A stretch of 64,000 nucleotides of DNA from Asterochloris sp. CNOR1 (lineage: Eukaryota > Chlorophyta > Trebouxiophyceae > Trebouxiales > Trebouxiaceae): the NCBI GenBank assembly GCA_963969365.1, contig OZ017759.1:186001-250000 (forward strand), written 5' to 3'. Below the pieces are notes generated by a model, which was not told the DNA's origin, did no database searches, and saw nothing but the letters and a program-made list of their open reading frames with translations. The stretch's first letter is position 1, and every line of letters starts with the position of its first letter. Shown here piece by piece: positions 1 to 64,000 of the stretch. The translations under genes were made by a program, and so were the position numbers.

Positions 1-134
1 ACAACAAAGAGATGGATGCACGAGCCATGAAGCCTCCTGTCTCTGTGAAACAGCAGCGAAAGGTCATTGAGGAGCTCAAGCCGGAGGACAGCGGCCTGTT
101 CTATGGCCACCAGGGCGAGAAGTATCCCTGGTAG
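1..134 (+). CDS. Last exon (partial) of an upstream short-chain dehydrogenase/reductase, tandem copy 1
   Basis: The first 134 bases match bases 2549-2682 of the complete SDR gene downstream with only three differences, one of which changes Phe to Tyr near the C-terminus; both end in the same residues (EKYPW) and TAG. This is therefore the 3' end of a tandem paralogue whose other exons lie left of the window. The sequence after the stop (about 135-385) also resembles the region after the second copy (2683-2910), but far less closely than the exon does, so the duplication included the 3' flank. The role is inferred from the downstream copy: an NAD(P)H-dependent carbonyl or alcohol oxidoreductase, substrate unknown. 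Confidence 0.85.
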   Translation, partial: NKEMDARAMKPPVSVKQQRKVIEELKPEDSGLFYGHQGEKYPW

Positions 135-1130
135 TCTCAATCAGCAGCCAGTTGGTAGACAGTCGCCTGTACACGTCTGGCGTCCACTGGAAGCACACGC
201 TGGCTCGCAGGATACCCTGTGTTGTGTGGACGGCTTGATTTTGTGGGCAGCTCAAGATGGGGACTCTCTCTCTCTTCACTTTGGCAAACAGCATCATTGT
301 GTTGCAAACGATGAAGGACAACACGTTTTACTCAAGATCATGCTTCACCAGCAGTGGGGCGGGGCCTTGCAGCTTTGCTGAATAGTGTCACGTCATGTTG
401 CAAAGCTGCACAGGTCCTGCATGCCTTGTGCACTGTAATGCTTGCATGGCCATCACTGTACAGAATCAACCCTGCAACTGAAGTAGGCTGTGCTTGGTAA
501 TGTGAATTGCTTGTCATGCAGCTGGAGCCAGGCTGCTCTTCAGGCAGCCCAAGTGCCTCATCAGCACTGTGCTAGCACTGTGCTAAGGCAGCAGCCTCTG
601 CTCGGTGCTGGGATCCCAGCTGTGAGGCTGCCATGCTGCCAATGACCTTGTCAATATCAAGCTAACCAGCCAATTCAGTCTGCAAAACAGCACAGAGCTA
701 GCAGCTTTGAAGACCCCTGCCGCTGCTGCTGTGTCGGCGCTGAGCTTCAGCAGCCTCCAGCTTGGCTACCTGGGACCAAGCAGGATGCAGCTGTGAGATG
801 GCCTCCTGCATAATGCATGCCGGCCCTCCTTGATGTTATCAGAGCCCCCATGTGACTTGCCGTCATGCATGGTGCGTAAGTTTCGGCGTACTGGAGGGCG
901 CATCCTCAGATGTGCTGCTTGCTGATCGGCTTCAGGAATTCGACCAGAATTCCTCAGATCACCCAATGAACATCTTATCCATGTTGGGGCAGACCGTGCA
1001 TGTCGCCGAACCCTCCTGACGTCAGGCAGGTTTTGTATCATCTAAGATCAACTAAGAGGAGACCCCACCTCCTCATTACTAGCCTTTTGACACCCTGAAG
1101 GCATTGGTCCAGCATCCCAGTGTTTGATCA
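135..1130. other. Intergenic, between tandem SDR copies
   Basis: About the first 250 bases are a diverged duplicate of the 3' flank of the second SDR gene. The rest shows no coding exon I can support; short open frames here have no recognisable motifs. The promoter of the second SDR copy presumably lies in the right part, but no defining motif was recognised. Confidence 0.5.
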
Positions 1131-2682
1131 ATGGCCCCGAATCCAGTCTGGCTGATCAATGGTGCGTCCAGGGGCATTGGCCAGGAGCACGCCAGGCAGG
1201 CGGTGCAGGCAGGATGCACAGTGCTGGCAGCTTGCAGGACGCCCAGCAAGGCTACAGAGCTGCAGCAGCTGGCCAAGGAGCACCCTGGGCAGGTGCACCT
1301 CCTGACGCTGGACGTCACTAATGAGAAGAGCATAGAGGTGAAGCCCCTTGGTGTTCTGGCTCTGCCCAGAAGTGAGGTATACAGAATCCTTCCTGTGCAC
1401 CTTCAAATGCAGTCTGACATAAGAAACCGACTTCAGCCATGGATGACTGGGCATGACATCAGCCCCTGCGATGCCTGTGCAGGCTGCAGCAGCGGAAGCT
1501 GCTAAGCTTTGCCCAGATGGCATCGATGTTCTCATCAACAATGCAGGTGGGTTGCGACCTAACACCGGCCTTGGCGTTGAAATGATGTGTCAGTGTCCCA
1601 ACAGAACACCCTGTCACGCTGCATGCTCTCCCTGCAGGCTTTGGCGGGGGCTTCACGCTGGCATCACAAACGTGAGGTCCTGTCACTTCTGCTGCTGAGT
1701 TGCAGCTGTAAGCACCTATGCCATCTGCTCCTGCACCCACCTTTAGGTGCTGAGACTGGGCATGGCATGTGCCAGCTGGTGACAGAGCTTCTGGTTGGGC
1801 AGCGTCGACCTTGAGCACCCTGATTGTGGCAGTTTGAGGGTGGCACATGTCGGCTGCTTGCATGGCAGTGAGGCCCCGCCTGCGGCACCAGGCATGCCAT
1901 GTGCTCCTGTCAGCTGTGCAATGCCTGCTGCAGTGACGCTGAAGACTACCTGGAGGTGCTGAGGGTAAATGCTGTGGGGCCTTTGCTGGTGACCAAGCAC
2001 TTCTTGCCGCTGCTGCGCAAGAGCAGTGTGCGCCCCAAGATCGTCAACATCTCTAGTTCAATGGGGTCCCTCACCAAGAATAGAGAAAACAGAAAAGTAC
2101 CAATGGTGAGCAACAGCTGGCTGCTGGAAGACTTCCTAATGAATCAGGCCAGCCCACTTCTCAGCACTGGTCGGGCCCGCATCCCAGCTGTTGCGGCCGT
2201 CCCCTTTTCTCAGCTTGCACATTTGTGCTCACTGACGCATGCTGCTTCCTGCAGTACTCGATGGGCGTCCCCTATCAGAGCAGCAAGTCCTGTCTGAACA
2301 TGCAGACTGCAATTTTGTCCAATGAGTGAGTCAGGCCTGCATGTGCAGAATCATCCTTTTGCTGCTATGCCTTAGGATCTGCTGCTCTGCCTTGCACATG
2401 AGCACATGGAAGCTAGTGCTCACATTGTCAAAGTCAGGCAAGTTCGTCCTTTACAATGCGATCTCTGCATGCAGGCTGCAGGACATGACAGTCATCTCCT
2501 TGTGCCCTGGCTTTGTGGCTACTGATATGAATGCTTTCATGCGCAAAGACAACAAAGAGATGGACGCACGGGCCATGAAGCCTCCTGTCTCTGTGAAACA
2601 GCAGCGAAAGGTCATTGAGGAGCTCAAGCCGGAGGACAGCGGCCTGTTCTTTGGCCACCAGGGCGAGAAGTATCCCTGGTAG
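1131..2682 (+). CDS. Short-chain dehydrogenase/reductase, tandem copy 2 (six exons)
   Basis: Exons 1131-1337, 1483-1546, 1638-1671, 1934-2105, 2255-2325 and 2475-2682 join in phase to a protein of 251 residues, normal for a classical SDR. Visible motifs in order: the Rossmann cofactor loop GASRGIG near residue 10, the acidic end of strand 3 (TLDV), the NNAG motif, the helix-4 stretch RVNAVGP, the catalytic Ser strand NISSS, the catalytic Tyr-Lys pair in YQSSK, and the nicotinamide-side PGFVATDM. The Lys three residues after Tyr is present, so the enzyme looks active. No transit peptide is obvious. The fold and chemistry (NAD(P)H-dependent carbonyl/alcohol interconversion) are family knowledge; the substrate cannot be told. 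The 34-base exon 3 is needed to keep the frame and supplies the link between NNAG and helix 4. The last exon is nearly identical to the copy at the left window edge. Confidence 0.9.
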
Positions 2683-3541
2683 TCTCAATCAGCAGACACT
2701 TGGTGGATTGTTGCCTGTACATGTCTGGCGTGCACTGGAAGCTTACCCTGTCTGAAAGACACTTTGTGTTATGTGATCGGCTCAAAACATGGCCAATGTC
2801 TCTGCTTGTACAAATAGCAAATTTGTGTTGCCACTCAGTCATGAACCATGCTTCACCAGCAGCAGGGTGGAGCCTTGCAGCTCTGCTGAACAGTGTAAAC
2901 TCTCTGAGGATCCCTGTCATAGTGGCCCGGTCTTGACCTCTGTTCAGTGAGTAGCAGCAATCAGAGCATAGCAGCATTTGCCAGCAAGGCCGACTCTAGT
3001 GGTGATGGCTGGCAGCAGGTGCGGAAGCCCTGACTGCACATCTGACTTGGGCCATCCATGTGCATGAAGCACAGGGAGGTCAAAGGTCGGCTGGCAGCCA
3101 GCTCCAACCAAGTGCAGGGAACCAGGGGACACTTGCAGAGCCAGACGGGGACGCAGACCGCTCTTTGCTTGCCACCATGCAACATCGCTGCTGGTACCAC
3201 AAAAAATGATGGGTTGCCCAGGTGGCGCTGGAGTACTGTGAACTCAGCTGGGAGCACTTGGAAGGGGAGTGCATCTGGCCCATTGCGGCCCTCAAGGCTG
3301 TGGTGCGACCTTGGCAACAATGAGACCTTTTGCTGGCATCTGCTGCTCCATGACCTGCCTCCACAGAATGCAAGCACAGAATGTATGTGGACAACACAGC
3401 TTGTTCTGAGCATTATCTTGACCCCTGGTGGGTGCTTCTGACACGAGCTAGAGCAGACCTCCTTTGAACTGAAAAACTCCCGGTTGATGCCAATACCTTG
3501 ACCCATCAATGCAAGTCTGACACCTTTCCACAGCCTAGATC
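2683..3541. other. Intergenic, SDR 3' flank and VPS11 upstream region
   Basis: The first 230 bases resemble the 3' flank of the first SDR copy. The remainder lies directly upstream of the VPS11 start and probably holds its promoter and 5' UTR. No convincing exon or named regulatory motif was seen. Confidence 0.4.
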
Positions 3542-6500
3542 ATGAACCTTGGATGGAAGACACACTCGTTCTTTGAAAAGGAGCAGCTGCATCAGCACGA
3601 GGTCCCCAGGTCGGCATGCTGCAGGTGAGCCAAGCACTGTCCTGAGATCCAACTGAAATTAGCTGTGCCTCATAGGTTGTGGAAAGCCTCTGATTCATTG
3701 CCTCCGTCTGCCAAAGGCCTACAAGCAGAACAGAGCTTCACAATGACTTGATGAAAACACCTGCCATGCCGCAGCTGTGCTTGTGGGGAGGAGCTGGCCG
3801 TGGGATGCTCCAACGGAGGAGTGGTGCTGCTGGACCGCTCCCTGCACGTCCTGCGAACCGTTGCTGCCTTTGAGGGAAACGTGGTGGCAATGCAGTACCT
3901 GGAGGTGAACAACACCGTCCTCACTCCTGCCAGCTGCAGGTCAATGCCAACACAGCGTCCCTGAAGCTGCCTAGTCACCGTGCCTCAGCCAGATTTATGG
4001 CCATGACAGCAGATATTGGTGTTTAGCAGCTCTGTCCTGCCCCTATCTAACATCTCCTTCAACTTGAAAGGGGGCTGAGCTACATGCTGAGGCAGCACAT
4101 CTCAGCCATACAGATGCTTTTTGCTGTCCTGGCTGACTGCTGTGCCCATGCCACCCTACGTTGCTGTCCTGCTGACAACTCTGCTGCCCTGCCTGCTGCG
4201 ACTTCCACCTCCAGGCCTTCATGAGGCGATGTTGAACCATTCTTTCCAGGCCAAGCTGCTGCTTGAGCATCTTGCTGCTGTGTGCAGGCAGACTCCACAC
4301 TCCATAGCGCACCATCCACGGTGCGGCCTCACCGCATCCGTGCTTTTGGGCCACGTCCTTGTGCTCTTTGCAGGCAGACCACGCGCTAGCCGTTCCAGGC
4401 ATGGATGGCTTTCCAGAATGACCCCTTGTCTGACCACCCTCTTCCTCGACGCCCCTTTTGCCTCCCAGGCTTCTGGCAGGCGGGATTGGACTTGCTCCTC
4501 CCAGCCCCTGCTGCCGCCTGAGCTGCACCTTGTGGAGTGCAGGAAGATGATCTTCTGACAACCTTCTCTGTTGTGTGAGCCACCCTGCGTCTGTGTCTGC
4601 CACTTGTGCCTTCCTCTGTGCAGGCGAACCACATGCTGGCAGTGCTGGGCATGGAGGACGGCGCCTCAACCTCTGCCAGCGTGAAGTTCTTCAACCTCAG
4701 TGCCACAGGCCCTGGCGGGGCTGAACCCTCCAGGGTTTGCACTGTGAGGCTGTTCAGCCCCAAGGCGGCTGATGCTGCAGAGACGACCTGCCTGGCAGTG
4801 CACATCCCTGAGGGGTGGCCCAGCGGCAGTGTGGCCGTGGGGCTGCGGGATGGGGCTGTGCTGCTGCTGACGGGCAACCTGGGTGAGTCCCAGAGCAGCA
4901 CTTGGGGCACGCATGTCCTGCTGGTGGTGACCATGTGAAGGTGGAGGCCAGCGTTCAGACGCACGAAATCGTTTGTGAGCAGCCACAACCCACCCTGAGG
5001 GGCATTGCTGGTGTGTCCCGCAAGCAGGCGCTCGAGCTTTCCTGCTCCACAGCCTGCTGTGCTCCAGCACCCTCTGGCCTGCTGCCTCACCACCCCCTGG
5101 TTGTTTGTGATAGACCAAGGAGCAGCCTTTGTGCTGATACGAAAGTGGCTGCGACAGACAGGAGACACTCCCCTCCCCTTCTGTGCTGCAGTAAAAGACA
5201 AGCTCCAGCGAAACATGCTCAGCGTGGTGCCAGCCGGCAACAGCGCCGGCCCCATCACCGGCCTTCTCTTCATGGGTGCGGCACCCTGCACATCACATGC
5301 AGCAGCGTGCCCATGCTGAGGCACTGCATTCTGTGCTGAATGTGGCTCCCCTGCAGGCAGCGACAGTCTGACTCGACTGCTTCCAACAAAAACTATTGCA
5401 AGCTGCAGCCTCCCTTGCCAGGCTGCATGGCCTGGCATCGTCCCCACATGCCCTCAATTTGCTCAATTGTTTGCAGGAGACGAGGCTGGTCTGCACCTGC
5501 TGGCCACCACAGCCAAGCTCACGGTAGCCTTCAGGACCCTCACTGCCAGCAAGGTGGGCGCTGCAAGGCACAAGTCTGGGCCGCGCATGTGTCATGCTGG
5601 CTCTGGCCCCCTGTGACAAGGTTCCACAACAGGCTCCTCCTGTACTCTTGCTGGCCTGTGACCCAATATGCACACCAGAGCAACTGCAAGACAGCCCTGT
5701 CCTTATGAAACAGCATGAGCGCTTCGTGAAAACATGTCGTGGCTCCCCTGTCGCTCACACAGCCTGGTAGAGATTCCCTGCTCGCTTCTGACTACAGCTC
5801 AAGAAGACCAGCCTCTGTGCCTTGTTTACCCCCTGTATGGGCACTGCAGCGGGCTGCTGTGCAGGCACTGCTGGATGAGATGGGAGCCGAGAAGGGCTGC
5901 CTCGCCGTCAACCAGGTTGGGCAGTGCATCATCGGCCGGCAGGAGGCGTTCTACATCTACACGCCTGATGGGCGTGGGCCCTGCTTTGTATTTGAAGGTG
6001 GGCTGGCGATTGTTCAGGCTGCCTGGTCTTACCTAGCAGCTGCTCTGCAAGTCGGCCGGAAAAGGTGGCACGGCTTTGCTGGTCAGGCAGGATCCAGTGT
6101 CGCTTGCTTGCTGTGCCTGGAGAGAAAGGACTTTCCCTTGCTGTTGCAAGAAGGTGTGTTCCCATCTGCCGCGGGGTCTGCATGGTCATTGCTTGGCTTC
6201 CTCTTTGAAGGCAGCTATGCCCCTCACACTTATGCAGCCCTGTGCCTCTCAACAGGGCACCCTGCTCCAGCCTCAAATACCCACCACCCCATCAGCTGCC
6301 GAGCTTCATGGCCGGACACACCTCACATCCGTAAAACACCTATGTACAGCAGCCCAGTGTATGTAGATGGGCGTCAGCATAGACACTGGGCCATCTCTGC
6401 ATATACAGACGACACCGCAAAACACCAAACAGGAGGGAGCCGCAGCATCTGGGCTGCACATCATCAGCATCAAGTGGCGCTTCAACACGCTGCCTGCAGG

Positions 6501-9500
6501 CCGCAAGTCCCACCTGCAGAGGCTGCGGCACTACCTGGTGGCCGTGACTGTTGGAGCAGGCGCTAGTCAGGCCCTGCAGATCTACGACCTGGCCAACAAG
6601 CTCATCGGCAGCACTCTGCAGCTCCCACAGGTGCGCCTTCGCGGCCACACTGACAGGGCTGCTCGAGCATGCAGGCAGTGTGATGTGGGCTGCTGTGAGA
6701 AGCCAAAATGGCCTCTGCTGGACCGCACTGCAGCTTGAGCCCCAGCCAGCCTCCTCTGGCTCATGCTGCCTGCGCATCGCTGCCAGGCCCCACCTGCCTA
6801 GCACATTCAGTGGCAGCACTGAACAGCTCCTGCAGGCTCACAGCATCATGCTGACGCTGACCTGCTGGAAGTCAAGCGCCTGCATGAGATGCTGGCTGGT
6901 TTCTTGGCAGGGTGTTCCCTGCCTTGCATGTCACAGCTGGCTGATGCTGCATGGCCAGCTGCAGAGCACAATGTGCCTGCTGGCCCCATGCCATCCTGTT
7001 CATTGCTGCCTACTTTTGCCAATTCCACTGCTTCAGTCAGACAGCAAGTGGACTCAATAAGAACTCAGTTGCCATCATGTGTCAGTGCAAGGATTTGAGT
7101 TACCATGTGCCCCGTTGTGCCCTGCTGCTGGAACAGATGTGCCACCTCCTGGGCCCATGCCTGCTATTCAATGCCGCCTGTCCCTGTCAGCTGCACTGCT
7201 CAGTCAGATGGCCGCCTGGAGACGATGAAGAAATTTACTTGCCATCGCTTGTCAGCACAAAGAGTACTGGATCACCCTGGGCCCCGTCTGCAGGCTCCCC
7301 GCCAGGTCTTCTGTGCCTGGGGGTTGGTGCTGGTGATTCACGCCGACGACTCAGCTACCTGCCTCACCGAGAAGCCCCTGGCCAAGAAAGTGGAGCTCCT
7401 GTACAACAAGAACCTGTACCCTGTGGCCCTCAGCCTGGCGCAGTCAGAGCAGGTGGGCCTGTGATGCTGTGAGCACCTGTGCCCTGGTTGTTGGCAGCCT
7501 GATGCTTCCATCGAAAACAAAAGCCTGCCTCACAGGGGTGGCTTAGGTCCCAGCAATTAGACAACCAGCGAAGCTATGTTGGTCACCTGTACAACTGACA
7601 TGTCTTGACCTGCAACTGCCTGCCTGCATGCTGAGCCCAGCATCTGCAGGGCCATGCTAGACAACTATATGACACATCTCTTGATGAGTCGAGGCTGAGC
7701 CATGCCCACCTGCATGCAATGCCAAGCGACCTTGTACTGTACTCAGCTTGCTTCCTGCCTGTAGGCTGCTTGCCGCAAGCACAGACCATGCCGTCCTGGC
7801 TGCAGATGGTGCCCAGTGATGGTGTTTGGGCTTCAATGTTCTGAAGTGCACAAGTAAAGGCACACTCCTGCGTGCAGGCTGAGCCCAGCGTGGTGGCCGA
7901 GATCCAGCGGCGCTATGCAGACCATCTGTACAACAAGCATGACTACGACGGGGCCATGGCTCAGTATGTGGCCACCATAGGTCAACTAGAGCCCTCTTAT
8001 GTCATCAAGAAGTTCCTGGATGCCCAGAGGATCCACAATCTGACAACCTATCTGGAGGAGCTGCATGCACAGGTGAAACCAGGGAGAACGTGACAGGCTT
8101 CTGCTTGGCACAGCCCTGCTGCATGCTGTGCAGCTGAACCATTCTGTGCAAGCGTGTTTCCAAGGGCTGGCTAGATGTTTGCAAAGAAAGGGATGTGTAC
8201 GCACACCGCACCCAGGCAACACGTCTGCCTGGGGCAGCGTAGCGGCTTGCAAGCTTGCACTGCTGCAGATGGCTGGCTTGAGATCGCAGCGCTGCCTGGC
8301 TTGCAAAGGTGGCCTGTGCATGACTCATGTCTGTTGACGTGGCCAAGCCATCCTGTCTGACGTGCAGCCCATCTGCTTCATCTTCTGCTAATCAGCTGCC
8401 TGTTCCTGAGCTGAGCGGGCAAAGAGCACAAAAGCAACATCGCTGGCACTGGCATGCGAATTCGCTGCTGACAAAGCATCCACCCTCCTGCTGCATCTGC
8501 ACCAGCTTTCAGCAGCTGTGGCCATTTAGACATGGGGAGCCTGCCTGCTGCAGGGGCGCGCATCCTCTGACCACACCACTCTGCTGCTCAACTGCTACAC
8601 CAAGCTGAAGAACCTGAGCAAGCTGGACTCTTTTCTCAAGGGGGACGGCAGCGATGACGGCACCCCGCTGCTCAACTTTGACGTGGACACTGCTGTCAAG
8701 GCGAGTCTTCACTCGTACAGCAGTTACATCTGACAGCATGGCTCCCTGCTCCCTCTCAGCGGTGCAGGACAACTTGGCAGGCGATGCAAAGTGTGCCGGG
8801 CAGCAGGCCACTCTGGCAATGCCCTGTATGTGATTCGCGCAGCCACAAGCTGCAGTGGCACCAGATGTTATTGACTAAGCTGCACTGCTGTCCTGCCTGC
8901 TGATGGTTCCAGAGGGACTCACCGGCACCCAGGCTGTCAAAGGGCACTGTTGAGCCCCATCGAGGCCACAGAGCCCTTCTTCAGAGGTCCTGTGCACAAA
9001 CTGCTGATGACCGGGGTGGCTGTTCCCCTGCAGGTGTGCCGAGCAGCAGGCTACTACGACCATGCCCTCTACGTGGCCCATGCAGCCCATGAGCCAGAGT
9101 GGTACCTGGACATCCTGGTGGATGATTGCGGCAAGTTTGATGACGCCCTGGCCTACCTGCAGAACCTGGCCAGGCAGGAGGCAGCTGCAGCGCTGAAGAA
9201 GCATGGCAAGGTGGGTGGGTGACTGGGCCCAGGACTGTTGCACTTTTGGAGAGGCTTGAGGGGGCAACGGGGGGCCTTCAAGGAGAGGCAGAGACAGCTG
9301 GTTACATCAGGTAGCCTGGCAGGAGGCAGATGCAGCACTGAGTGCATGCTGAGGCATGGCATGGTTGAAGCCCTGGACACAGGAAGGAAGAGTGCCGAAC
9401 AGAGAATGCTGCCCTTGGAGAGCATTGCAAGCTCAATCTCTAGATTGGAGATCAGGGCTGTTGCCTGCCACTTGCAGACAGTACACATCAGCGTATGAGT

Positions 9501-12500
9501 CAAGATTGAAACAATTGCATGCATCCATCACTCTTCACAGCATCTTGTTGGTGCAAACTCCAGGCACTTCATGCGCTGTGTGTCGTTTCCAGGTCGAGCG
9601 TGGTTGCACTCACCCACCAGATTGAGCTCTGAGAATCACAAAGGGTCATTGCTCACCCACGGTCAAATTTATGTGAAAGAGCGCCCCAATTGTTATGTAA
9701 TAAGGCCTGCCCTTATATTGCATACCTGTGGCACGCTGTGTAAGCTGAGCCCCTTGTGGTGCAGGTGCTGCTGAACCATCGACCAGAGGCCACCACTGCG
9801 ATGCTGATGCAGCTGTGCACTCCTGGGGACACATCCAAGCCTGACGGGGACTGGATGGCCAAGGTCTCTGACTTTGCCCACCTCGCCTCTGACAGGTGGG
9901 AACAGTGTGCCACCCACCCTTTGCTCGCCTTGCCGCAATGCTGAACCCAGCCTGCGCAGCCACGCAATATCAGGAGCTTCACTTTGCCTGCCACCATGTC
10001 TCTCCTGGTCGGGCAGCGTGAGCCCTGCTGCACAAGACAGGGGTTGCAGCCTGACCCCTGACCTAAAAGCATTTCGTGCCTGCCGCCATCTGAAAGCCTT
10101 AGTGCTCTCCTACAAGCTTCAGAGCTGTACAGTAAGTACTGTATCATCCATAGTTGCCTGCCTGCTGCAGGCCAGAGGCTCTGGTCTTGCTCTGCGAGTT
10201 CATCCTCAACAGCACAAGGTCGCCCCCTGGCGAAGAGTTCCTGTACCACATCCTGCTGGAGCTGTACCTGACTGGCAGCCTGCAGGATGCTCCTGGCTCC
10301 CCATCAGGTGTGAAGGCAGACAGCGCTGTCCAGAGCCGGCTACAGGCACACCTGAGATGGCACCACATTGCGTGCAAACTAGCGCTGGCTGCCCTGAAGC
10401 AGTGCTGGAAGGAGAGGGGTTCAGTGCATTGTCCATGCAAGCCTTGCTGCAGTTGAATTGCTCACTTGGCTTTTGATGAGCAACATAGGGGCCACATGGG
10501 GCATGCTGTAGCTGGGTCATTCTCCTTCTATTTGGCGTCATGCAGGCCATGTGTATGCTCGTGCATGCGAGTCTCTTTCTTGGTGCATGACAACGCCAGG
10601 TGTGCTGCAGGACCAGAGGCAGGCAGCCCGCCTGGTGAAGCACGTGCGGGGCTTCAAAGGTCCACTAGCCAGGCCGTCCCATCTGAGCAGCAAATGCCTG
10701 CAGGGCGCCAGCGCAGGTAGGGTTAGGGTTTCAGGCTGACCTGTGTCAAGGAGGCGTGTGTCGTGCAGCTCGAATGCCATGGCTGCTTGGCGGCTGCGAA
10801 TGCATGCGGCAGCAATGCGGTGTGTTTCACAGCCTGCATCCGCCTTCACTTGTGCACTCCGACCTACGCGTTGAAGGGGCAATGTGCGGCTCAGGTGCTT
10901 GGCTGCTATGTTGCATGCAGCAGTAGCAAGACAAGCATCACGGCCTGCAGCCACCTTCATGTGTGCAGTCAATGTTTTGGTCTCATCCTTGTGAAGCGCC
11001 CACCTTCATCCTTGTGAGGCGCCCACCTGCCTGCAGCAATGAGGCCATGGAGCTGCTGCGCCGGGGGTGGCCCCCTGGCGAGGAGCCCAAGTACGACACC
11101 AACCACGCACTGGTGCTGTGCCGCATGCACAACTTCCGGCCAGGCCTGATCTTCCTGTACGAGCACATGAGGCTCTTCCGAGAGGTCATGCAGGTGAGGG
11201 GCGGGCTGGAACAACATGGGGCAGTGGTGGTTTGCAGGCTGTGCTGCGTGCACAGCCTCTGCCGCGGGCTTCTCTTCCTCTACGAGCACCTGAGGCTGTT
11301 CCAGGAGGTCATGCAGGTGAGGGTTGGGTCGAAACAACAATGCTGGGACTGTAACTTCTTTGCAGGCTGCGCTGCATGCGCAGCTGTTCTGTCCTGGGCT
11401 CCTCTTCCTGTATGCGCACATGAGGCTGTTCTGGGAGATCATGCAGGTGGGGGCTGGGTTGTCATGATGATGATGCTGGTGGTGTGGTCATCTTGGAGGC
11501 TGTGCTGCATTCCAGATTAAAACAATGTTGGGGGTCTGGTCTCGTTGCAGGCTGTCCTTCTCCTTTTCAACAAGCACATGGGGCTTTTCTTGGAGGTCAA
11601 GCAGGTGGGGTTCAGGTCTGCTGATTACAGCATCCTGCTGCGGCAATACGCAGGGTCTGCATGACCCAAGAACCTCACTCTGCAGAGGTGCTGTTCGCGC
11701 GCTGCTGTGCAGGGGCGCATCAGCACTTGTACCCCTGACTGTGGCCTGTGCTGCCTGCCGACAAGCTCTGCACCCCACTGGCTGCCTGCTATACAGGTGC
11801 AAGTGGCTGTAGGCGACTTTTACAGGCTCTTGCTAGGCCTGCTTTGCCTGCAGGTCTGGATGCAGGCACTGAAAAGTGGCTGGCTGCTCCTGCAGGTGCA
11901 CATGGCTGCAGGGGACCTGATGGTCTCAGTAGGGCCTGCTCTGTTTTGTGCTGTGGCTTCAGGTGGTCTGCCTGCTCCTGCAGGTACACATGGCTGCGGC
12001 AGACTATGAGGGCCTCATCGAGGCGTGCATGCGCCTGGGGGACGCCTCGCGCGGTGGCGATCCCCAGCTGTGGAGTGAGGTGCTCGAGTACTTTGGCAGC
12101 CAGCAGTCCGACGTGACGCAGCAGGTAGGTCCAGGTCAGGGCGTGCTGCAGGTGCTGAAATGCCCTGCAGGGACATGGTGTGCGGCCAGTCCTGTTGTCA
12201 GTAGCCAACAGTCTGCTTGCATCACCTGCTGAATCCCTGCCCAGCAGGGCAGGCTGTGAGTGTGCTGCTTTGGTCTCCTGCCCAGCAGATGAAACAGAGA
12301 CATGGCCTCTCCACTGCAGCTGCATTGTGCAGCACCATGCTGACCTTAAGTATGACCTGGTGGCTGCTACTCTGTCTGGATCTGGGTTTTGCTAACACAT
12401 GCTGCTGACCTTTGTTTTCCTCTTTACTTGTGGGTTATGTGGTCGAGGGTAAGGAGCCCTCCCATCCATAGCTGCAGGTTCTATTCATGCAGGCGCAAGT

Positions 12501-14466
12501 GTCTGCCATAGCGACTGAGCTGCAGGCAGTTGAGGTGCAGCAGCACGCCTCACAAGCTCCTGCAAGAAGCTGTGCTGCCTGCACACTGGAGTCTGAGCGC
12601 CGTGCGCTCCCTGAGTGGGCCCAACCAGCAGGGGCAGTCCTGGCCCACAAGCTGGCCAGACTCCCAATGCCAAGAACCCCACATCTATTGCGAGCTGCAG
12701 AGTGGTGCTCCTTGGGCCAAGCACCAGTACCCCTTTGAATCCCCTACACCTCCACTCATGATCTCTTGCTGCCTGAAGGTCCAAACCCTGCAAATGATTC
12801 TCACCTTGTTGCCATGGAAATCATAAGCTGTCATTGTCTTGTTGTAAGTTTGCATTGCCGTCTGAGGCGCTGTCCTGCCTGCAGGTCCAGGAGGTGCTGC
12901 GCCACATTGAGGCCAGCAACCTGATGCCGCCCCTCGTGGTGCTGTCAACCCTGGCCAAGAACCCTCAGCTCAAGCTCAGCGTGGTGAAGGGCTACATAGC
13001 CCGCCAGCTGAAGGCTGAGAGCGCACATATTGAGGATGACAGGGCTGCCATCGCGCGGTACCAGCAGGAGAGCGCTCAGATGAGGGCCGATGTGGAGGAG
13101 CTGAAGTCCAAGGTGGGTTGGACTGGACGTCAAGTGCCCTGCCTTGAAGGCTGAGGATTGCATGGATGAAATGGACTAAAGTTTACGTGGAAGCCTGCTT
13201 TGTCAGCTGCGCTGTGGACCACTGTGTGACACAGCGGGACAGCTGAACAAACATGAGGGCATACAGGGAGGAGTTGACATTCAAGATGGGTTCAATGGGG
13301 AAGTTCTGAGCCACCGAGTGCAGCATCTTGCCAAAAGCGCTCATATGAGGGCTGTGTGGTTTGAGGTGGGGCAGGAACCCTGGTTAGGGCAGCATGGTGG
13401 ATGTCAGCAGGAGAGTGCTCGCAGCAGGCCAGCATCTGCAACAGCACCATGCCCTCCTGCATGTCGTGGTGGGTAGACAGATCTGACTGATGGTGGTTGG
13501 ACAGCAGTGACTGGTGTGCTGCCTGCAGGCCAAGGTGTTCCAGAACAGCAAGGATGCCGTCACAGGAGCCCCCCTGGACCTGCCAGCCGTGCACTTCCTG
13601 TGCGGCCACTCCTTCAACGTGCGCAGCCTGGGGGAGAACGAGCACGAATGCCCCCTGTGCGCCCCCCAGTTCCGCACGATCCTCGACATTAGGCGCTCCA
13701 TGCGGGCGGGCGCCACAGAACAGGTGCCCGGGGTGAAGTGTACCGGAGGGGGTTGCCTGCATGCCAACAATGGCTGAGGGGAAAGAAATTGAGGGTTGCA
13801 ATCGGTTGGGGAGTACCCTCGAGTGCTGCTGGCAGCTGAGGTGCAAACTCTCTTCAGCAAGGCTGGACTCAGTGTTTTGTGAAGCAGGAGCTGCCTGCCA
13901 CGCTGTCCTGCAGGGCCCCCTGTGCTCTGCTGGGGAGTGCTGGCAGGCAGAGGCGAGCTGCCCCCTGCCTTCTGGGAGGGTCCAGCAGCGGGTATCTAAA
14001 AGTGTTGCCTCATAGCTAACATCCTATCTTATCCTGCATCGTGGGGTTACTGCATTGTACACCGCATTGAATACTGCAGGCTGGTGCCACGCAGCAAGCC
14101 TGCAATCTGCAGATAGGAGATGTATGAGTTGAAGGCTGCTGCAGGGTAGCGTACATGCATGTTGCTACCGCTGAAGCATTTTGAGCGCTGCATTTCTTGC
14201 AAGCCTGGCTGACAGAGTGACAGCCTTTTGTGTACAAATGCGTGCAGCACAGCGGCATGGCACTGCCAGAAGCCTCCACCCAGACAACGTGCAGCGCTGT
14301 ACAGTTGAGGCTGCCCATGCCTGCCCTGCTGAGACTGCTCATGCCTGCGCTTCAGGACAAATTCTTCACACAGCTTCGCGCCAGCCCTCATGGCTTCAAT
14401 GTCATCGCTGACTTCTTCAGCCGAGGCATCCTCAATGTCAATAATCAGCAGAGTGAAAGCAACTGA
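3542..14466 (+). CDS. VPS11: VPS11, HOPS/CORVET core subunit (19 exons, about 921 residues)
   Basis: Exons: 3542-3624, 3775-3904, 4624-4882, 5192-5275, 5477-5553, 5865-5997, 6446-6630, 7306-7452, 7878-8072, 8554-8700, 9034-9210, 9765-9895, 10171-10307, 10611-10659, 11037-11193, 11984-12124, 12885-13112, 13529-13723, 14356-14466. Phases agree throughout and the total of 922 codons is close to human and Arabidopsis VPS11. The start FFEKEQ matches the family N-terminus. An N-terminal beta-propeller part includes DGRGPCFVFEG and LQIYDLANKLIG. The clathrin-repeat solenoid carries the hallmark LEPSYVIKKFLDAQRIHNLT, then HTTLLLNCYTKLK and AGYYDHALYVA. A coiled coil (exon 17) precedes a RING-like C-terminus and a conserved tail (FNVIADFFSRGI). 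VPS11 joins the Rab-binding ends of HOPS/CORVET for vacuole and endosome tethering. Oddities: the RING lacks one zinc site, one intron is GC-AG, and parts of exons 15 and 16 are repeated in introns. The exon 13/14 junction is the least certain. Confidence 0.95.
6950..7265 (+). repeat. Imperfect tandem duplication inside a VPS11 intron
   Basis: Two adjacent stretches of roughly 160 bases within the intron between exons 7 and 8 align along their length: both run from an ATGTGCC start through a CCATGCC block, a CACTGC...CAGTCAGA block and a TTGCCATC block. It is non-coding and strongly diverged. Confidence 0.55.
8701..9033 (+). other. GC-AG intron of VPS11
   Basis: Exon 10 ends in GTCAAG followed by GCGAGT, and exon 11 begins after CCCCTGCAG. 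The flanking protein (FDVDTAVK then VCRAAGYYDHALYVA) matches the uninterrupted VPS11 family sequence and both junctions are phase 0, so a GC donor is required. No GT donor nearby keeps the frame and the conserved residues. Confidence 0.8.
11194..11983 (+). repeat. Tandemly repeated fragments of VPS11 exons 15 and 16 in intron 15
   Basis: Exon 15 ends with a stretch encoding FLYEHMRLFREVMQ followed by a GTGAGG donor. Three further copies of this exon end plus donor follow at about 11257-11330 (LFLYEHLRLFQEVMQ), 11368-11455 (LFLYAHMRLFWEIMQ) and 11551-11612 (LLLFNKHMGLFLEVKQ), each with a CAG before it and a GTG donor-like site after it, and diverging with distance. Just before exon 16, about 11880-11920 repeats the exon 16 start: CTCCTGCAG then VHMAAGDL, against VHMAAADY in the real exon. 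The family protein contains only one copy of each, so these are duplicated exon fragments. Confidence 0.8.
13541..13675 (+). other. VPS11: Half-RING domain of VPS11: zinc site I ligands absent
   Basis: Counting in the assembled protein, the canonical ligands fall at Asp829 and Thr832 (normally Cys, Cys), Cys845, His847, Asn850 (normally His), Ser853 (normally Cys), Cys861 and Cys864. The spacing to the family pattern C-x2-C...C-x-H-x2-H-x2-C...C-x2-C is exact. In the cross-brace fold ligands 1, 2, 5 and 6 bind one zinc and 3, 4, 7 and 8 the other; here the first set is lost completely and the second kept completely. The exon is continuous, so no alternative splice site restores the cysteines. 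Confidence 0.85.
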
Positions 14467-14875
14467 GCTAAAAACAACAACAAAATTTCATTCCCATTTC
14501 ATCAGCATTGCACTTGATTCCATCTCAAACCAACACATGCATTCGTCAGTCCAGGTGCGCTCCCACCACAAATCAAACAGCTGTGCAACAGATGGCTAAG
14601 CGTGTGGGACATCATGCCTTCAACAATAAAATGAGAGGGGCTAGAGATGAAGGGTACAACAAAGGGAGGCCACAGATCTGGGGTCCTTCAGTGCACAGGC
14701 AATGGCAGAGGGTCTTGTGACACAGAGAGTCTGGATGTACAGCAGGGGTCAGCAAGGATACAATGGGTTGCTGACCTGGTCATGGTTTGCCTGTACGATA
14801 GAGGCAACAAGTGGGGACACGGCGGTGCCATCTCAGGTAAAGACCATGGGAAGCTGTTGGTGCAGGGCTGGTAGC
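14467..14875. other. Convergent intergenic gap between VPS11 and the small membrane-protein gene
   Basis: The two genes end tail to tail 409 bases apart. The stretch just after VPS11 contains A-rich tracts (about 14470-14490) and plausibly the 3' UTRs of both genes. No exon or RNA gene was recognised. Confidence 0.4.
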
Positions 14876-15790
14876 TTATTTGGCCTCAGACTTGCTGTCA
14901 TCAGCACTGTCCTTGACGCCAGTGAGACGTGCCAGTTTCTTCAGCCTTGTGGCCTCACGGTCATTGAAATTGTCACGGGCCTCCTCTACCTGCAGCAGTA
15001 TGGTGGCAACGAGAGGTGTTGAGCCAAAGCATGCAAAGGCGCACATTGGGGACATAAGCTTTTGTGAAATAGGCATTTCAGGGGCTCCAGCTGAAATCTG
15101 TGGGGCTGCACTGCGCTGTCAGACACTGTAGATGTCCACAGTGACTCTTTCAGAGCTAACATTCCCAGTGAGCTGAGCCAGACATGTACCATCATGCCTT
15201 GGAGACACCCAAGCAGGACACTGTGGAGTGGAAATCAAGCGCACCTGCATGCGAAGCTGGCGAGTTGACCACCACTGCGCAGTGCAGTAGAAGAGGATCC
15301 CTGCAGGCGGGAAAGGACAGAGGATGAGGCTTGCAGACATTCAATGACGAAGTGCAATTTGCACTTGCCAGCGGTGCTGATGATCACCTGCTGTTACGGC
15401 ACGCCCGATCATGAACACCAGGACGGGGGCAGAAGCCACATCCAAAACTGGCTGCGCCAGAGCATGACAAGGCCTGGCCCTGCGACGCGGGGGGGTTGCC
15501 TGGGGAACTGCCCAGCGGAGGGAGTTGCCATTGGCCTGAGGCATTGCCAAGTGCATCAAAGGCTCGTTCCTCGGAGGGTGAGCTGTCCTGCGGACGTGGG
15601 CGCCAAATGGAGGCCTCGGCCCTGCAGCGTAGCTTTGGGCAAGCATGCTGGGCGTGCCTGCGTAGCTGGCAATGGCTGTCATGGCTGGCTGGGATTGCTT
15701 CCTGGACGAGAAAGAAAGCGGGACTGCCAGCTCAGCCTCTCTGAATGGGCTGCCTGAACACCTGTGCAGAAATTGTGTTGCCAACGACAT
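14876..15790 (-). CDS. Small membrane protein, probably organellar (three exons, about 190 residues), function unknown
   Basis: Minus-strand exons 15790-15388, 15300-15245 and 14989-14876 join in phase (junctions phase 1 and phase 0). The N-terminal 100 residues are rich in Ser, Ala, Arg and Pro with almost no acidic residues near the start (MSLATQFLHRC), as expected of a mitochondrial or plastid targeting peptide. Then comes a hydrophobic segment that spans the first intron (SAPVLVFMIGRAVTAGILFY), and a charged, probably helical tail with RLKKLARLTG ending in DDSKSEAK. I do not recognise the family. The phase-perfect junction in the middle of the membrane segment is the best evidence that the model is right. 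The start codon is uncertain; a Met in the MTAIASY stretch is an alternative. Either start keeps the membrane segment. Confidence 0.65.
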
Positions 15791-16301
15791 GTAGTTTTGT
15801 GTGCACTCTCATGGAAAGGGATGGCCTTGATTCTGCATCTGACCCAGCAGGAGCTCAAAAACGTGGAGGAAGGATGCCACACATAGACAATTATGGCCCT
15901 CCCGAGACTGTCGCCGCTGGGGTAGGGCATGAACTGGCACATGCGGCCAGCTTTGGTTGGCACAGACACTTGCAACTGAACCGTGCCTCTACATGATGAA
16001 TTCTAAGATGAGAAAATGAAATGTGGTCTGGAGCAAACATGAGAATACAGTGCAAAGAAGGGCATATGGCCACAGCGCACAGCTGGGATGTCTTAAGCAA
16101 GGGGAACAGGGGCATCGCCTTCCACTTGACTGAAGCACACAAGAGCATGAAATGCAAAGTATTAGGGAGGCCTTGCCATGGCCAGTGGCAGGGTCGGGCA
16201 CCAGCGAGCACAGCCCTCACTCGGTTCTGACTGGGTCAGTGGGGTGAAGCATGGCCACAGCCGGCACCTGGGCGCCAGCGGGCAGGCCTCGACTCAAATT
16301 T
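15791..16301. other. Intergenic, between two minus-strand genes
   Basis: This gap lies between the stop of the PI4K gamma gene and the start of the small membrane-protein gene. It should contain the PI4K 3' UTR and the promoter of the small gene. No supported exon or motif was seen. Confidence 0.4.
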
Positions 16302-19300
16302 TCACTGAAACGGGGCCTGGTCCAGCCACTCATCCAGCAGGGCTGAGAAGTGTTTCATGTAGATTGCATCTGAGACTGCCAGGGCAGGGTCCTCACTCCC
16401 CTCCCGCAGCTGGGCACGCACACCATGCACCTCCATCACCGCAACCTGCAGACCAGGGTGTGTTTGTCATCTGAGCTGAGCGTACATAGACAAGCTTTGC
16501 CAGCATCATGATCTGGTGGGGCACCCTTCCCAGCCTTCACAGCAGCAGGCGGGATCCCGCGCTCATTCACAGCTCCGCGTGGGGCAGGCAGAGTCAGCCT
16601 GTCAAGTGCGCAGCCACTGAGGGACTGGGCTCAGTGAGGGACTCCACCTGGGATGATGTTCAGAGCAGATGATTGCCTTTGTGGTGGAGGTACACTCCCC
16701 AGAGTTGCCAGATTCCCTGCCTACAAGACGCAGCTATGCTTGTGCTCACCAATGACTTAAAGGACTGAAGCAGAAGGGGGACGCGTTTGAGGTCAGATCA
16801 GGGACCTACCTACAAACCCCCCTGCGCACTGAAGCTTTGGCTGCTGTCGAGAAACCCTGTCCGAGCCACACTGCTCACAGAAGCATGAGCAGGTCCCCAT
16901 CTGCACAGAGCGACTGCGCAGGCGCTCCACCCACTGCTTACCCATGCTCAATACAGAGAGCACCAATACATGTCTGTCCTTGCTGCCCACACGCAGGGCG
17001 CAACTGTATGCAGGCACTCCTGACACATTTTGAATACTGCAAACCACCCCTGGTTCAACAGTGAGCTCCTGTGAGCTTCAATGCATGTCAGCCCCCATTG
17101 CCGACCTGCAGGACATGGCTGTGCAGGCGCTCCACCCACGATTTGCTGACGGCATCGCGGCACATGATTGAGGCGATCGCGTACGGCGTCATCCCACGGG
17201 CAGCTGCCTTTTGCAGCAGCAGGGAGGAAGCCCGGAACACGCGGGTGCACTCCGCACGCAGGGCCAGCCCATGGGCTGCCAGCAGGGACAGGTCGCGCTC
17301 CACGTCCAGGCTAGCAATGTAGTCGCGCGTCTTCTTACTGAACGGCACCTTAGCCTGCACAGGCACCGACATGACATTGTTCCAATTCATGCCTGCAATG
17401 CAGCCCAAAGTGCTTTCTGGGGTCGAGGCCAGCGCGCCCTTATGTCTGCAAGTGATGATCTTGGATTTTTTGATCCGGGCTAACATTGCATGGCGCCACT
17501 GCCCTGGAGGTGTTGGGGCTGGAGGGGCATCTTGGCTTGCAGGCAGCAGGCAGAGAGCGGGCAAGGTCGCTGGCCAGAGGTCCCCTCCCACCCCCTGCCT
17601 GCCTACAACGCGTTCGTTGGTGCTGCAACATGTTTTGCAGGTACAGGTCTTGACCTGACCCTAGAACAGCCGGCCCAGTGCGTCAGCAGGAGGCCTGCCA
17701 TAAGCAGAGGTGAGAGGCGGGCGTGCAGCGGCAAGCAAGCTTGCAGTATGCACCTCGTGCTGGCAATGCTGCACAGGCAGGAGGACTGCAACACGCACCT
17801 GGCGCCAGTACTGCCACTCCCAGCAAACGTCAGCCCAGCTGCTGGGCAGGCACATGCCGTGGTCAATAGGGATCAGGCGGTCCCCCTCCACCAGAATGTT
17901 GCCAGCATTGCGGTCTGCAGGCAGCAGGAGGCAGGTGAGCAGCTGTGGAGGAGGCAACAGCGGGCATGAGGAGCATGCCAGCGCGGCGCATGCTGTGCAA
18001 GTCAGGGCGGCATCAGACTCTGCCTGTCCGCCATCAAGTCAGGCATATAGGTCAATTTGAACTGACCTGTGTTGGCCAGGCGGATGTCCAGGACGGCAAT
18101 CTTGTGCACCTGCACAGCAGACAGTCACCTCTGAACACAATACAGACGCACAAAGCGCCTCTGCACAAGGCCGGCTCTCAGGGCCCCGTTCAGGGGCGTT
18201 CCAGGTGACGGGCTGGCAGCTGGTTCATTGTGAGCACAACCTGTAGCGCCCACTTGGCGCATTTGGACCCTGTGAACCAGCTTGAAGTTACATGCAAAGG
18301 CCAGCAGCGAGATGCTCAGCGCACAGCACGCTGTAACACACCTCTTCCTCAGGCAAGTCCAGCAGCAAGATGCTAAACAGCAGGGCATGCTGCCACCAGT
18401 ATCGTTTATAAGCAGACTCCAGCAAGCTACACACCACAAAGCATGCTGCGGCCACCTCCCCCTAAAGAAAAGAACCAGCAGCACCAAGTGCAGAGCAGCT
18501 GCGACCCACCTCTTCCACAGGGAATGATGAGCAGCCCCGCTCCTCGCAGTCTCCCTCGCTGCGCACATAGTGCTGAAGGGAGCCCACCTTCACATCCTCC
18601 ATGGGGAAGAGTACTGAGTCGGCATCCATGCTGGTGCGCTGCGGGCACAGTAGGTAGCTTGTCAAGTGCTGCTGGTCTCACAGGTCACATCAAGCACTTT
18701 AGCTCATGCAAACAAGCAAAATAAGTTCCAGCACTAGCAGAGGCAAGAGGCCCCACCTGCTGGCAGGAGACCAGGGCTGTGGGAGGCACCCCAGCAAAGT
18801 GCTGGTGGTCGAGCACGAAAGCTGCAACTTCTCTGACCGCGCCCTCTCCTGGCAGCACCCCCTTGCGCACAGACTCATCGCCCCCTGAGCTGCCCCGCCC
18901 CCTGGGATTGTTGCGGGCCAGTGGCTCCTGCAGGCAGCAGCACGAGGGTTTGCAGGGGTTCATGAGGCTAAGCGCCTGGGGAGTGCTGCAGATCGGCAAG
19001 TTGTGCAGGCAAAAGCGGCAATTTTTGACTGAGAAGAGACCACTTCCTTACTGGTATTGCCATGGGAACGTTCTGGCTCAGGTGTGTCTCAGCAAATCAT
19101 GCTGTCTTCCACAAATGTGTGGCAGCAGGGCACAAAACACAGGATTGCCACTTGAGTCTCTCCTGGCTACAAAGACAGATGAGTCACCAAACACCAGTGC
19201 TGAGGCAGTGACCCAATGCAGCAGGCAGGGGAGTGCAGCATTGCACCAGCCCACCTCATCATTGGGCTTGAACAGCGCGACAGGCATACCATCCTCCCCG

Positions 19301-22257
19301 CTGATGAAGTAGGAGCCTCCAGTGCCTGCAGGTGCCAGCCTGGGGGCATGCCCCTTTGCCAGGCCTGCTCTCGCCTTCTGCCAGTCCTCGAAGAGCTGGT
19401 GCTCAGGGCTGGACAGCAGGGGAGAGCCATGCAGCCTGCGGCAGGGAAGGCACATGAACCTGAGAGCTGAGGAGCAGCCTGAAAAAGATCCTACTCCTGT
19501 GTGTATACCTTGTGCTCTGCTGCCCAGCGGAAGAGCTGCATGCAGGTGCTGTGTGCCAAGCTGCAGGGTCAGGTCATATTTCACAGGGAGATCCTGGGCA
19601 GGCTCCCTCAGAATAAAATGTGCACCTTTCAGCTGAGCTCGAGTCCGTGATGGGCTCCAGGGGCACCAGCTCCAGAACGGTCCCCTTGCTGACTCCATAC
19701 TCTGCCAGGCTCCTGCGACGTGGGCAACGACAGCTGTCACTGTCAACATTCCTTGGAAAATGCAGCAGCTCAGGCCCTGTTGCCTGCTGGATGCAGCCAC
19801 CCGCCAGGCCCTCACATTGACCATCTAGCAGCAGCTGCCAGCAGTAGCTCTGTGTCATCTGTAGGTGAAGGCGCATCGGCACTAGCTGCAGGCTGAGCCT
19901 GTGAACAGGACATCATCAGGTACAGCAAAGACACTGGACACAACCCTGCCAGCGGACAACAGCAGCCTCTTTCGGCCTGCCAACCTGCCACTCCGCAGCT
20001 CCTTTCCGTTCAACAGCAGCCGGCAGCCGTCTGCAGGGAGGCCATGGCACTGCTCCAAGCGCTGCTTCACAGACTCTGCTGTGTCTGAGGCGCGTACTGA
20101 AAGTTCAAAATTGGTCCCCGAGTGGCGCCAGCCCACCTACAGTGTAAGGTGTGAGACTTGAAGGAGGAACACATTCTGCACTGGAGCATTGCAGGACCAC
20201 CAAAGCAGACGACTCACATGATTTTGCAGCGCATAGCTGCTCACAGGTCCCGGGGTACCACTGCTCTAATTCCAACAACAGAGCACCAAAGCTCGCATGC
20301 AGGCAATGGTGGACGCAGCCCACCATGCACACGTGTGCCCACCTGGGCTGAGCGCTGAATTACGAGGTGCACCACAGCGTTGGAGCCGTCCTGCTCGCTC
20401 AGAAGCAGGGCGCCAGGAGTGGTGGCGCCATCGCTGGCCGGGGCCTCACTCAGCAGGCACACCGCAGGGGAGTCCACCAGCTGGCTGCGCAGAATGAGGC
20501 TGCAGCACAGCGGACAGGACAGGACGCACTCAGTGCAGCGAACCAGGCAGGGCTGGCTGTCACCTGTCTGAGAGAGACAAGAGAGGACGGTGTGCTGCAG
20601 ACATTTCACCAAGGTATTAGGATCAGGAAACAGGTGCCCAACAGTGGCATTTAAATATCTGCACACATCAACATGATGCAGAAGTGCAGGAGTTGAGTCC
20701 TGCTGGGAATGGCAAGGGTGGCCAGCTGGCAGGCAGATAATTCGAGGGCACCATGCTGCAGGTATGGCTCGCTGGAGCGCTGGACGCTGAAGGATGCGCT
20801 GCATCAACTGATAGACGCCAACCCCAAGCCCTCACCTGTCACAGCACCCCTTCCTGGTTGCAGGCCCTGGCGCCTGTGCCCTCCCAGCCACAGGCTTGCC
20901 CGCCCTAGACGGCCCCACCGGCGGGCGTGGGCTGGCAGTGAGCGAAGCCGTCAGCGCGCTGCGTGGTGAGTCCTGTGGCTGCTGCTGGAAATGGTGCAGC
21001 TGGCCGAGGCGGCTCTCCACCTGGAGGCTCTGAATGTCGTCCAGACGCACAAAGACGTGCAGGTAGCCGGGGCCCCAGGTGTGGTGGGCATCTCTGATGA
21101 GCTGCCCGATGACCTCGTGGTCTTGCAGGCGCCGATCGCCAAGCACCTGCGCCGCGGCAGGGATATGTGAGTCAGAGTGGTACAGTTGCACTGGATGGAG
21201 GTGAGACAATAATGCGTGTTTCTGTCCGCTGCAGGCTGTGAGATGGTGGCAATGACTGAGATGTGGCCTGCTCACGGTCCTATAAGCAGCGGGTACCAAG
21301 CACCTGCAGGGTGGCAGAGAAACGTAGGTGACCGCACAGGGTGGACTCCACATGTAGGCAGACCTGGCACTTGGGCTCCATTTTTCCAGCAAGCAGATTG
21401 CCTGGGACCCTGCAGGGGCGTGGGTCAGCAAGCTGGTGGCTGTCAGCCCTTTATATGGTCAGGCAGGCAGCAGGGCCTCAATACCTGCAGCAGTGGGTGA
21501 ACATGCGTGATTGGAACCACGCAGGTGGCATGGCCAGTATATGGGGCCAAGCAAAGTGGGGCATGAGTGTCGCAAAGTGTGCAGTGGTGAAGTGGCCTGC
21601 ACATGTCTCTTGCATATGCTACAGCCAGAGCTTTTGGCGAGCATCCTGACAAGCAGTGCTGAAGCCAGGTGACAACAGGGCTGTACAATACAAGCTCACA
21701 AAATTTGGGTAGCTGGGGGCTGGGGCTTGCGAGACAAGCGCTTTGACTCGCAGAAAGACCACTCACAGCCTGCCAATCACAGCTAGCTACAGACAGCATG
21801 AGAATGGGGTGAAACCCCCAGGGCGACATCTCAGATGCCCAGCGCATTGCCTCACCAGGGCGTGCTGCTCCGGCCTGAACCAGGCAGTCAAGTTGCGCAG
21901 GCGCAGCTGCACATCCCTGATGCTGTCACTGGTCAGGACCTGCAGCGACTCAAGCGCCACCCCCTGGCCTCCCGCCCCCCGCCGGGAGCGCTCCAGCAGC
22001 AGGGAGATCTCGGCCGGGGGCTGGCGGGGCTGGCGGGGCTGGCGCTCCTCGCTGCTGCTGCGGCGGCGCCTGCTGGCGGGGGCGCCTGCAGGGATGTGAA
22101 GGCATGTGGTGGGGGAGGGGTAAGTGGTGAGGCTTGGGCATGGCACAGCGCGCCGGGAGGCTGACCCAGAGGGGTACAATACAGGCTGCCGCAGAATCCA
22201 GGGGCCTAGTGGCAGGTGCAGGCCCCCTGCTCTGTCAGCGGCGTGGTGTAGTGACAT
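16302..22257 (-). CDS. Phosphatidylinositol 4-kinase gamma with two ubiquitin-like domains (12 exons)
   Basis: Minus-strand exons: 22257-21856, 21146-21021, 20136-19985, 19712-19626, 19560-19509, 19395-19255, 18927-18757, 18638-18510, 18109-18067, 17914-17799, 17354-17106, 16445-16302; phases agree and give about 603 residues. A basic/Ser-rich N-terminus leads into ubiquitin-like domain 1 (ending in LHVFVRLDDIQSLQ) and domain 2 (GTNFELSVRA ... LLLNGKELRSG ... SLAEYGVSKGTVLEL). The kinase part has the glycine loop GTGGSYFI, the ATP lysine in VALFKP, GAVREVAAFVLD, the catalytic DIRLANTDRNAGNILV and the metal-binding IPIDHGMCLP. This is the plant type II-like PI4K gamma family, annotated as phosphorylating phosphatidylinositol at the 4 position; several plant members have been reported to act as protein kinases instead, so lipid activity is not certain. 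The start is uncertain: codon 1 at 22257 assumes no intron, and a CAG acceptor at 22085 allows a short separate first exon. Confidence 0.92.
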
Positions 22258-23279
22258 TGGTATGGTATGGTGACAAAGTCATAGACAGCAGCACGAAGCT
22301 GGCTCCAGACAGACATTGCTATAAACCTGCGGCCAAGATTCTCCACGGCATGGCCACAGCTGCTGACATGCGCAAAGCGCATGAGAGCATGAGCCAGTCC
22401 AGGGCAAGTCATCCCCGACATCACTCGCTGGGGATAAGCCAGCCAAATCGCAATGGAGGCCATCACATAGCTGCACATGGAGACTTGAGCGCCTGGCACA
22501 GGCTGTGCTGCCATGATCCATGGCCTTTGGTCATCAAATGCAGGGCATGGTGCAGCTTTCCAGCTGAATGAGGCAATCGGCAAGGCGCTTTCCCTCGCAT
22601 GGCACAGCAGGACATGGATCCCCACAGAACTTCAAAAAGCCGACCTGGTAGCTGAGCGAGGCCATGTGCCTTGTGCTGAATGGGGCTCTGCACGAGGACG
22701 CCTCCCATTCTGCCCGCGTGCTGGCTGTGACAGAGACAGAGCGCCAACGCAGAGCTTCGTAGGGTGTGAAGCAGGCATTCAAATGGTTTGCAGTGCCACC
22801 AGTTCTGTCAGTGTTGCCATGCCTCGGAAGACTGACCAGCAAAAGGTTCTCGAAGCTGTGTGCAAACTCAAGGTCTCGTTTCATACCCTGAAGTTCCAGA
22901 GTCCCCAGAAGATCTAGCCAATCAGCGAGCTGCACCCCACTGGAATGCCTGCTCCATCCTGTGGGAGCATAGCACCCCTTTCCTTGCTGCTAATGACACT
23001 CTGGAACAGTGACACCACTCTTGACGACCAGTGCTACTCAACACAGCATGCTGCGACCCACATGGTCATAGAAGGGCCTGACTGTCTTACATACCACAGG
23101 CTTTCCCTTGCCTACATCAGCGTGCAGCAGCCTACCTCACCAGCCTGGTTCAGACCATTCCGCAATTCATCAGGCGGGACGAGGTTGCTGGCATCACAGT
23201 ATGCTGCAGCCCACTGGCCTGCCACATGTTCCTGCTGGGGGCAGTACTATTCGTGCAGCCGGCCGCGCATGCAGCACCT
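22258..23279. other. Intergenic, upstream of PI4K gamma
   Basis: This should contain the PI4K promoter. No exon on either strand could be supported; the longer open frames lack recognisable motifs and show no phase-compatible splice partners. It lies outside the inverted duplication. Confidence 0.4.
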
Positions 23280-24639
23280 CAGGTTTCCCATGGCCGCTGT
23301 TGATGAAAAGGTTTGGCAGAGGCCACCTAACCTGGACAGAAGGCAGCAAGTGCAGAGGCAGGAGTCAGCCTGCCGGCTGAGCACCTCAAACAAGGCTGGC
23401 CAACCTCATCTTTCAGCTGCAGTGGGTGCAGGGAACTTATGTGCAGGGGCAATGTGAGAGTCTTGAGAGGCATTGCTGGAGGCTCAGGCGACTGTGTGAC
23501 TCTGACCAAGCAACAGCAAGGTCCTTGCACTCTCAGACCTGGCAACAGGTAGAGCTGGTTGTGCAGCCATGAGTGCCCACTGCTACCTACAGCAAGGTGC
23601 TGGCAGCAATGCTTATGAGACGTAAAGACTTCAGTCTTCAGCTTCAGTGAAGATGGTGCAAAGGCCATCCCGGGACATGAACATGTGCAGGCCTACTTGC
23701 TGTGCACAGGTGGCCATGGACAACATTAGACCTGTGGCAAGTGTCCCCTGCTTAGGGGGTCAGTTCAGCTGAAGTTGAACCCCTGTCTCAGAACTGATTA
23801 TGACTGCTACACTGTGCCCTCAGTGGCAATGCAAGACCCCAAAGCTGGCATGAAGCTGCACCTGTGCTTACCTTGAAAACATCACTTTCTTTCCATTCTG
23901 CTATTGTAAGGTCCTGCCCTTGCAGCCTAAAAATGCTCGTTCCAAACTTGTATGATGACTCTGACAGCATGTGGGAGGCCATCAGGGACCCAAAATTGGG
24001 CTAAGCACCACCTGGTCATGGCACCATTCACAAGTGGGCTCAGTGCCCAGCTGAGATCTGCGACATTCTGAAGACAGCTCATTGCATTTGACCGCCTCCA
24101 CACAGGGCAGACAGCTTGAAAGGACAGAGAACAAGCGAGGTCTCTGTCCATGCCACAAGAGTGTCCAACCATTTCAGTGCGTGACCTTTGACCTCAGATT
24201 GCAGCGGCATGGACTGCTGCAGGGTTGAAATACAAGGGCTGCAGTCGGTGTGGCTAGAGGAGTGCAAAACGAAGGCAATTGGGTTTGAGAACATCTTCAA
24301 AGCGACATTGTCCCTGGCAGGCTGAGTCACCACAGCTGGCAATGAGAGTCCTGAGGTTGCAATCACGCCGTCCAATGAACGCGTCAGCCATGGCAGTCTG
24401 ACATAGCTGCACAATCATGTAACACGTGAGCCGATTCTGGCATCTGCTGCTCTGGCGGGACCTTGGTTGTGCTGAACACGTGTCCCAGCAGCTGCAGGGG
24501 TTTGTGAGAAAGTTGGCAGGCCGCCTGGAGTCCAGCAGATGTCCAGACTGTGCCTGACCTGCTTGGGTTACCTGCCCATGCCCCGTCAGCCCAGAGACAG
24601 CAGCCAGACCGCATGGCATGAAGCTTGCCAAATGCTCTT

Positions 24640-25170
24640 GCAGGCAGAGATGCAGTCACCCAGGTGGGTCATGCCCACTGTGCATGCCAGCAGCTTGTCA
24701 AAGCCTGTGCCCTGAGCATTAGCTTGCTGCTCCAAGGGCCACCGTTCTGCAGGCTGAGCCCTGACAGGAGGCCACCTGGACTGCAGTGGCCTGTCCTCCA
24801 GTCCTCAGGTGGCCCACACCTGCCTTCATGCACACATGCCATTGGAGGTAACAGCAATGTCACGCTTTGCGCTAGTTGAGCCTGGACTGCTGAATGTTGC
24901 CATCTACAGTCCTGCATTCAGTATTGCTGATTGATACCAACCCTCATCATGCTGGCCAGCCTGCTGACTCCAGCCTGACCTCTGCCGCAGGCTGCTCACC
25001 CACACGTGGTGCCTGCAGTCGAAGTTGCGCTGAAGCGGCCTGCTGCTCACCACCTGTGCTTGTAATTTCTGCCAGTCGTCACCCATGCCACCGGCTTGGT
25101 TTCCTGAAACTAGCAGCAAACTTTGCCACCGTGCCCATCACCTTCCTATCAGAGGTAAAGTGTTCAAGCT
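24640..25170 (+). repeat. Element A: single left-arm copy of a unit duplicated in the right arm
   Basis: The stretch with CAGCAGCTTGTCAAAGCCTG (about 24687), a CCTGACAGG block and the GACTCCAGCCTGACCTCTGC block (about 24966) is the reverse-complement counterpart of 59090-59900 and of 59960-60830. A conserved open stretch (LKLAANFATVPITFLSE, followed by a GTAAAG donor-like site) may be an exon remnant. The family is not recognised. Confidence 0.6.
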
Positions 25171-25316
25171 GATATACTGTTTGCCCTGTCATCTTTTGTG
25201 CAACACCATGCACACCTCCACCAAAGCCGTCAATGGCTTGCCCTCCGGGCCTGCTCTACGTGTGGCGGCCACGTGGACAGTGCACTGCATGCATTGCAGC
25301 CTGCAGGAATTGCAGC

Positions 25317-25670
25317 CAGACTCATCAACAGACCAATGCAGCCCTGCATCCGGACTCCCTCCCCTGACAGCCCACAAGGGTTACATGAGGTTCCTGGCCA
25401 AGCCCATCTCCTGAGTGGCCTGCTATGCTTCTCCCTTCGGCCAGACTCATTGACAAACCAAAGCAGCCCTGCACCCCTTCCCAGAAAGCCCGCAAGATAC
25501 AAGAGGTTTCTGGCCAAGCCCATCTCGTGAGGAGCCTGCTATGCTTCTCCCTGCAGCCAGACCCGTTAACAGACCAATGCAGCCCTGCACCCCTTCCCAG
25601 AAAGCCCACACAATACAAGAGGTTTCTGGCCAAGCCCATCTCGTGAGGAGCCTGCTATGCTTCCTGAAGG
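25317..25670 (+). repeat. Tandem repeat, about 116-base unit, three copies
   Basis: Three adjacent units each contain a CCAATGCAGCCCTGCA-like block, TGGCCAAGCCCATCTC and CTGCTATGCTTC. The second and third units are the most alike. The right arm carries the same family inverted at 58640-59085 with about four units, so copy number has changed since the arms separated. Confidence 0.8.
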
Positions 25671-26039
25671 CTTCTGCCACTTGCCATCTGGTCAATGCAG
25701 GATGTTCCCTTCGAGCACGCTTCTCAGCCGTACCTCGCTCCACACTGTGTGGTTCATGGCCTCCACGGCACGCACCCCCTTTGCCGGCCAGCTTCAGCAC
25801 TCTGCTGACCTGCCCTGGGTGCTAAGCACAAGCTTCACTTGTCAGCTGAAGCAGGACTACTTCAAGCAGCAGCAGCCTAAACTTCAACCCCCAGAGCCCA
25901 GCTATGTAGGCTTCTTTCTATTGGTCAAGCAGGCAGTATTGCAGCAAGCAAGGAGCCTCATTTCAGAGTTGACTTTCTAATTGGACCCATGGGTTATTCA
26001 TGGCCATGGTTTTGGACTCATCAAATTTTGAGATTCTCA

Positions 26040-26530
26040 CAGTCTGCACCTGACCATTCAGTCCTTCATCCCTCTGCCTCGATCCTGTTGGTTCATTCTG
26101 ATCGAGCCAGCCATCAGGCAAGCCCTCCTGCCTGCCTCCTGTTGTCACAATTGTCACAGGTTTTCATGCCAGCTTTCATCAGACTGGTCTAGGAGGGTTC
26201 TTCGACCCCTAGACAAGCCAGATCAAGCAGCTGATGGCCAGCTGTCCTTTTCATCCATACTAACAAGGCTGCTTAATATGCATATATGGCCTGCCTCAAG
26301 CATCAGCTGAGTTGTGAGCCATGGGGTCAAGCTATGCTAGTGTGCACAGGCGCCTAGCACTGCTTTTCCTGGCCACAATGCTGACACCGAATTTCCAGGC
26401 GTGCTTGCAGGCTGGCTTGATTAGGATGAATCAACAGGCTCCAGCCAGGCAGAGGGTTGCAAGGCTGACAAAGATCAGACCCAGATTGTGAGATTTGAAT
26501 TGATCTGGCCAGACTCGTGCGCAGCTGCGG
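26040..26530. repeat. Short local inverted repeat
   Basis: The region around 26050-26145 and the region around 26385-26470 are imperfect reverse complements of each other, sharing a CCTCTGCCT...GAGCC...CCTGTTG block. The right arm (58200-58345) carries one clear copy in the same orientation as the second left copy. It could be a decayed foldback transposon or a local inversion-duplication. Confidence 0.5.
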
Positions 26531-26949
26531 CGCGGGTGCGCTGGTCAGCACAGGTGACTGGGAGTGCCTGACACAGGCATGACATGCTAATCCAGTTGCT
26601 CCATGTGGGCTGCTGTATTGGCAGAAAAGTGGGCTTGTGGGCTGGTCCTTGCTGTCAGCAAATGCTGTTATCTTGTAGATGGCATGAGCTCAACAAGTGT
26701 TGGGGCCTCCTCATACTTGCCCTACTGAATCCCGCTGAGAATGTTTCCGACTGTGGCTACGCCTGCAGCTGCACAGACTGCCTGCTCCTGGGTGCTGGGC
26801 CCCTGGCCTTTGAGTGCTTAGCAAGGGAACATCTGGTGTCGGCGAACATGGCAGGACTGGTGCTACCTCAGGCAGCCGGTTCTGTATGGGTAGCCTCTGT
26901 CAGTAAGCCTGCTCAGGTGCTGCAGTATGGGACATCCCTGTGATTTGAA

Positions 26950-27780
26950 CAGCCTTTGCATGCCAAGTTTGGCCATTGGATGCAACCTTTGAAGCAAGCA
27001 CCTGGCCTGTGTCTTGACGCGTACCTGACGGCTCTGCTGTCATGGCGCAGTCTTGAGGCCAACCTCAGGAGCGGGCCGGAGAACACCTACAGGTCAGCAT
27101 CCTCATGTCTCCACCGCCAGAACCATGACCGAGTATAGCCTTCAGCTGTTTCTCCAGCAGACCCGTGCGGAACAGGCAGATCTGCATGTCTGTGCGACAC
27201 CAGCGAGAGTTGGGCTTGGCCCGCCTGCAGGATCAGAGGGCATATGCTGGCCCACATGATGACCCTAGGAGCTGGCCTGCCCCGGTGCAGGTCGGCCGCC
27301 CTAATGCAGCTGCGCCTTTCACCATACATGTACAGCCATACTCCACAGTCTTGCCGTGTCTCACTTCTAAAGTTACAGTTGATGACATCCCTCCTGGGTT
27401 TGCCCTGCAGAGGCACTGCGGTGCACCTTCTGAGGGCCTTAAGCCCCTGTGCATCAAGCCAATGTTGCCTGCATGTGCAGGAGCATGCCACCCCAGAGGC
27501 AGCCCAGCCTCTTGATTCTCCTGCCACGCACCGCAGACACAAGATGCCATCCTGCTGCTGCTGAGCTGCTGCTGAGCTCAGCAGCAGGTGGAGTAGCATC
27601 TTCTGTCTGCTGGGCATGGCAGGCGAATCAACCAGGCGGGGGCTGGAAGCCTCCGCAGAGGCAGCAGCAGGTAGTCTCTCTCCAGTGGCCGCCGCAGCAG
27701 AGGTCCCCAGGGGGTGCAGGTAAGGCTCAACAGCCCGCTTGGCCGGCGCACTGGGATCTGAGCTACATATTTTGGGGTTA
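26950..27780 (+). pseudogene. Left-arm relic of an unidentified multi-exon gene (zinc-ribbon-like and Gln-rich exons)
   Basis: The stretches LCLDAYLTALLSWRSLEANL (about 27010), MSVRHQRELGLARLQ (about 27190) and a Gln/Pro-rich stretch near 27660-27720 are homologous to minus-strand stretches at 57188-57580 and 55960-56160 in the right arm (CLYAHLQALHSWRNLKANL; SVQDQQEVGLLRLQ). The right-arm copy has a CPNC motif that could bind zinc; here the same place reads RPNA, so the cysteines are lost. Similarity at the protein level between the arms argues for a once-functional gene. I do not recognise its family. Loss of the cysteines suggests this copy is decaying. Confidence 0.45.
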
Positions 27781-28049
27781 GGCACCGCTGCTCTGTTGAG
27801 TCATCAGTAAGCAGGACGCCTTGGCCCTTTTCTGGGAGGGTGTGCTGCAGCTGGGTGGATGTTTGTTGAGTGCATTCACTCCCTGGGAAAAGATCACATG
27901 CTGACATTGCCAGCAGCAGCAGCAGACCTTGCCCACATGCTGCTATGCAGCTTGTTGTTGCCTTACAAGTGCAGGCCAACTTTGGAATCATAAGCTCAGG
28001 CTTGGTGACATCCCAGCCCTACAACATAAGCTACTAAGACAAACTTGCT

Positions 28050-28290
28050 GTGCCTGCACACTGCTCTGGGTACGCCTCATAAGCTCCATCTCGGGTTGAG
28101 CCTTGGCCCAAGACTGCAAGAAACCAGCTGCTGTGCCTGCCTTCTGGGTACGCCTCATGGGCTGCATCTCAGGTTGAGCCATGGCCCAAGACTGTAGGAG
28201 AGCAGCTGCTGTGCTGTCTTCTGGGCAAATCTTGTTTGCTGCATCTCAGGTTGAGCTTTGGTCCAAGATTGTGAGAGAGCAGCTGCTGCA
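28050..28290 (+). repeat. Tandem repeat, about 78-base unit, three copies
   Basis: Units share CTGCATCTC(A/G)GGTTGAGC, a GGCCCAAGA-like block, CAGCTGCTGTGC and TTCTGGG. The first copy begins with a CTCCATCTCGGG variant. No coding function is apparent. Confidence 0.7.
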
Positions 28291-29189
28291 TCAAGTTGGG
28301 TATTCTCCACTTGCTGTGTATGCTCGCAGGCGAGATAATGCAAAAATGCGATTGGGGCTAAGAACATCATTGGCATCACCACCAATGATGCTTCCAACCT
28401 GGCAGGCACGAGGGAGGCAGTGGCCATGTTCCTGCCTGGCAGCACATCGTGCAGCTACAATTAGCATCCGTCCTTGGCTTCAAGTGCACTGACTGAGGCC
28501 ATGCTAAACATTGTACTCCCTGCCTGCAGATGAGTCTCTCATGGGTTTGACCTTTTGCTCCGCGCCCAGGAGCTAGTGAAGAATGTCAAGGCATGTGTGA
28601 AGCTGTTCACATGAGCTAAGAAGCTGCCCTGGTTGAACACGGCTGTGCCTTCGCATTGCTGAAGCGCTGAGACACGCAGCTACCGCTTATGAGCTGAGGG
28701 CAGCAGCTGCCGAGCAGGGGCTGTCCTTTGACACAATGAAGTTCCTTCTGGCATCCGGTGCACCACGGTGCAAGCCGTGGTGCGTCACTTCCTGAATTTG
28801 CGGTCAGCCCTCCTGCAAATTGTGGTGTCATCTTCTTGCATATTTGAAGACGATATCAAGGCTCACCTGCGAGCCTTACTATTGTCTTGAAACATGTCAG
28901 AAGGTTGCTCCACAACCTGCTGCAGCGATTGCCGCAGGTTCAGGGTGCAATGCACCATGGCTTGCTAAATTAGCGCTGTACGCCATTCTGTAAGTCACCC
29001 CTCCAGACCATGCATAAGCGCCACTGCGTTTTGCAGGGACCTTGAGGAGGAGGTCAGGCGCCACCTTATATACGCTGATGTAAGTGCCCTGAATTCTGGA
29101 CAGACCTGCGCTAGGATTGCAGCATACTGGACCTGTAGCCTATGGTCGCAATGGCCATGCAGGTGAGCTCAGTCCTGATGGCAGTGCAC

Positions 29190-32100
29190 GTGGGGCCCAT
29201 TGCTGGCTTCTCAGCCTGGCTGCGGCAGCTGTGCTTGCCCAAAGTTTGCTGGCTTTCCCATGGTGTCTAAGTCTGCATTCTGTGTGGCTTGGCTTCACCG
29301 GCTTTGTTGTTTGCTGCTGTGTTGTTTCCTCTAGGCAAAGTTGGCAGCTTGTGGTTGTTTCTAAATCATGCTGCTGTGACTCAAGGAACTGGCTCACATC
29401 ATTACTGTCTTGAGTGCAGGGAGCAAGGCAGCTTAAGGGAACATTGCTGCACATCCACCTTGCCACCCTGAGGACTGGCAGACTGCTCACATGTTGAATT
29501 GCAGGGCCAGAAGGGGCTGTAACCTCTCTGGCTGCAGCGCAGGGCTTGGGGCCCCTTCAGCAGCCCCACCAGCAGCAGCCTTGAGGCCCAGCGCAGCATC
29601 AAAACGCTGCACCAGGGCGCTACTGCTGGCGTCAGGCATCCTGTGACCGTGGGCAGCCATGCTGGAGCTAGCTCGCTTCAGGCAGGTAAATATGCTGTCA
29701 GCAGGGTGTGCTGGGCATACACAGCGCAGGGAATGCCTGGTCCCGGCACCAATGGTGGGCTCCAGCATCAGCACTCCAGATGTGGGTGGACTCCAATATC
29801 CTCATTGATGACCACAACTGATAACATGTGGCTGCAGACTCTGTCTTTGCTGTGTTTGCTTCAGGGCAGCTGCCAAGTGCAGGCCCAGGGGACGCCACTA
29901 TTTGGCAGGCTGTTGCCTTCCTGCAAGGCATGTAGCCTGGTCTCGCAGGATGCATCATTTCCATGCCCAGCATGCTGACAAATGGCAATCTGCTGCAGAG
30001 TCAGCGTGGGACACGCCCCCCCCAGCACACGCCTCTGCAGGCTGGTCCAGCCACATGTTGTGTTTGTCTGGGTTTGTCCAGGCAGGGGGCTGCCCTCTGA
30101 ATATCTGGCGGACCAGCTCCCACCCCTGTTCAGGGGTACAGGCTGCGGCAAGCCCTGCTGCTGACGCGCCCCGGCAGGGGCCAGCCAGGTGAGCACCCAA
30201 ACAGGAGGGCACCTGCAGGGCTCTGGCCCCTGTGTGGGCCTCAAGAGACAACTCCACAATGTTGTGGCGTCAGCTGAAGCAGTGTGCCATTACAGCCTCC
30301 TGCACAGCGGTGGCTGGGCATGCGGCATGGACTGCAGAAGTAAGCGCCACGCTCCCATCATGACAGTCAGCACAACTCGCGTGTGCAGGGCTTTGCTGAG
30401 CACAGGCTTGCCTGCTGCAGGACAGGCAGCTAAATGATCATGAGACGGCCAGAGACCCTTACGTGAGCTGCCTGACAGACACCAATATGTTTGACACAGA
30501 GCAGCACTCTTTCAAGGCGACCAAGTGAAGCACTGCTTGGGCTCTGCCAACATGCTTTCAGTGCGGTCCACCTGACTGCTGTCATCCACTGTGGCTGCAT
30601 GCTTTGCTTGAGTGCCTGAGACTGATCAAGTTTGCCCTGCCCAGGCAACAAGCCTGCTAGATTGCCAGGCTCCAATTCAAGAGGTTGTAGTTCGCTGTCC
30701 TGCAGGCAGTCCTGATTAGCCTCATGAGTCTGGTGCTGGACGGCGCCACCCTGGCCCTGAGGGAGGGGCAGCTGCCAGCTGCTCACCGCAGGCCTGCGCT
30801 GATGCTGCTGTGGCTGCTGGCTTGCGTCCAAGTTCTCAAGTGGTGCCCTGCTGCTGCTGTACCTGGGACGTGCCTCCTCATACGGCTCGGGCTTAAACTC
30901 TACATCATGCTTTGCCGCCTCCAGCCCCGGCTCCTGCAGGTGTCGGAGGGGTGAAGGACGACGTCGAGGCCAAGCTTGAGTTGTATGGTGAGGTACATCC
31001 CAGCCTGGCTGGAGGTGCCATGTCTGACTCATGGCTTCAACTCGAGTGTATTGTTGCAGCACATCACAGGAGTCGACACCACACGTCAAATCAGGCAAGA
31101 GCCTTCATATGTGTTGCTGGCCTAACTCCTGGGTGCCTCATCAGCCTTGTGCGTGGCTGGCTGTATGTGACTGGCCTCGCGAATGTGATGCTGGATGCCG
31201 CGAGCCTGGCCCTGAGGGAGGGGCAGCTGCCAGCTGCTCGCTTGCTGCCCGCGCTGACACTGCTGCGGCTGCTGGCTATCATCCAGGACTGCAACAGCAG
31301 CCCTCTGCTGCTGCAGCTTGCAGTTCTGCAGGGACAGCCCCTGGATAGTTCTCTCAGCTGCTCCTGGGCATCAGCCACCTGCTTTTTTTTAGACATCTGC
31401 AGCAAGTCAGGGGGAGTGTGCTGCCCCTGGAATGTTGCACATTGCCATGGCAAGCAGGTGGCTGACGCACAGCGGCAGCTGGCGGGTGGGTGTGAAGCTC
31501 GCTGCCACCAGGGGCTATGCCTAACCGAGCTCATGACCTGCTGGCAGCACAGCATCGAAGTGCAGGAGCATATGCCTCTGTCTTTGCCATGCACCTGCAG
31601 TGTTCAGCTACGTCTGTGCTGAGAGAGCGCCTCCTGGGGCCAAGGCAAGGTCCTGTCAGGCGAAACGAGGCCTTTGTGCTCCCAGTCAGGCCAACTGCCC
31701 CTTCCAAGGAGGAGCTGCAGGTGATTATGGCCCTCATGTTACATGAGCTGCTGTACCTACTGGTTTGGCCAGTTCTTCATCAGCTCTGCCACCCCTCAGC
31801 AATACACTGAGGTGCCTGCACAACGGCTGGGCAGAGCCACGCAGACAGTGTGGAGGTGGCCACAGACCCTCTCATGAGCTGCCTAGCAGAAGTTGTAGAG
31901 TGGATGCCCACATGTTTGACAAACAGAAGCAGTGCTCAAAGGCAACTGAGAGAGCACTGCTCAGCTTCTGCTGCTTCACATGGGTCCACCTTTCCAAATG
32001 CTATCCACTGGGGCTGCAGGTTTGGCTTGAGTACTGAAGGCTGACTGACTGCGCATGCCCAGGCCAGGCAAGACGCCCTCTGGGTCGCCAGACCGCAATC

Positions 32101-33790
32101 TGAACATGTTGCTGTTGCCTGTCCTGCAGGAAGCTGAGCATGAGTGTGGTGCTGGATGCAGCAAGTGTGGCCCTTCAGGGAGGTGAGGGGCCGCTGCCAG
32201 CTGCTCACCGCAGGCCCGCCCTCACGCTGCTGCGGCTGCTGGCTTTGATCCATCACTGCAACAGCACCCTCCCTGCTGCTGTAGCTGCAGCTGGTGGCAG
32301 GGCTGCAGGAGCAGAGCATCAACATCTTGTGGCCAATGTGGCAATCGTGAACAAGCAGGCCCTGCAATGGGCAGGATCTCTCTCCAGGGGCCTTCCCTGC
32401 AGTGCTGTGCTCAGCCCTGGAGAAGCAGGTGCCCTTGCCTGAATGGGATCTGCCCGTGCGGCAGGGAAGCGCTCTCTCAGCACAGACATAGCTGTAGACT
32501 GCAGGTGCTTCACAAGGCCCAGCTGGTTCTGCCCCAGCAAATTGATGCTGTCCTGCCAGTGGTCCCTTTCATTGTGCAGCCCCTCTCTGTCACTTATGCT
32601 CAGCACCACTTGTGACAGCTGCCCCAGGGCAAGAGGAGCAGCCTGCTCCTTCAAGGCCGAGCACAGCTGTCACAAGTGGTTCTTGAGGTCTCTGACACGG
32701 ATGGGCAGCGCAATATGAGGGACCACTGCCTGGCCAGCATCAAATTGCTAGGGCAGAACCCGCTGGGCGGGCCAAGCACCTGCTGGCTACAGCTGCGTCT
32801 GTGCTGAGAGGGCGCCTCCTGCCGCAAGGGCAGGCCTTTGTGCTCCCAGTCAGGCCAGACGCCCCATTCAAGAGGAGCTGCAGGTGACTATGGCCCTTAT
32901 GTAACATGAGCTGCTGTACCTACTGGTTTGGCCGGTTCTTATCAGCTCTGCCACCCCTCAGCAACACACTGATCTACCCATTGCTTTCGTGGGTCCTGCC
33001 TGCATCTCAATGGTCCGCCCCTAAGAGTCAAGGCACCCGCATGGCCTTATCTGGAAGTGGTCCGTCTGGTGGCTGCAGGAGCTGGAAAGCTTGGCAGAAC
33101 CCACCCTGCAGCAGCTCAAGTCAGTGCAGTTGCAGCACAAGGCAAATTCCAGCAAGCCTGGCTGGCAGGGGCTGCTGGACCTCCTGCTCTGTGCCTTGCT
33201 GCAGCTGCAGGGCAGCCGCTGGATGGCGGCATCTTCCGGCTGCTGCTGCTGCTTGTAGAGCACGCACAGCATGCACAGCGGCTGGGCGAGACAGCTGCAC
33301 AGCGGGCTACCGTCCCTGGGTGCAAGGTCGCCCAGCTGGCGCGGCGCCAGGCAGCAGGATTTCCAGACCTGCCATTCACCCTGCCAGCCCTATCAGCGCC
33401 AGCAGTCCCTCCTGCATGGCCCCCAAGCCCACTGAGACCAACTGGTGCCGCACCAAACACTCTCTGGGTGTTTGCTGCGGCACCAGCAGATCGCGATGGG
33501 CTTGTGGGCTTTGCTGGACGAATTGCTGGCATTGACGAGGCTGGCAGGGTGAGTGGCGTGTCTGCAGGTCTGCTGCCTGGCAACAACACTGGGGACAGGC
33601 TGCGCAGGGGCAAGCCCCACCCCAGGGTGAAGATAGCAGGCATCACAAGCTGAGCAGCTTGCGCTGCTGTGCAGCTTGTGATGCCTGCTATTCTCAGAGT
33701 GGCAGGGTTGGTGTGCCGTGTCAGTGCAGGGGCACGCTCCAGCTTTACGTGTGAGCTGCAGACCAGTTGAGCAAGCCGCACATGAAGGCG
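29190..33790 (+). pseudogene. Left-arm unit L1: decayed copy of the unidentified helical gene
   Basis: It begins with a GCTGGCTTCTCAGCCTGGCTG block that recurs at 33797, marking tandem units L1 and L2. About 29502-29688 corresponds to the His/Gln-rich exon of the right-arm gene, but its frame contains a stop soon after the start (GQKGL then stop). The exon encoding LALREGQLPAAHRRPAL appears three times in this unit (about 30720, 31190 and 32140), in varying states. A final stretch near 33060-33380 matches the C-terminal part (LVEHAQHAQRLGETAAQ). With internal duplications and broken frames, it is best read as a rearranged pseudogene. Confidence 0.6.
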
Positions 33791-36700
33791 CTTGGGCCCC
33801 GTGCTGGCTTCTCAGCCTGGCTGTGGCAGCTGTGCATGCCCGAAACTCGCTGGCATGTCAATAGGGGCTGAAGCAGCTGGTCTGCCTTTTTGGGGGACTT
33901 GGCTTCAGCATCTTTGTTGTTTCCTCTGTGTCCAGCCTGTGTCTGACTATAAATGATGCTGCTGTGGCTGATGGACTTGGCTCACAGAATTACTATTTGA
34001 GTTGCAGACAGCAAGACGGCTTATGGGGACACTGCTGCACTTTAGCCTTGCCATTCTGAGGACTGACACACTGCTCACATTTGGGAATTGCTACGCTGTA
34101 GGGCCACAAAGGGGCTGTGACCTCTCAGCCCGCAGCGCAAGGCATGGGGCCCCTTCAGCAGCACTACCAGCAGCCGCAAGGTGTGTCGCAGCACCTACAG
34201 CTGCACCAGGGCGCTGCTGCTGGCGCCAGGCACCCTGTGGCCATGGGCAGCCACGGCAGAGCCAGTTTGCCTCGCGCTGGGCAGGTGAATGTGCTCGCCC
34301 AGCTTGGAATGCTTGGCAAGGCACACTGCAGGGAGTTCCGGGTGTACCTGCACAGGCCAGCCATTGTTGGCTCTAGCATGACACTCTAGGTGTAGGTGGA
34401 CTTGTTACTGTCATTGCTGGCCACGTCTGACAACATGGGGTTGCAGACTCTGCATTTGCGGTGTTTGCTGCAGGGCAGCTGCCAAGCCCAACTCCAAGAC
34501 AGGCTGCTGTTTGGCAGGCTGCTGCATTCCCCAAAGGCAGGCAGCTTGGTCTTGCAGGACAGACCGCATCCGCTGGTGAATGGCTCGCAGTTTGCACACT
34601 GTGCTGCTGCAGAGTCAGGGTGGAGCAGGGCCCCCTCAGCATGCGCCTGGGGCCAGTGCATTCCTCAGCAGCACCAGCTGCAGCAGCAGCAGGGACCATT
34701 GGAGCCTGTGAACCCCGTTGAGGGCTGGGAGCTGGTGTAGCGGAAGTTCAGAAGGCCAGCCCCCTGCCTGGGCTCACCAGGCATGCAACATGTGGCTGGA
34801 CCAGCCTGCTGAGGTGTTCTCCATGGGGGTGGTAACGGTTGACGGCAGCTAGGTGAGCACCCAAACAGGACAGCATCTGCAGGGCTCGGGCCCTGTTATG
34901 TGTGGGCCTCAAGAGACAACTCCACAACGCTGTGGCGTCAGCTGGAGCAGTGTGCATTTTCAGCCTCATGCACACCAGTGGGGGGCATGTGACGTGGATA
35001 GCAGATGTAAGCGCCACGCTCCCATCATCACAGTCAGCCCAACACGCCTGAGAATGTTGTTGCTAAGCATCAACGGTGCCTGCTGCAGGACGCGCCCCTG
35101 TCAGCCATCTCACCAGAGGATCTGTGGCCGTCTCTTCACTGTCCATGTGGACAGTGAGGAGATGGCCAGAGACGCTGTGGTGAGCTGCCTAGCAGAAGTT
35201 GTAGAGTGGATGCCGACATGTTTGACAGAGAGAAGCAGTGCTTGAAGGCAACTGAGAGAGCACTGCCTCGGCTTCTGCCGCTGCTTCACGCGGGGGCCAC
35301 CTTTTCAAAAGCTATTCACTGGGGCTGCATGCTTTGCTTGAGTACTGGGGGCTGACTGCGCACGCCCAGTTCAGGCAAGACGCCCTCTGAGTTGCCAGAC
35401 TGCAATTTGAAGATCTTGCTGTCCCCTGGCCTGCAGGATGCCCTCACCGGCCTCATGGGTGTGGTGCTGGATGCAGCAAGTGTGGCCCTGAGGGAGGGGC
35501 CGCTGCCAGCTGCTCACCACAGGCCCGCCCTTACGCTGCTGCAGGTGCTGGCCGCCATTCAGGGCTGCGGCAGCACCTCCCCCTGCTGCTGTAGCTGCAG
35601 CTGGTGGCAGGGCTGCAGGAGCAGAGCATCAACATCTTCCAGGCTTTGGCCGATGTGGCGATTATGCACATGCAGGCCCTGGACTGGGAGCAGGATCTCT
35701 CTCCAGGGGCCGTCCCTGCAGTGCTGTGATCAGCCTTGGAGAAGCAGGTGCCCTTGCCTGAATGGGACCTGCCCGTGCGGCAGGAGGCGCCCTCTCAGCA
35801 CGGACGCAGCTGTAGACTGCAGGTGCTTGCCAAAGCCCAGCTGATTCTGCCCCAGCAAATTGATGCTGTCCAGCCAGTGGTCCCTTAGAATGTGCAGCCC
35901 CTCTTTGTCAGTTGCGCTCAGCACCACTTGTGCCAGCTGCCCCAGGGCAAGAGGAGCAGCCTGCTCCTCCAAGGCCGAGCACGGCTGTCACAAGTGGTTC
36001 TGAGGGTCTCCAACACAGACAGGCTGCACAATTTGAGAGACCACTGGCTGGACAGCATCAATTTGCTGGGGCAGAACCAGCTGGGCTTTGTCAAGCACCT
36101 GCTGGCTACAGCCGTGTCCGTGTTTGAGAGGGCGCCTCCTGCTGCAAGGGCAAGTCTCCGTCAGGCAGGGCCAGGCTGTTGTGCTGCCAGCCAACCTGAC
36201 TCCCCCATCCCCAGACGAGCTGGAGGTGATCTTGGGCGTTCTCTTGCATGAGCTGCTGCTTTGGCCTTTGGCAGCAGTCCCTCGGCAACACACACATGTG
36301 TCTATTGCTTTCGGTGGCTCCAGCCTGCGGCTCATGGTCCACATGATTGACTCAACCCTCAGAGTTGAGCACCCAGCATGGCATCTTCTGAAAGCAGTCA
36401 GCCTGTTGACTGCAGGAGCTGATGCGCTCGGCAGGCCCCACCCTGGAGCAGCTGAAGTCAGTGCAGCTGGAGCACAAGGCAGAGATCACCAACCATGCCT
36501 GGCAGCAGCTGCTGGACCTGCTGCTGCACCTGCAGGCCCGCCTGCCGGAGGGCGGCATCGCCCAGCTGCTGCTGCTGCTGCATTTAGAGCATGCACAGAG
36601 CGCACAGCAGCTGGGCGAGGCAGCTGCTGAGCGTGCTGGCGTCCCAAGCAGCGAGGCTGCCCAAGCTGTGGCGGCACCAGGGAGCAGGCTTGCAGACCTG

Positions 36701-37050
36701 CCTGGCGCTGCTGCTGCTGCAGTCCCTGGTGACTCATGGAACTGGGAAGCAGACCGCACTGGATCAGATGTTCAGGAGTCTGCTCATCCCAGCCTCATGT
36801 GGCACCATCAGCAGCAAGGGTGGGCGGTGTGAGATGCTGGCATCAGTTCAGGCACAGCCCCCCGCTTGTCTGAGGAAGCAAGTCCTAGGCAGGCTGGCCT
36901 GCTAGGGGAGCTCTCCAGAGATGAGACAACCATCGCTATGCAAAGTCCCGCATAGCTGGTGATGGCAGCTTCTTACATGCCTCATTTTGAGAGAGATGGA
37001 TGGGATTACCTGGCTGTGTGTCACCAGGAGTGTCCTGATGGTATGCAGCT
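33791..37050 (+). pseudogene. Left-arm unit L2: second decayed copy of the helical gene
   Basis: Collinear with the right-arm gene: the His/Gln-rich exon at about 34102-34284 ending in a GTGAAT donor, a central exon beginning near 35437 (ALTGLMGVVLDAASVALREG), and a C-terminal part from about 36420 (TLEQLKSVQLEHKAEITNHA). The exon matching the right-arm EEAWGRVRQKFAGQ stretch has stops here (about 34720-34850). The C-terminal frame shifts by one base near 36650 relative to the right-arm copy; the two share the same downstream residues (GLQTCLA..LQSLV) in different frames. Likely a pseudogene, although an untested splice form cannot be excluded. Confidence 0.6.
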
Positions 37051-37269
37051 AGAAATTGCTCCACATCTCTCATTCACTCAGGCATCCAAGAAGTTGCCAT
37101 CACCAGTCCTGCAGGATTTTGCACAGCAATGGTTGTCTCCTCTCTAGAAAGCTCCTCTAGCAGGCCAGCCAGCCTGGGACATGCCTCTTCAGCAAAGCTG
37201 GGGCCTGTGCTTGAATAGATGTCAGCAGTCAACACTGTACACTGTTACAGCAGTGTAGAGATGCAATAG

Positions 37270-40200
37270 GCCTTGAGCCTCAACAATGCTTTGACTGACT
37301 TGCAACCTGTGGTGCACGAGATGCTGCAGCGCAAGGAGGTCGAAAACCTGTCTTACAGACTCTTGCTCATTGAGGAGAGCCTACTGACTGTCAAGACCGT
37401 GCTGAGCACGCACATAACTAACACAGACCAGAATGTGGCAGCGCTGCAGAAAAGCGATGAGGTGCCCAGTCCAAGTCTGGTTGTCGAGCAGCTGCATGCA
37501 CAGCTTGCATCTGGTGCACTTGCCTGCAGCAAAAGTCTGCATCGCCCAAATTATCGAAGGGTCTTGTTGAGCTTCTGCAGCAAAGCTGCCTGTGCTGCCT
37601 GCCGTGCCTGCTCTTTGAAGGCGTAGCTCAAGCATGGAGACTGATTGCTGCAGAGTGCTCTGCAGTGTGCACAGTGTGTGCACTCACTGCCTGGCACCAC
37701 TGAGCTCACTGCACAGCGCCCCTGAGTCTGACACACTCTGCAGCACAGCATGTGCATGGACTGCTGACCTCACACACATGGCGTGGTGACCTCCACAATG
37801 GCTGCAGGAGATCAAAAGCGAGGCTCGCCTTCGCCAGCAGTTCGCCCATGAGGCAGAGTGCCAGGTCAGTCCTGCTGGCGTGCCACCGTTCTGAAAAAAA
37901 TAAAATCTGTGGGCATGATGAATTGCACAGGAATGTGACCTTCTCAAAGGCTTTTGCGACCTTGGTTATATGTCATCGCTTCTAGCAGGTGGCTCTTGGG
38001 TGCCAGCACCAGGTCCATCCCACCGGAATGGGCCCTTCCTGTAAGCAGCCATCTTGGCACCCAAAGACATCTGTAAGCCAAGGACCCCAATGCTGTAACC
38101 CAGCTGTCCTGTTGGGAGAGCTGGATGCCTTTGTGTAGGTTCATCAAAACCTCTGTCATGAGGATCCCCACACATATATGCATTTGAAGCTCTTTGCGTA
38201 AGGAAGGCCCCGGCAAGCAGTAGTGAGTGGGCTGTGCTGCAGGACTGCTGGCTTTCCCTGCGGTGTACATCTCAGCCCTCCCCATGCAGGGGTCAATGTG
38301 AAATTCACAGAAATTTGCACCCATAGCTCTCTGATTGGCAGGGCCTTCAGTGAGCAGTGCCCTGGGCTGCAGGAGCGCCAGGCGCAACACTACCATGCAC
38401 AGAAGCCACTGCCTCAGGCAGGGCTGCTGCAACCGCCACTCATCTTTGCGCTGCAAACCCTCCTTATGAAGCAGTCTCGTGAATTGCACCCTTCCTGCCC
38501 TGCAGAGCCGCCAGGTGCAGGAGCAGCAGAGCGCCCAGGTCAACGATTTGGCCAACATGATGGCCAGGCAGGCGGCAGACGTTTGTGGGCTCAAGGCCCT
38601 GTTGCAGCAGGTGGGGTAAGCTGCTGTTGTCAACATGGCATGTACGTGAGGTGCTGTTTGCAGGAACGGGTCCAGACCAACCCAGGAAAGGAAGTGCTTA
38701 CCAGCATGGATGGCTGCAGTCTGTGGCTACAGTCTGTTACTGTTGCCCCGCTGGTGCTTGTTTGTGCTGACTTGGACAGGTTGAAGGCTCTGATGGAGCA
38801 GGTGAGGAGTTCAAGTGTGCTGTGCTGGCAGCACCGCTGCACTTGGGGTGCTGCATGTACACACAGAGGTGGGCTCATGCAAAGGCCAGGCACGCTGCTG
38901 GTGTCTTTGAACGTGTTTGGCTGCCCTGGCAGCATTGCTACGCCACGGGTTTGGCCTGGGGGACAAGCGTCAGTGTTGGCCTGCTGGCGCTTGTCCTGCT
39001 ATGAATTTGATGAGGTTCTCAGCCCGTCTCAAGAGCAGTGCAGCCTGGGCAGCCCATGCTCTGCCTTCCCATTGCAGCCTGCAGGGGGCTTGAGATACCC
39101 CCTGGCCTGCAGGAGACCACGCCTCTGATGCCTGCAGGTCAAACTGTGCGCATGTCGCCGCTGCTGAGCTGTGGTGACGCTATTCTGTTGACATGCAGCA
39201 GTATTTTGATTCAGCTGCTGCAGTGTCAGGCTGCCTGCAGGTTTCATGAGGCAGGCATGCTTCATCTTGGCCGGCACTGCGCATGTGACCACTCAACATG
39301 GCTGCAGGCTGATGCCAGGGCAGCACAGGTTGAGGCCCAGCTGCAGGCATCACAGCAGCAGGCAGAGGTCAAAGCAGCTGCAGTTGAGGCCCAGCTGCAC
39401 AGCCAGCAGCAGCTTCTGGGGGGGGTCCAGGTGCAGCTGCAGGAGGTGGGCAGCAGGCAGGGGGCCAACGATGACCTGCCACAGCTGTGGGCAGCCAAGC
39501 TAGAGGCAATGGAAGTGCAGCTTCAGGGGCAGGTGGGGTGTTGTTATTTAAATATTTCCATGCTGGCAATGGTTTGATGTGAGGGGTGTCCTGCTCATGT
39601 GAGAGTGCTGCCAAAGATGTGGCAAGGGCATTACTTGCAGAGCAAATATCTCCTGCTGCATGCCTGAGCAGGGCCGCTTTGCAAGACTTGCAGGGTTTCT
39701 GTATGCACGCCTCCTGACGGCACGCTGACGGTCTTGCGTGACAGCCTTGTCTGGCACCTCATGTGTTCAGACCAGGAACGCTGCTGTGCTGTGTCTGTAG
39801 CAAGGGCGCTGCCGCTTTCAAAAAGCCACAGCAGCAGCATCCTAGAACTTGCAGAGCTCAGGTTGCTCAGCTCCCCCCTGGCTCTGCCAATCGTTCCCGA
39901 CTGACCCTTGACCTGATTTGCTTGTCCTCAACGACAACAGATGCCCCTCACATGTACACGCCTCACAAGCAGAGATGGCGCACATGGTGCAGCTAGCGGC
40001 ACAGCCTATGAACCCTACTGTCAAGGCTGCAGGGGTGACTAAGAGTTCTGGTCCTGCAGGTCAAAGTGCTGGCCAGCGAGATGAAGGCTGCTACAGAGAG
40101 CGGCGCAGAGGTCAAGACACAGGTGCAGCAGCACACCGCTCAGCTTGCAGCAGAGCTGCAACAGTGGCCTTGAGGAGCAGCTGCGGCAGAACCGTGCAGA

Positions 40201-43200
40201 GCTCAAGCAGCAGCTGCAGCACTTTTCTGATGCCTGCCTGGCAGCTGTGACGCAGCCGCGAGAGGCTCGGTCACAGCAGCACACAGATGTGGTGAGCACT
40301 TCATTTGTGTCCTCTGTAACCTGCTTTGGGGGGCGTTGGCTGCTTTGCCATGGCGTACCTGTCTCTGCAGTGGGAGGTCCTGATCATCAGCTTTCTGCCT
40401 TGGTTGAAGCCTTAGTCACACTGACGATGTATGAGGCCACCAGCTGTGACATGCTGCACAGATTTACACATGGCGAGCTGCATTCTGAATGCAACATTGA
40501 GCAGGGTATGGATTCAGCCTTGCTTCTGCGCCGTGCACAGGTAGCCACCTGCAGTCACACCAGAAGGTTAGGACCCCATGACCACGAGCATGTATGCACG
40601 CAGAACATGTACACATGCAAGCTGTGCGCCCTGCAGGTGGCAAAGCCGGCCCTGCTTCAATGTGCAGCCGCCGCGCAGGAGGCTGAAAAGCACGAGCGGA
40701 TGGTGTTGGCAGAGCACGCCCTGCAGGTGGCAGAGCAGGTGCCAGCAGCCGCTGACATGCCGGGGCGTCAAAACGCGCAGCTGGCGGCCACCCAGAGGGC
40801 AGCAGCCACAGCGCAGACGGCCACCCAGATCTCCAAAATGGTTGCTGCAGTCATGGAGCCCCTGAGGGAGCAGGTGAGGCGCCTACCTGATGTGAACTAC
40901 GCCTTGTCCTCTTTGTGGGGCTGCTGCCCGGCGGACTGGGCGAGCTGCCTCGCCCAGGCAGCTGTCTTACTTGTCTCCTTGTGTCCGCCGGGCGGCGACC
41001 AGTGCACTGCTGTGCGGCTATCTGGAATGTGCCAATCGCTCTGCCCGTCTCCCACTTCTGCCCCTGGCCCCGGCCGGCGCGGTGGTGCGTGCTGGTGCTG
41101 GTGCTTGTGCAATCACCCTTGGCAGCTGCCAAGCATGAGTGGCTCTGCAGGTGGAGAGCCTGACAAACAGGCTGGCAGAAGCAGAGCCCAACCTCGCGAG
41201 AAGCTCAGAGGCTCGCCATATGGATGCACGGCGGCCGGTGGCGGCCCAGGTGATGGCTGGACCGCACCTTTCAACGCGCATGCTTCTGTCTGTCGAAAGC
41301 CAAGCCTGCAGAGATTTGGCCTGGCATTGCTGTCCAGCACAGAAAGTACAGGATCTGGAAGTCGCTGAAACAGGCAGCACCTGATGCAGCAGACAAGGTG
41401 TTGGACGCAGTGCATGGCGTCAAACTCTGCTGGAAGGCTTAGTCACCCTGCAGGAAGCTGTACAGCTCGCGATGGCATCCACGGCAGATCAAGACAAGCA
41501 CTTGGTGGCGTTGCAGGTGGCACTGCCCAGTGAGGCGCTCCAGCAAGAGGTGGCTGCACAGGTAGCTGCAGCCACATGGCCGCTACGGGAGCAGGTGGGC
41601 CTCCCTCCCGATCACTTTCTGCATGTGCTCGTCAGGCTGAATCAGCCAAAGGTGTGCATGCTTGCCAGATTGCCGGCCTCTGCGCCTCCTCTGGCAGCAA
41701 CCCTTTCCCCTGTCATGGGCCTGTCAGGGCTGCCGCCCAGCTCGTTGCATGATCTGCCAAAGACTGGTGCTGGTTGGTTGACGTGCTGCGCTCTGCAGGT
41801 GGTTGTCCTGCAGGGACAGCTGGCAGAGGCGCAGGCCAAGATTGCTAGCCTGTCAGAGGCTTGCCTGCGTGCGCAGCAGCCCACACCAGAACACCCTGAC
41901 ACTGTTGACAAGGTGAGCAGCAATATCTGGCTGTGGCACCGTTGCTGTGCAATGCAGTTGGGCGACTTGCATGGTGCATGTGGCGTCCAGATCTGGCTGT
42001 GACAGCGGCCTGTGCTTGTGTAGCAGTCTTCTCTGTGGTGCCCTCCAGCTGCGGGAGCCAATGTTACTGCTGCCCCACACAGAGTCTGCATCTCTGGCAG
42101 TGGGCCTGGCATGTGTGGCCTTACTTTGTGCACTACTGGGTTTCTGTGGTGCCCTCTGGTTTGTAGTGTGGGTGCTGCCCCACAACAGTTCTTTCAGCTC
42201 TGCCAGAGAGCTCTGCGTCTGTGGCGCAGCTCTGATTTGTCAGAAGACAAATTTTGCATGTTCACTGCAGATCAAGACCCTGGAGGCCGCTGTGGCACAC
42301 TTCTGGGGTGATGCAGCCAGCAGGCGGGATGCTGCAGCTGTGGCAGAGAAGCGGGTAGCAGCAGGGACAGAAGCACTCGAGCGGGAGGTGGCTGCCCAGA
42401 TCAAGACTTCTAAGCACCAGGTGCGTTTTTAACTCTGTGGGCATCGCCGCCTGCCCTGTATTCTGCATCATTGAGGTCACAGGATGCCTGCTAGGTCAAG
42501 CTCTCATGTTGAGCACAGGCAGCATCTGTGGAACTTGACTCTGAGCACCTGCGGGCACTCTGCCATGTGGCAACATCCGCGCCAAAGCCTCCTGAAGCTC
42601 TGCTGTTCTGCAACTGACTCTTGCCTCATGTGGGAGCGGCCTAGACAGGACATGGGCAGCATGACAGCCATGTGCATGCCATCGGGCTGGGGTTGCTGGG
42701 CTGGTGCAAACACCTCTGCATTTGACCAAAGTCATTTTGAGGTCTGGACAGCAGCATGTTGCCTCAAATGTGCATGCAATGACAGAGTGGACTCTGGATA
42801 CTTGCAGCAGGGTGTTGCCTCCAGTTGTGCAAGATTTGCGCTGCAGGCTGAGGACATACACATACTGCAGGGTCAGATCACGGATGTCTGGCAGGTGAGA
42901 GGCCCAACCATGAGCAGCTGAGCATGCATGCAGGGAGTGGCCTGTGCAGAGCTTGACGGTACCTCCTCACAGCTGTCAAGGGCCCTCTGCCTCCGCTGCA
43001 CACTTGCGTTGCTACATCTTGACTGCAGTGCATGAGGTCAGCAGGTTGAGCAGGGTTCATGCAGCACATTGGGGTTGAAAGCGCTTGAGGTGCAGCCACT
43101 GACCCCTTGTTGATTGTTTGTCATTGGTACTTGATCAATGTGTGCCACAGCTGGCTGCAGCTTGTGCTGCTGTGTCCTTGATTTCAGACCACTGGTCACA

Positions 43201-46200
43201 ATTGTAGAGTGACCAGCGTTGCTCGTCGGCGGGCACTTATCTGCACTGCTTGCCAGCAAGTGCAGCTGCCCTGCTTGCCAGCAAGTGCAGCTGCCCTGCT
43301 GCTCTGCAGCATGAGGACCTGCAGCTGATGGCTGCTAGGGCTGACTGCAAGCGGTGTGGTTCACCCTGCGCTGCTGTGCACCTCACACCTGCCCCAAACA
43401 GCACTTGATGACCCTTGAGGCTGACTTGAAGAACTGCTGGTCAGCAGACTGCTTGCTGCACACTGCCAGCAAGGGCCTGAAGCTGTTGCGCACTGAGGTG
43501 CACCTGCCTTGCAGGGACTGGACTCACGACTGGCAGCAGTTGAGGCTGACTGCGAGCGGTGGCGTGAAGACGAGTTTGACGAAGAAGAACTGCAGGAGGA
43601 GCTGCCGGAGGATGAAATTGAAGACTACCACAAGGAGGATGGTGCCAGAACCGAGGGGACTGTTAGTGAGGAGGAGCCTCAGGATGGCAACCACCCCCAA
43701 CAGGATGGAGGCGCCATGGGGTACCATGCCCCACACTCCGAGGATCCTGCTGCTGGGGCTGGATCTGGTGCAGCGGGCTCTGCATCTAGAGCAGAGGTGA
43801 GCAGGGCGTGGGACGCAAAGCAGTGCCGTGTGGCAGCGAGTGCTGACGCTGGCTACGAGCAGGCTGAGACAAGTGCATTCAGCTTTGGATCAGCTGGGCA
43901 GCAGTGACCTGTATGATGCTCAACATCTCTCCTGCTGCAGCCAGTGGCAGGTGCCTGCATTGCGCAGCTGTGTGCAGCAGCCAGGGGTGTGCTGCCAGCA
44001 CAGCACCACATCCCTGCGACCATTAGGTGCTGCCGCATGCATGACAGAGGGATCCAACATCTACATGGGCCTGGCCATCTGATGGTTGAAGTTGCTGCCC
44101 AACAGTTGATGTGAGCCCAGCAGCTTGTCTGGCCCCTGTTCCCCTGCAGACATTTGAGGACGACCAACTTCTGTTGGGCACTTGTACAGCACACTGACTT
44201 GATGCATGCCACTGGGTGGTGCAGGAGGCAGGACTGCCTGAGATGGCAAAGGCCATTCACAAGGCTGAGCAGGCCGCCTCACAGCAGATGGCCCGTGAGG
44301 TGGCCATGAAGCAGGGGACCATGCAGCGCATGGCACACATGCCAAGTCAGGCCAATCTGGATGAGGCTTCTCTGCAGCAGACAATGTCAGCACAGCCCAT
44401 ACTGCAGGCCGCCGAGGGGGCCCTGCCTGTGCGGCCCAAAGCACTTTGCAGGTGGTCTCTTGCCTGTACAACTTGTAGCCGCTATGGGGGAACCCCAGGC
44501 TTTCGTGCTAGAGCTGTTGCAAAGATGAGCTCAGTCGTTGCGCCGCGAATGGTGCAGCCCACCTTGAACAGCCGGCAGACACAGCCCTCTTGCTGTTTTC
44601 AGAGCCTGCATCTGCCCCACGCTGTCTGAATCCCGCAGGGCACTGACGGCACCTGCCTCTGGCCCTCTGCAGGCTGGACAGCCACCCGGGGAAGCACAGC
44701 CGCAGAATGGCTCTGGCCAGGCCGTGCAGGCCATCACGCAGGAGATGCCATCACAGAAGGTAGCCATGCAGCAGGTGCTCCCCCAGCACACAACCGCTCC
44801 CACCCTCAGCCTTTGTCTCCTGCGGAGCCAGGCAGAGCTTTATGTGTACTGGCCTGAAGTGTTGTCTGGACTAAAAGGTTTCTTCACCGGTCTCTCATTT
44901 CAACATGGTTCAAGAATCATGGGAACACATCAGCTGTGTTGTCCTGCCTGTGCGGTTGCAAGTTCTGCAGGAAGTTGTTGCATGCAGACCATGTGCAGCA
45001 GCTGCATCATGACAGCCGCTGTGGTTTGCTAACATTCTGCAGGGGTTGGTCAGCATGGCAGTTGCCAGGATGTCATGCTTTCTGCTGCCCCTGACACTGC
45101 TATGATGTGGAGATGATGTGTGTTGCCAATGATGGCTGTATGATGTGCGGCTGTTGCAGGGGGCAGGGGCCCCATAGACTCGCCGTGTGCTGCATTTTGG
45201 CAGATGATGTTTTTACCAGAAAGTGTATGCTGAGGAAGCACAGGGCTACTCTGACACATACCTGCGTCTTTGCGCAGGCTGAGGATCGGGAGGGGAGCCC
45301 TCCGCTGGCTGCAAAGGTGCTCAGGCAGCAGATGTTCACAAAGCAGGACGTCGCGGCCAGACCAGTGCAGCCTGGGCAGCCTGAGACGCCCCAGGGAGCT
45401 GAGGGGAAGCCACAGGTGAGACGCCCAGACTGTTGCACACCCAGGCAATCTCCTGCACACTTAGCCGGTGCTACTGCATGCGCGGGCGGCCAATAGCCAG
45501 AGGCCTGTCTCCCTCTCCTGGGCAGGATCATGAGACGCCTGCAAGCTGCCAGCCAGCACCCAGCATTGATCGTGAACACCTGTTGTCTTCGCGGCCTCAT
45601 GGCCAAGTCGAGCTTGCATTTTGCACACTGCTCACAGTTGACAGCGGGCTGACAGTCCAGCACTGCCCTGCAAGAAGGCTCCTCTCGACACCGATGATGC
45701 TGCCCCTGCAGGGCGTCAACACTTTTGCAGCCTGCATGGAGCAGGAGTGTGCTGCTGGGGACGGCAATCCTGGCAGTACAGCTGGCGTCCTGACTGTGGG
45801 CGCCCCCGACGGGGCAGACAAGCCTCACTTTGAGAAGGCCACGAAGGTCTGTCTGGTCCCCTGTTAGTCTGCACCCATACAGCCCTACAGGAGTCTCTGT
45901 CTGCTCGATCTGCGCTCCCTCTAGCTGGTGATGAGTGCATCTGGTGCAATCAAGGACAGGTGGCTCCTTGCCCAGCAGATACCTCGAGCAGGTGCAGGCC
46001 TCACCCCCACGAGGAGTGGGGCTTCAGCGTCTCAGAGGCTCTCCCCGTCTTGACCTTCCCTGGTCTGCTGACTCCTCTGATACATGTCCACAGGCCAGGG
46101 TGTCCTTTGCATGGCTGCTGTATTGCATTGGCCTGGACCTGCATTAAGCCCCTGCAGCTGTGGGCCAGCTAGTGCAGTTTGTTAGGCACCAGACTTTCTG

Positions 46201-49069
46201 TGGTCAACCAGGGCTTGGTGTTGCTGCTGTGAAGTGACTGCATGTTGCATCAGCAGAGCGGAATACTGTCAGGAACCTCTGACAGCAGGCTGCAGCTGGT
46301 GTTCTGAATCTGGGTGTCTGCCCATCTATGCAGGCCCGTTCAAGGCAGGCTGACAAGGAGGTGAGGGTCATTGACATTGCATATCTGCCTTGCACTTGCC
46401 CTTGTGTATGCAAAACCAGGCCATCTGCATGTGCAGGCCATGCATGTCAAGCTGTGGCTGCCCAAGCAAGCACCTTGCACTCTCAGTCCACGCATGATGT
46501 GTGGAAGCCATATTCAGCACACAGAGCAGTGGATCGTCGCCGTGCAGGAGTGGAGGAGTCTGGAGGAGTGCATCTGTTATGGCAAGCACCTCACAAAGTG
46601 GGGCTACACAATAGTGGGGCACCTGGGCATGGGCACGACGTCGCAGGTGTTCAAGTGAGCGGGGCAGCGACATCAAGTTCACCTGTTTAAACCCATGGCC
46701 AGCCAGCAGCTGCACCACAGCTAGATCTGAGCCAAGTTTAAGACCTCTGGGTACGGCAGCTGAGTCACCCCAATGTGTTGATGCGTATATGCACATGCCA
46801 AAGAGGGCACTGCCTCAGCATCAGCTCCACTCCGTACTCCAGCTGGCATCGGTGGACATTGCATCACCCACAACAGAGCTTATGCTGGCCAGACCTCGCA
46901 ATGGCACCTGCAGCCTCAGACAGGCTGCAGCCCAGCACTCTCATTATGCGCCGCACTCCCTGTGCAGCAGGTCAGTCAGGCTGTCGCCGTGCTGTGCAGC
47001 GGGCATCCGCAGCAGCCATCCATGCAGCGCTGCAGCGCCTGGGCGTTTCAAGGCCCACCCGGCCGCCGTCCCTGCTGCCAGCGTTTCTGAAGCTGTAGGG
47101 GTGCACAGCAGCGCCTCTGTGCCCTGTACAGCGCATGGCTCACCCCGCTGCTGTGCCTGCTTCCAGGGTCGAGAAGGACCGCCAGGCCTTTGCAGTCAAG
47201 GTCCCAGGAAGGCAGTGGGCAGATCTGCCACGGAATGCCCACCTCCTCCAGATGGAGGCAGACAGGCACAAGCTGCTGGCCCCCATGAAGCGTGGGGTGA
47301 TTCGCGTGCTCTTCGTGAAGACGGTCACTGAGGCCACCCTGCAGCTTCCTTTACTCTTCATGAAGAGAGCGCTGGTGCCAGCCTCTGCCTGTCCTCTGTG
47401 CTGGCCCTGGTCCTGTTGCGCTGTCTCTGCTGCTGTGTGAACCTGTGCTTGGTGGGTCACACCATACGTCATGGCAGCTGCTGAAGGTCAGGCAGCCCTT
47501 CAGCATGACTAATGGCAGACAGTCTTGTCCTTTGACCTCGCATGTCAGTGGTCACTGTATTGCTTGCTGCTGCCGGACACTGCAGGTGCTGGTGTGCACG
47601 GTGCTGTTGGCATTTATAGGATGCACAGGCTGCAGTAGGTGCAAGTACGCCCAGAACACCGCTGGTCACTGCAGGCATGCTCATGACACGTGCTGCTCCA
47701 AGTGCAGTGTGGCCCTTGGCAAGACTGTTCGCAAGTACATGAATCCGCTTCGCACCCGTGTGGTGCTCGACCCATCTGTGGAGGCGCAGCAGGCTCTTGT
47801 GAGGGAGAGTGCCCGGCTGGTCCTGGAGCTGGCCGAGGTCGGCTCTGCTGCAGGGTGCTGGGTGCCCGCCCCTGCCATCAACAGGCCCCAGCTGCCTCTC
47901 CCGCTGATGGCTGGCCCGCCGCCTCTGCTGCTGACGTGGCACAGCTGCATCTGCTGGTGCATGACTGCTTGCTGCTCCTGCTGCCGGCAGTGCTGCTGCT
48001 CCCGGTGGTTGGTGTTGCTCATTGCTTTGATTGCTGGCAGGTCAAGGGTGCCCTGGCTCCTGCTTTCTGGTCCGCCTTGACGTTGGCACGCGGTTTGGCA
48101 GCTGTCAGCCGCTTTGCGGATAAGCTTTTGCATCAGCGGCTGCAAGGCAGGGCTGTGCTGCTGACTCTCTGTGTCTGCTCCTGCCCTCAGTTGGTGGACG
48201 AGCTGCACACCACAACAGGGTGTACGCACATGGACATCAAACAAGAGAATATCTTCAAGGAAGCTGGTGGACCCATGCACCTTTTGGACCTCCAGGGCAT
48301 GCCTGGGGTGGACACACGTGAGCGTTCCCGCAGCTGAATACAGGCCAGCCCACTCTGTGCAGACCTGCCACACCTGGTGCATGCCTGCTCACAGTGCAGC
48401 TCTCCGCAACAGCATCAGGGTCCCCATCACCTGCCTGTCTGCAGCAGTCACAGCCTCGCCCTCTCTCCTGCAGCACTGGCTACCATCTTTTAAGTCGACA
48501 CCCTTTATGCTTCAGAACGTCCCCCTTGCCGTTCAGCTGCCAGGGGAGAATGCTAGAACGGCCGATGCTTTCAGTGTGGGCACTCTCTTCTTTGCTTTGC
48601 TGGTAAGCTATTAGCGCTTGGCATGTCTGCAACAAGGTCCCCCCCAGTGTTTGCCTTTCTCCTGTTGCACCGCGGTCTCATCAGAGTCCCGCCTTTCCGC
48701 TTGCAGACCGCAAGTGAGATGTTCAAATGCCATCACAACAGCCGTAACAGCCATGCAATCGTTGTGAAGGTGACCAGCTCACAAAACAGCTGGGTGAGTG
48801 GCTTGATGGAGTGCTGCTGTCATGCCTCAAGAAGCGCTGTCACGCTGACTTTCTTGCTGTGCCCCATGCAGAGACAACTGGCCGCTGCCGGCCAGCTGCA
48901 GCAACACGAGGCCATGCAGTTCCTGGCCGGATTCTTGCCCAGCCTGCAGCATGAGCAGCAGGTCATCTGCAGGCTGCTGGGGCGCTTATGCAACTTTGAC
49001 TCAAAGCAGAGAATGACTCTGCAAGAGTTGCGGCGTGACGGCGATCTGCTCAGCCTGAGCCGGCTCTGA
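37270..49069 (+). CDS. Long coiled-coil protein with a C-terminal protein kinase-like domain
   Basis: Many exons are in phase 0 with TGCAG acceptors: 37270-37461, 37808-37864, 38506-38610, 39308-39532, 40060-40290, 40637-40873, 41151-41249, 41517-41594, 41799-41912, 42271-42420, 42847-42894, 43515-43796, 44225-44451 and others. They encode Ala/Gln/Glu-rich heptad-like helices (VEAQLQASQQQAEVKAAAVE), then an acidic stretch (DEFDEEELQEELPEDE). The kinase part follows: glycine loop GHLGMGTTSQVFK (ends 46654) joining in phase to VEKDRQAFAVKV (47167); catalytic loop THMDIKQEN with LLDLQG in place of DFG (48191-48317); STPFML and ADAFSVGTLFFALL (48474-48602); 48707-48769; final exon 48872-49069 with FDSKQRMTLQELRRD. 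Lys, catalytic Asp, Asn and the DFG Asp remain, so activity is possible; the APE Glu is lost. One apparent frame change lies in the coiled coil near 40160. The 5' end and the 45-48 kb exons are uncertain. Confidence 0.7.
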
Positions 49070-49218
49070 AACTGAGGGCCAGCCAATACTATGTTGTGTG
49101 TTACACTGTCACATTATGGCACACTGGACACCTATGGACTGCACTTGAAGACACTACAACTCTTGTCTAGGATCAAGACACAGTCCTGGTATGCCAGAGA
49201 ACAAAATCAGTCTTGCTC

Positions 49219-52200
49219 TCAATGAGGCATCCAAGAAGCTGCCACCATGAGCAATCCAGGGTCGCGCATAGCAATTGCTGTCTCGCTTCTTGAGAGCGCC
49301 TGGAGCAGGCTAGCCGGCCTAGGCCATGCCTCCTCATACAAGCTAGGGGCTGTTCTTGAGCTGATGTCAGCCTCCAACACCGCTGGGCCTTTCTGCTGGT
49401 GGTGCCACGTGAAGCTGGCCATGAGGAGGCTGCTGGAGATCTCATGTAGAGAGGTCGGCCTCCCAATGCCATGAAACACCAGGGACTGCAGCGGCAGCAG
49501 GGCCACCAGGCAGGTTTGCAAGCCTGCCGCCTGGTGCTGCCCCAGCTGGGCAGCCTGGATGCTTGGGATGCCATCACCTACAGCAGCTGCCTCGCCCAGC
49601 TGCTGCGTGTGCTGGGCATGCTCTGAAAGCAGCAGCAGCAGCTGGGCGATGCCGCCCTCCGGCAGGCGGGCCTGCAGGTGCAGCACCAGGTCCAGCAGCC
49701 GCTGCCAGGCATGGTTGGTGATCTCTGCCTTGTGCTGCAGGTGCAGTGACTTGAGCTGCTCCAGGGTGGGCATGGCCAAGCCCATCAGCTCCTGCAGCCA
49801 GCAGACAGACTGCTTTCGGATCAGGCCATCCTGGGTGCTCAAGTCTGAGGTGCGTGGCTCAGGCGGCCCACGAAGATGCATACAGCACTCGCCAAAAAGC
49901 AGCGGGTACAACAGTGTGCGCTCACGGGTGGCAAAGCTGCTGAAGGACTGCTGCTCAAGGCCAAAGCAGCAGCCCATGCAAGACAATGCCCAAGATCACC
50001 TTCAGCTCGTCCTCGGATGGAGGAGTCAGCGTGGTTGGCAGCACAACGGCCTGCCGCTGCCTGACGGGGACCTGCCCGTGCGGCAGGAAGCACTCCCTCA
50101 GCACAGACGCGGCTGCTGACTGCAGGTGCTCAGCAATTCCCAACAGGTTCTGCCTCAGCAGTGTGATGCTGTCCTGCCAGCGGTCCCTCAGGGAGTGCAG
50201 CCCGTCTCCATCTGAGATTTCGAGAACCACTTGCGCTAGCTGCCCTGGGGCAAGAGGAGCGACCTGTCTCTCCAGAGCTGTGCGCAGCACTGCAGGGAAG
50301 GCCCCTGGAGAGAGCTGCTCCCACAGGATCGCATGCTTGTGCATGATGGCCGCCTCGGCCACAGCCTGGAAGCTGTTGGCGCGTGTCTGTCCCTGCAGCC
50401 CTGCCACCAGCTGCAGCTGCAGCAGCAGGGGGCTGCTGCTGTGGTGGTGGCTGCAGGCCAGCAGCCGCAGCAGCGTCAGCGCGGGCCTCAGGTGAGCAGC
50501 TGGCAGCTGCCACTCCCTCAGGGCCAGGGTCACGGCATCCAGCACCAAACTCATGATGCTGGTCAGGGCGTCCTGCACGACAGAGGACAGAAACATTCGT
50601 CAGCTGCAGTCTGGCGATCCAGAGGGCTTGTCGCCGGGACAGGGCAGGCCTAGCCAGCCTGAGGCACTCAAGCATGCAGCCACAATCCTATGACAACTGA
50701 GAGGTGGACCAGATTGGATGCATCTTGGCCATAGCCAAGCAGTGGTCTCTCAGCTGCCCTCAAGGAGCGCTTGTCTGTGTCAGACGTTTTGGGCGTCCAC
50801 ACTGCAACCTCTGCTAGGCAGCTCACCAGGGGGTCTTTAGTCGTCTCTTTGCTGTCTTCCTGGGGCGTGTCCTGCAGCAAGCAAGTCCTTGCTCAGCAAC
50901 AACCTGCTCAGGCGTGCGGTGCTGACTCTGATGACAGGAGCGTGACTCTCACTTCTGTGATCCATGCCGCATGCCTAGCCAGATGCCCAGCCACCGCTGT
51001 GCACGAGGTGCACACTGATGCAGCTCATGCCACAGCATTGCAGAGTTGTCTTGTGAGGCCGACACATGACAAGGGCCACAGCCCTGCAGAGGCTGTCCTA
51101 TGTTAATGCTCACCCGGCTGCCGTTGACCGTCGCCAGCCACTCCTCAAACAGGGCAGCATGCTGGCCCAGCCATGCGCTGAATGCCAGACCCGCCCAGGT
51201 GGGGGGCTGCCCTGCAAACTTCTGGCGCACCCGGCCCCAGGCCTCTTCTGCCGTCATGGGCAGCGGCGGGCCCTGCTGCTGCTGCGGCTGCGGCTGTGGG
51301 GCATGGACTGGCTCAGGCGCGCACTCAGTCCCGCTCTGACCCTGCAGCAGCGCAGTCTGCACGCTGTGAGCTGCTTGCCAACTGTCTGCATGCTGGACAT
51401 GGACATGGTGTCCTTTGCAACTAATAGCTGCGCCCTTCAGGAAGGCAGCAAGATGCAATACAGCGGCCTCGCCTCAAGCTGGGCTTGGCAGCTGCCCTGC
51501 AGCAAAGGCAGAGCAAAGCAGAGACTGAGTCTGCAGCCACCTGTCATCCCTAGCGGCCAGCAATGAGAACACTGGAGTCCAGTCACATCTAAAGAATCAG
51601 TGCTGGAGCCCACCATTGGTGCCGGCAGTGGTTTGTCAAGGCACAATCAGGCACTCGCTGCAGTGTCTCTGCCCAGCAAACCTCACTGGCAGCATGTTCA
51701 CCTGCCCAGCGTGAGGCAACCCAGCTCCGGTGTGGCTGCCCATGGCCACAGGGTGCATGACTTCAGCAGCGCCCTGGTGCAGCTGTGGGTGCTGCTGAGG
51801 GGACCCAAAGCCCTGCGCTCCAGCCTGAGAGGTCACTGCCCCTCTTTGGCCCTGCAGCACAGCACTTCCCAGACGTGAGCAGTCTGCGAGTCCTCAGGGT
51901 TGCGAGTCTGGGGTGCAGCAGTGGCCTGCATGCCCTCTGTGATGTGCTCAACGTACAGGCCTGCATCAGGAGGCCAGCAGCCAGGTGCACCCACACTGGG
52001 TACAATGGGGCACAGGCAGAGCAGCCAAGAATGTCACTGGCGCGCTGCAGCAGGCACAGCAGCCTTTCCCGTCTGGTGACTCATCAGTGCTGTTCATGAC
52101 AGTCGTACAGCATGCTGGGCACCATGCTCACCTCTCCAGCAACCAAGTCAGCAACAGCCGCCACAGCATCCTCTCTCTCCTGCATCTCCCTCAGCAAGGG

Positions 52201-52257
52201 ACTCACGGATGCGGCGGATTCACTTCCACCGCGGAAGATGTTGTCCACAGCGCCAAC
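49219..52257 (-). CDS. Unidentified gene, Gln/His-rich region plus helical C-terminal region (best-preserved copy)
   Basis: Minus-strand exons with phase-0 ends: 52257-52132 (VDNIFRGGSESAASVSPLLR), 51851-51702 (QQHPQLHQGAAEVMHPVAMG), 51341-51114 (QPQPQQQQGPP then EEAWGRVRQKFAGQPPTWAG, FEEWLATVNGSR), 50871-50827 (15 codons), 50572-50000 (191 codons; LPAAHLRPALTLLRLLA, LRDRWQDSITLLRQNLLGIA), a 49-base intron, then 49950-49219 (243 codons and stop; TLEQLKSLHLQHKAEITNHA). The product is Leu/Ala-rich and looks helical, perhaps a HEAT-like or adaptor fold; I could not assign it. Further Gln/Pro/Gly-rich exons probably lie upstream (52760-54870). Its stop lies 150 bases from the end of the kinase gene, tail to tail. 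Conservation of sequence and exon structure with the left-arm copies supports a real gene. Confidence 0.55.
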
Positions 52258-52759
52258 CTGCGGCGCACCAGATGTCTGATGGGCTGAGTCAGGAGCACGG
52301 CAGGCCACATCCACACTGCCCATGCTGAGAATGCGACAGACTCATCAGCAGCAAGCAGTGGCATGAGCAGCAGGCATCAACAGCCATGCATGGCTACACA
52401 AACAGGGCCCTGGAAGCCACCAACACCGCAAGTGTCAAGACTGGAGCCCCCATGGGTGTAGCTTGGCTGTACAGGCAAACGCAAGCGCTCCCTGCTGTGT
52501 ATGTTCTCAGCAGACCTCGCTGGCAGCACATTCACCTGCCCAGCGCTGCTGAGGGTGCCCCAAGCCCTGCACAGCATCCTGAGAGGTCACTGCCCCTCTG
52601 TGCCCTTGCAGCAAAGCGTTTCTCAGAGGTGCCAGTCCTCAGGGTGGGTCAGCCCTGCAGCCGCTGGTCACACCCGCGTCCTCCCCTGTGCAGTCCCAAA
52701 CCCCCTGTACTCCCTTCTCACCGGCGGCTGTGGCACAGGCCTGTCAACCGCGCTCAGAG

Positions 52760-54870
52760 GCACCTGGGTAGGGCCAGGCGCTGGTGGGAGACTCCTGGAG
52801 CTCCTCCGGAGCTTGGCGGGCGGGCTGGCTGGGGCCCTGGGGGCTCCTCTGGGGACCCTGCAGCAAGCAACAGGCCACATGTCAGGCTGGAAAAAAACCA
52901 TGTGGATGGGCAGAGACTAGGCTGAAGGAACCACATCGTCGTGTTGTGGCTTGCTTCAGGCTGCTCAGGCTGAAGCTTGACAAAGTCGCAACACACGGGC
53001 TGTTGCCAGGCAGCCGGGTGCCGCTCCACTCACCTGCCCAGGAGCCTGCCTGCCAGCGTGTCCACTGCTGCCCAGCCCCCCATCATGCCTCTCGGCAACC
53101 CCTCTGCCCTGGCCTGCCAGCTGCATGGTGACAGGCTGTGGCTGCAGCGGCTGGTGGGCCCCCTGCCGCTGCTCCAGGAAGGCCCTCCCGGGCCCATGGC
53201 TGTCGCCAGCCTGTGGCGCCATGGCCCCCTGAAGCGCCTGGCTGCCGCCCTGCAGGCCCTGCGCCTGCCCTGCTCCCACAGGGACTGCCTGCTGGGGCGG
53301 CACCAGCCCCTGCACGGGCCCTGCCCCGCGCTGGCCCCCCTGCGGCAGCACCGTCTTCACTGGTAAAAGGGGATGGCTGGGGTCAGCACACCAAGTGAGG
53401 TGAGTCTTGCAGCGCTGTTGCAGCCAAATCCATGATGCAGCATGTACAACCTTCTGCAGTTGCTGCCCACGAGACTGTGTCAGACGCTGCAGTAAATTGT
53501 CCAGGTTGGGAGACAGCGTCACAACTCACTAACAGGCAGGAAAACATGCATCTCCCTGGCTAGCATGGCCTTGAGGTAGGCGTCACCTGCAACGCAACAG
53601 GCCGAGAGCTGGGCGGCCACTGCAGGGCTGTGGGCAGACTGCAGCACTGGGCACCTGGGCAACCTCATGCCATGGACAGCATGAGCTGTCCAGCAGGCTT
53701 GACAGTCACAGACTGGTGCAGCAGCATGTTCTTCTCCTGTACCCACTGAAGGAATGGGATGCCTGTGTGCATGACAGGCTCGCTGAGCACCCGCTTGGCT
53801 GGCAACCCACTCACGCTAGCTGTCGGAGCACCATTGCGCTCCCTGGGGCCACCAGCCCTGGGGCCATCCCCAGCCCTGGCGCCCCCACCATGCCAGCCGG
53901 GCGCCAGAGGGGTGACCAGCGCTTCCAGCGGCTGCTCCTGCGGCGCCGGCCCGGTGGCTGCGCCAGCAGAGCCCTGCAGATTGGGGCTCCAGCCAGGCGC
54001 GGAAGGGGTGATGGCGACTGCCGGCGGCCGCTGCGACGCCGCCCCGGCGGCCGCTCCTGATGAGCCCTGCACATCGAGGCAGGCAGCACACCTGACCTGC
54101 TGTAAACCCTCAGGATGGTGCCCTGTACTCTCACAGTGCAGCAGCGGGTCCTGTGCAGTGTGTTCCAGCCGAAGTGGGGTGGACTAGACTGAAGCTTGGC
54201 TATGCAGGAAGGAGTCATCTCAGAGGCGGTCCATGTATGCGCTGGGGTCTGCAATATGTCCAGCCAGCCTAAGGTGCAAAGGCGGGCCAAGGGCATTCTG
54301 CAGAGTTCGACAATCTGTGAGCTGCAGATGGCAGCAGCGCAAGGCAACAGGTCGACGCCAACCTGCTGGCCACCCTGACACATGTGCCTGACGCATAGTG
54401 CCTCCCCTCTGCACAACATTTGGCACCCAGCCGCTGCCAAAGCTCTCACAGGCAGCAAAGGAGGCATGCAACACACAGCAGGGGCGCATGAAGACCCAGG
54501 CATAACCATGTGTTAGCCTCTTAACAACACCACCGACAGCAGAAGAGCTTGGCTGTCGAGGCTGACCTGCGCCTGCTGTCCCTGTGCGGTCTCATGGCCT
54601 CCAGCGCCGCGCCCTCCACTGGCCTCCTGGCCACTGCCACGCCCTTGCTGGACCCTGCCGCGTCCACGCCCAGCCCGGCCACCCCTGCCACGGCCAGGCT
54701 GATCGGGCCTTGTGCTGGTGATCAGGAGGACTTGACGTCCTCCTGGGCCAGCAGAGGGCACACCCTGCAGATGCAAAAGCAGTTTGTGATGCTTTATAAG
54801 GAGTTGGGGCAAGGTTGCATCCCACAGGGCCTGCCAGCTGTGAGCTGCAGGAGGCACCCACATCCTGGCA
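52760..54870 (-). CDS. Probable Gln/Gly/Pro- and RG-rich exons, possible 5' part of the helical gene
   Basis: Minus-strand candidates flanked by CAG and GTG(A/C) sites: about 52865-52770 (Pro/Gln/Ser-rich), 53361-53029 (Gln/Gly/Pro-rich, GAGQAQGLQGGSQALQGAM), 54066-53740 (Ala/Gly/Pro-rich, QPLEALVTPLAPGWHGGG) and 54770-54545 (RG-rich, GRGRGGRAGRGRGR). All lack hydrophobic core character and would form a disordered, possibly RNA-binding stretch. Linkage to the downstream helical exons is inferred only from strand and position. Low complexity makes the exon limits unreliable, and plus-strand frames over the same bases are also open because of the composition. Confidence 0.35.
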
Positions 54871-55705
54871 GCTTATGGTGCAGGGCAGGGACACTGCAGG
54901 ATGTCACCAGTCATGAGCTGCTAAAGGCACAACAGCCCAGGTGTGAGCTGCAGAAGGCAGACGGGTCTTGAGAGCTAGTGGTGCAGGGCAGGAACACTGC
55001 AGGATGTCACCACTCATGAGCCGCAACATGCACAATAGCCCAGGTGTGAGCTGCAGGAGGCAGACGGGTCTTGAGAGCTAGTGGTGCAGGCAAAGATCCT
55101 GCAGTTCGTCACCACTGCTGCAAAATGCACAATAGCCCCGGAGCCAGCTGCAGGAGGCTACCACATCCTGGCAGCTTTCGGTGCAGCCAGGGATCCTGCA
55201 GGATGTCACCAGTCATGAGCTGCAACATGCACAATAGCCCAGGTGTGAGCTTCACAAGGCAAACAAGACTTGAGAGCTTGTGGTGCAGGCAAGGATCTTG
55301 CGAGATGTCGCCAGTCATGAGTTGCAACATGTACAATAGCCCAGTTGTGAGCTGCAGAAGGCAGACAAGTCTTGAGAGCTTGTGGTGCGGGCAGTGATCC
55401 TGCAGGATGTCACCAGCCATGAGCTGCAAAATGCACAGCAGCCCAGGTGTGAGCTGCAGAAGGCAGACGTGTCTTGAGAGCTTGTGGTGCGGGCAGTCCT
55501 CATGCAGGGATGTCACCTGCTATGAGCTGCAAAATGCTCAATAGCCCAGCTGTGAGGTGCAGGAGGCTACCACAGCCTGGCAGCTTTCGGTGCAGCCAGG
55601 GATCCTGCAGGAATTGACCAGTCATGAGCTGCAAAATGCGCAATAGCCCAGCTGTGAGCTGCAGAAGGCAAACGGGTGTTGAGAGCTAGTGGTGTAGGCA
55701 GTCAT
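54860..55705. repeat. Minisatellite, about 102-base unit, eight or more copies
   Basis: Each unit carries CTGCAGGATGTCACCAGTCA or a close variant, then ATGAGCTGC, AATAGCCCAG, GTGAGCTGCAG and GGTGCAGGCA. Two unit subtypes alternate: one has GACGGGTCTTGAGAGCT, the other CTACCACATCCTGGCAGCTT. Related half-units occur singly at about 56485-56590 and 56940-57070, inside the neighbouring triplicated unit. Confidence 0.85.
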
Positions 55706-55949
55706 GAGCTTGGGACAACAAAGCTGAACTGCCTTTCAGGGGTAATGCAACTTGCATAGCAGCATCAGGCAAAGTCTGGTGCTGCTGCTGGCAAAGCCCA
55801 AGTCAGGATTTGTTGCCAGGGCGCATTCTCACGCGGCACACTTCCACCCAGCTGCAGCACCAATGCCTGAAGACAGCAGAGGCACCCTGCTTGCTGACAA
55901 CGTAACAAATTTGTTCTGCACACCACCAAGTATGTGGCTCAACCCCTGG

Positions 55950-56165
55950 TGCGCCAGACATGCAGGCTATCAAGGCTCACCTGCACCCCCTGGACGGTGC
56001 CGCGTCGCCCCCCAGGCGGGTGGTGGCTGCTGCTGCCCCTCCCGGCGCGTCCAGGCTCCCCCTGGTTGCCCCTCCGGCCACGCCCCCGCGACACAACCTG
56101 CCATGGCTCCTCCTGCTGCTGCTGAGGCTGGGCCGCCTCTGGGATGCTAGGCTCCTGCAGATGCA
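55950..56165 (-). CDS. RG/Gln-rich exon candidate, relative of the RG-rich exon at 54.55-54.77 kb
   Basis: Read on the minus strand it encodes AAQPQQQQEEPWQ, then a basic Gly/Arg-rich run (SRGRGRRG) ending VQGVQVSLDSL; the RG-rich exon near 54.6 kb ends similarly (QQAQVSLDSQ). The left-arm counterpart is the Gln-rich stretch near 27.66-27.75 kb. The three look like members of one exon family. Function unknown; an RG-rich stretch would be compatible with RNA binding. Confidence 0.35.
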
Positions 56166-56179
56166 GGCAAAGTCCTCTT

Positions 56180-57420
56180 AGTGCACAGAGGGTGAGGCAA
56201 TGCCTGCTTCCTTTCTTCAGAGGCCTTTAAAAGTGCACCACAGCGCGTCTGCAGGGCAAACCCAGAAAGGATGCCATCAGGTGTACCATCAAGAAATGTG
56301 GAGTACGGCTGTACACGTTGGCGCAAGGCCCAGCTGCAGTTGGGGCAGCTGAGCTACATGGGGGCAAACCAACCCTGAGGGTTGTCACATGGGCCAGCAT
56401 GTTGCCTCTGACCTGCAGGTGGGCCAAGCCCAACTCCTGCTGGCGTTGCACAGACATGCAATATGTGTTGATATGTTTCACCACTCATGAGCTGGAGATT
56501 GCACAACAGCCCAGGTGTGAGCTGCAGAAGGCAAACGAGCCTTGAATGCTTGTGGTGCTGGCAGGTATCCTGCAGGCTGTCACCTCTCATGAGGTCGAGA
56601 GCACAGAGGGGTGAGGCAATGCCTGCCTTCCTTCTTCAGAGGCCTCTGAAGGTGCACCACAGTGCCTCTGCAGGGCAAATTGAGGAAGGATGCCATAAAG
56701 TGTGCTGCTGAGAGACTCTAGAGTATGGCTATACATGTTAGCAGAAGGCCCAGTTGCAGTTGGGGCCGCCCATCTGCACAGGGGCAGGCCAGCTCTTAGG
56801 GTCAACATGTGGGCCAACAAGTTGCCTCTGACCCTGCAGGCAGGTCAAGCCCAACTCTTGCTGGTCCTGCTGGTGTTGCACAGACATGCCAATTTGCTTG
56901 TTTTGCACGCGTCTGCTGTAGAACCAGCTAAGGGCAGCTTGTGGTGCATGGCAGGCATCCTGCAGGGTGTCACCACTCATGAGCTGAAAATTGCATAACA
57001 GCCCAGGTGTGAGCTGCAGAAGACTTGAATGCTTGTGGTGCAGGCAACTATCCTGCAGGATGTCACCAATCATGAGCTTGAGAGCACAAAGGGGTGAGGT
57101 AAAGCCTGCTTTTGTTCTTCAGAGGCCTCTAGAGGTGCACCACAGTGCCTCTGCAGGGCAAAGTCAGGAAGGATGCCATCAAGTGTACTACAAAGAGACT
57201 GTGATGTACGGCTGTACTTGTTGGCGGAAGGCGCAGCCGCAGTTGGGGCAGCCAACCTGCATGGGGGCAGGCCAGCTTTCAGGGTCATCATGTGGGCCAA
57301 CATGTTGCCTCTGACCCTGCAGGCGGAGCAAGCCCACCTCTTGCTGGTCTTGCACAGACATGCAGATGCCTGATTGGCGGAGGTACCAAAGAGACAGCTG
57401 AAGGCTACGCTTAGGCTTGG
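56180..57420. repeat. Three tandem copies of a 340-485-base unit carrying a zinc-ribbon-like exon
   Basis: Units begin near 56180, 56596 and 57081, each with AGAGCACA(G/A)(A/G)GGG, a CTTCAGAGGCCT block, GTGCACCACAG, CTCTGCAGGGCAAA, and then a minus-strand stretch containing a CPNC-like motif (SCPNCSWAL, GGPNCNWAFC, GCPNCGCAF from the first to the third). The third unit continues into unique sequence on the minus strand and has the longest open frame; the first has a stop before the motif. Confidence 0.7.
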
Positions 57421-57595
57421 TCATGGTCTGACAGTGGAAGGATAGAGATGCTGACCTGTACATGCGCCTCAGGTTGGCCTTTAGATTGCGCCATGAGTGC
57501 AAAGCCTGCAGGTGCGCGTAAAGACACAGGTCAGGTACATGCTTCAAAAGTTGCATGAGGTGGCCAGTCTTGGCGTGCAAAGGCCACTTCTGAAC
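57081..57595 (-). CDS. Probable exon(s) of an unidentified gene with a CPNC motif
   Basis: An open minus-strand frame encodes HAKTGHLMQLLKHVPDLCLY, HSWRNLKANLRRMYR, then SVQDQQEVGLLRLQGQRQHV, HDDPESWPAPMQ and GCPNCGCAFRQQ. The left arm (26950-27330, +) preserves the same order of conserved stretches, so selection probably acted on this reading at some time. A lone C-x2-C is not enough for a zinc site by itself, so a partner pair would have to lie in another exon. It may be the 5' end of the long disordered/helical gene that continues leftward, but this is not proven. Confidence 0.4.
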
Positions 57596-57698
57596 TACAG
57601 TTATTCCCCCTGCTGCAGCATCAGAGCTAAATCAAGCTTAAAGCCTCTCTGACACAAGCAGAACCATGCAGTATGGCTGAAATAGTGCCAGTGCTAGC

Positions 57699-57806
57699 AA
57701 GGACCTGTCTTTCGCCGACCTTCACACATCTTGCTTTGGTGAGACTGGCAGCACTGGCAGTCTCACCACAGCAAGATGTGTGAAGGCCCCGGGAAGGCAG
57801 GTCCTT
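57699..57806. ncRNA. Near-palindromic 108-base hairpin (small-RNA precursor-like or foldback element)
   Basis: Bases 57699-57751 and 57754-57806 are reverse complements at most positions: both ends pair through AAGGACCTG, the middle through CCTTCACACATCTTGCT, and the top through TGGTGAGACTG, with a small internal loop near 57709-57719 and a short terminal loop. Such a stem of about 50 pairs resembles a microRNA-type precursor, and also a short foldback (MITE-like) element. No reading frame uses it. Confidence 0.55.
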
Positions 57807-58639
57807 GGAAGACTCCTAGGACCTGAAAGTAGGGAGGGAAAGGTGTCAAGGGCAGGCTCACGCCTCTGGCAGTGTTTAGTGAGGTACAGACCTGCCTAGA
57901 ACCTGCGCCTCAGTATTGTGGCGAGGCACAGCAGTGCTAGGCACCTGTGCACACCAGCATAGCATGACGCCACAGCTCCTTACTGAGGTGATGCTTAAGC
58001 AGGCCTTGTGTGCATGTACAGGCAGCCCTGTTGGTGTGGAAGACAAGGACAGGAAGCCACAGGATCAGCTGAAATTGCCAATCAGTCTGCTGAATTTGCA
58101 AGGCACCACAGTTGGCCAACAGCTGCTCGATCTGGCTTGTCTAGGGGTCGAAGCACCTCCTTGACCAGTTTGATCAAAGCTGGTATATGCATGAGAGATG
58201 GTAACAGGATGCAGGCAGGGGGGCTTGCCTGAGGCTAGCTCGATTCAGGTTGATCAGCAGGCTCCAGGCAGAGGGACTCAAGGCTGCTGGAGATGAGGTC
58301 CAGATTGTGACACTCAATAGATCAGGCCAAATTCATGGGTCAAAATATGAAAGTCAAATGTGAAGTCAGGCCAAGCAATACAGCCTGCTTGACCAACCAG
58401 AAGGGGCTGAGCTCTGAGGGGTGAAGACAAGGCTGCTGCTGCTTGGCGCTCCAGCTGACCAAGAAAAGCATTGCTAAGCAGCCAGGGCAAGTCTGCAGAG
58501 TGCAGAAGCTGGCCGGCGAAGGGGCTTCGTGCCCATGAGGACATGAAGCACACAGTGTGGAGCGAGGCACAGCTGAGGTGCGCGCTGAGATGAATCAGCC
58601 CTGCATTGGCTGGACAGCAGGCAATAGAGGCCTCCACAA

Positions 58640-59085
58640 AGCATGGCAGGCTGCTCAGGGGATGGGCTTGACCAGGAGGCTCATGTATCTCGTGGGCTTG
58701 TAGGGGAGGGGTGCAGGGCTGCATTGGTCTGTTGATGAGTCTGGCTACAGGGAGAAGCATAGCAGGCTGCCCAGGAGATGGGCTTGGCCAGGAAGCTCAT
58801 GTCATTTGTGCGCTTTCAGTGGAGGGGTGCAGGGCTGCATTGGTCTATCCATGAGTCTGGCTGCAGGGAGAAGCATGGCAGGCTGCTCGGGAGGCGTGCT
58901 TGGCCAGGAAGGTCATGTGTCCTGTGGGCTTTCAGGGGAGGGGTGCAGGGCTGCATTGGGTTGTTGATGAGTCTGGCTGCAGGAAGAAGCATAGCAGGCT
59001 GCTCAGGCGATGGGCTTGGCGAGGGAGCTCATGTATCTTGCAGGCTTGGGAAGGGTCTTAGGGCTGCATTGGTCTGTTGATGAGC
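58640..59085 (-). repeat. Tandem repeat, about 116-base unit, about four copies (right-arm counterpart)
   Basis: On the plus strand each unit shows GCAGGGCTGCATTGG, TGATGAGTCTGGCTGCAGG, GAAGCAT(A/G)GCAGGCTGCTC and GGGCTTGGCCAGGA. It is the inverted counterpart of 25317-25670, with one more unit and different internal divergence. Confidence 0.8.
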
Positions 59086-59089
59086 CAGG

Positions 59090-60830
59090 CTGCAGGCCCT
59101 GAAGGCTGTAATGCGTGCAGTGGCGCTCATAGGCAGTTCAGGCAGGGAACAGACTGATGATGGCTTTGGTGGAGGTGGACATGGGCGTGGTGGATGCTTG
59201 AAAGATGACAATGCACACAATGTATCTGTTTGGACACTGAGGGAATCACCTCCGACAGGAAGATGATGGGCATGGTGGCTTTGCTTCCTGCTGGCTTCAG
59301 AAGCCAGCAGGTGTGTGTGTGAGGGCTGGCAGACAATACAAGCACTGCTGGTGAGCAGCTGACCATTTTGGCGCAACTTTGCTTGAGGGCGCCACGAGCG
59401 GGTGAGCAGCCTGCGGCAGAGGTCAGGCTGGAGGCTCAGCAGGCTGACCAGCACAACGAGGGTTGTTGTCAATCAGCGATGCATCATGCAGCACTGCAAT
59501 GGCGGCATTCAGTGGTCAAGCACAACCAGAACAGGCACTGCGTGCCGCGACACTGCGTGCATACTATTGCTGATCCAGCCCAAAGTGTGCATAGCAACCT
59601 GCTTGAAGAGAGGCTTGGTGTGCAAATTCCACTGCCATGACATCACCAGGCCTTCTGAGTGCTGCAATGGCATGTGTGGATTCATACGCCCAGCAGCATA
59701 GGTCAGCACCGCAGCCATGATTTGACAAACATAACATAACCCCATACAATTGAATAACTGCAGCAGGCATGGACCACATATTGAGCGGAAGACTGGCAGT
59801 GCAGGGCACGCTGGGCCCCTGTCAAGGCTCAGCCTGCAAATTATGGCCTGAGGAGCAGCAAGCAATGGCTCAGGGCATAGGTTTCAACAAGCTGCTGGCA
59901 TGCGTAGTGGGCATGACCCACCTGGGCAATTGCATCTCTGTCTGCAAGGACTCAGCAAGCTTCAGTGGGCCTCCAAGGGAGAACTCACGGCGGCGTCGGT
60001 CTATTGATGAGTCTGGCTGCAGGCCTCAAAGCTGAATCGCATGCAGTGCCGTCCACAGGAGCACAGCATGATGATGGCTTTGGTGGAGGTGGGCGTGATG
60101 TTGCACAAAGCATGACATGAGAACAGTATCTCTGCCTGAGCACTGAGGGATTTACCTCCAGTGGGAAGGTGAGGCGCCTGCTGACTTTGGTTGTTGCTGG
60201 CTTCAGGCACCAAGCAGATGTATGTGTGACGTCTGGCAGACAATGCAAGCACTGCTAGTGAGCAGGTGGCCGTGGATTCGGCGCAACTGCGTCTGAGGGC
60301 GCCACGAGCGGGCGAGCAGCCTGCGGCAGAGGTCAGGCTGGAGTCTCAGCAGGCCGACCAGCACAAGGAGGGTTGTTGTCAACCAGCGATGCATCATGGA
60401 GCACTGTCATGGCGGCATTCAGTGGTGTACGCACAACGAGCACAGCCACTGCGAGCCGCGACACTGCGTGCATAGTATTGCTGATCCATCCCAAAGTATG
60501 CATAGCAACCTGCTTGAAGAGAGGGCTGGTGTGCAAATTTCACTGTCTTGACAACACCAGGCCTCTGACTGCTGCCATGGCATGTGTGAATTCATACGCC
60601 CAGCAGCACAGGTCAGGCATTGCAGCCACAATCTGACAAGATACTCTGGACCCCATGCAGAGCTCTGCACTAGGTCTGGGCCACCTGATGACTGAAAGAC
60701 AGGCAGGGCAAGGCACAATCGCCCCTGTCAGGGCTCAGCCCATAAACTGGTGGTGTTGGGAGCAGCTCAAGGCACAGGCTTTGACAAGCTGCTGGCATGG
60801 ACAGTGGGCATGACCCACCTGGGCAATGGC
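59090..60830 (-). repeat. Two tandem copies (about 0.85 kb each) of element A
   Basis: 59090-59900 and 59960-60830 match each other through several blocks: GCGCCACGAGCGGG, AGCCTGCGGCAGAGGTCAGG, GGTTGTTGTCAA, CATAGCAACCTGCTTGAAGA and TGTCA(A/G)GGCTCAGCC. The left arm has one copy (24640-25170, +). The duplication therefore probably happened in this arm after the inverted duplication, or one copy was lost on the left. Confidence 0.75.
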
Positions 60831-61379
60831 CAGGTAATCAGAGCAGGTCAGACGTCTGCTGGACTCCAGATGGCCTGCCACTCTCTATAGCAAAGTCAAC
60901 AGCCCCTGCAGCCGCCGGGGCACGTGTTCAGCTTGAGCGAAGTCCAGCCAGAGCAGCAGGTGCCAGACATCCCCACTCATGTGCTGGACTGGGCATAATG
61001 CCTCGGCTGATATCCTCATTGGAACGCACACACTTGATGCATTTGCAACCTCAAGACACTTGTTGCCAGATGTGATGAGCTCAGCATGAAGTACACATGT
61101 CGATGTAAAGGGCTCTTGGCCCCAAACTGCTTACATAGCCAAGTGTTCATTGCCATCGTTTTGCACTGCTCCAGGCGGTGGACTGCAGCCTTTGTGCTTT
61201 GCACCCTTCAGCAGCCGTGCTATAATCTTTACTCTGCTGCAATCCATGTGCTTGGCAAACATAGCGGTCAAAGGCCAAGCAATGCTCTTGTGGCTGGCAT
61301 GGGCCAGCGTAGTCACTTGTTGCTTAACCTTTCAAACTAGCTGCCCTTTGTGGAGGCAGGCAAGGAATAGGTTGCCACC

Positions 61380-61520
61380 AGATTGCTACGGCAGATCTCA
61401 GCTGGGCACTGGGGCCACAAAAAAAGGATGGACTGACCAATTGGTGGTGGGTAGCTAAGCTTTGGGTGCCACTTGCCCATGGTGGCCTGTCAGATGCTGT
61501 CAGAGTCATCACACAAAGCT
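61380..61520. repeat. Outer-arm homology block matching 23935-24060 inverted
   Basis: Shares, inverted, CAGTGCCCAGCTGAGATCTG and TGATGACTCTGACAGCAT with the left arm near 23950-24060. It anchors the outer part of the inverted duplication beyond element A. Confidence 0.75.
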
Positions 61521-62189
61521 GGAACGAGCTGTCACGACTGAATGGCAGGACTTTTGCTCATGATAGAAAGGAAGTGACACCTGCACATGCAAAAAAAGGG
61601 AAAGATACTCGAGCATGTCTTGCATCACAGCCTGTTCATCTCATGCCATCACTTAGTAGTCCCTGTCAACCAGGTACAGGCATTATATGTCAGCTGAATA
61701 GACCCCTGAAGAAGAATGCGTAAACTTGGCAAGACATGTACAGCAAGCTGGTCCTGCACATACCCAGGAAGGCACCTGCGCCACCTTCTTGAAACTGGAC
61801 AGTGCAGCAGCTCTGCAAGGCAAGCCTGCAGTGCTCATGGTGTACAAGTTGTTCGCCGCCAGCACCTTGCTGCAGAACAGCAGTAGGCACTCTTGGCATC
61901 ACATTAAGCTCTGACTGCAGAGGGTGGTTTGAAACAGGTCTTGCTACGTCAATTCACACAGATTGCGTAAACCTCCAGCAATGCCTCTCAGGTATCCCAC
62001 ATTGCCCACCCACATACGTGCTCCGGACCCCCCTTGCAGCTGACCGCCACAGACTGGCACAAGCAGGTTCCTTGAGCTGCTCAGGTGACAGGCAGACTCC
62101 TGCCATTGCACGCGCTGCGCAAGACCCACAAAGGCTTCGCTCTGAGCAGCGCCAGCACTAGCTGCTGCTCTTACATTTTGCAAAGCTCA

Positions 62190-62670
62190 CAGCGCAGGAA
62201 GCAGTCTCAGCAATATGACTGAGCTAAGCACAGCTGTTTTGGGCAGCGTCCCAGCTGCAAGGAGTAGCACAGCCTGGGCAGACTCAGCCCCAGCAGGTCG
62301 GACAATGCCCTCTGCAGCGGTCAAGGCAGGCCCATGGTGGCACAACATTGCCGAAGCAGCCTTTGCTGAGCAGGCTGGCATTTGGTGGAAGGGGTCAGAT
62401 GAAGCAGAGGAGAAATGGCAGCTGACATGCTTCTGTCAGAAGGGGCTGGACGTCGGAGATGGGCACCAAGTGAGCAGCAATGTCTCGCTGCATGGAGGCC
62501 CCTCTGGACACTTGTCATGCCGCCCCTGCAGAGCGCCAGCACTCTTGCAGCCTGCATGAAGGACAGCTATGCCACTGGGAGGCACAGTGGACCCTGGAAA
62601 TGCCGCGCACATGTTTGCCCAGGACAATGGCTTGCCACATCTGCTTGAGAGGCTTTCAGGCTCAGCATTG
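62190..62670 (+). pseudogene. Fragment related to the coiled-coil kinase gene
   Basis: About 62490-62580 resembles 45680-45760 of the kinase gene: both have a CCGCCCCTGCAG- or TGCCCCTGCAG-type acceptor followed by codons for (A/V)(S/N)T(L/F)AACM and a downstream GGCA/GGAC block. The upstream open stretch (AVLGSVPAARSSTAWADSAP, then KAGPWWHNIAEAAFAEQAG, DEAEEKWQLTCFC) reads like real protein and may be an exon of the same family. I see no kinase motifs here. It is either a duplicated exon piece or part of a separate gene; the former seems more likely. Confidence 0.4.
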
Positions 62671-62743
62671 TAAGGCTCAGCATGGTGGCAATTGCAATGT
62701 CAGTGCCTTTACAAATGGTGGTTAGGAGCCAAAACAGGTAACT

Positions 62744-64000
62744 TCATATGAGACAAGTCAGTGAGGCCAGCTTGGCACAACTCTTGAAAGCATGCCACAG
62801 ATGCGCGTAAATTTCATTCCAGGCAGTCTTTGAGAGCCTTGACCAGCTGTGCAGAGAGAGGTGCTTCACTGCGGGACACAAGCTCAAAATGCTCTGGAGG
62901 AGCAAGTGGGAGTCAATGCTCTCGAGGGGGTAGGAAGAGACTTGCCAGCAGTGCAAGAAGCGGCACTCGTCCAAAGAGGTTCCGCCGCACGATGTAAACT
63001 CTCAGGTTGAGAGGACACTGGATGCGTGCAAGCAAGCTCACAGAGAACTCATCAATGTTGCTAGTGATCAAAGTAAGGAGGTCCAGCTGCTGGCACTGCA
63101 AACCCACCAACGCTTCCATGTCCCCTGTGCGTAGACCCCCAGGTGCCACAGGACCTAGTGAGTCCCGGTTCAAGATGAGCTGACGCAGAGCTGGCGCTTA
63201 AGAGACCAGGCACTGGAGCTTGTGCTCACTCCACATGCTCCAGATGCCGGCATGCGTCAAACTCAGGGTGTGGAGCCGGGGCAGAAGCTCTGTCAGCTGG
63301 ACTGGGTGCCCTGTCATTAAATGCAGCTCCTTGAGCATGTGAAACTGCCCCAGCAGGCTGAAATCCTCTGGTTCAACCATGTTGATGGAATCCACAAACT
63401 CCAACTGTGCAGCTGCCGGCAGCAACATCTGCAGCCTGAGGCATAGGCCAGACCGCATCCATACCTCGCAAAGGTGAGGCACTAGCAACTTGACCGCTCT
63501 GGCAAACTCGCAGTTCTCGCGAATTGCCACTATTGACCACGCGACCTGCACATCAATGCCATGGGAGCTGACCAGTCGTCTGCAGCAGTCACCAAGCTTC
63601 AGTAGGGCTGGCAAACCAGAACGGAGGCCCCTGATTCTGCTGTGGAAGCGGATATGGCGTCCAGCAAATATGTCACCTGGAGTAGTGTAATTGGCTCTCA
63701 CACCCTGCCCATCAATGCCAGCAACACACACTGCAGCTGACCCACTTGAGCTGGCTTCTATCTGCTCCAGAATGGGCTCAGCGAGTGAAGGATGCCCCAC
63801 ATCCACCACAGCAGCAGGAAAGGCCTCCCTGCATGCAACAGGGATGCTTTCATTGCAGCAACAGTGAACAGAGGCTTGGAACAGCCAAGAAGGGGTTTCC
63901 ATGTCATGCAGCCACCACAGCAGTGCACTTGTTGTGGCGAAATTACTCACAGTACATAGCACAGTCTGGCGAAGGCCAGCTCGGCGCCAGGCTGGTGTGC
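62744..64000 (-). pseudogene. Leucine-rich-repeat gene, 5' end outside the window, interrupted
   Basis: The frame is open from the window edge (reading through AWRRAGLRQTVLCTVSNF with no Met at the start) to a TAA at 63200-63198. It encodes a Leu-rich protein with LRR-like strands (FHMLKELHLMTG, LLPRLHTLSLTHAGI). The same frame continues after the TAA with further LRR-like sequence (LRQLILNRDSLGPV, QQLDLLTLITSNI) to a stop at 62913, and a third piece in another frame (LLLQSILSLCPAVKHLSLH) reaches 62744. No intron large enough explains the TAA, and the frame change near 62940 would need a very small intron. It may be an F-box/LRR-type protein; no F-box is clear in the visible part. Either a young pseudogene or a truncated form ending at 63198. 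Confidence 0.55.

Follow-up and report, generated by a model that had tools for sequence, protein, structure and literature searches.

A probable old inverted duplication around a protein kinase gene in the green alga Asterochloris

Fold-back inverted duplications have been described in human (PMC3907307) and yeast (PMC10622511), and in the cases presented there inverted copies flank an unduplicated (disomic) spacer, at whose edge a short stretch of homology can lie. In the part of the human series cited here the spacers measure 766-70,466 bp, and homologous edge repeats were found at 3 of the 21 sequenced junctions (PMC3907307). In the human Y palindrome P8, as outlined in PMC6790999, each of the inverted arms has its own copy of a gene and the structure is prone to rearrangement; PMC3237417 deals with the origin of small RNA genes from pseudogenes through inverted duplication. 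Inverted duplication as such is already known, and the locus that we describe here is a further example.

We analysed a window of 64,000 nucleotides from Asterochloris sp. CNOR1 (contig OZ017759.1, positions 186,001 to 250,000, forward strand), in which two arms of opposite orientation enclose a spacer with a kinase gene. The locus probably goes back to one old segmental inverted duplication, about 13 kb in size, around this 12-kb spacer, followed by independent decay of the two arms. It resembles the fold-back inverted duplications in that inverted copies flank a spacer that was not itself duplicated (12 kb here, against 0.77-70 kb for the human cases presented in PMC3907307), and perhaps in a short stretch of homology at the edge of that spacer. 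Unlike the cases in the cited parts of PMC3907307 and PMC10622511, it is interstitial, small, ancient and decayed, its edge repeat is direct to the end of the right arm, and its breakpoint is unreadable at base level. With P8 it shares inverted, rearrangement-prone arms with a gene copy in each, but it differs from palindromes kept by conversion, as PMC6790999 portrays them for P8, in that its blocks are 65-80% identical and unhomogenised and that an open gene model exists in the right arm only. Like the small RNA genes of PMC3237417 it carries long hairpins, here in the left arm and derived from exons of the right-arm gene R; unlike those genes, as far as that account presents them, the hairpins here are predicted, and their wobble and match statistics lie within neutral expectation. 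Among the papers listed by our literature searches we recognised no comparable layout in a green alga, which is no proof of absence.

Two diverged arms around a single-copy spacer

Self-comparison placed ten matching blocks in opposite orientation in the left arm (23343-36993) and the right arm (62118-49216), each block having at least 140 columns and being chosen by score with an overlap of at most 20%. The series runs from the outer pair 23343/62118 to the inner pair 36993/49216, and strict order is kept by nine of the ten blocks, in line with the collinear, oppositely oriented landmarks reported in the initial annotation. The exception is a pair of swapped neighbours (left positions 24619 and 24868) within a tandem duplication of the right arm (59062-59930 / 59989-60827); since each of these left blocks matches both copies of the duplication, one block appears out of order. 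Self-BLAST gave strong antiparallel matches (36017-36993 with 50207-49216, E 0.0; 25311-26245 with 58981-58108, E 2e-125), but the continuous antiparallel line foreseen in that annotation is in fact broken, with about 6.2 kb aligned per arm; the blocks cover 6,200 of 13,651 bp on the left and 6,137 of 12,903 bp on the right.

Identity between the arms is 78.5% over 5,918 ungapped columns and 65-80% in single blocks, which bears out the proposal that the arms are old and have long diverged. The copy numbers of sub-repeats also differ, as had been claimed: the left arm has 2.4 copies of a 116-bp unit and the right arm 4.0, and each arm has a duplication of its own that the other lacks, of a segment of about 870 bp on the right and of one of about 1 kb on the left. 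In the middles of the arms (left about 28.0-34.0 kb, right 55.7-51.9 kb) the alignment is lost; the left middle contains a mosaic that copies the inner segment a second time, and the right middle contains a 102-bp satellite and about 2.9 kb mostly without match.

The arm ends are sharp, homology falling off at the boundaries. The inverted local score is 270 just inside the outer end and 35 and 32 beyond the two outer ends, where shuffled sequences average 34.2 and 30.1 and reach at most 38 and 40. On the spacer side the scores of 39 and 31 slightly exceed all 20 shuffles (averages 33.2 and 22.8, highest values 37 and 27), so a short, weak remnant of homology may reach past the spacer-side ends given here. 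The sole piece of the spacer that is repeated within the window is a 71-bp match found by self-BLAST (45668-45738 with 62488-62558).

Table 1. Features of the inverted duplication (coordinates within the window)
Feature	Position	Strand	Basis or remarks
Left arm, outer segment	23343..28026	+	Antiparallel blocks to 62118-55677; no conserved coding signal seen, mismatches flat over three phases
Inner copy T1, mosaic broken gene copy	29193..33373	+	Matches T2; extra fragment 30182-31323 inside
Inner copy T2, broken copy of right-arm gene	33794..36993	+	34027-35749 with 51926-50262, 35991-36993 with 50233-49216
425-bp near-zero-spacer fold-back palindrome, built from exon A	35749..36173		Self-inverted, 81% identity
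Fold-back palindrome at inner left boundary	36835..37227		Self-inverted, 76%
Spacer, about 12 kb	37236..49215		Self-BLAST; once in window
C-terminal protein kinase domain of spacer gene	47168..49069	+	Spliced model, Pfam Pkinase; several exons, approximate start
Right arm, inner segment	49216..51926	-	Antiparallel to 34027-36993
Gene R, five phase-0 exons	49222..51851	-	51851-51702, 51341-51114, 50871-50827, 50572-50000, 49791-49222; stop 49221-49219
102-bp satellite, 8.5 copies	54834..55701		Right arm only
Right arm, outer segment	55677..62118	-	Antiparallel to 23343-28026

Fold-back palindromes

The left arm holds most of the near-zero-spacer palindromes of the window. In a sensitive self-BLAST (E up to 1e-8) all eight self-palindromes were confined to the arms and the left inner boundary, seven of them within 27.5-37.2 kb and one pair being a duplicate; of the five centres given by an ungapped palindrome scan, four fall within 28.8-35.2 kb and the fifth is in the right arm, at 57.75 kb. 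The 425-bp palindrome has its duplicate at 32430-32834, and its predicted RNA reaches -343 kcal/mol, against a mean of -167 for 30 shuffles.

The left arm might act as a source of small RNAs, transcripts of its pseudogenes forming long hairpins (e.g. 35749-36173) that would regulate R. The antisense half of the hairpin is complementary to exon A of R (22 nt exact), and the locus would on this reading be a young stage in the birth of a small RNA gene by inverted duplication. No result of our analysis favours this possibility, which we regard as decidedly unlikely. Over the eight self-palindromes the G-U-type mismatches numbered 53.5 for the plus strand and 46 for the minus strand, giving no sign of hairpin selection, and the 22-nt exact match was reached in 220 of 2000 permutations, again no sign of selection. 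A search of the window with Rfam at gathering scores produced no match, and a tRNA scan found none.

Gene R and its broken copies

On the evidence of its sequence gene R is apparently intact: the model keeps 522 codons open, with AG/GT at the intron borders, and GC3 is 0.78 and 0.74 in its two long frames. We infer that R is expressed and functional. The 5' end was not found. The stop codon of R sits on the arm boundary, and R and the kinase gene, which ends at 49069, are convergent, tail to tail. Pfam returned nothing for the last two exons of R joined, nor for the inner-arm frames, and a search of PDB sequences with the same two exons found no relative up to E 10. AlphaFold, given a single 204-aa sequence of exon A extended into the intron, predicted mostly helices at a mean pLDDT of 43.4, a model too poor for a fold search with this frame.

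Both left copies have broken frames when compared with the exon model of R. T2 carries 10 indels that are not a multiple of three, two of which belong to the fold-back insertion, together with 6 stops (517 codons compared); T1 carries 23 such indels and 3 stops (467 codons compared). Over exon A the closest copy to T1 is T2, whereas in exon B T2 is closer to R. The moderate-length open frames that remain in the left copies, such as 30897-31622, speak for two functional paralogues that diverge in inverted orientation and both work, but the frameshifts, the stops and the fold-back insertion in exon A, all judged against the R frame, and a third-position excess that is not significant, leave this explanation very unlikely. 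The T2-R mismatches fall as 109, 101 and 120 on the three codon positions (about 520 each, p 0.44), and the arm-arm mismatches have no clear codon periodicity; p was below 0.05 in two self-match rows (0.01 and 0.032), both of them direct repeats within one arm. Between T2 and R the exons are not consistently better conserved than the introns (exon gamma 0.68, intron 2 0.79). In the outer arms, tests of codon phase aimed at hidden genes were flat. Pfam, run on 20 open frames from the outer arms and the left inner copies, gave one weak match, to Zein (E 0.048, 13.7 bits, below the cutoff of 24.6), which we took as chance.

Ordinary protein constraint on R since the duplication should have produced a third-position excess between T2 and R, and the excess seen is slight. 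In neutral simulations with an assumed 0.03 indels per substitution, the probability that R stays open was 0.42, 0.20 and 0.10 at 1, 2 and 3% change and 0.015 at 5%, and no run of 2000 stayed open at 11%; with stops alone it was 0.095 at 5% and 0.01 at 11%. Constraint on R may be weak, or its open frame may be partly luck and partly a product of our own choice of splice sites.

The spacer gene and the origin of the locus

The kinase-like gene proposed for the spacer was confirmed by the Pfam Pkinase profile on our own spliced model (E 2.6e-9, 37.3 bits, cutoff 31.7), a single exon frame alone scoring 11.5 bits. In the translation of this model the catalytic motif set is incomplete: by eye it reads HMD and DLQ at what we take to be the places of the HRD and DFG motifs. 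Recognisable neighbours are VPS11 and a PI3/PI4-kinase-like frame below its Pfam cutoff. A glutamine-rich spacer frame (39014-39574) has a weak Peptidase_A3B match (E 0.029, 15.6 bits, below the cutoff of 28.2), which we took as chance given the glutamine-rich stretch. No recognition family was seen in the scanned open frames of this one sequence, and the suggestion of a mating, allorecognition or defence region gained nothing from them.

Inverted termini with sharp ends would suit a mobile element spanning 23343-62118, with very long terminal inverted repeats and the kinase gene as cargo, and the chance-level Peptidase_A3B match might be added on that side. We consider such an element highly improbable. 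The outer flanks (30 bases each, by eye) have no short repeat in common, old target sites being liable to decay; no family of that kind scored above cutoff in the 60 open frames scanned, part of the 1,650 frames of at least 25 codons in the window, and no transposase did in the 40 of them that lie inside the unit; and the exon A frame has no relatives in viral contigs (24 pattern matches, none confirmed). We give a similarly low chance to an assembly artefact, such as a head-to-head join of two haplotypes or of unrelated contigs: judged on the assembled sequence, 20-35% divergence, many indels and arm-specific satellites and duplications go far beyond what we would expect between alleles, so that a haplotype join is an unlikely cause.

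An active palindrome, with gene conversion between the arms and flipping of the spacer by recombination, would fit the arm geometry and one tract of about 230 bp that is 90% identical and includes an exact run of 58 bp (reached in none of 2000 permutations), but is extremely improbable given blocks of 65-80% identity, only six exact arm-arm matches of at least 30 bp (the longest 58 bp) and arm middles that no longer align. Spacer inversion, raised in the initial annotation, is disfavoured because blocks of such low identity with such short exact runs are poor substrates for recombination. Of the gene conversion raised with it, a general homogenisation did not hold up and possibly the one tract did, which could be a small conversion tract or a residue of constraint; the short longest run and the flat mismatches argue that the palindrome is not maintained by conversion.

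A single old inverted duplication with later decay would likely have originated by fold-back or template-switch repair synthesis, with R as the presumed donor. Such repair would leave a spacer that is not duplicated and, at one of its edges, a short inverted sequence. A palindrome is present on the left inner edge, its second half being a short duplicate of the end of the gene, oriented as in the right arm. This boundary copy, 37074-37235, matches 49219-49380 directly (74%) and shares the direction of the right-arm end, a polarity that does not quite agree with the simple fold-back model; in a three-way comparison of the gene ends the divergence is too even to order the events or settle the palindrome's polarity. 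After the duplication the two arms would have decayed separately: the right arm would have retained its one apparently intact multi-exon gene, and the copies in the left arm would have become pseudogenes, been duplicated again and been broken by further fold-back events.

The locus looks like ordinary genome evolution and not like an active switch. It is a clear case of how an inverted duplication ages, with a gene kept in one arm and duplicated, fold-back fragments in the other, and the clustering of palindromes in one arm suggests that such regions breed further fold-backs. Should the hairpins indeed give rise to small RNAs, this would show a pseudogene in the course of becoming a gene-silencing locus.

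Two inverted arms

When the window was compared with itself, strong antiparallel matches joined 23.3-37.0 kb to 62.1-49.2 kb, and a more sensitive self-comparison gave ten blocks running from 23343/62118 to 36993/49216. These blocks (at least 140 columns each, picked by score, with overlaps of up to 20% permitted) total 5,918 columns once gaps are set aside, 78.5% of them identical; they cover 6,200 bp of the left arm and, on the right, 6,137 bp; per-block BLAST identity, with gaps counted, is 65-80%. Immediately inside the outer end the best inverted local score was 270, versus a shuffled maximum of 32, whereas outside the outer ends the best scores, 35 and 32, stay below the highest shuffled values (38 and 40); those found at the edges of the spacer, 39 and 31, slightly exceed the maxima of 20 shuffles (37 and 27). 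Both arms are therefore real and have sharp ends, confirming the inverted arms described in the initial annotation. The opposite orientation that it proposed also stands, and strict order is held by nine of the ten blocks; the exception is an exchange of places between two neighbours (left 24619 and left 24868), since both align to each of the two copies of a sequence duplicated in the right arm. The antiparallel line is not continuous, with alignment lost over more than half of each arm.

As had been claimed, the arms differ in sub-repeat copy number: a 116-bp minisatellite common to both outer segments is repeated 2.4 times in the left arm and 4.0 times in the right, and a 102-bp satellite (8.5 copies) occurs in the right arm only. 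Substitutions in the outer segments are evenly spread over the three phases and indels are mostly not multiples of three, so that by this pattern no conserved coding sequence is seen there. No Pfam family exceeded the cutoff among 20 open frames from the outer arms and the left inner copies. We consider it very probable that the locus is, jointly, an old inverted duplication and the product of asymmetric decay of its arms.

Features of the locus and their positions in the window
Feature	Position	Strand	Remark
Left outer segment	23343-28026		counterpart 62118-55677
T1, copy of inner segment	29193-33373		left arm; further fragment 30182-31323 inside
T2, copy of inner segment	33794-36993		left arm
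R exons	51851-51702, 51341-51114, 50871-50827, 50572-50000, 49791-49222	minus	five-exon model
Kinase domain	47168-49069	plus	last exons joined by our splice model
Self-palindromes (n=8)	27503-27641, 28770-28965, 32450-32833, 33346-33581, 35103-35190, 35749-36173, 36835-37227, 57698-57807		sensitive self-BLAST
Ninth, short self-palindrome	33633-33691		separate self-comparison

The right-arm gene, its left copies and the spacer

The inner segments of the arms are gene sequence. The model of the right-arm gene (R) runs for 522 codons without interruption, with all exons in phase 0, AG ahead of every exon and GT behind every exon except the last; its stop (49221-49219) lies within a few bases of position 49216, where the arm ends. 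Its two longest frames have coding-like composition (GC1/2/3 of 0.71/0.43/0.78 and 0.65/0.47/0.74). The last two exons, joined, had no match in Pfam or PDB, and a single-sequence AlphaFold model of exon A (a stretch of R) continued into the intron was mostly helical, with a mean pLDDT of 43.4. The 5' end of R was not found; its 5' exons could lie inside 52000-54800. This right-arm-only stretch has raised GC (0.64 at 52-54 kb), and its minus strand carries long frames in which Q, G, P and A are abundant. At neutral changes of 1, 2, 3, 5 and 11%, the chance that R stays open was 0.42, 0.20, 0.10, 0.015 and 0 of 2000 under an assumed indel rate, and 0.63, 0.37, 0.23, 0.095 and 0.01 for stops alone, values that flatter R since the choice of splice sites leans towards an open frame. 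The case for R remaining a gene rests on the open frame of this model.

In the left arm the inner segment is present as two main copies, T1 and T2. With the R frame as reference, T2 carries six stops and ten indels of a length not divisible by three over 517 codons of the R exons (two of the ten being pieces of a fold-back insertion), and T1 three stops and 23 such indels over 467 codons. In exon A the closest pair is T1-T2 (0.87; 0.79 and 0.77 to R), whereas in the first half of exon B it is T2-R (0.90; others 0.80 and 0.77), and T1 therefore seems to be composed of pieces differing in origin or age; in the second half of exon B it is barely alignable. Mismatches between T2 and R fall at codon positions 1/2/3 in 109, 101 and 120 cases (p 0.44), and sites where T1 equals T2 but not R in 47, 52 and 62 (p 0.34). 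Counts taken exon by exon are flat too, and in a larger self-match set p was below 0.05 only in two within-arm direct repeats. This flatness fits unconstrained evolution of the left copies and is no proof of constraint on R.

The kinase frames of the spacer are on the plus strand. Joined under our splice model, the last exons encode a 293-residue domain matching Pfam Pkinase (2.6e-9; 37.3 bits versus a cutoff of 31.7), which bears out the kinase-like gene placed there earlier; in the PDB, even its best relatives score weakly (ribosomal S6 kinase alpha, E 0.0043). Kinases usually carry DFG and HRD motifs. DLQ and HMD stand at these sites in the translation, suggesting that the product may be a pseudokinase. 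The gene extends to 49069, which leaves 150 bp between it and the R stop, so the two lie tail to tail.

The left flank contains VPS11 and a PI3/PI4-kinase-like frame below the Pfam cutoff (23.2 versus 27.1 bits). Inside VPS11, a unit of 123-130 bp recurs in tandem about 2.4-2.7 times (11115-11459), so that a stretch translated as EHMRLFREVMQ is repeated; this looks like duplication of an exon in a conserved gene. A 235-bp direct repeat (1-235 and 2549-2782, 90% identity) lies close to the window's left end. Judged by GC content, introns and the composition of its proteins, the sequence is probably that of a green alga. A 266-codon minus-strand open frame at 63201-63998 resembles leucine-rich repeats by eye and has no Pfam match.

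Palindromes and origin of the duplication

The nine self-palindromes are confined to the arms and the left inner edge, with eight inside 27.5-37.2 kb, and those starting at 32450 and 35749 are duplicates of a single event. An ungapped scan found five centres, all in the arms, with 33-41 matches of 50, versus a maximum of 29 of 50 in three shuffled windows. One palindrome (36835-37227) sits on the inner left boundary, and its second half, 37074-37235, is a copy of the gene end that is oriented as in the right arm and matches 49219-49380 at 74%. Similarities among the three gene ends, taken over the 191 columns that they share, are 75%, 74% and 69%, too even for the order of events to be read.

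A fold-back event would leave inverted copies around a single-copy spacer, with a short inverted sequence at the spacer edge. In human patients, fold-back inverted duplications have unduplicated spacers of 766-70,466 bp and a short inverted sequence at the edge, with homologous repeats at 3 of 21 sequenced junctions (PMC3907307); in yeast, breaks close to inverted repeats lead to inverted duplications via fold-back priming (PMC10622511). The present locus fits this kind of event in its 12-kb spacer, single-copy within the window, and in the palindrome at the left spacer edge; the orientation of the edge copy departs somewhat from what the simple fold-back model predicts. Given an old duplication with asymmetric decay, we hold the chances of a fold-back origin to be about evenly balanced.

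Possible functions of the arms

Spacer inversion or arm-to-arm gene conversion, both suggested in the initial annotation, is expected to require long identical stretches, and the exact matches between the arms (longest 58 bp, six of at least 30 bp) argue against it. Human palindromes maintained by conversion (PMC6790999) stand in contrast to this locus. The 58-bp run, reached by 0 of 2000 permutations, lies in the 0.90-identity tract of the first half of exon B, and this tract is the sole hint of conversion or constraint.

It is conceivable, if improbable, that the left palindromes act as hairpins that give rise to small RNAs against R, since they are predicted to fold strongly (in one example, -343 versus -167 kcal/mol shuffled) and since 22 nt of one of them are an exact antisense match to exon A. 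This match is not longer than chance at the given identity (220 of 2000 permutations reach such a length), and neither strand shows an excess of wobble pairs (53.5 versus 46, summed over eight palindromes). We therefore judge the finding to be real but ordinary.
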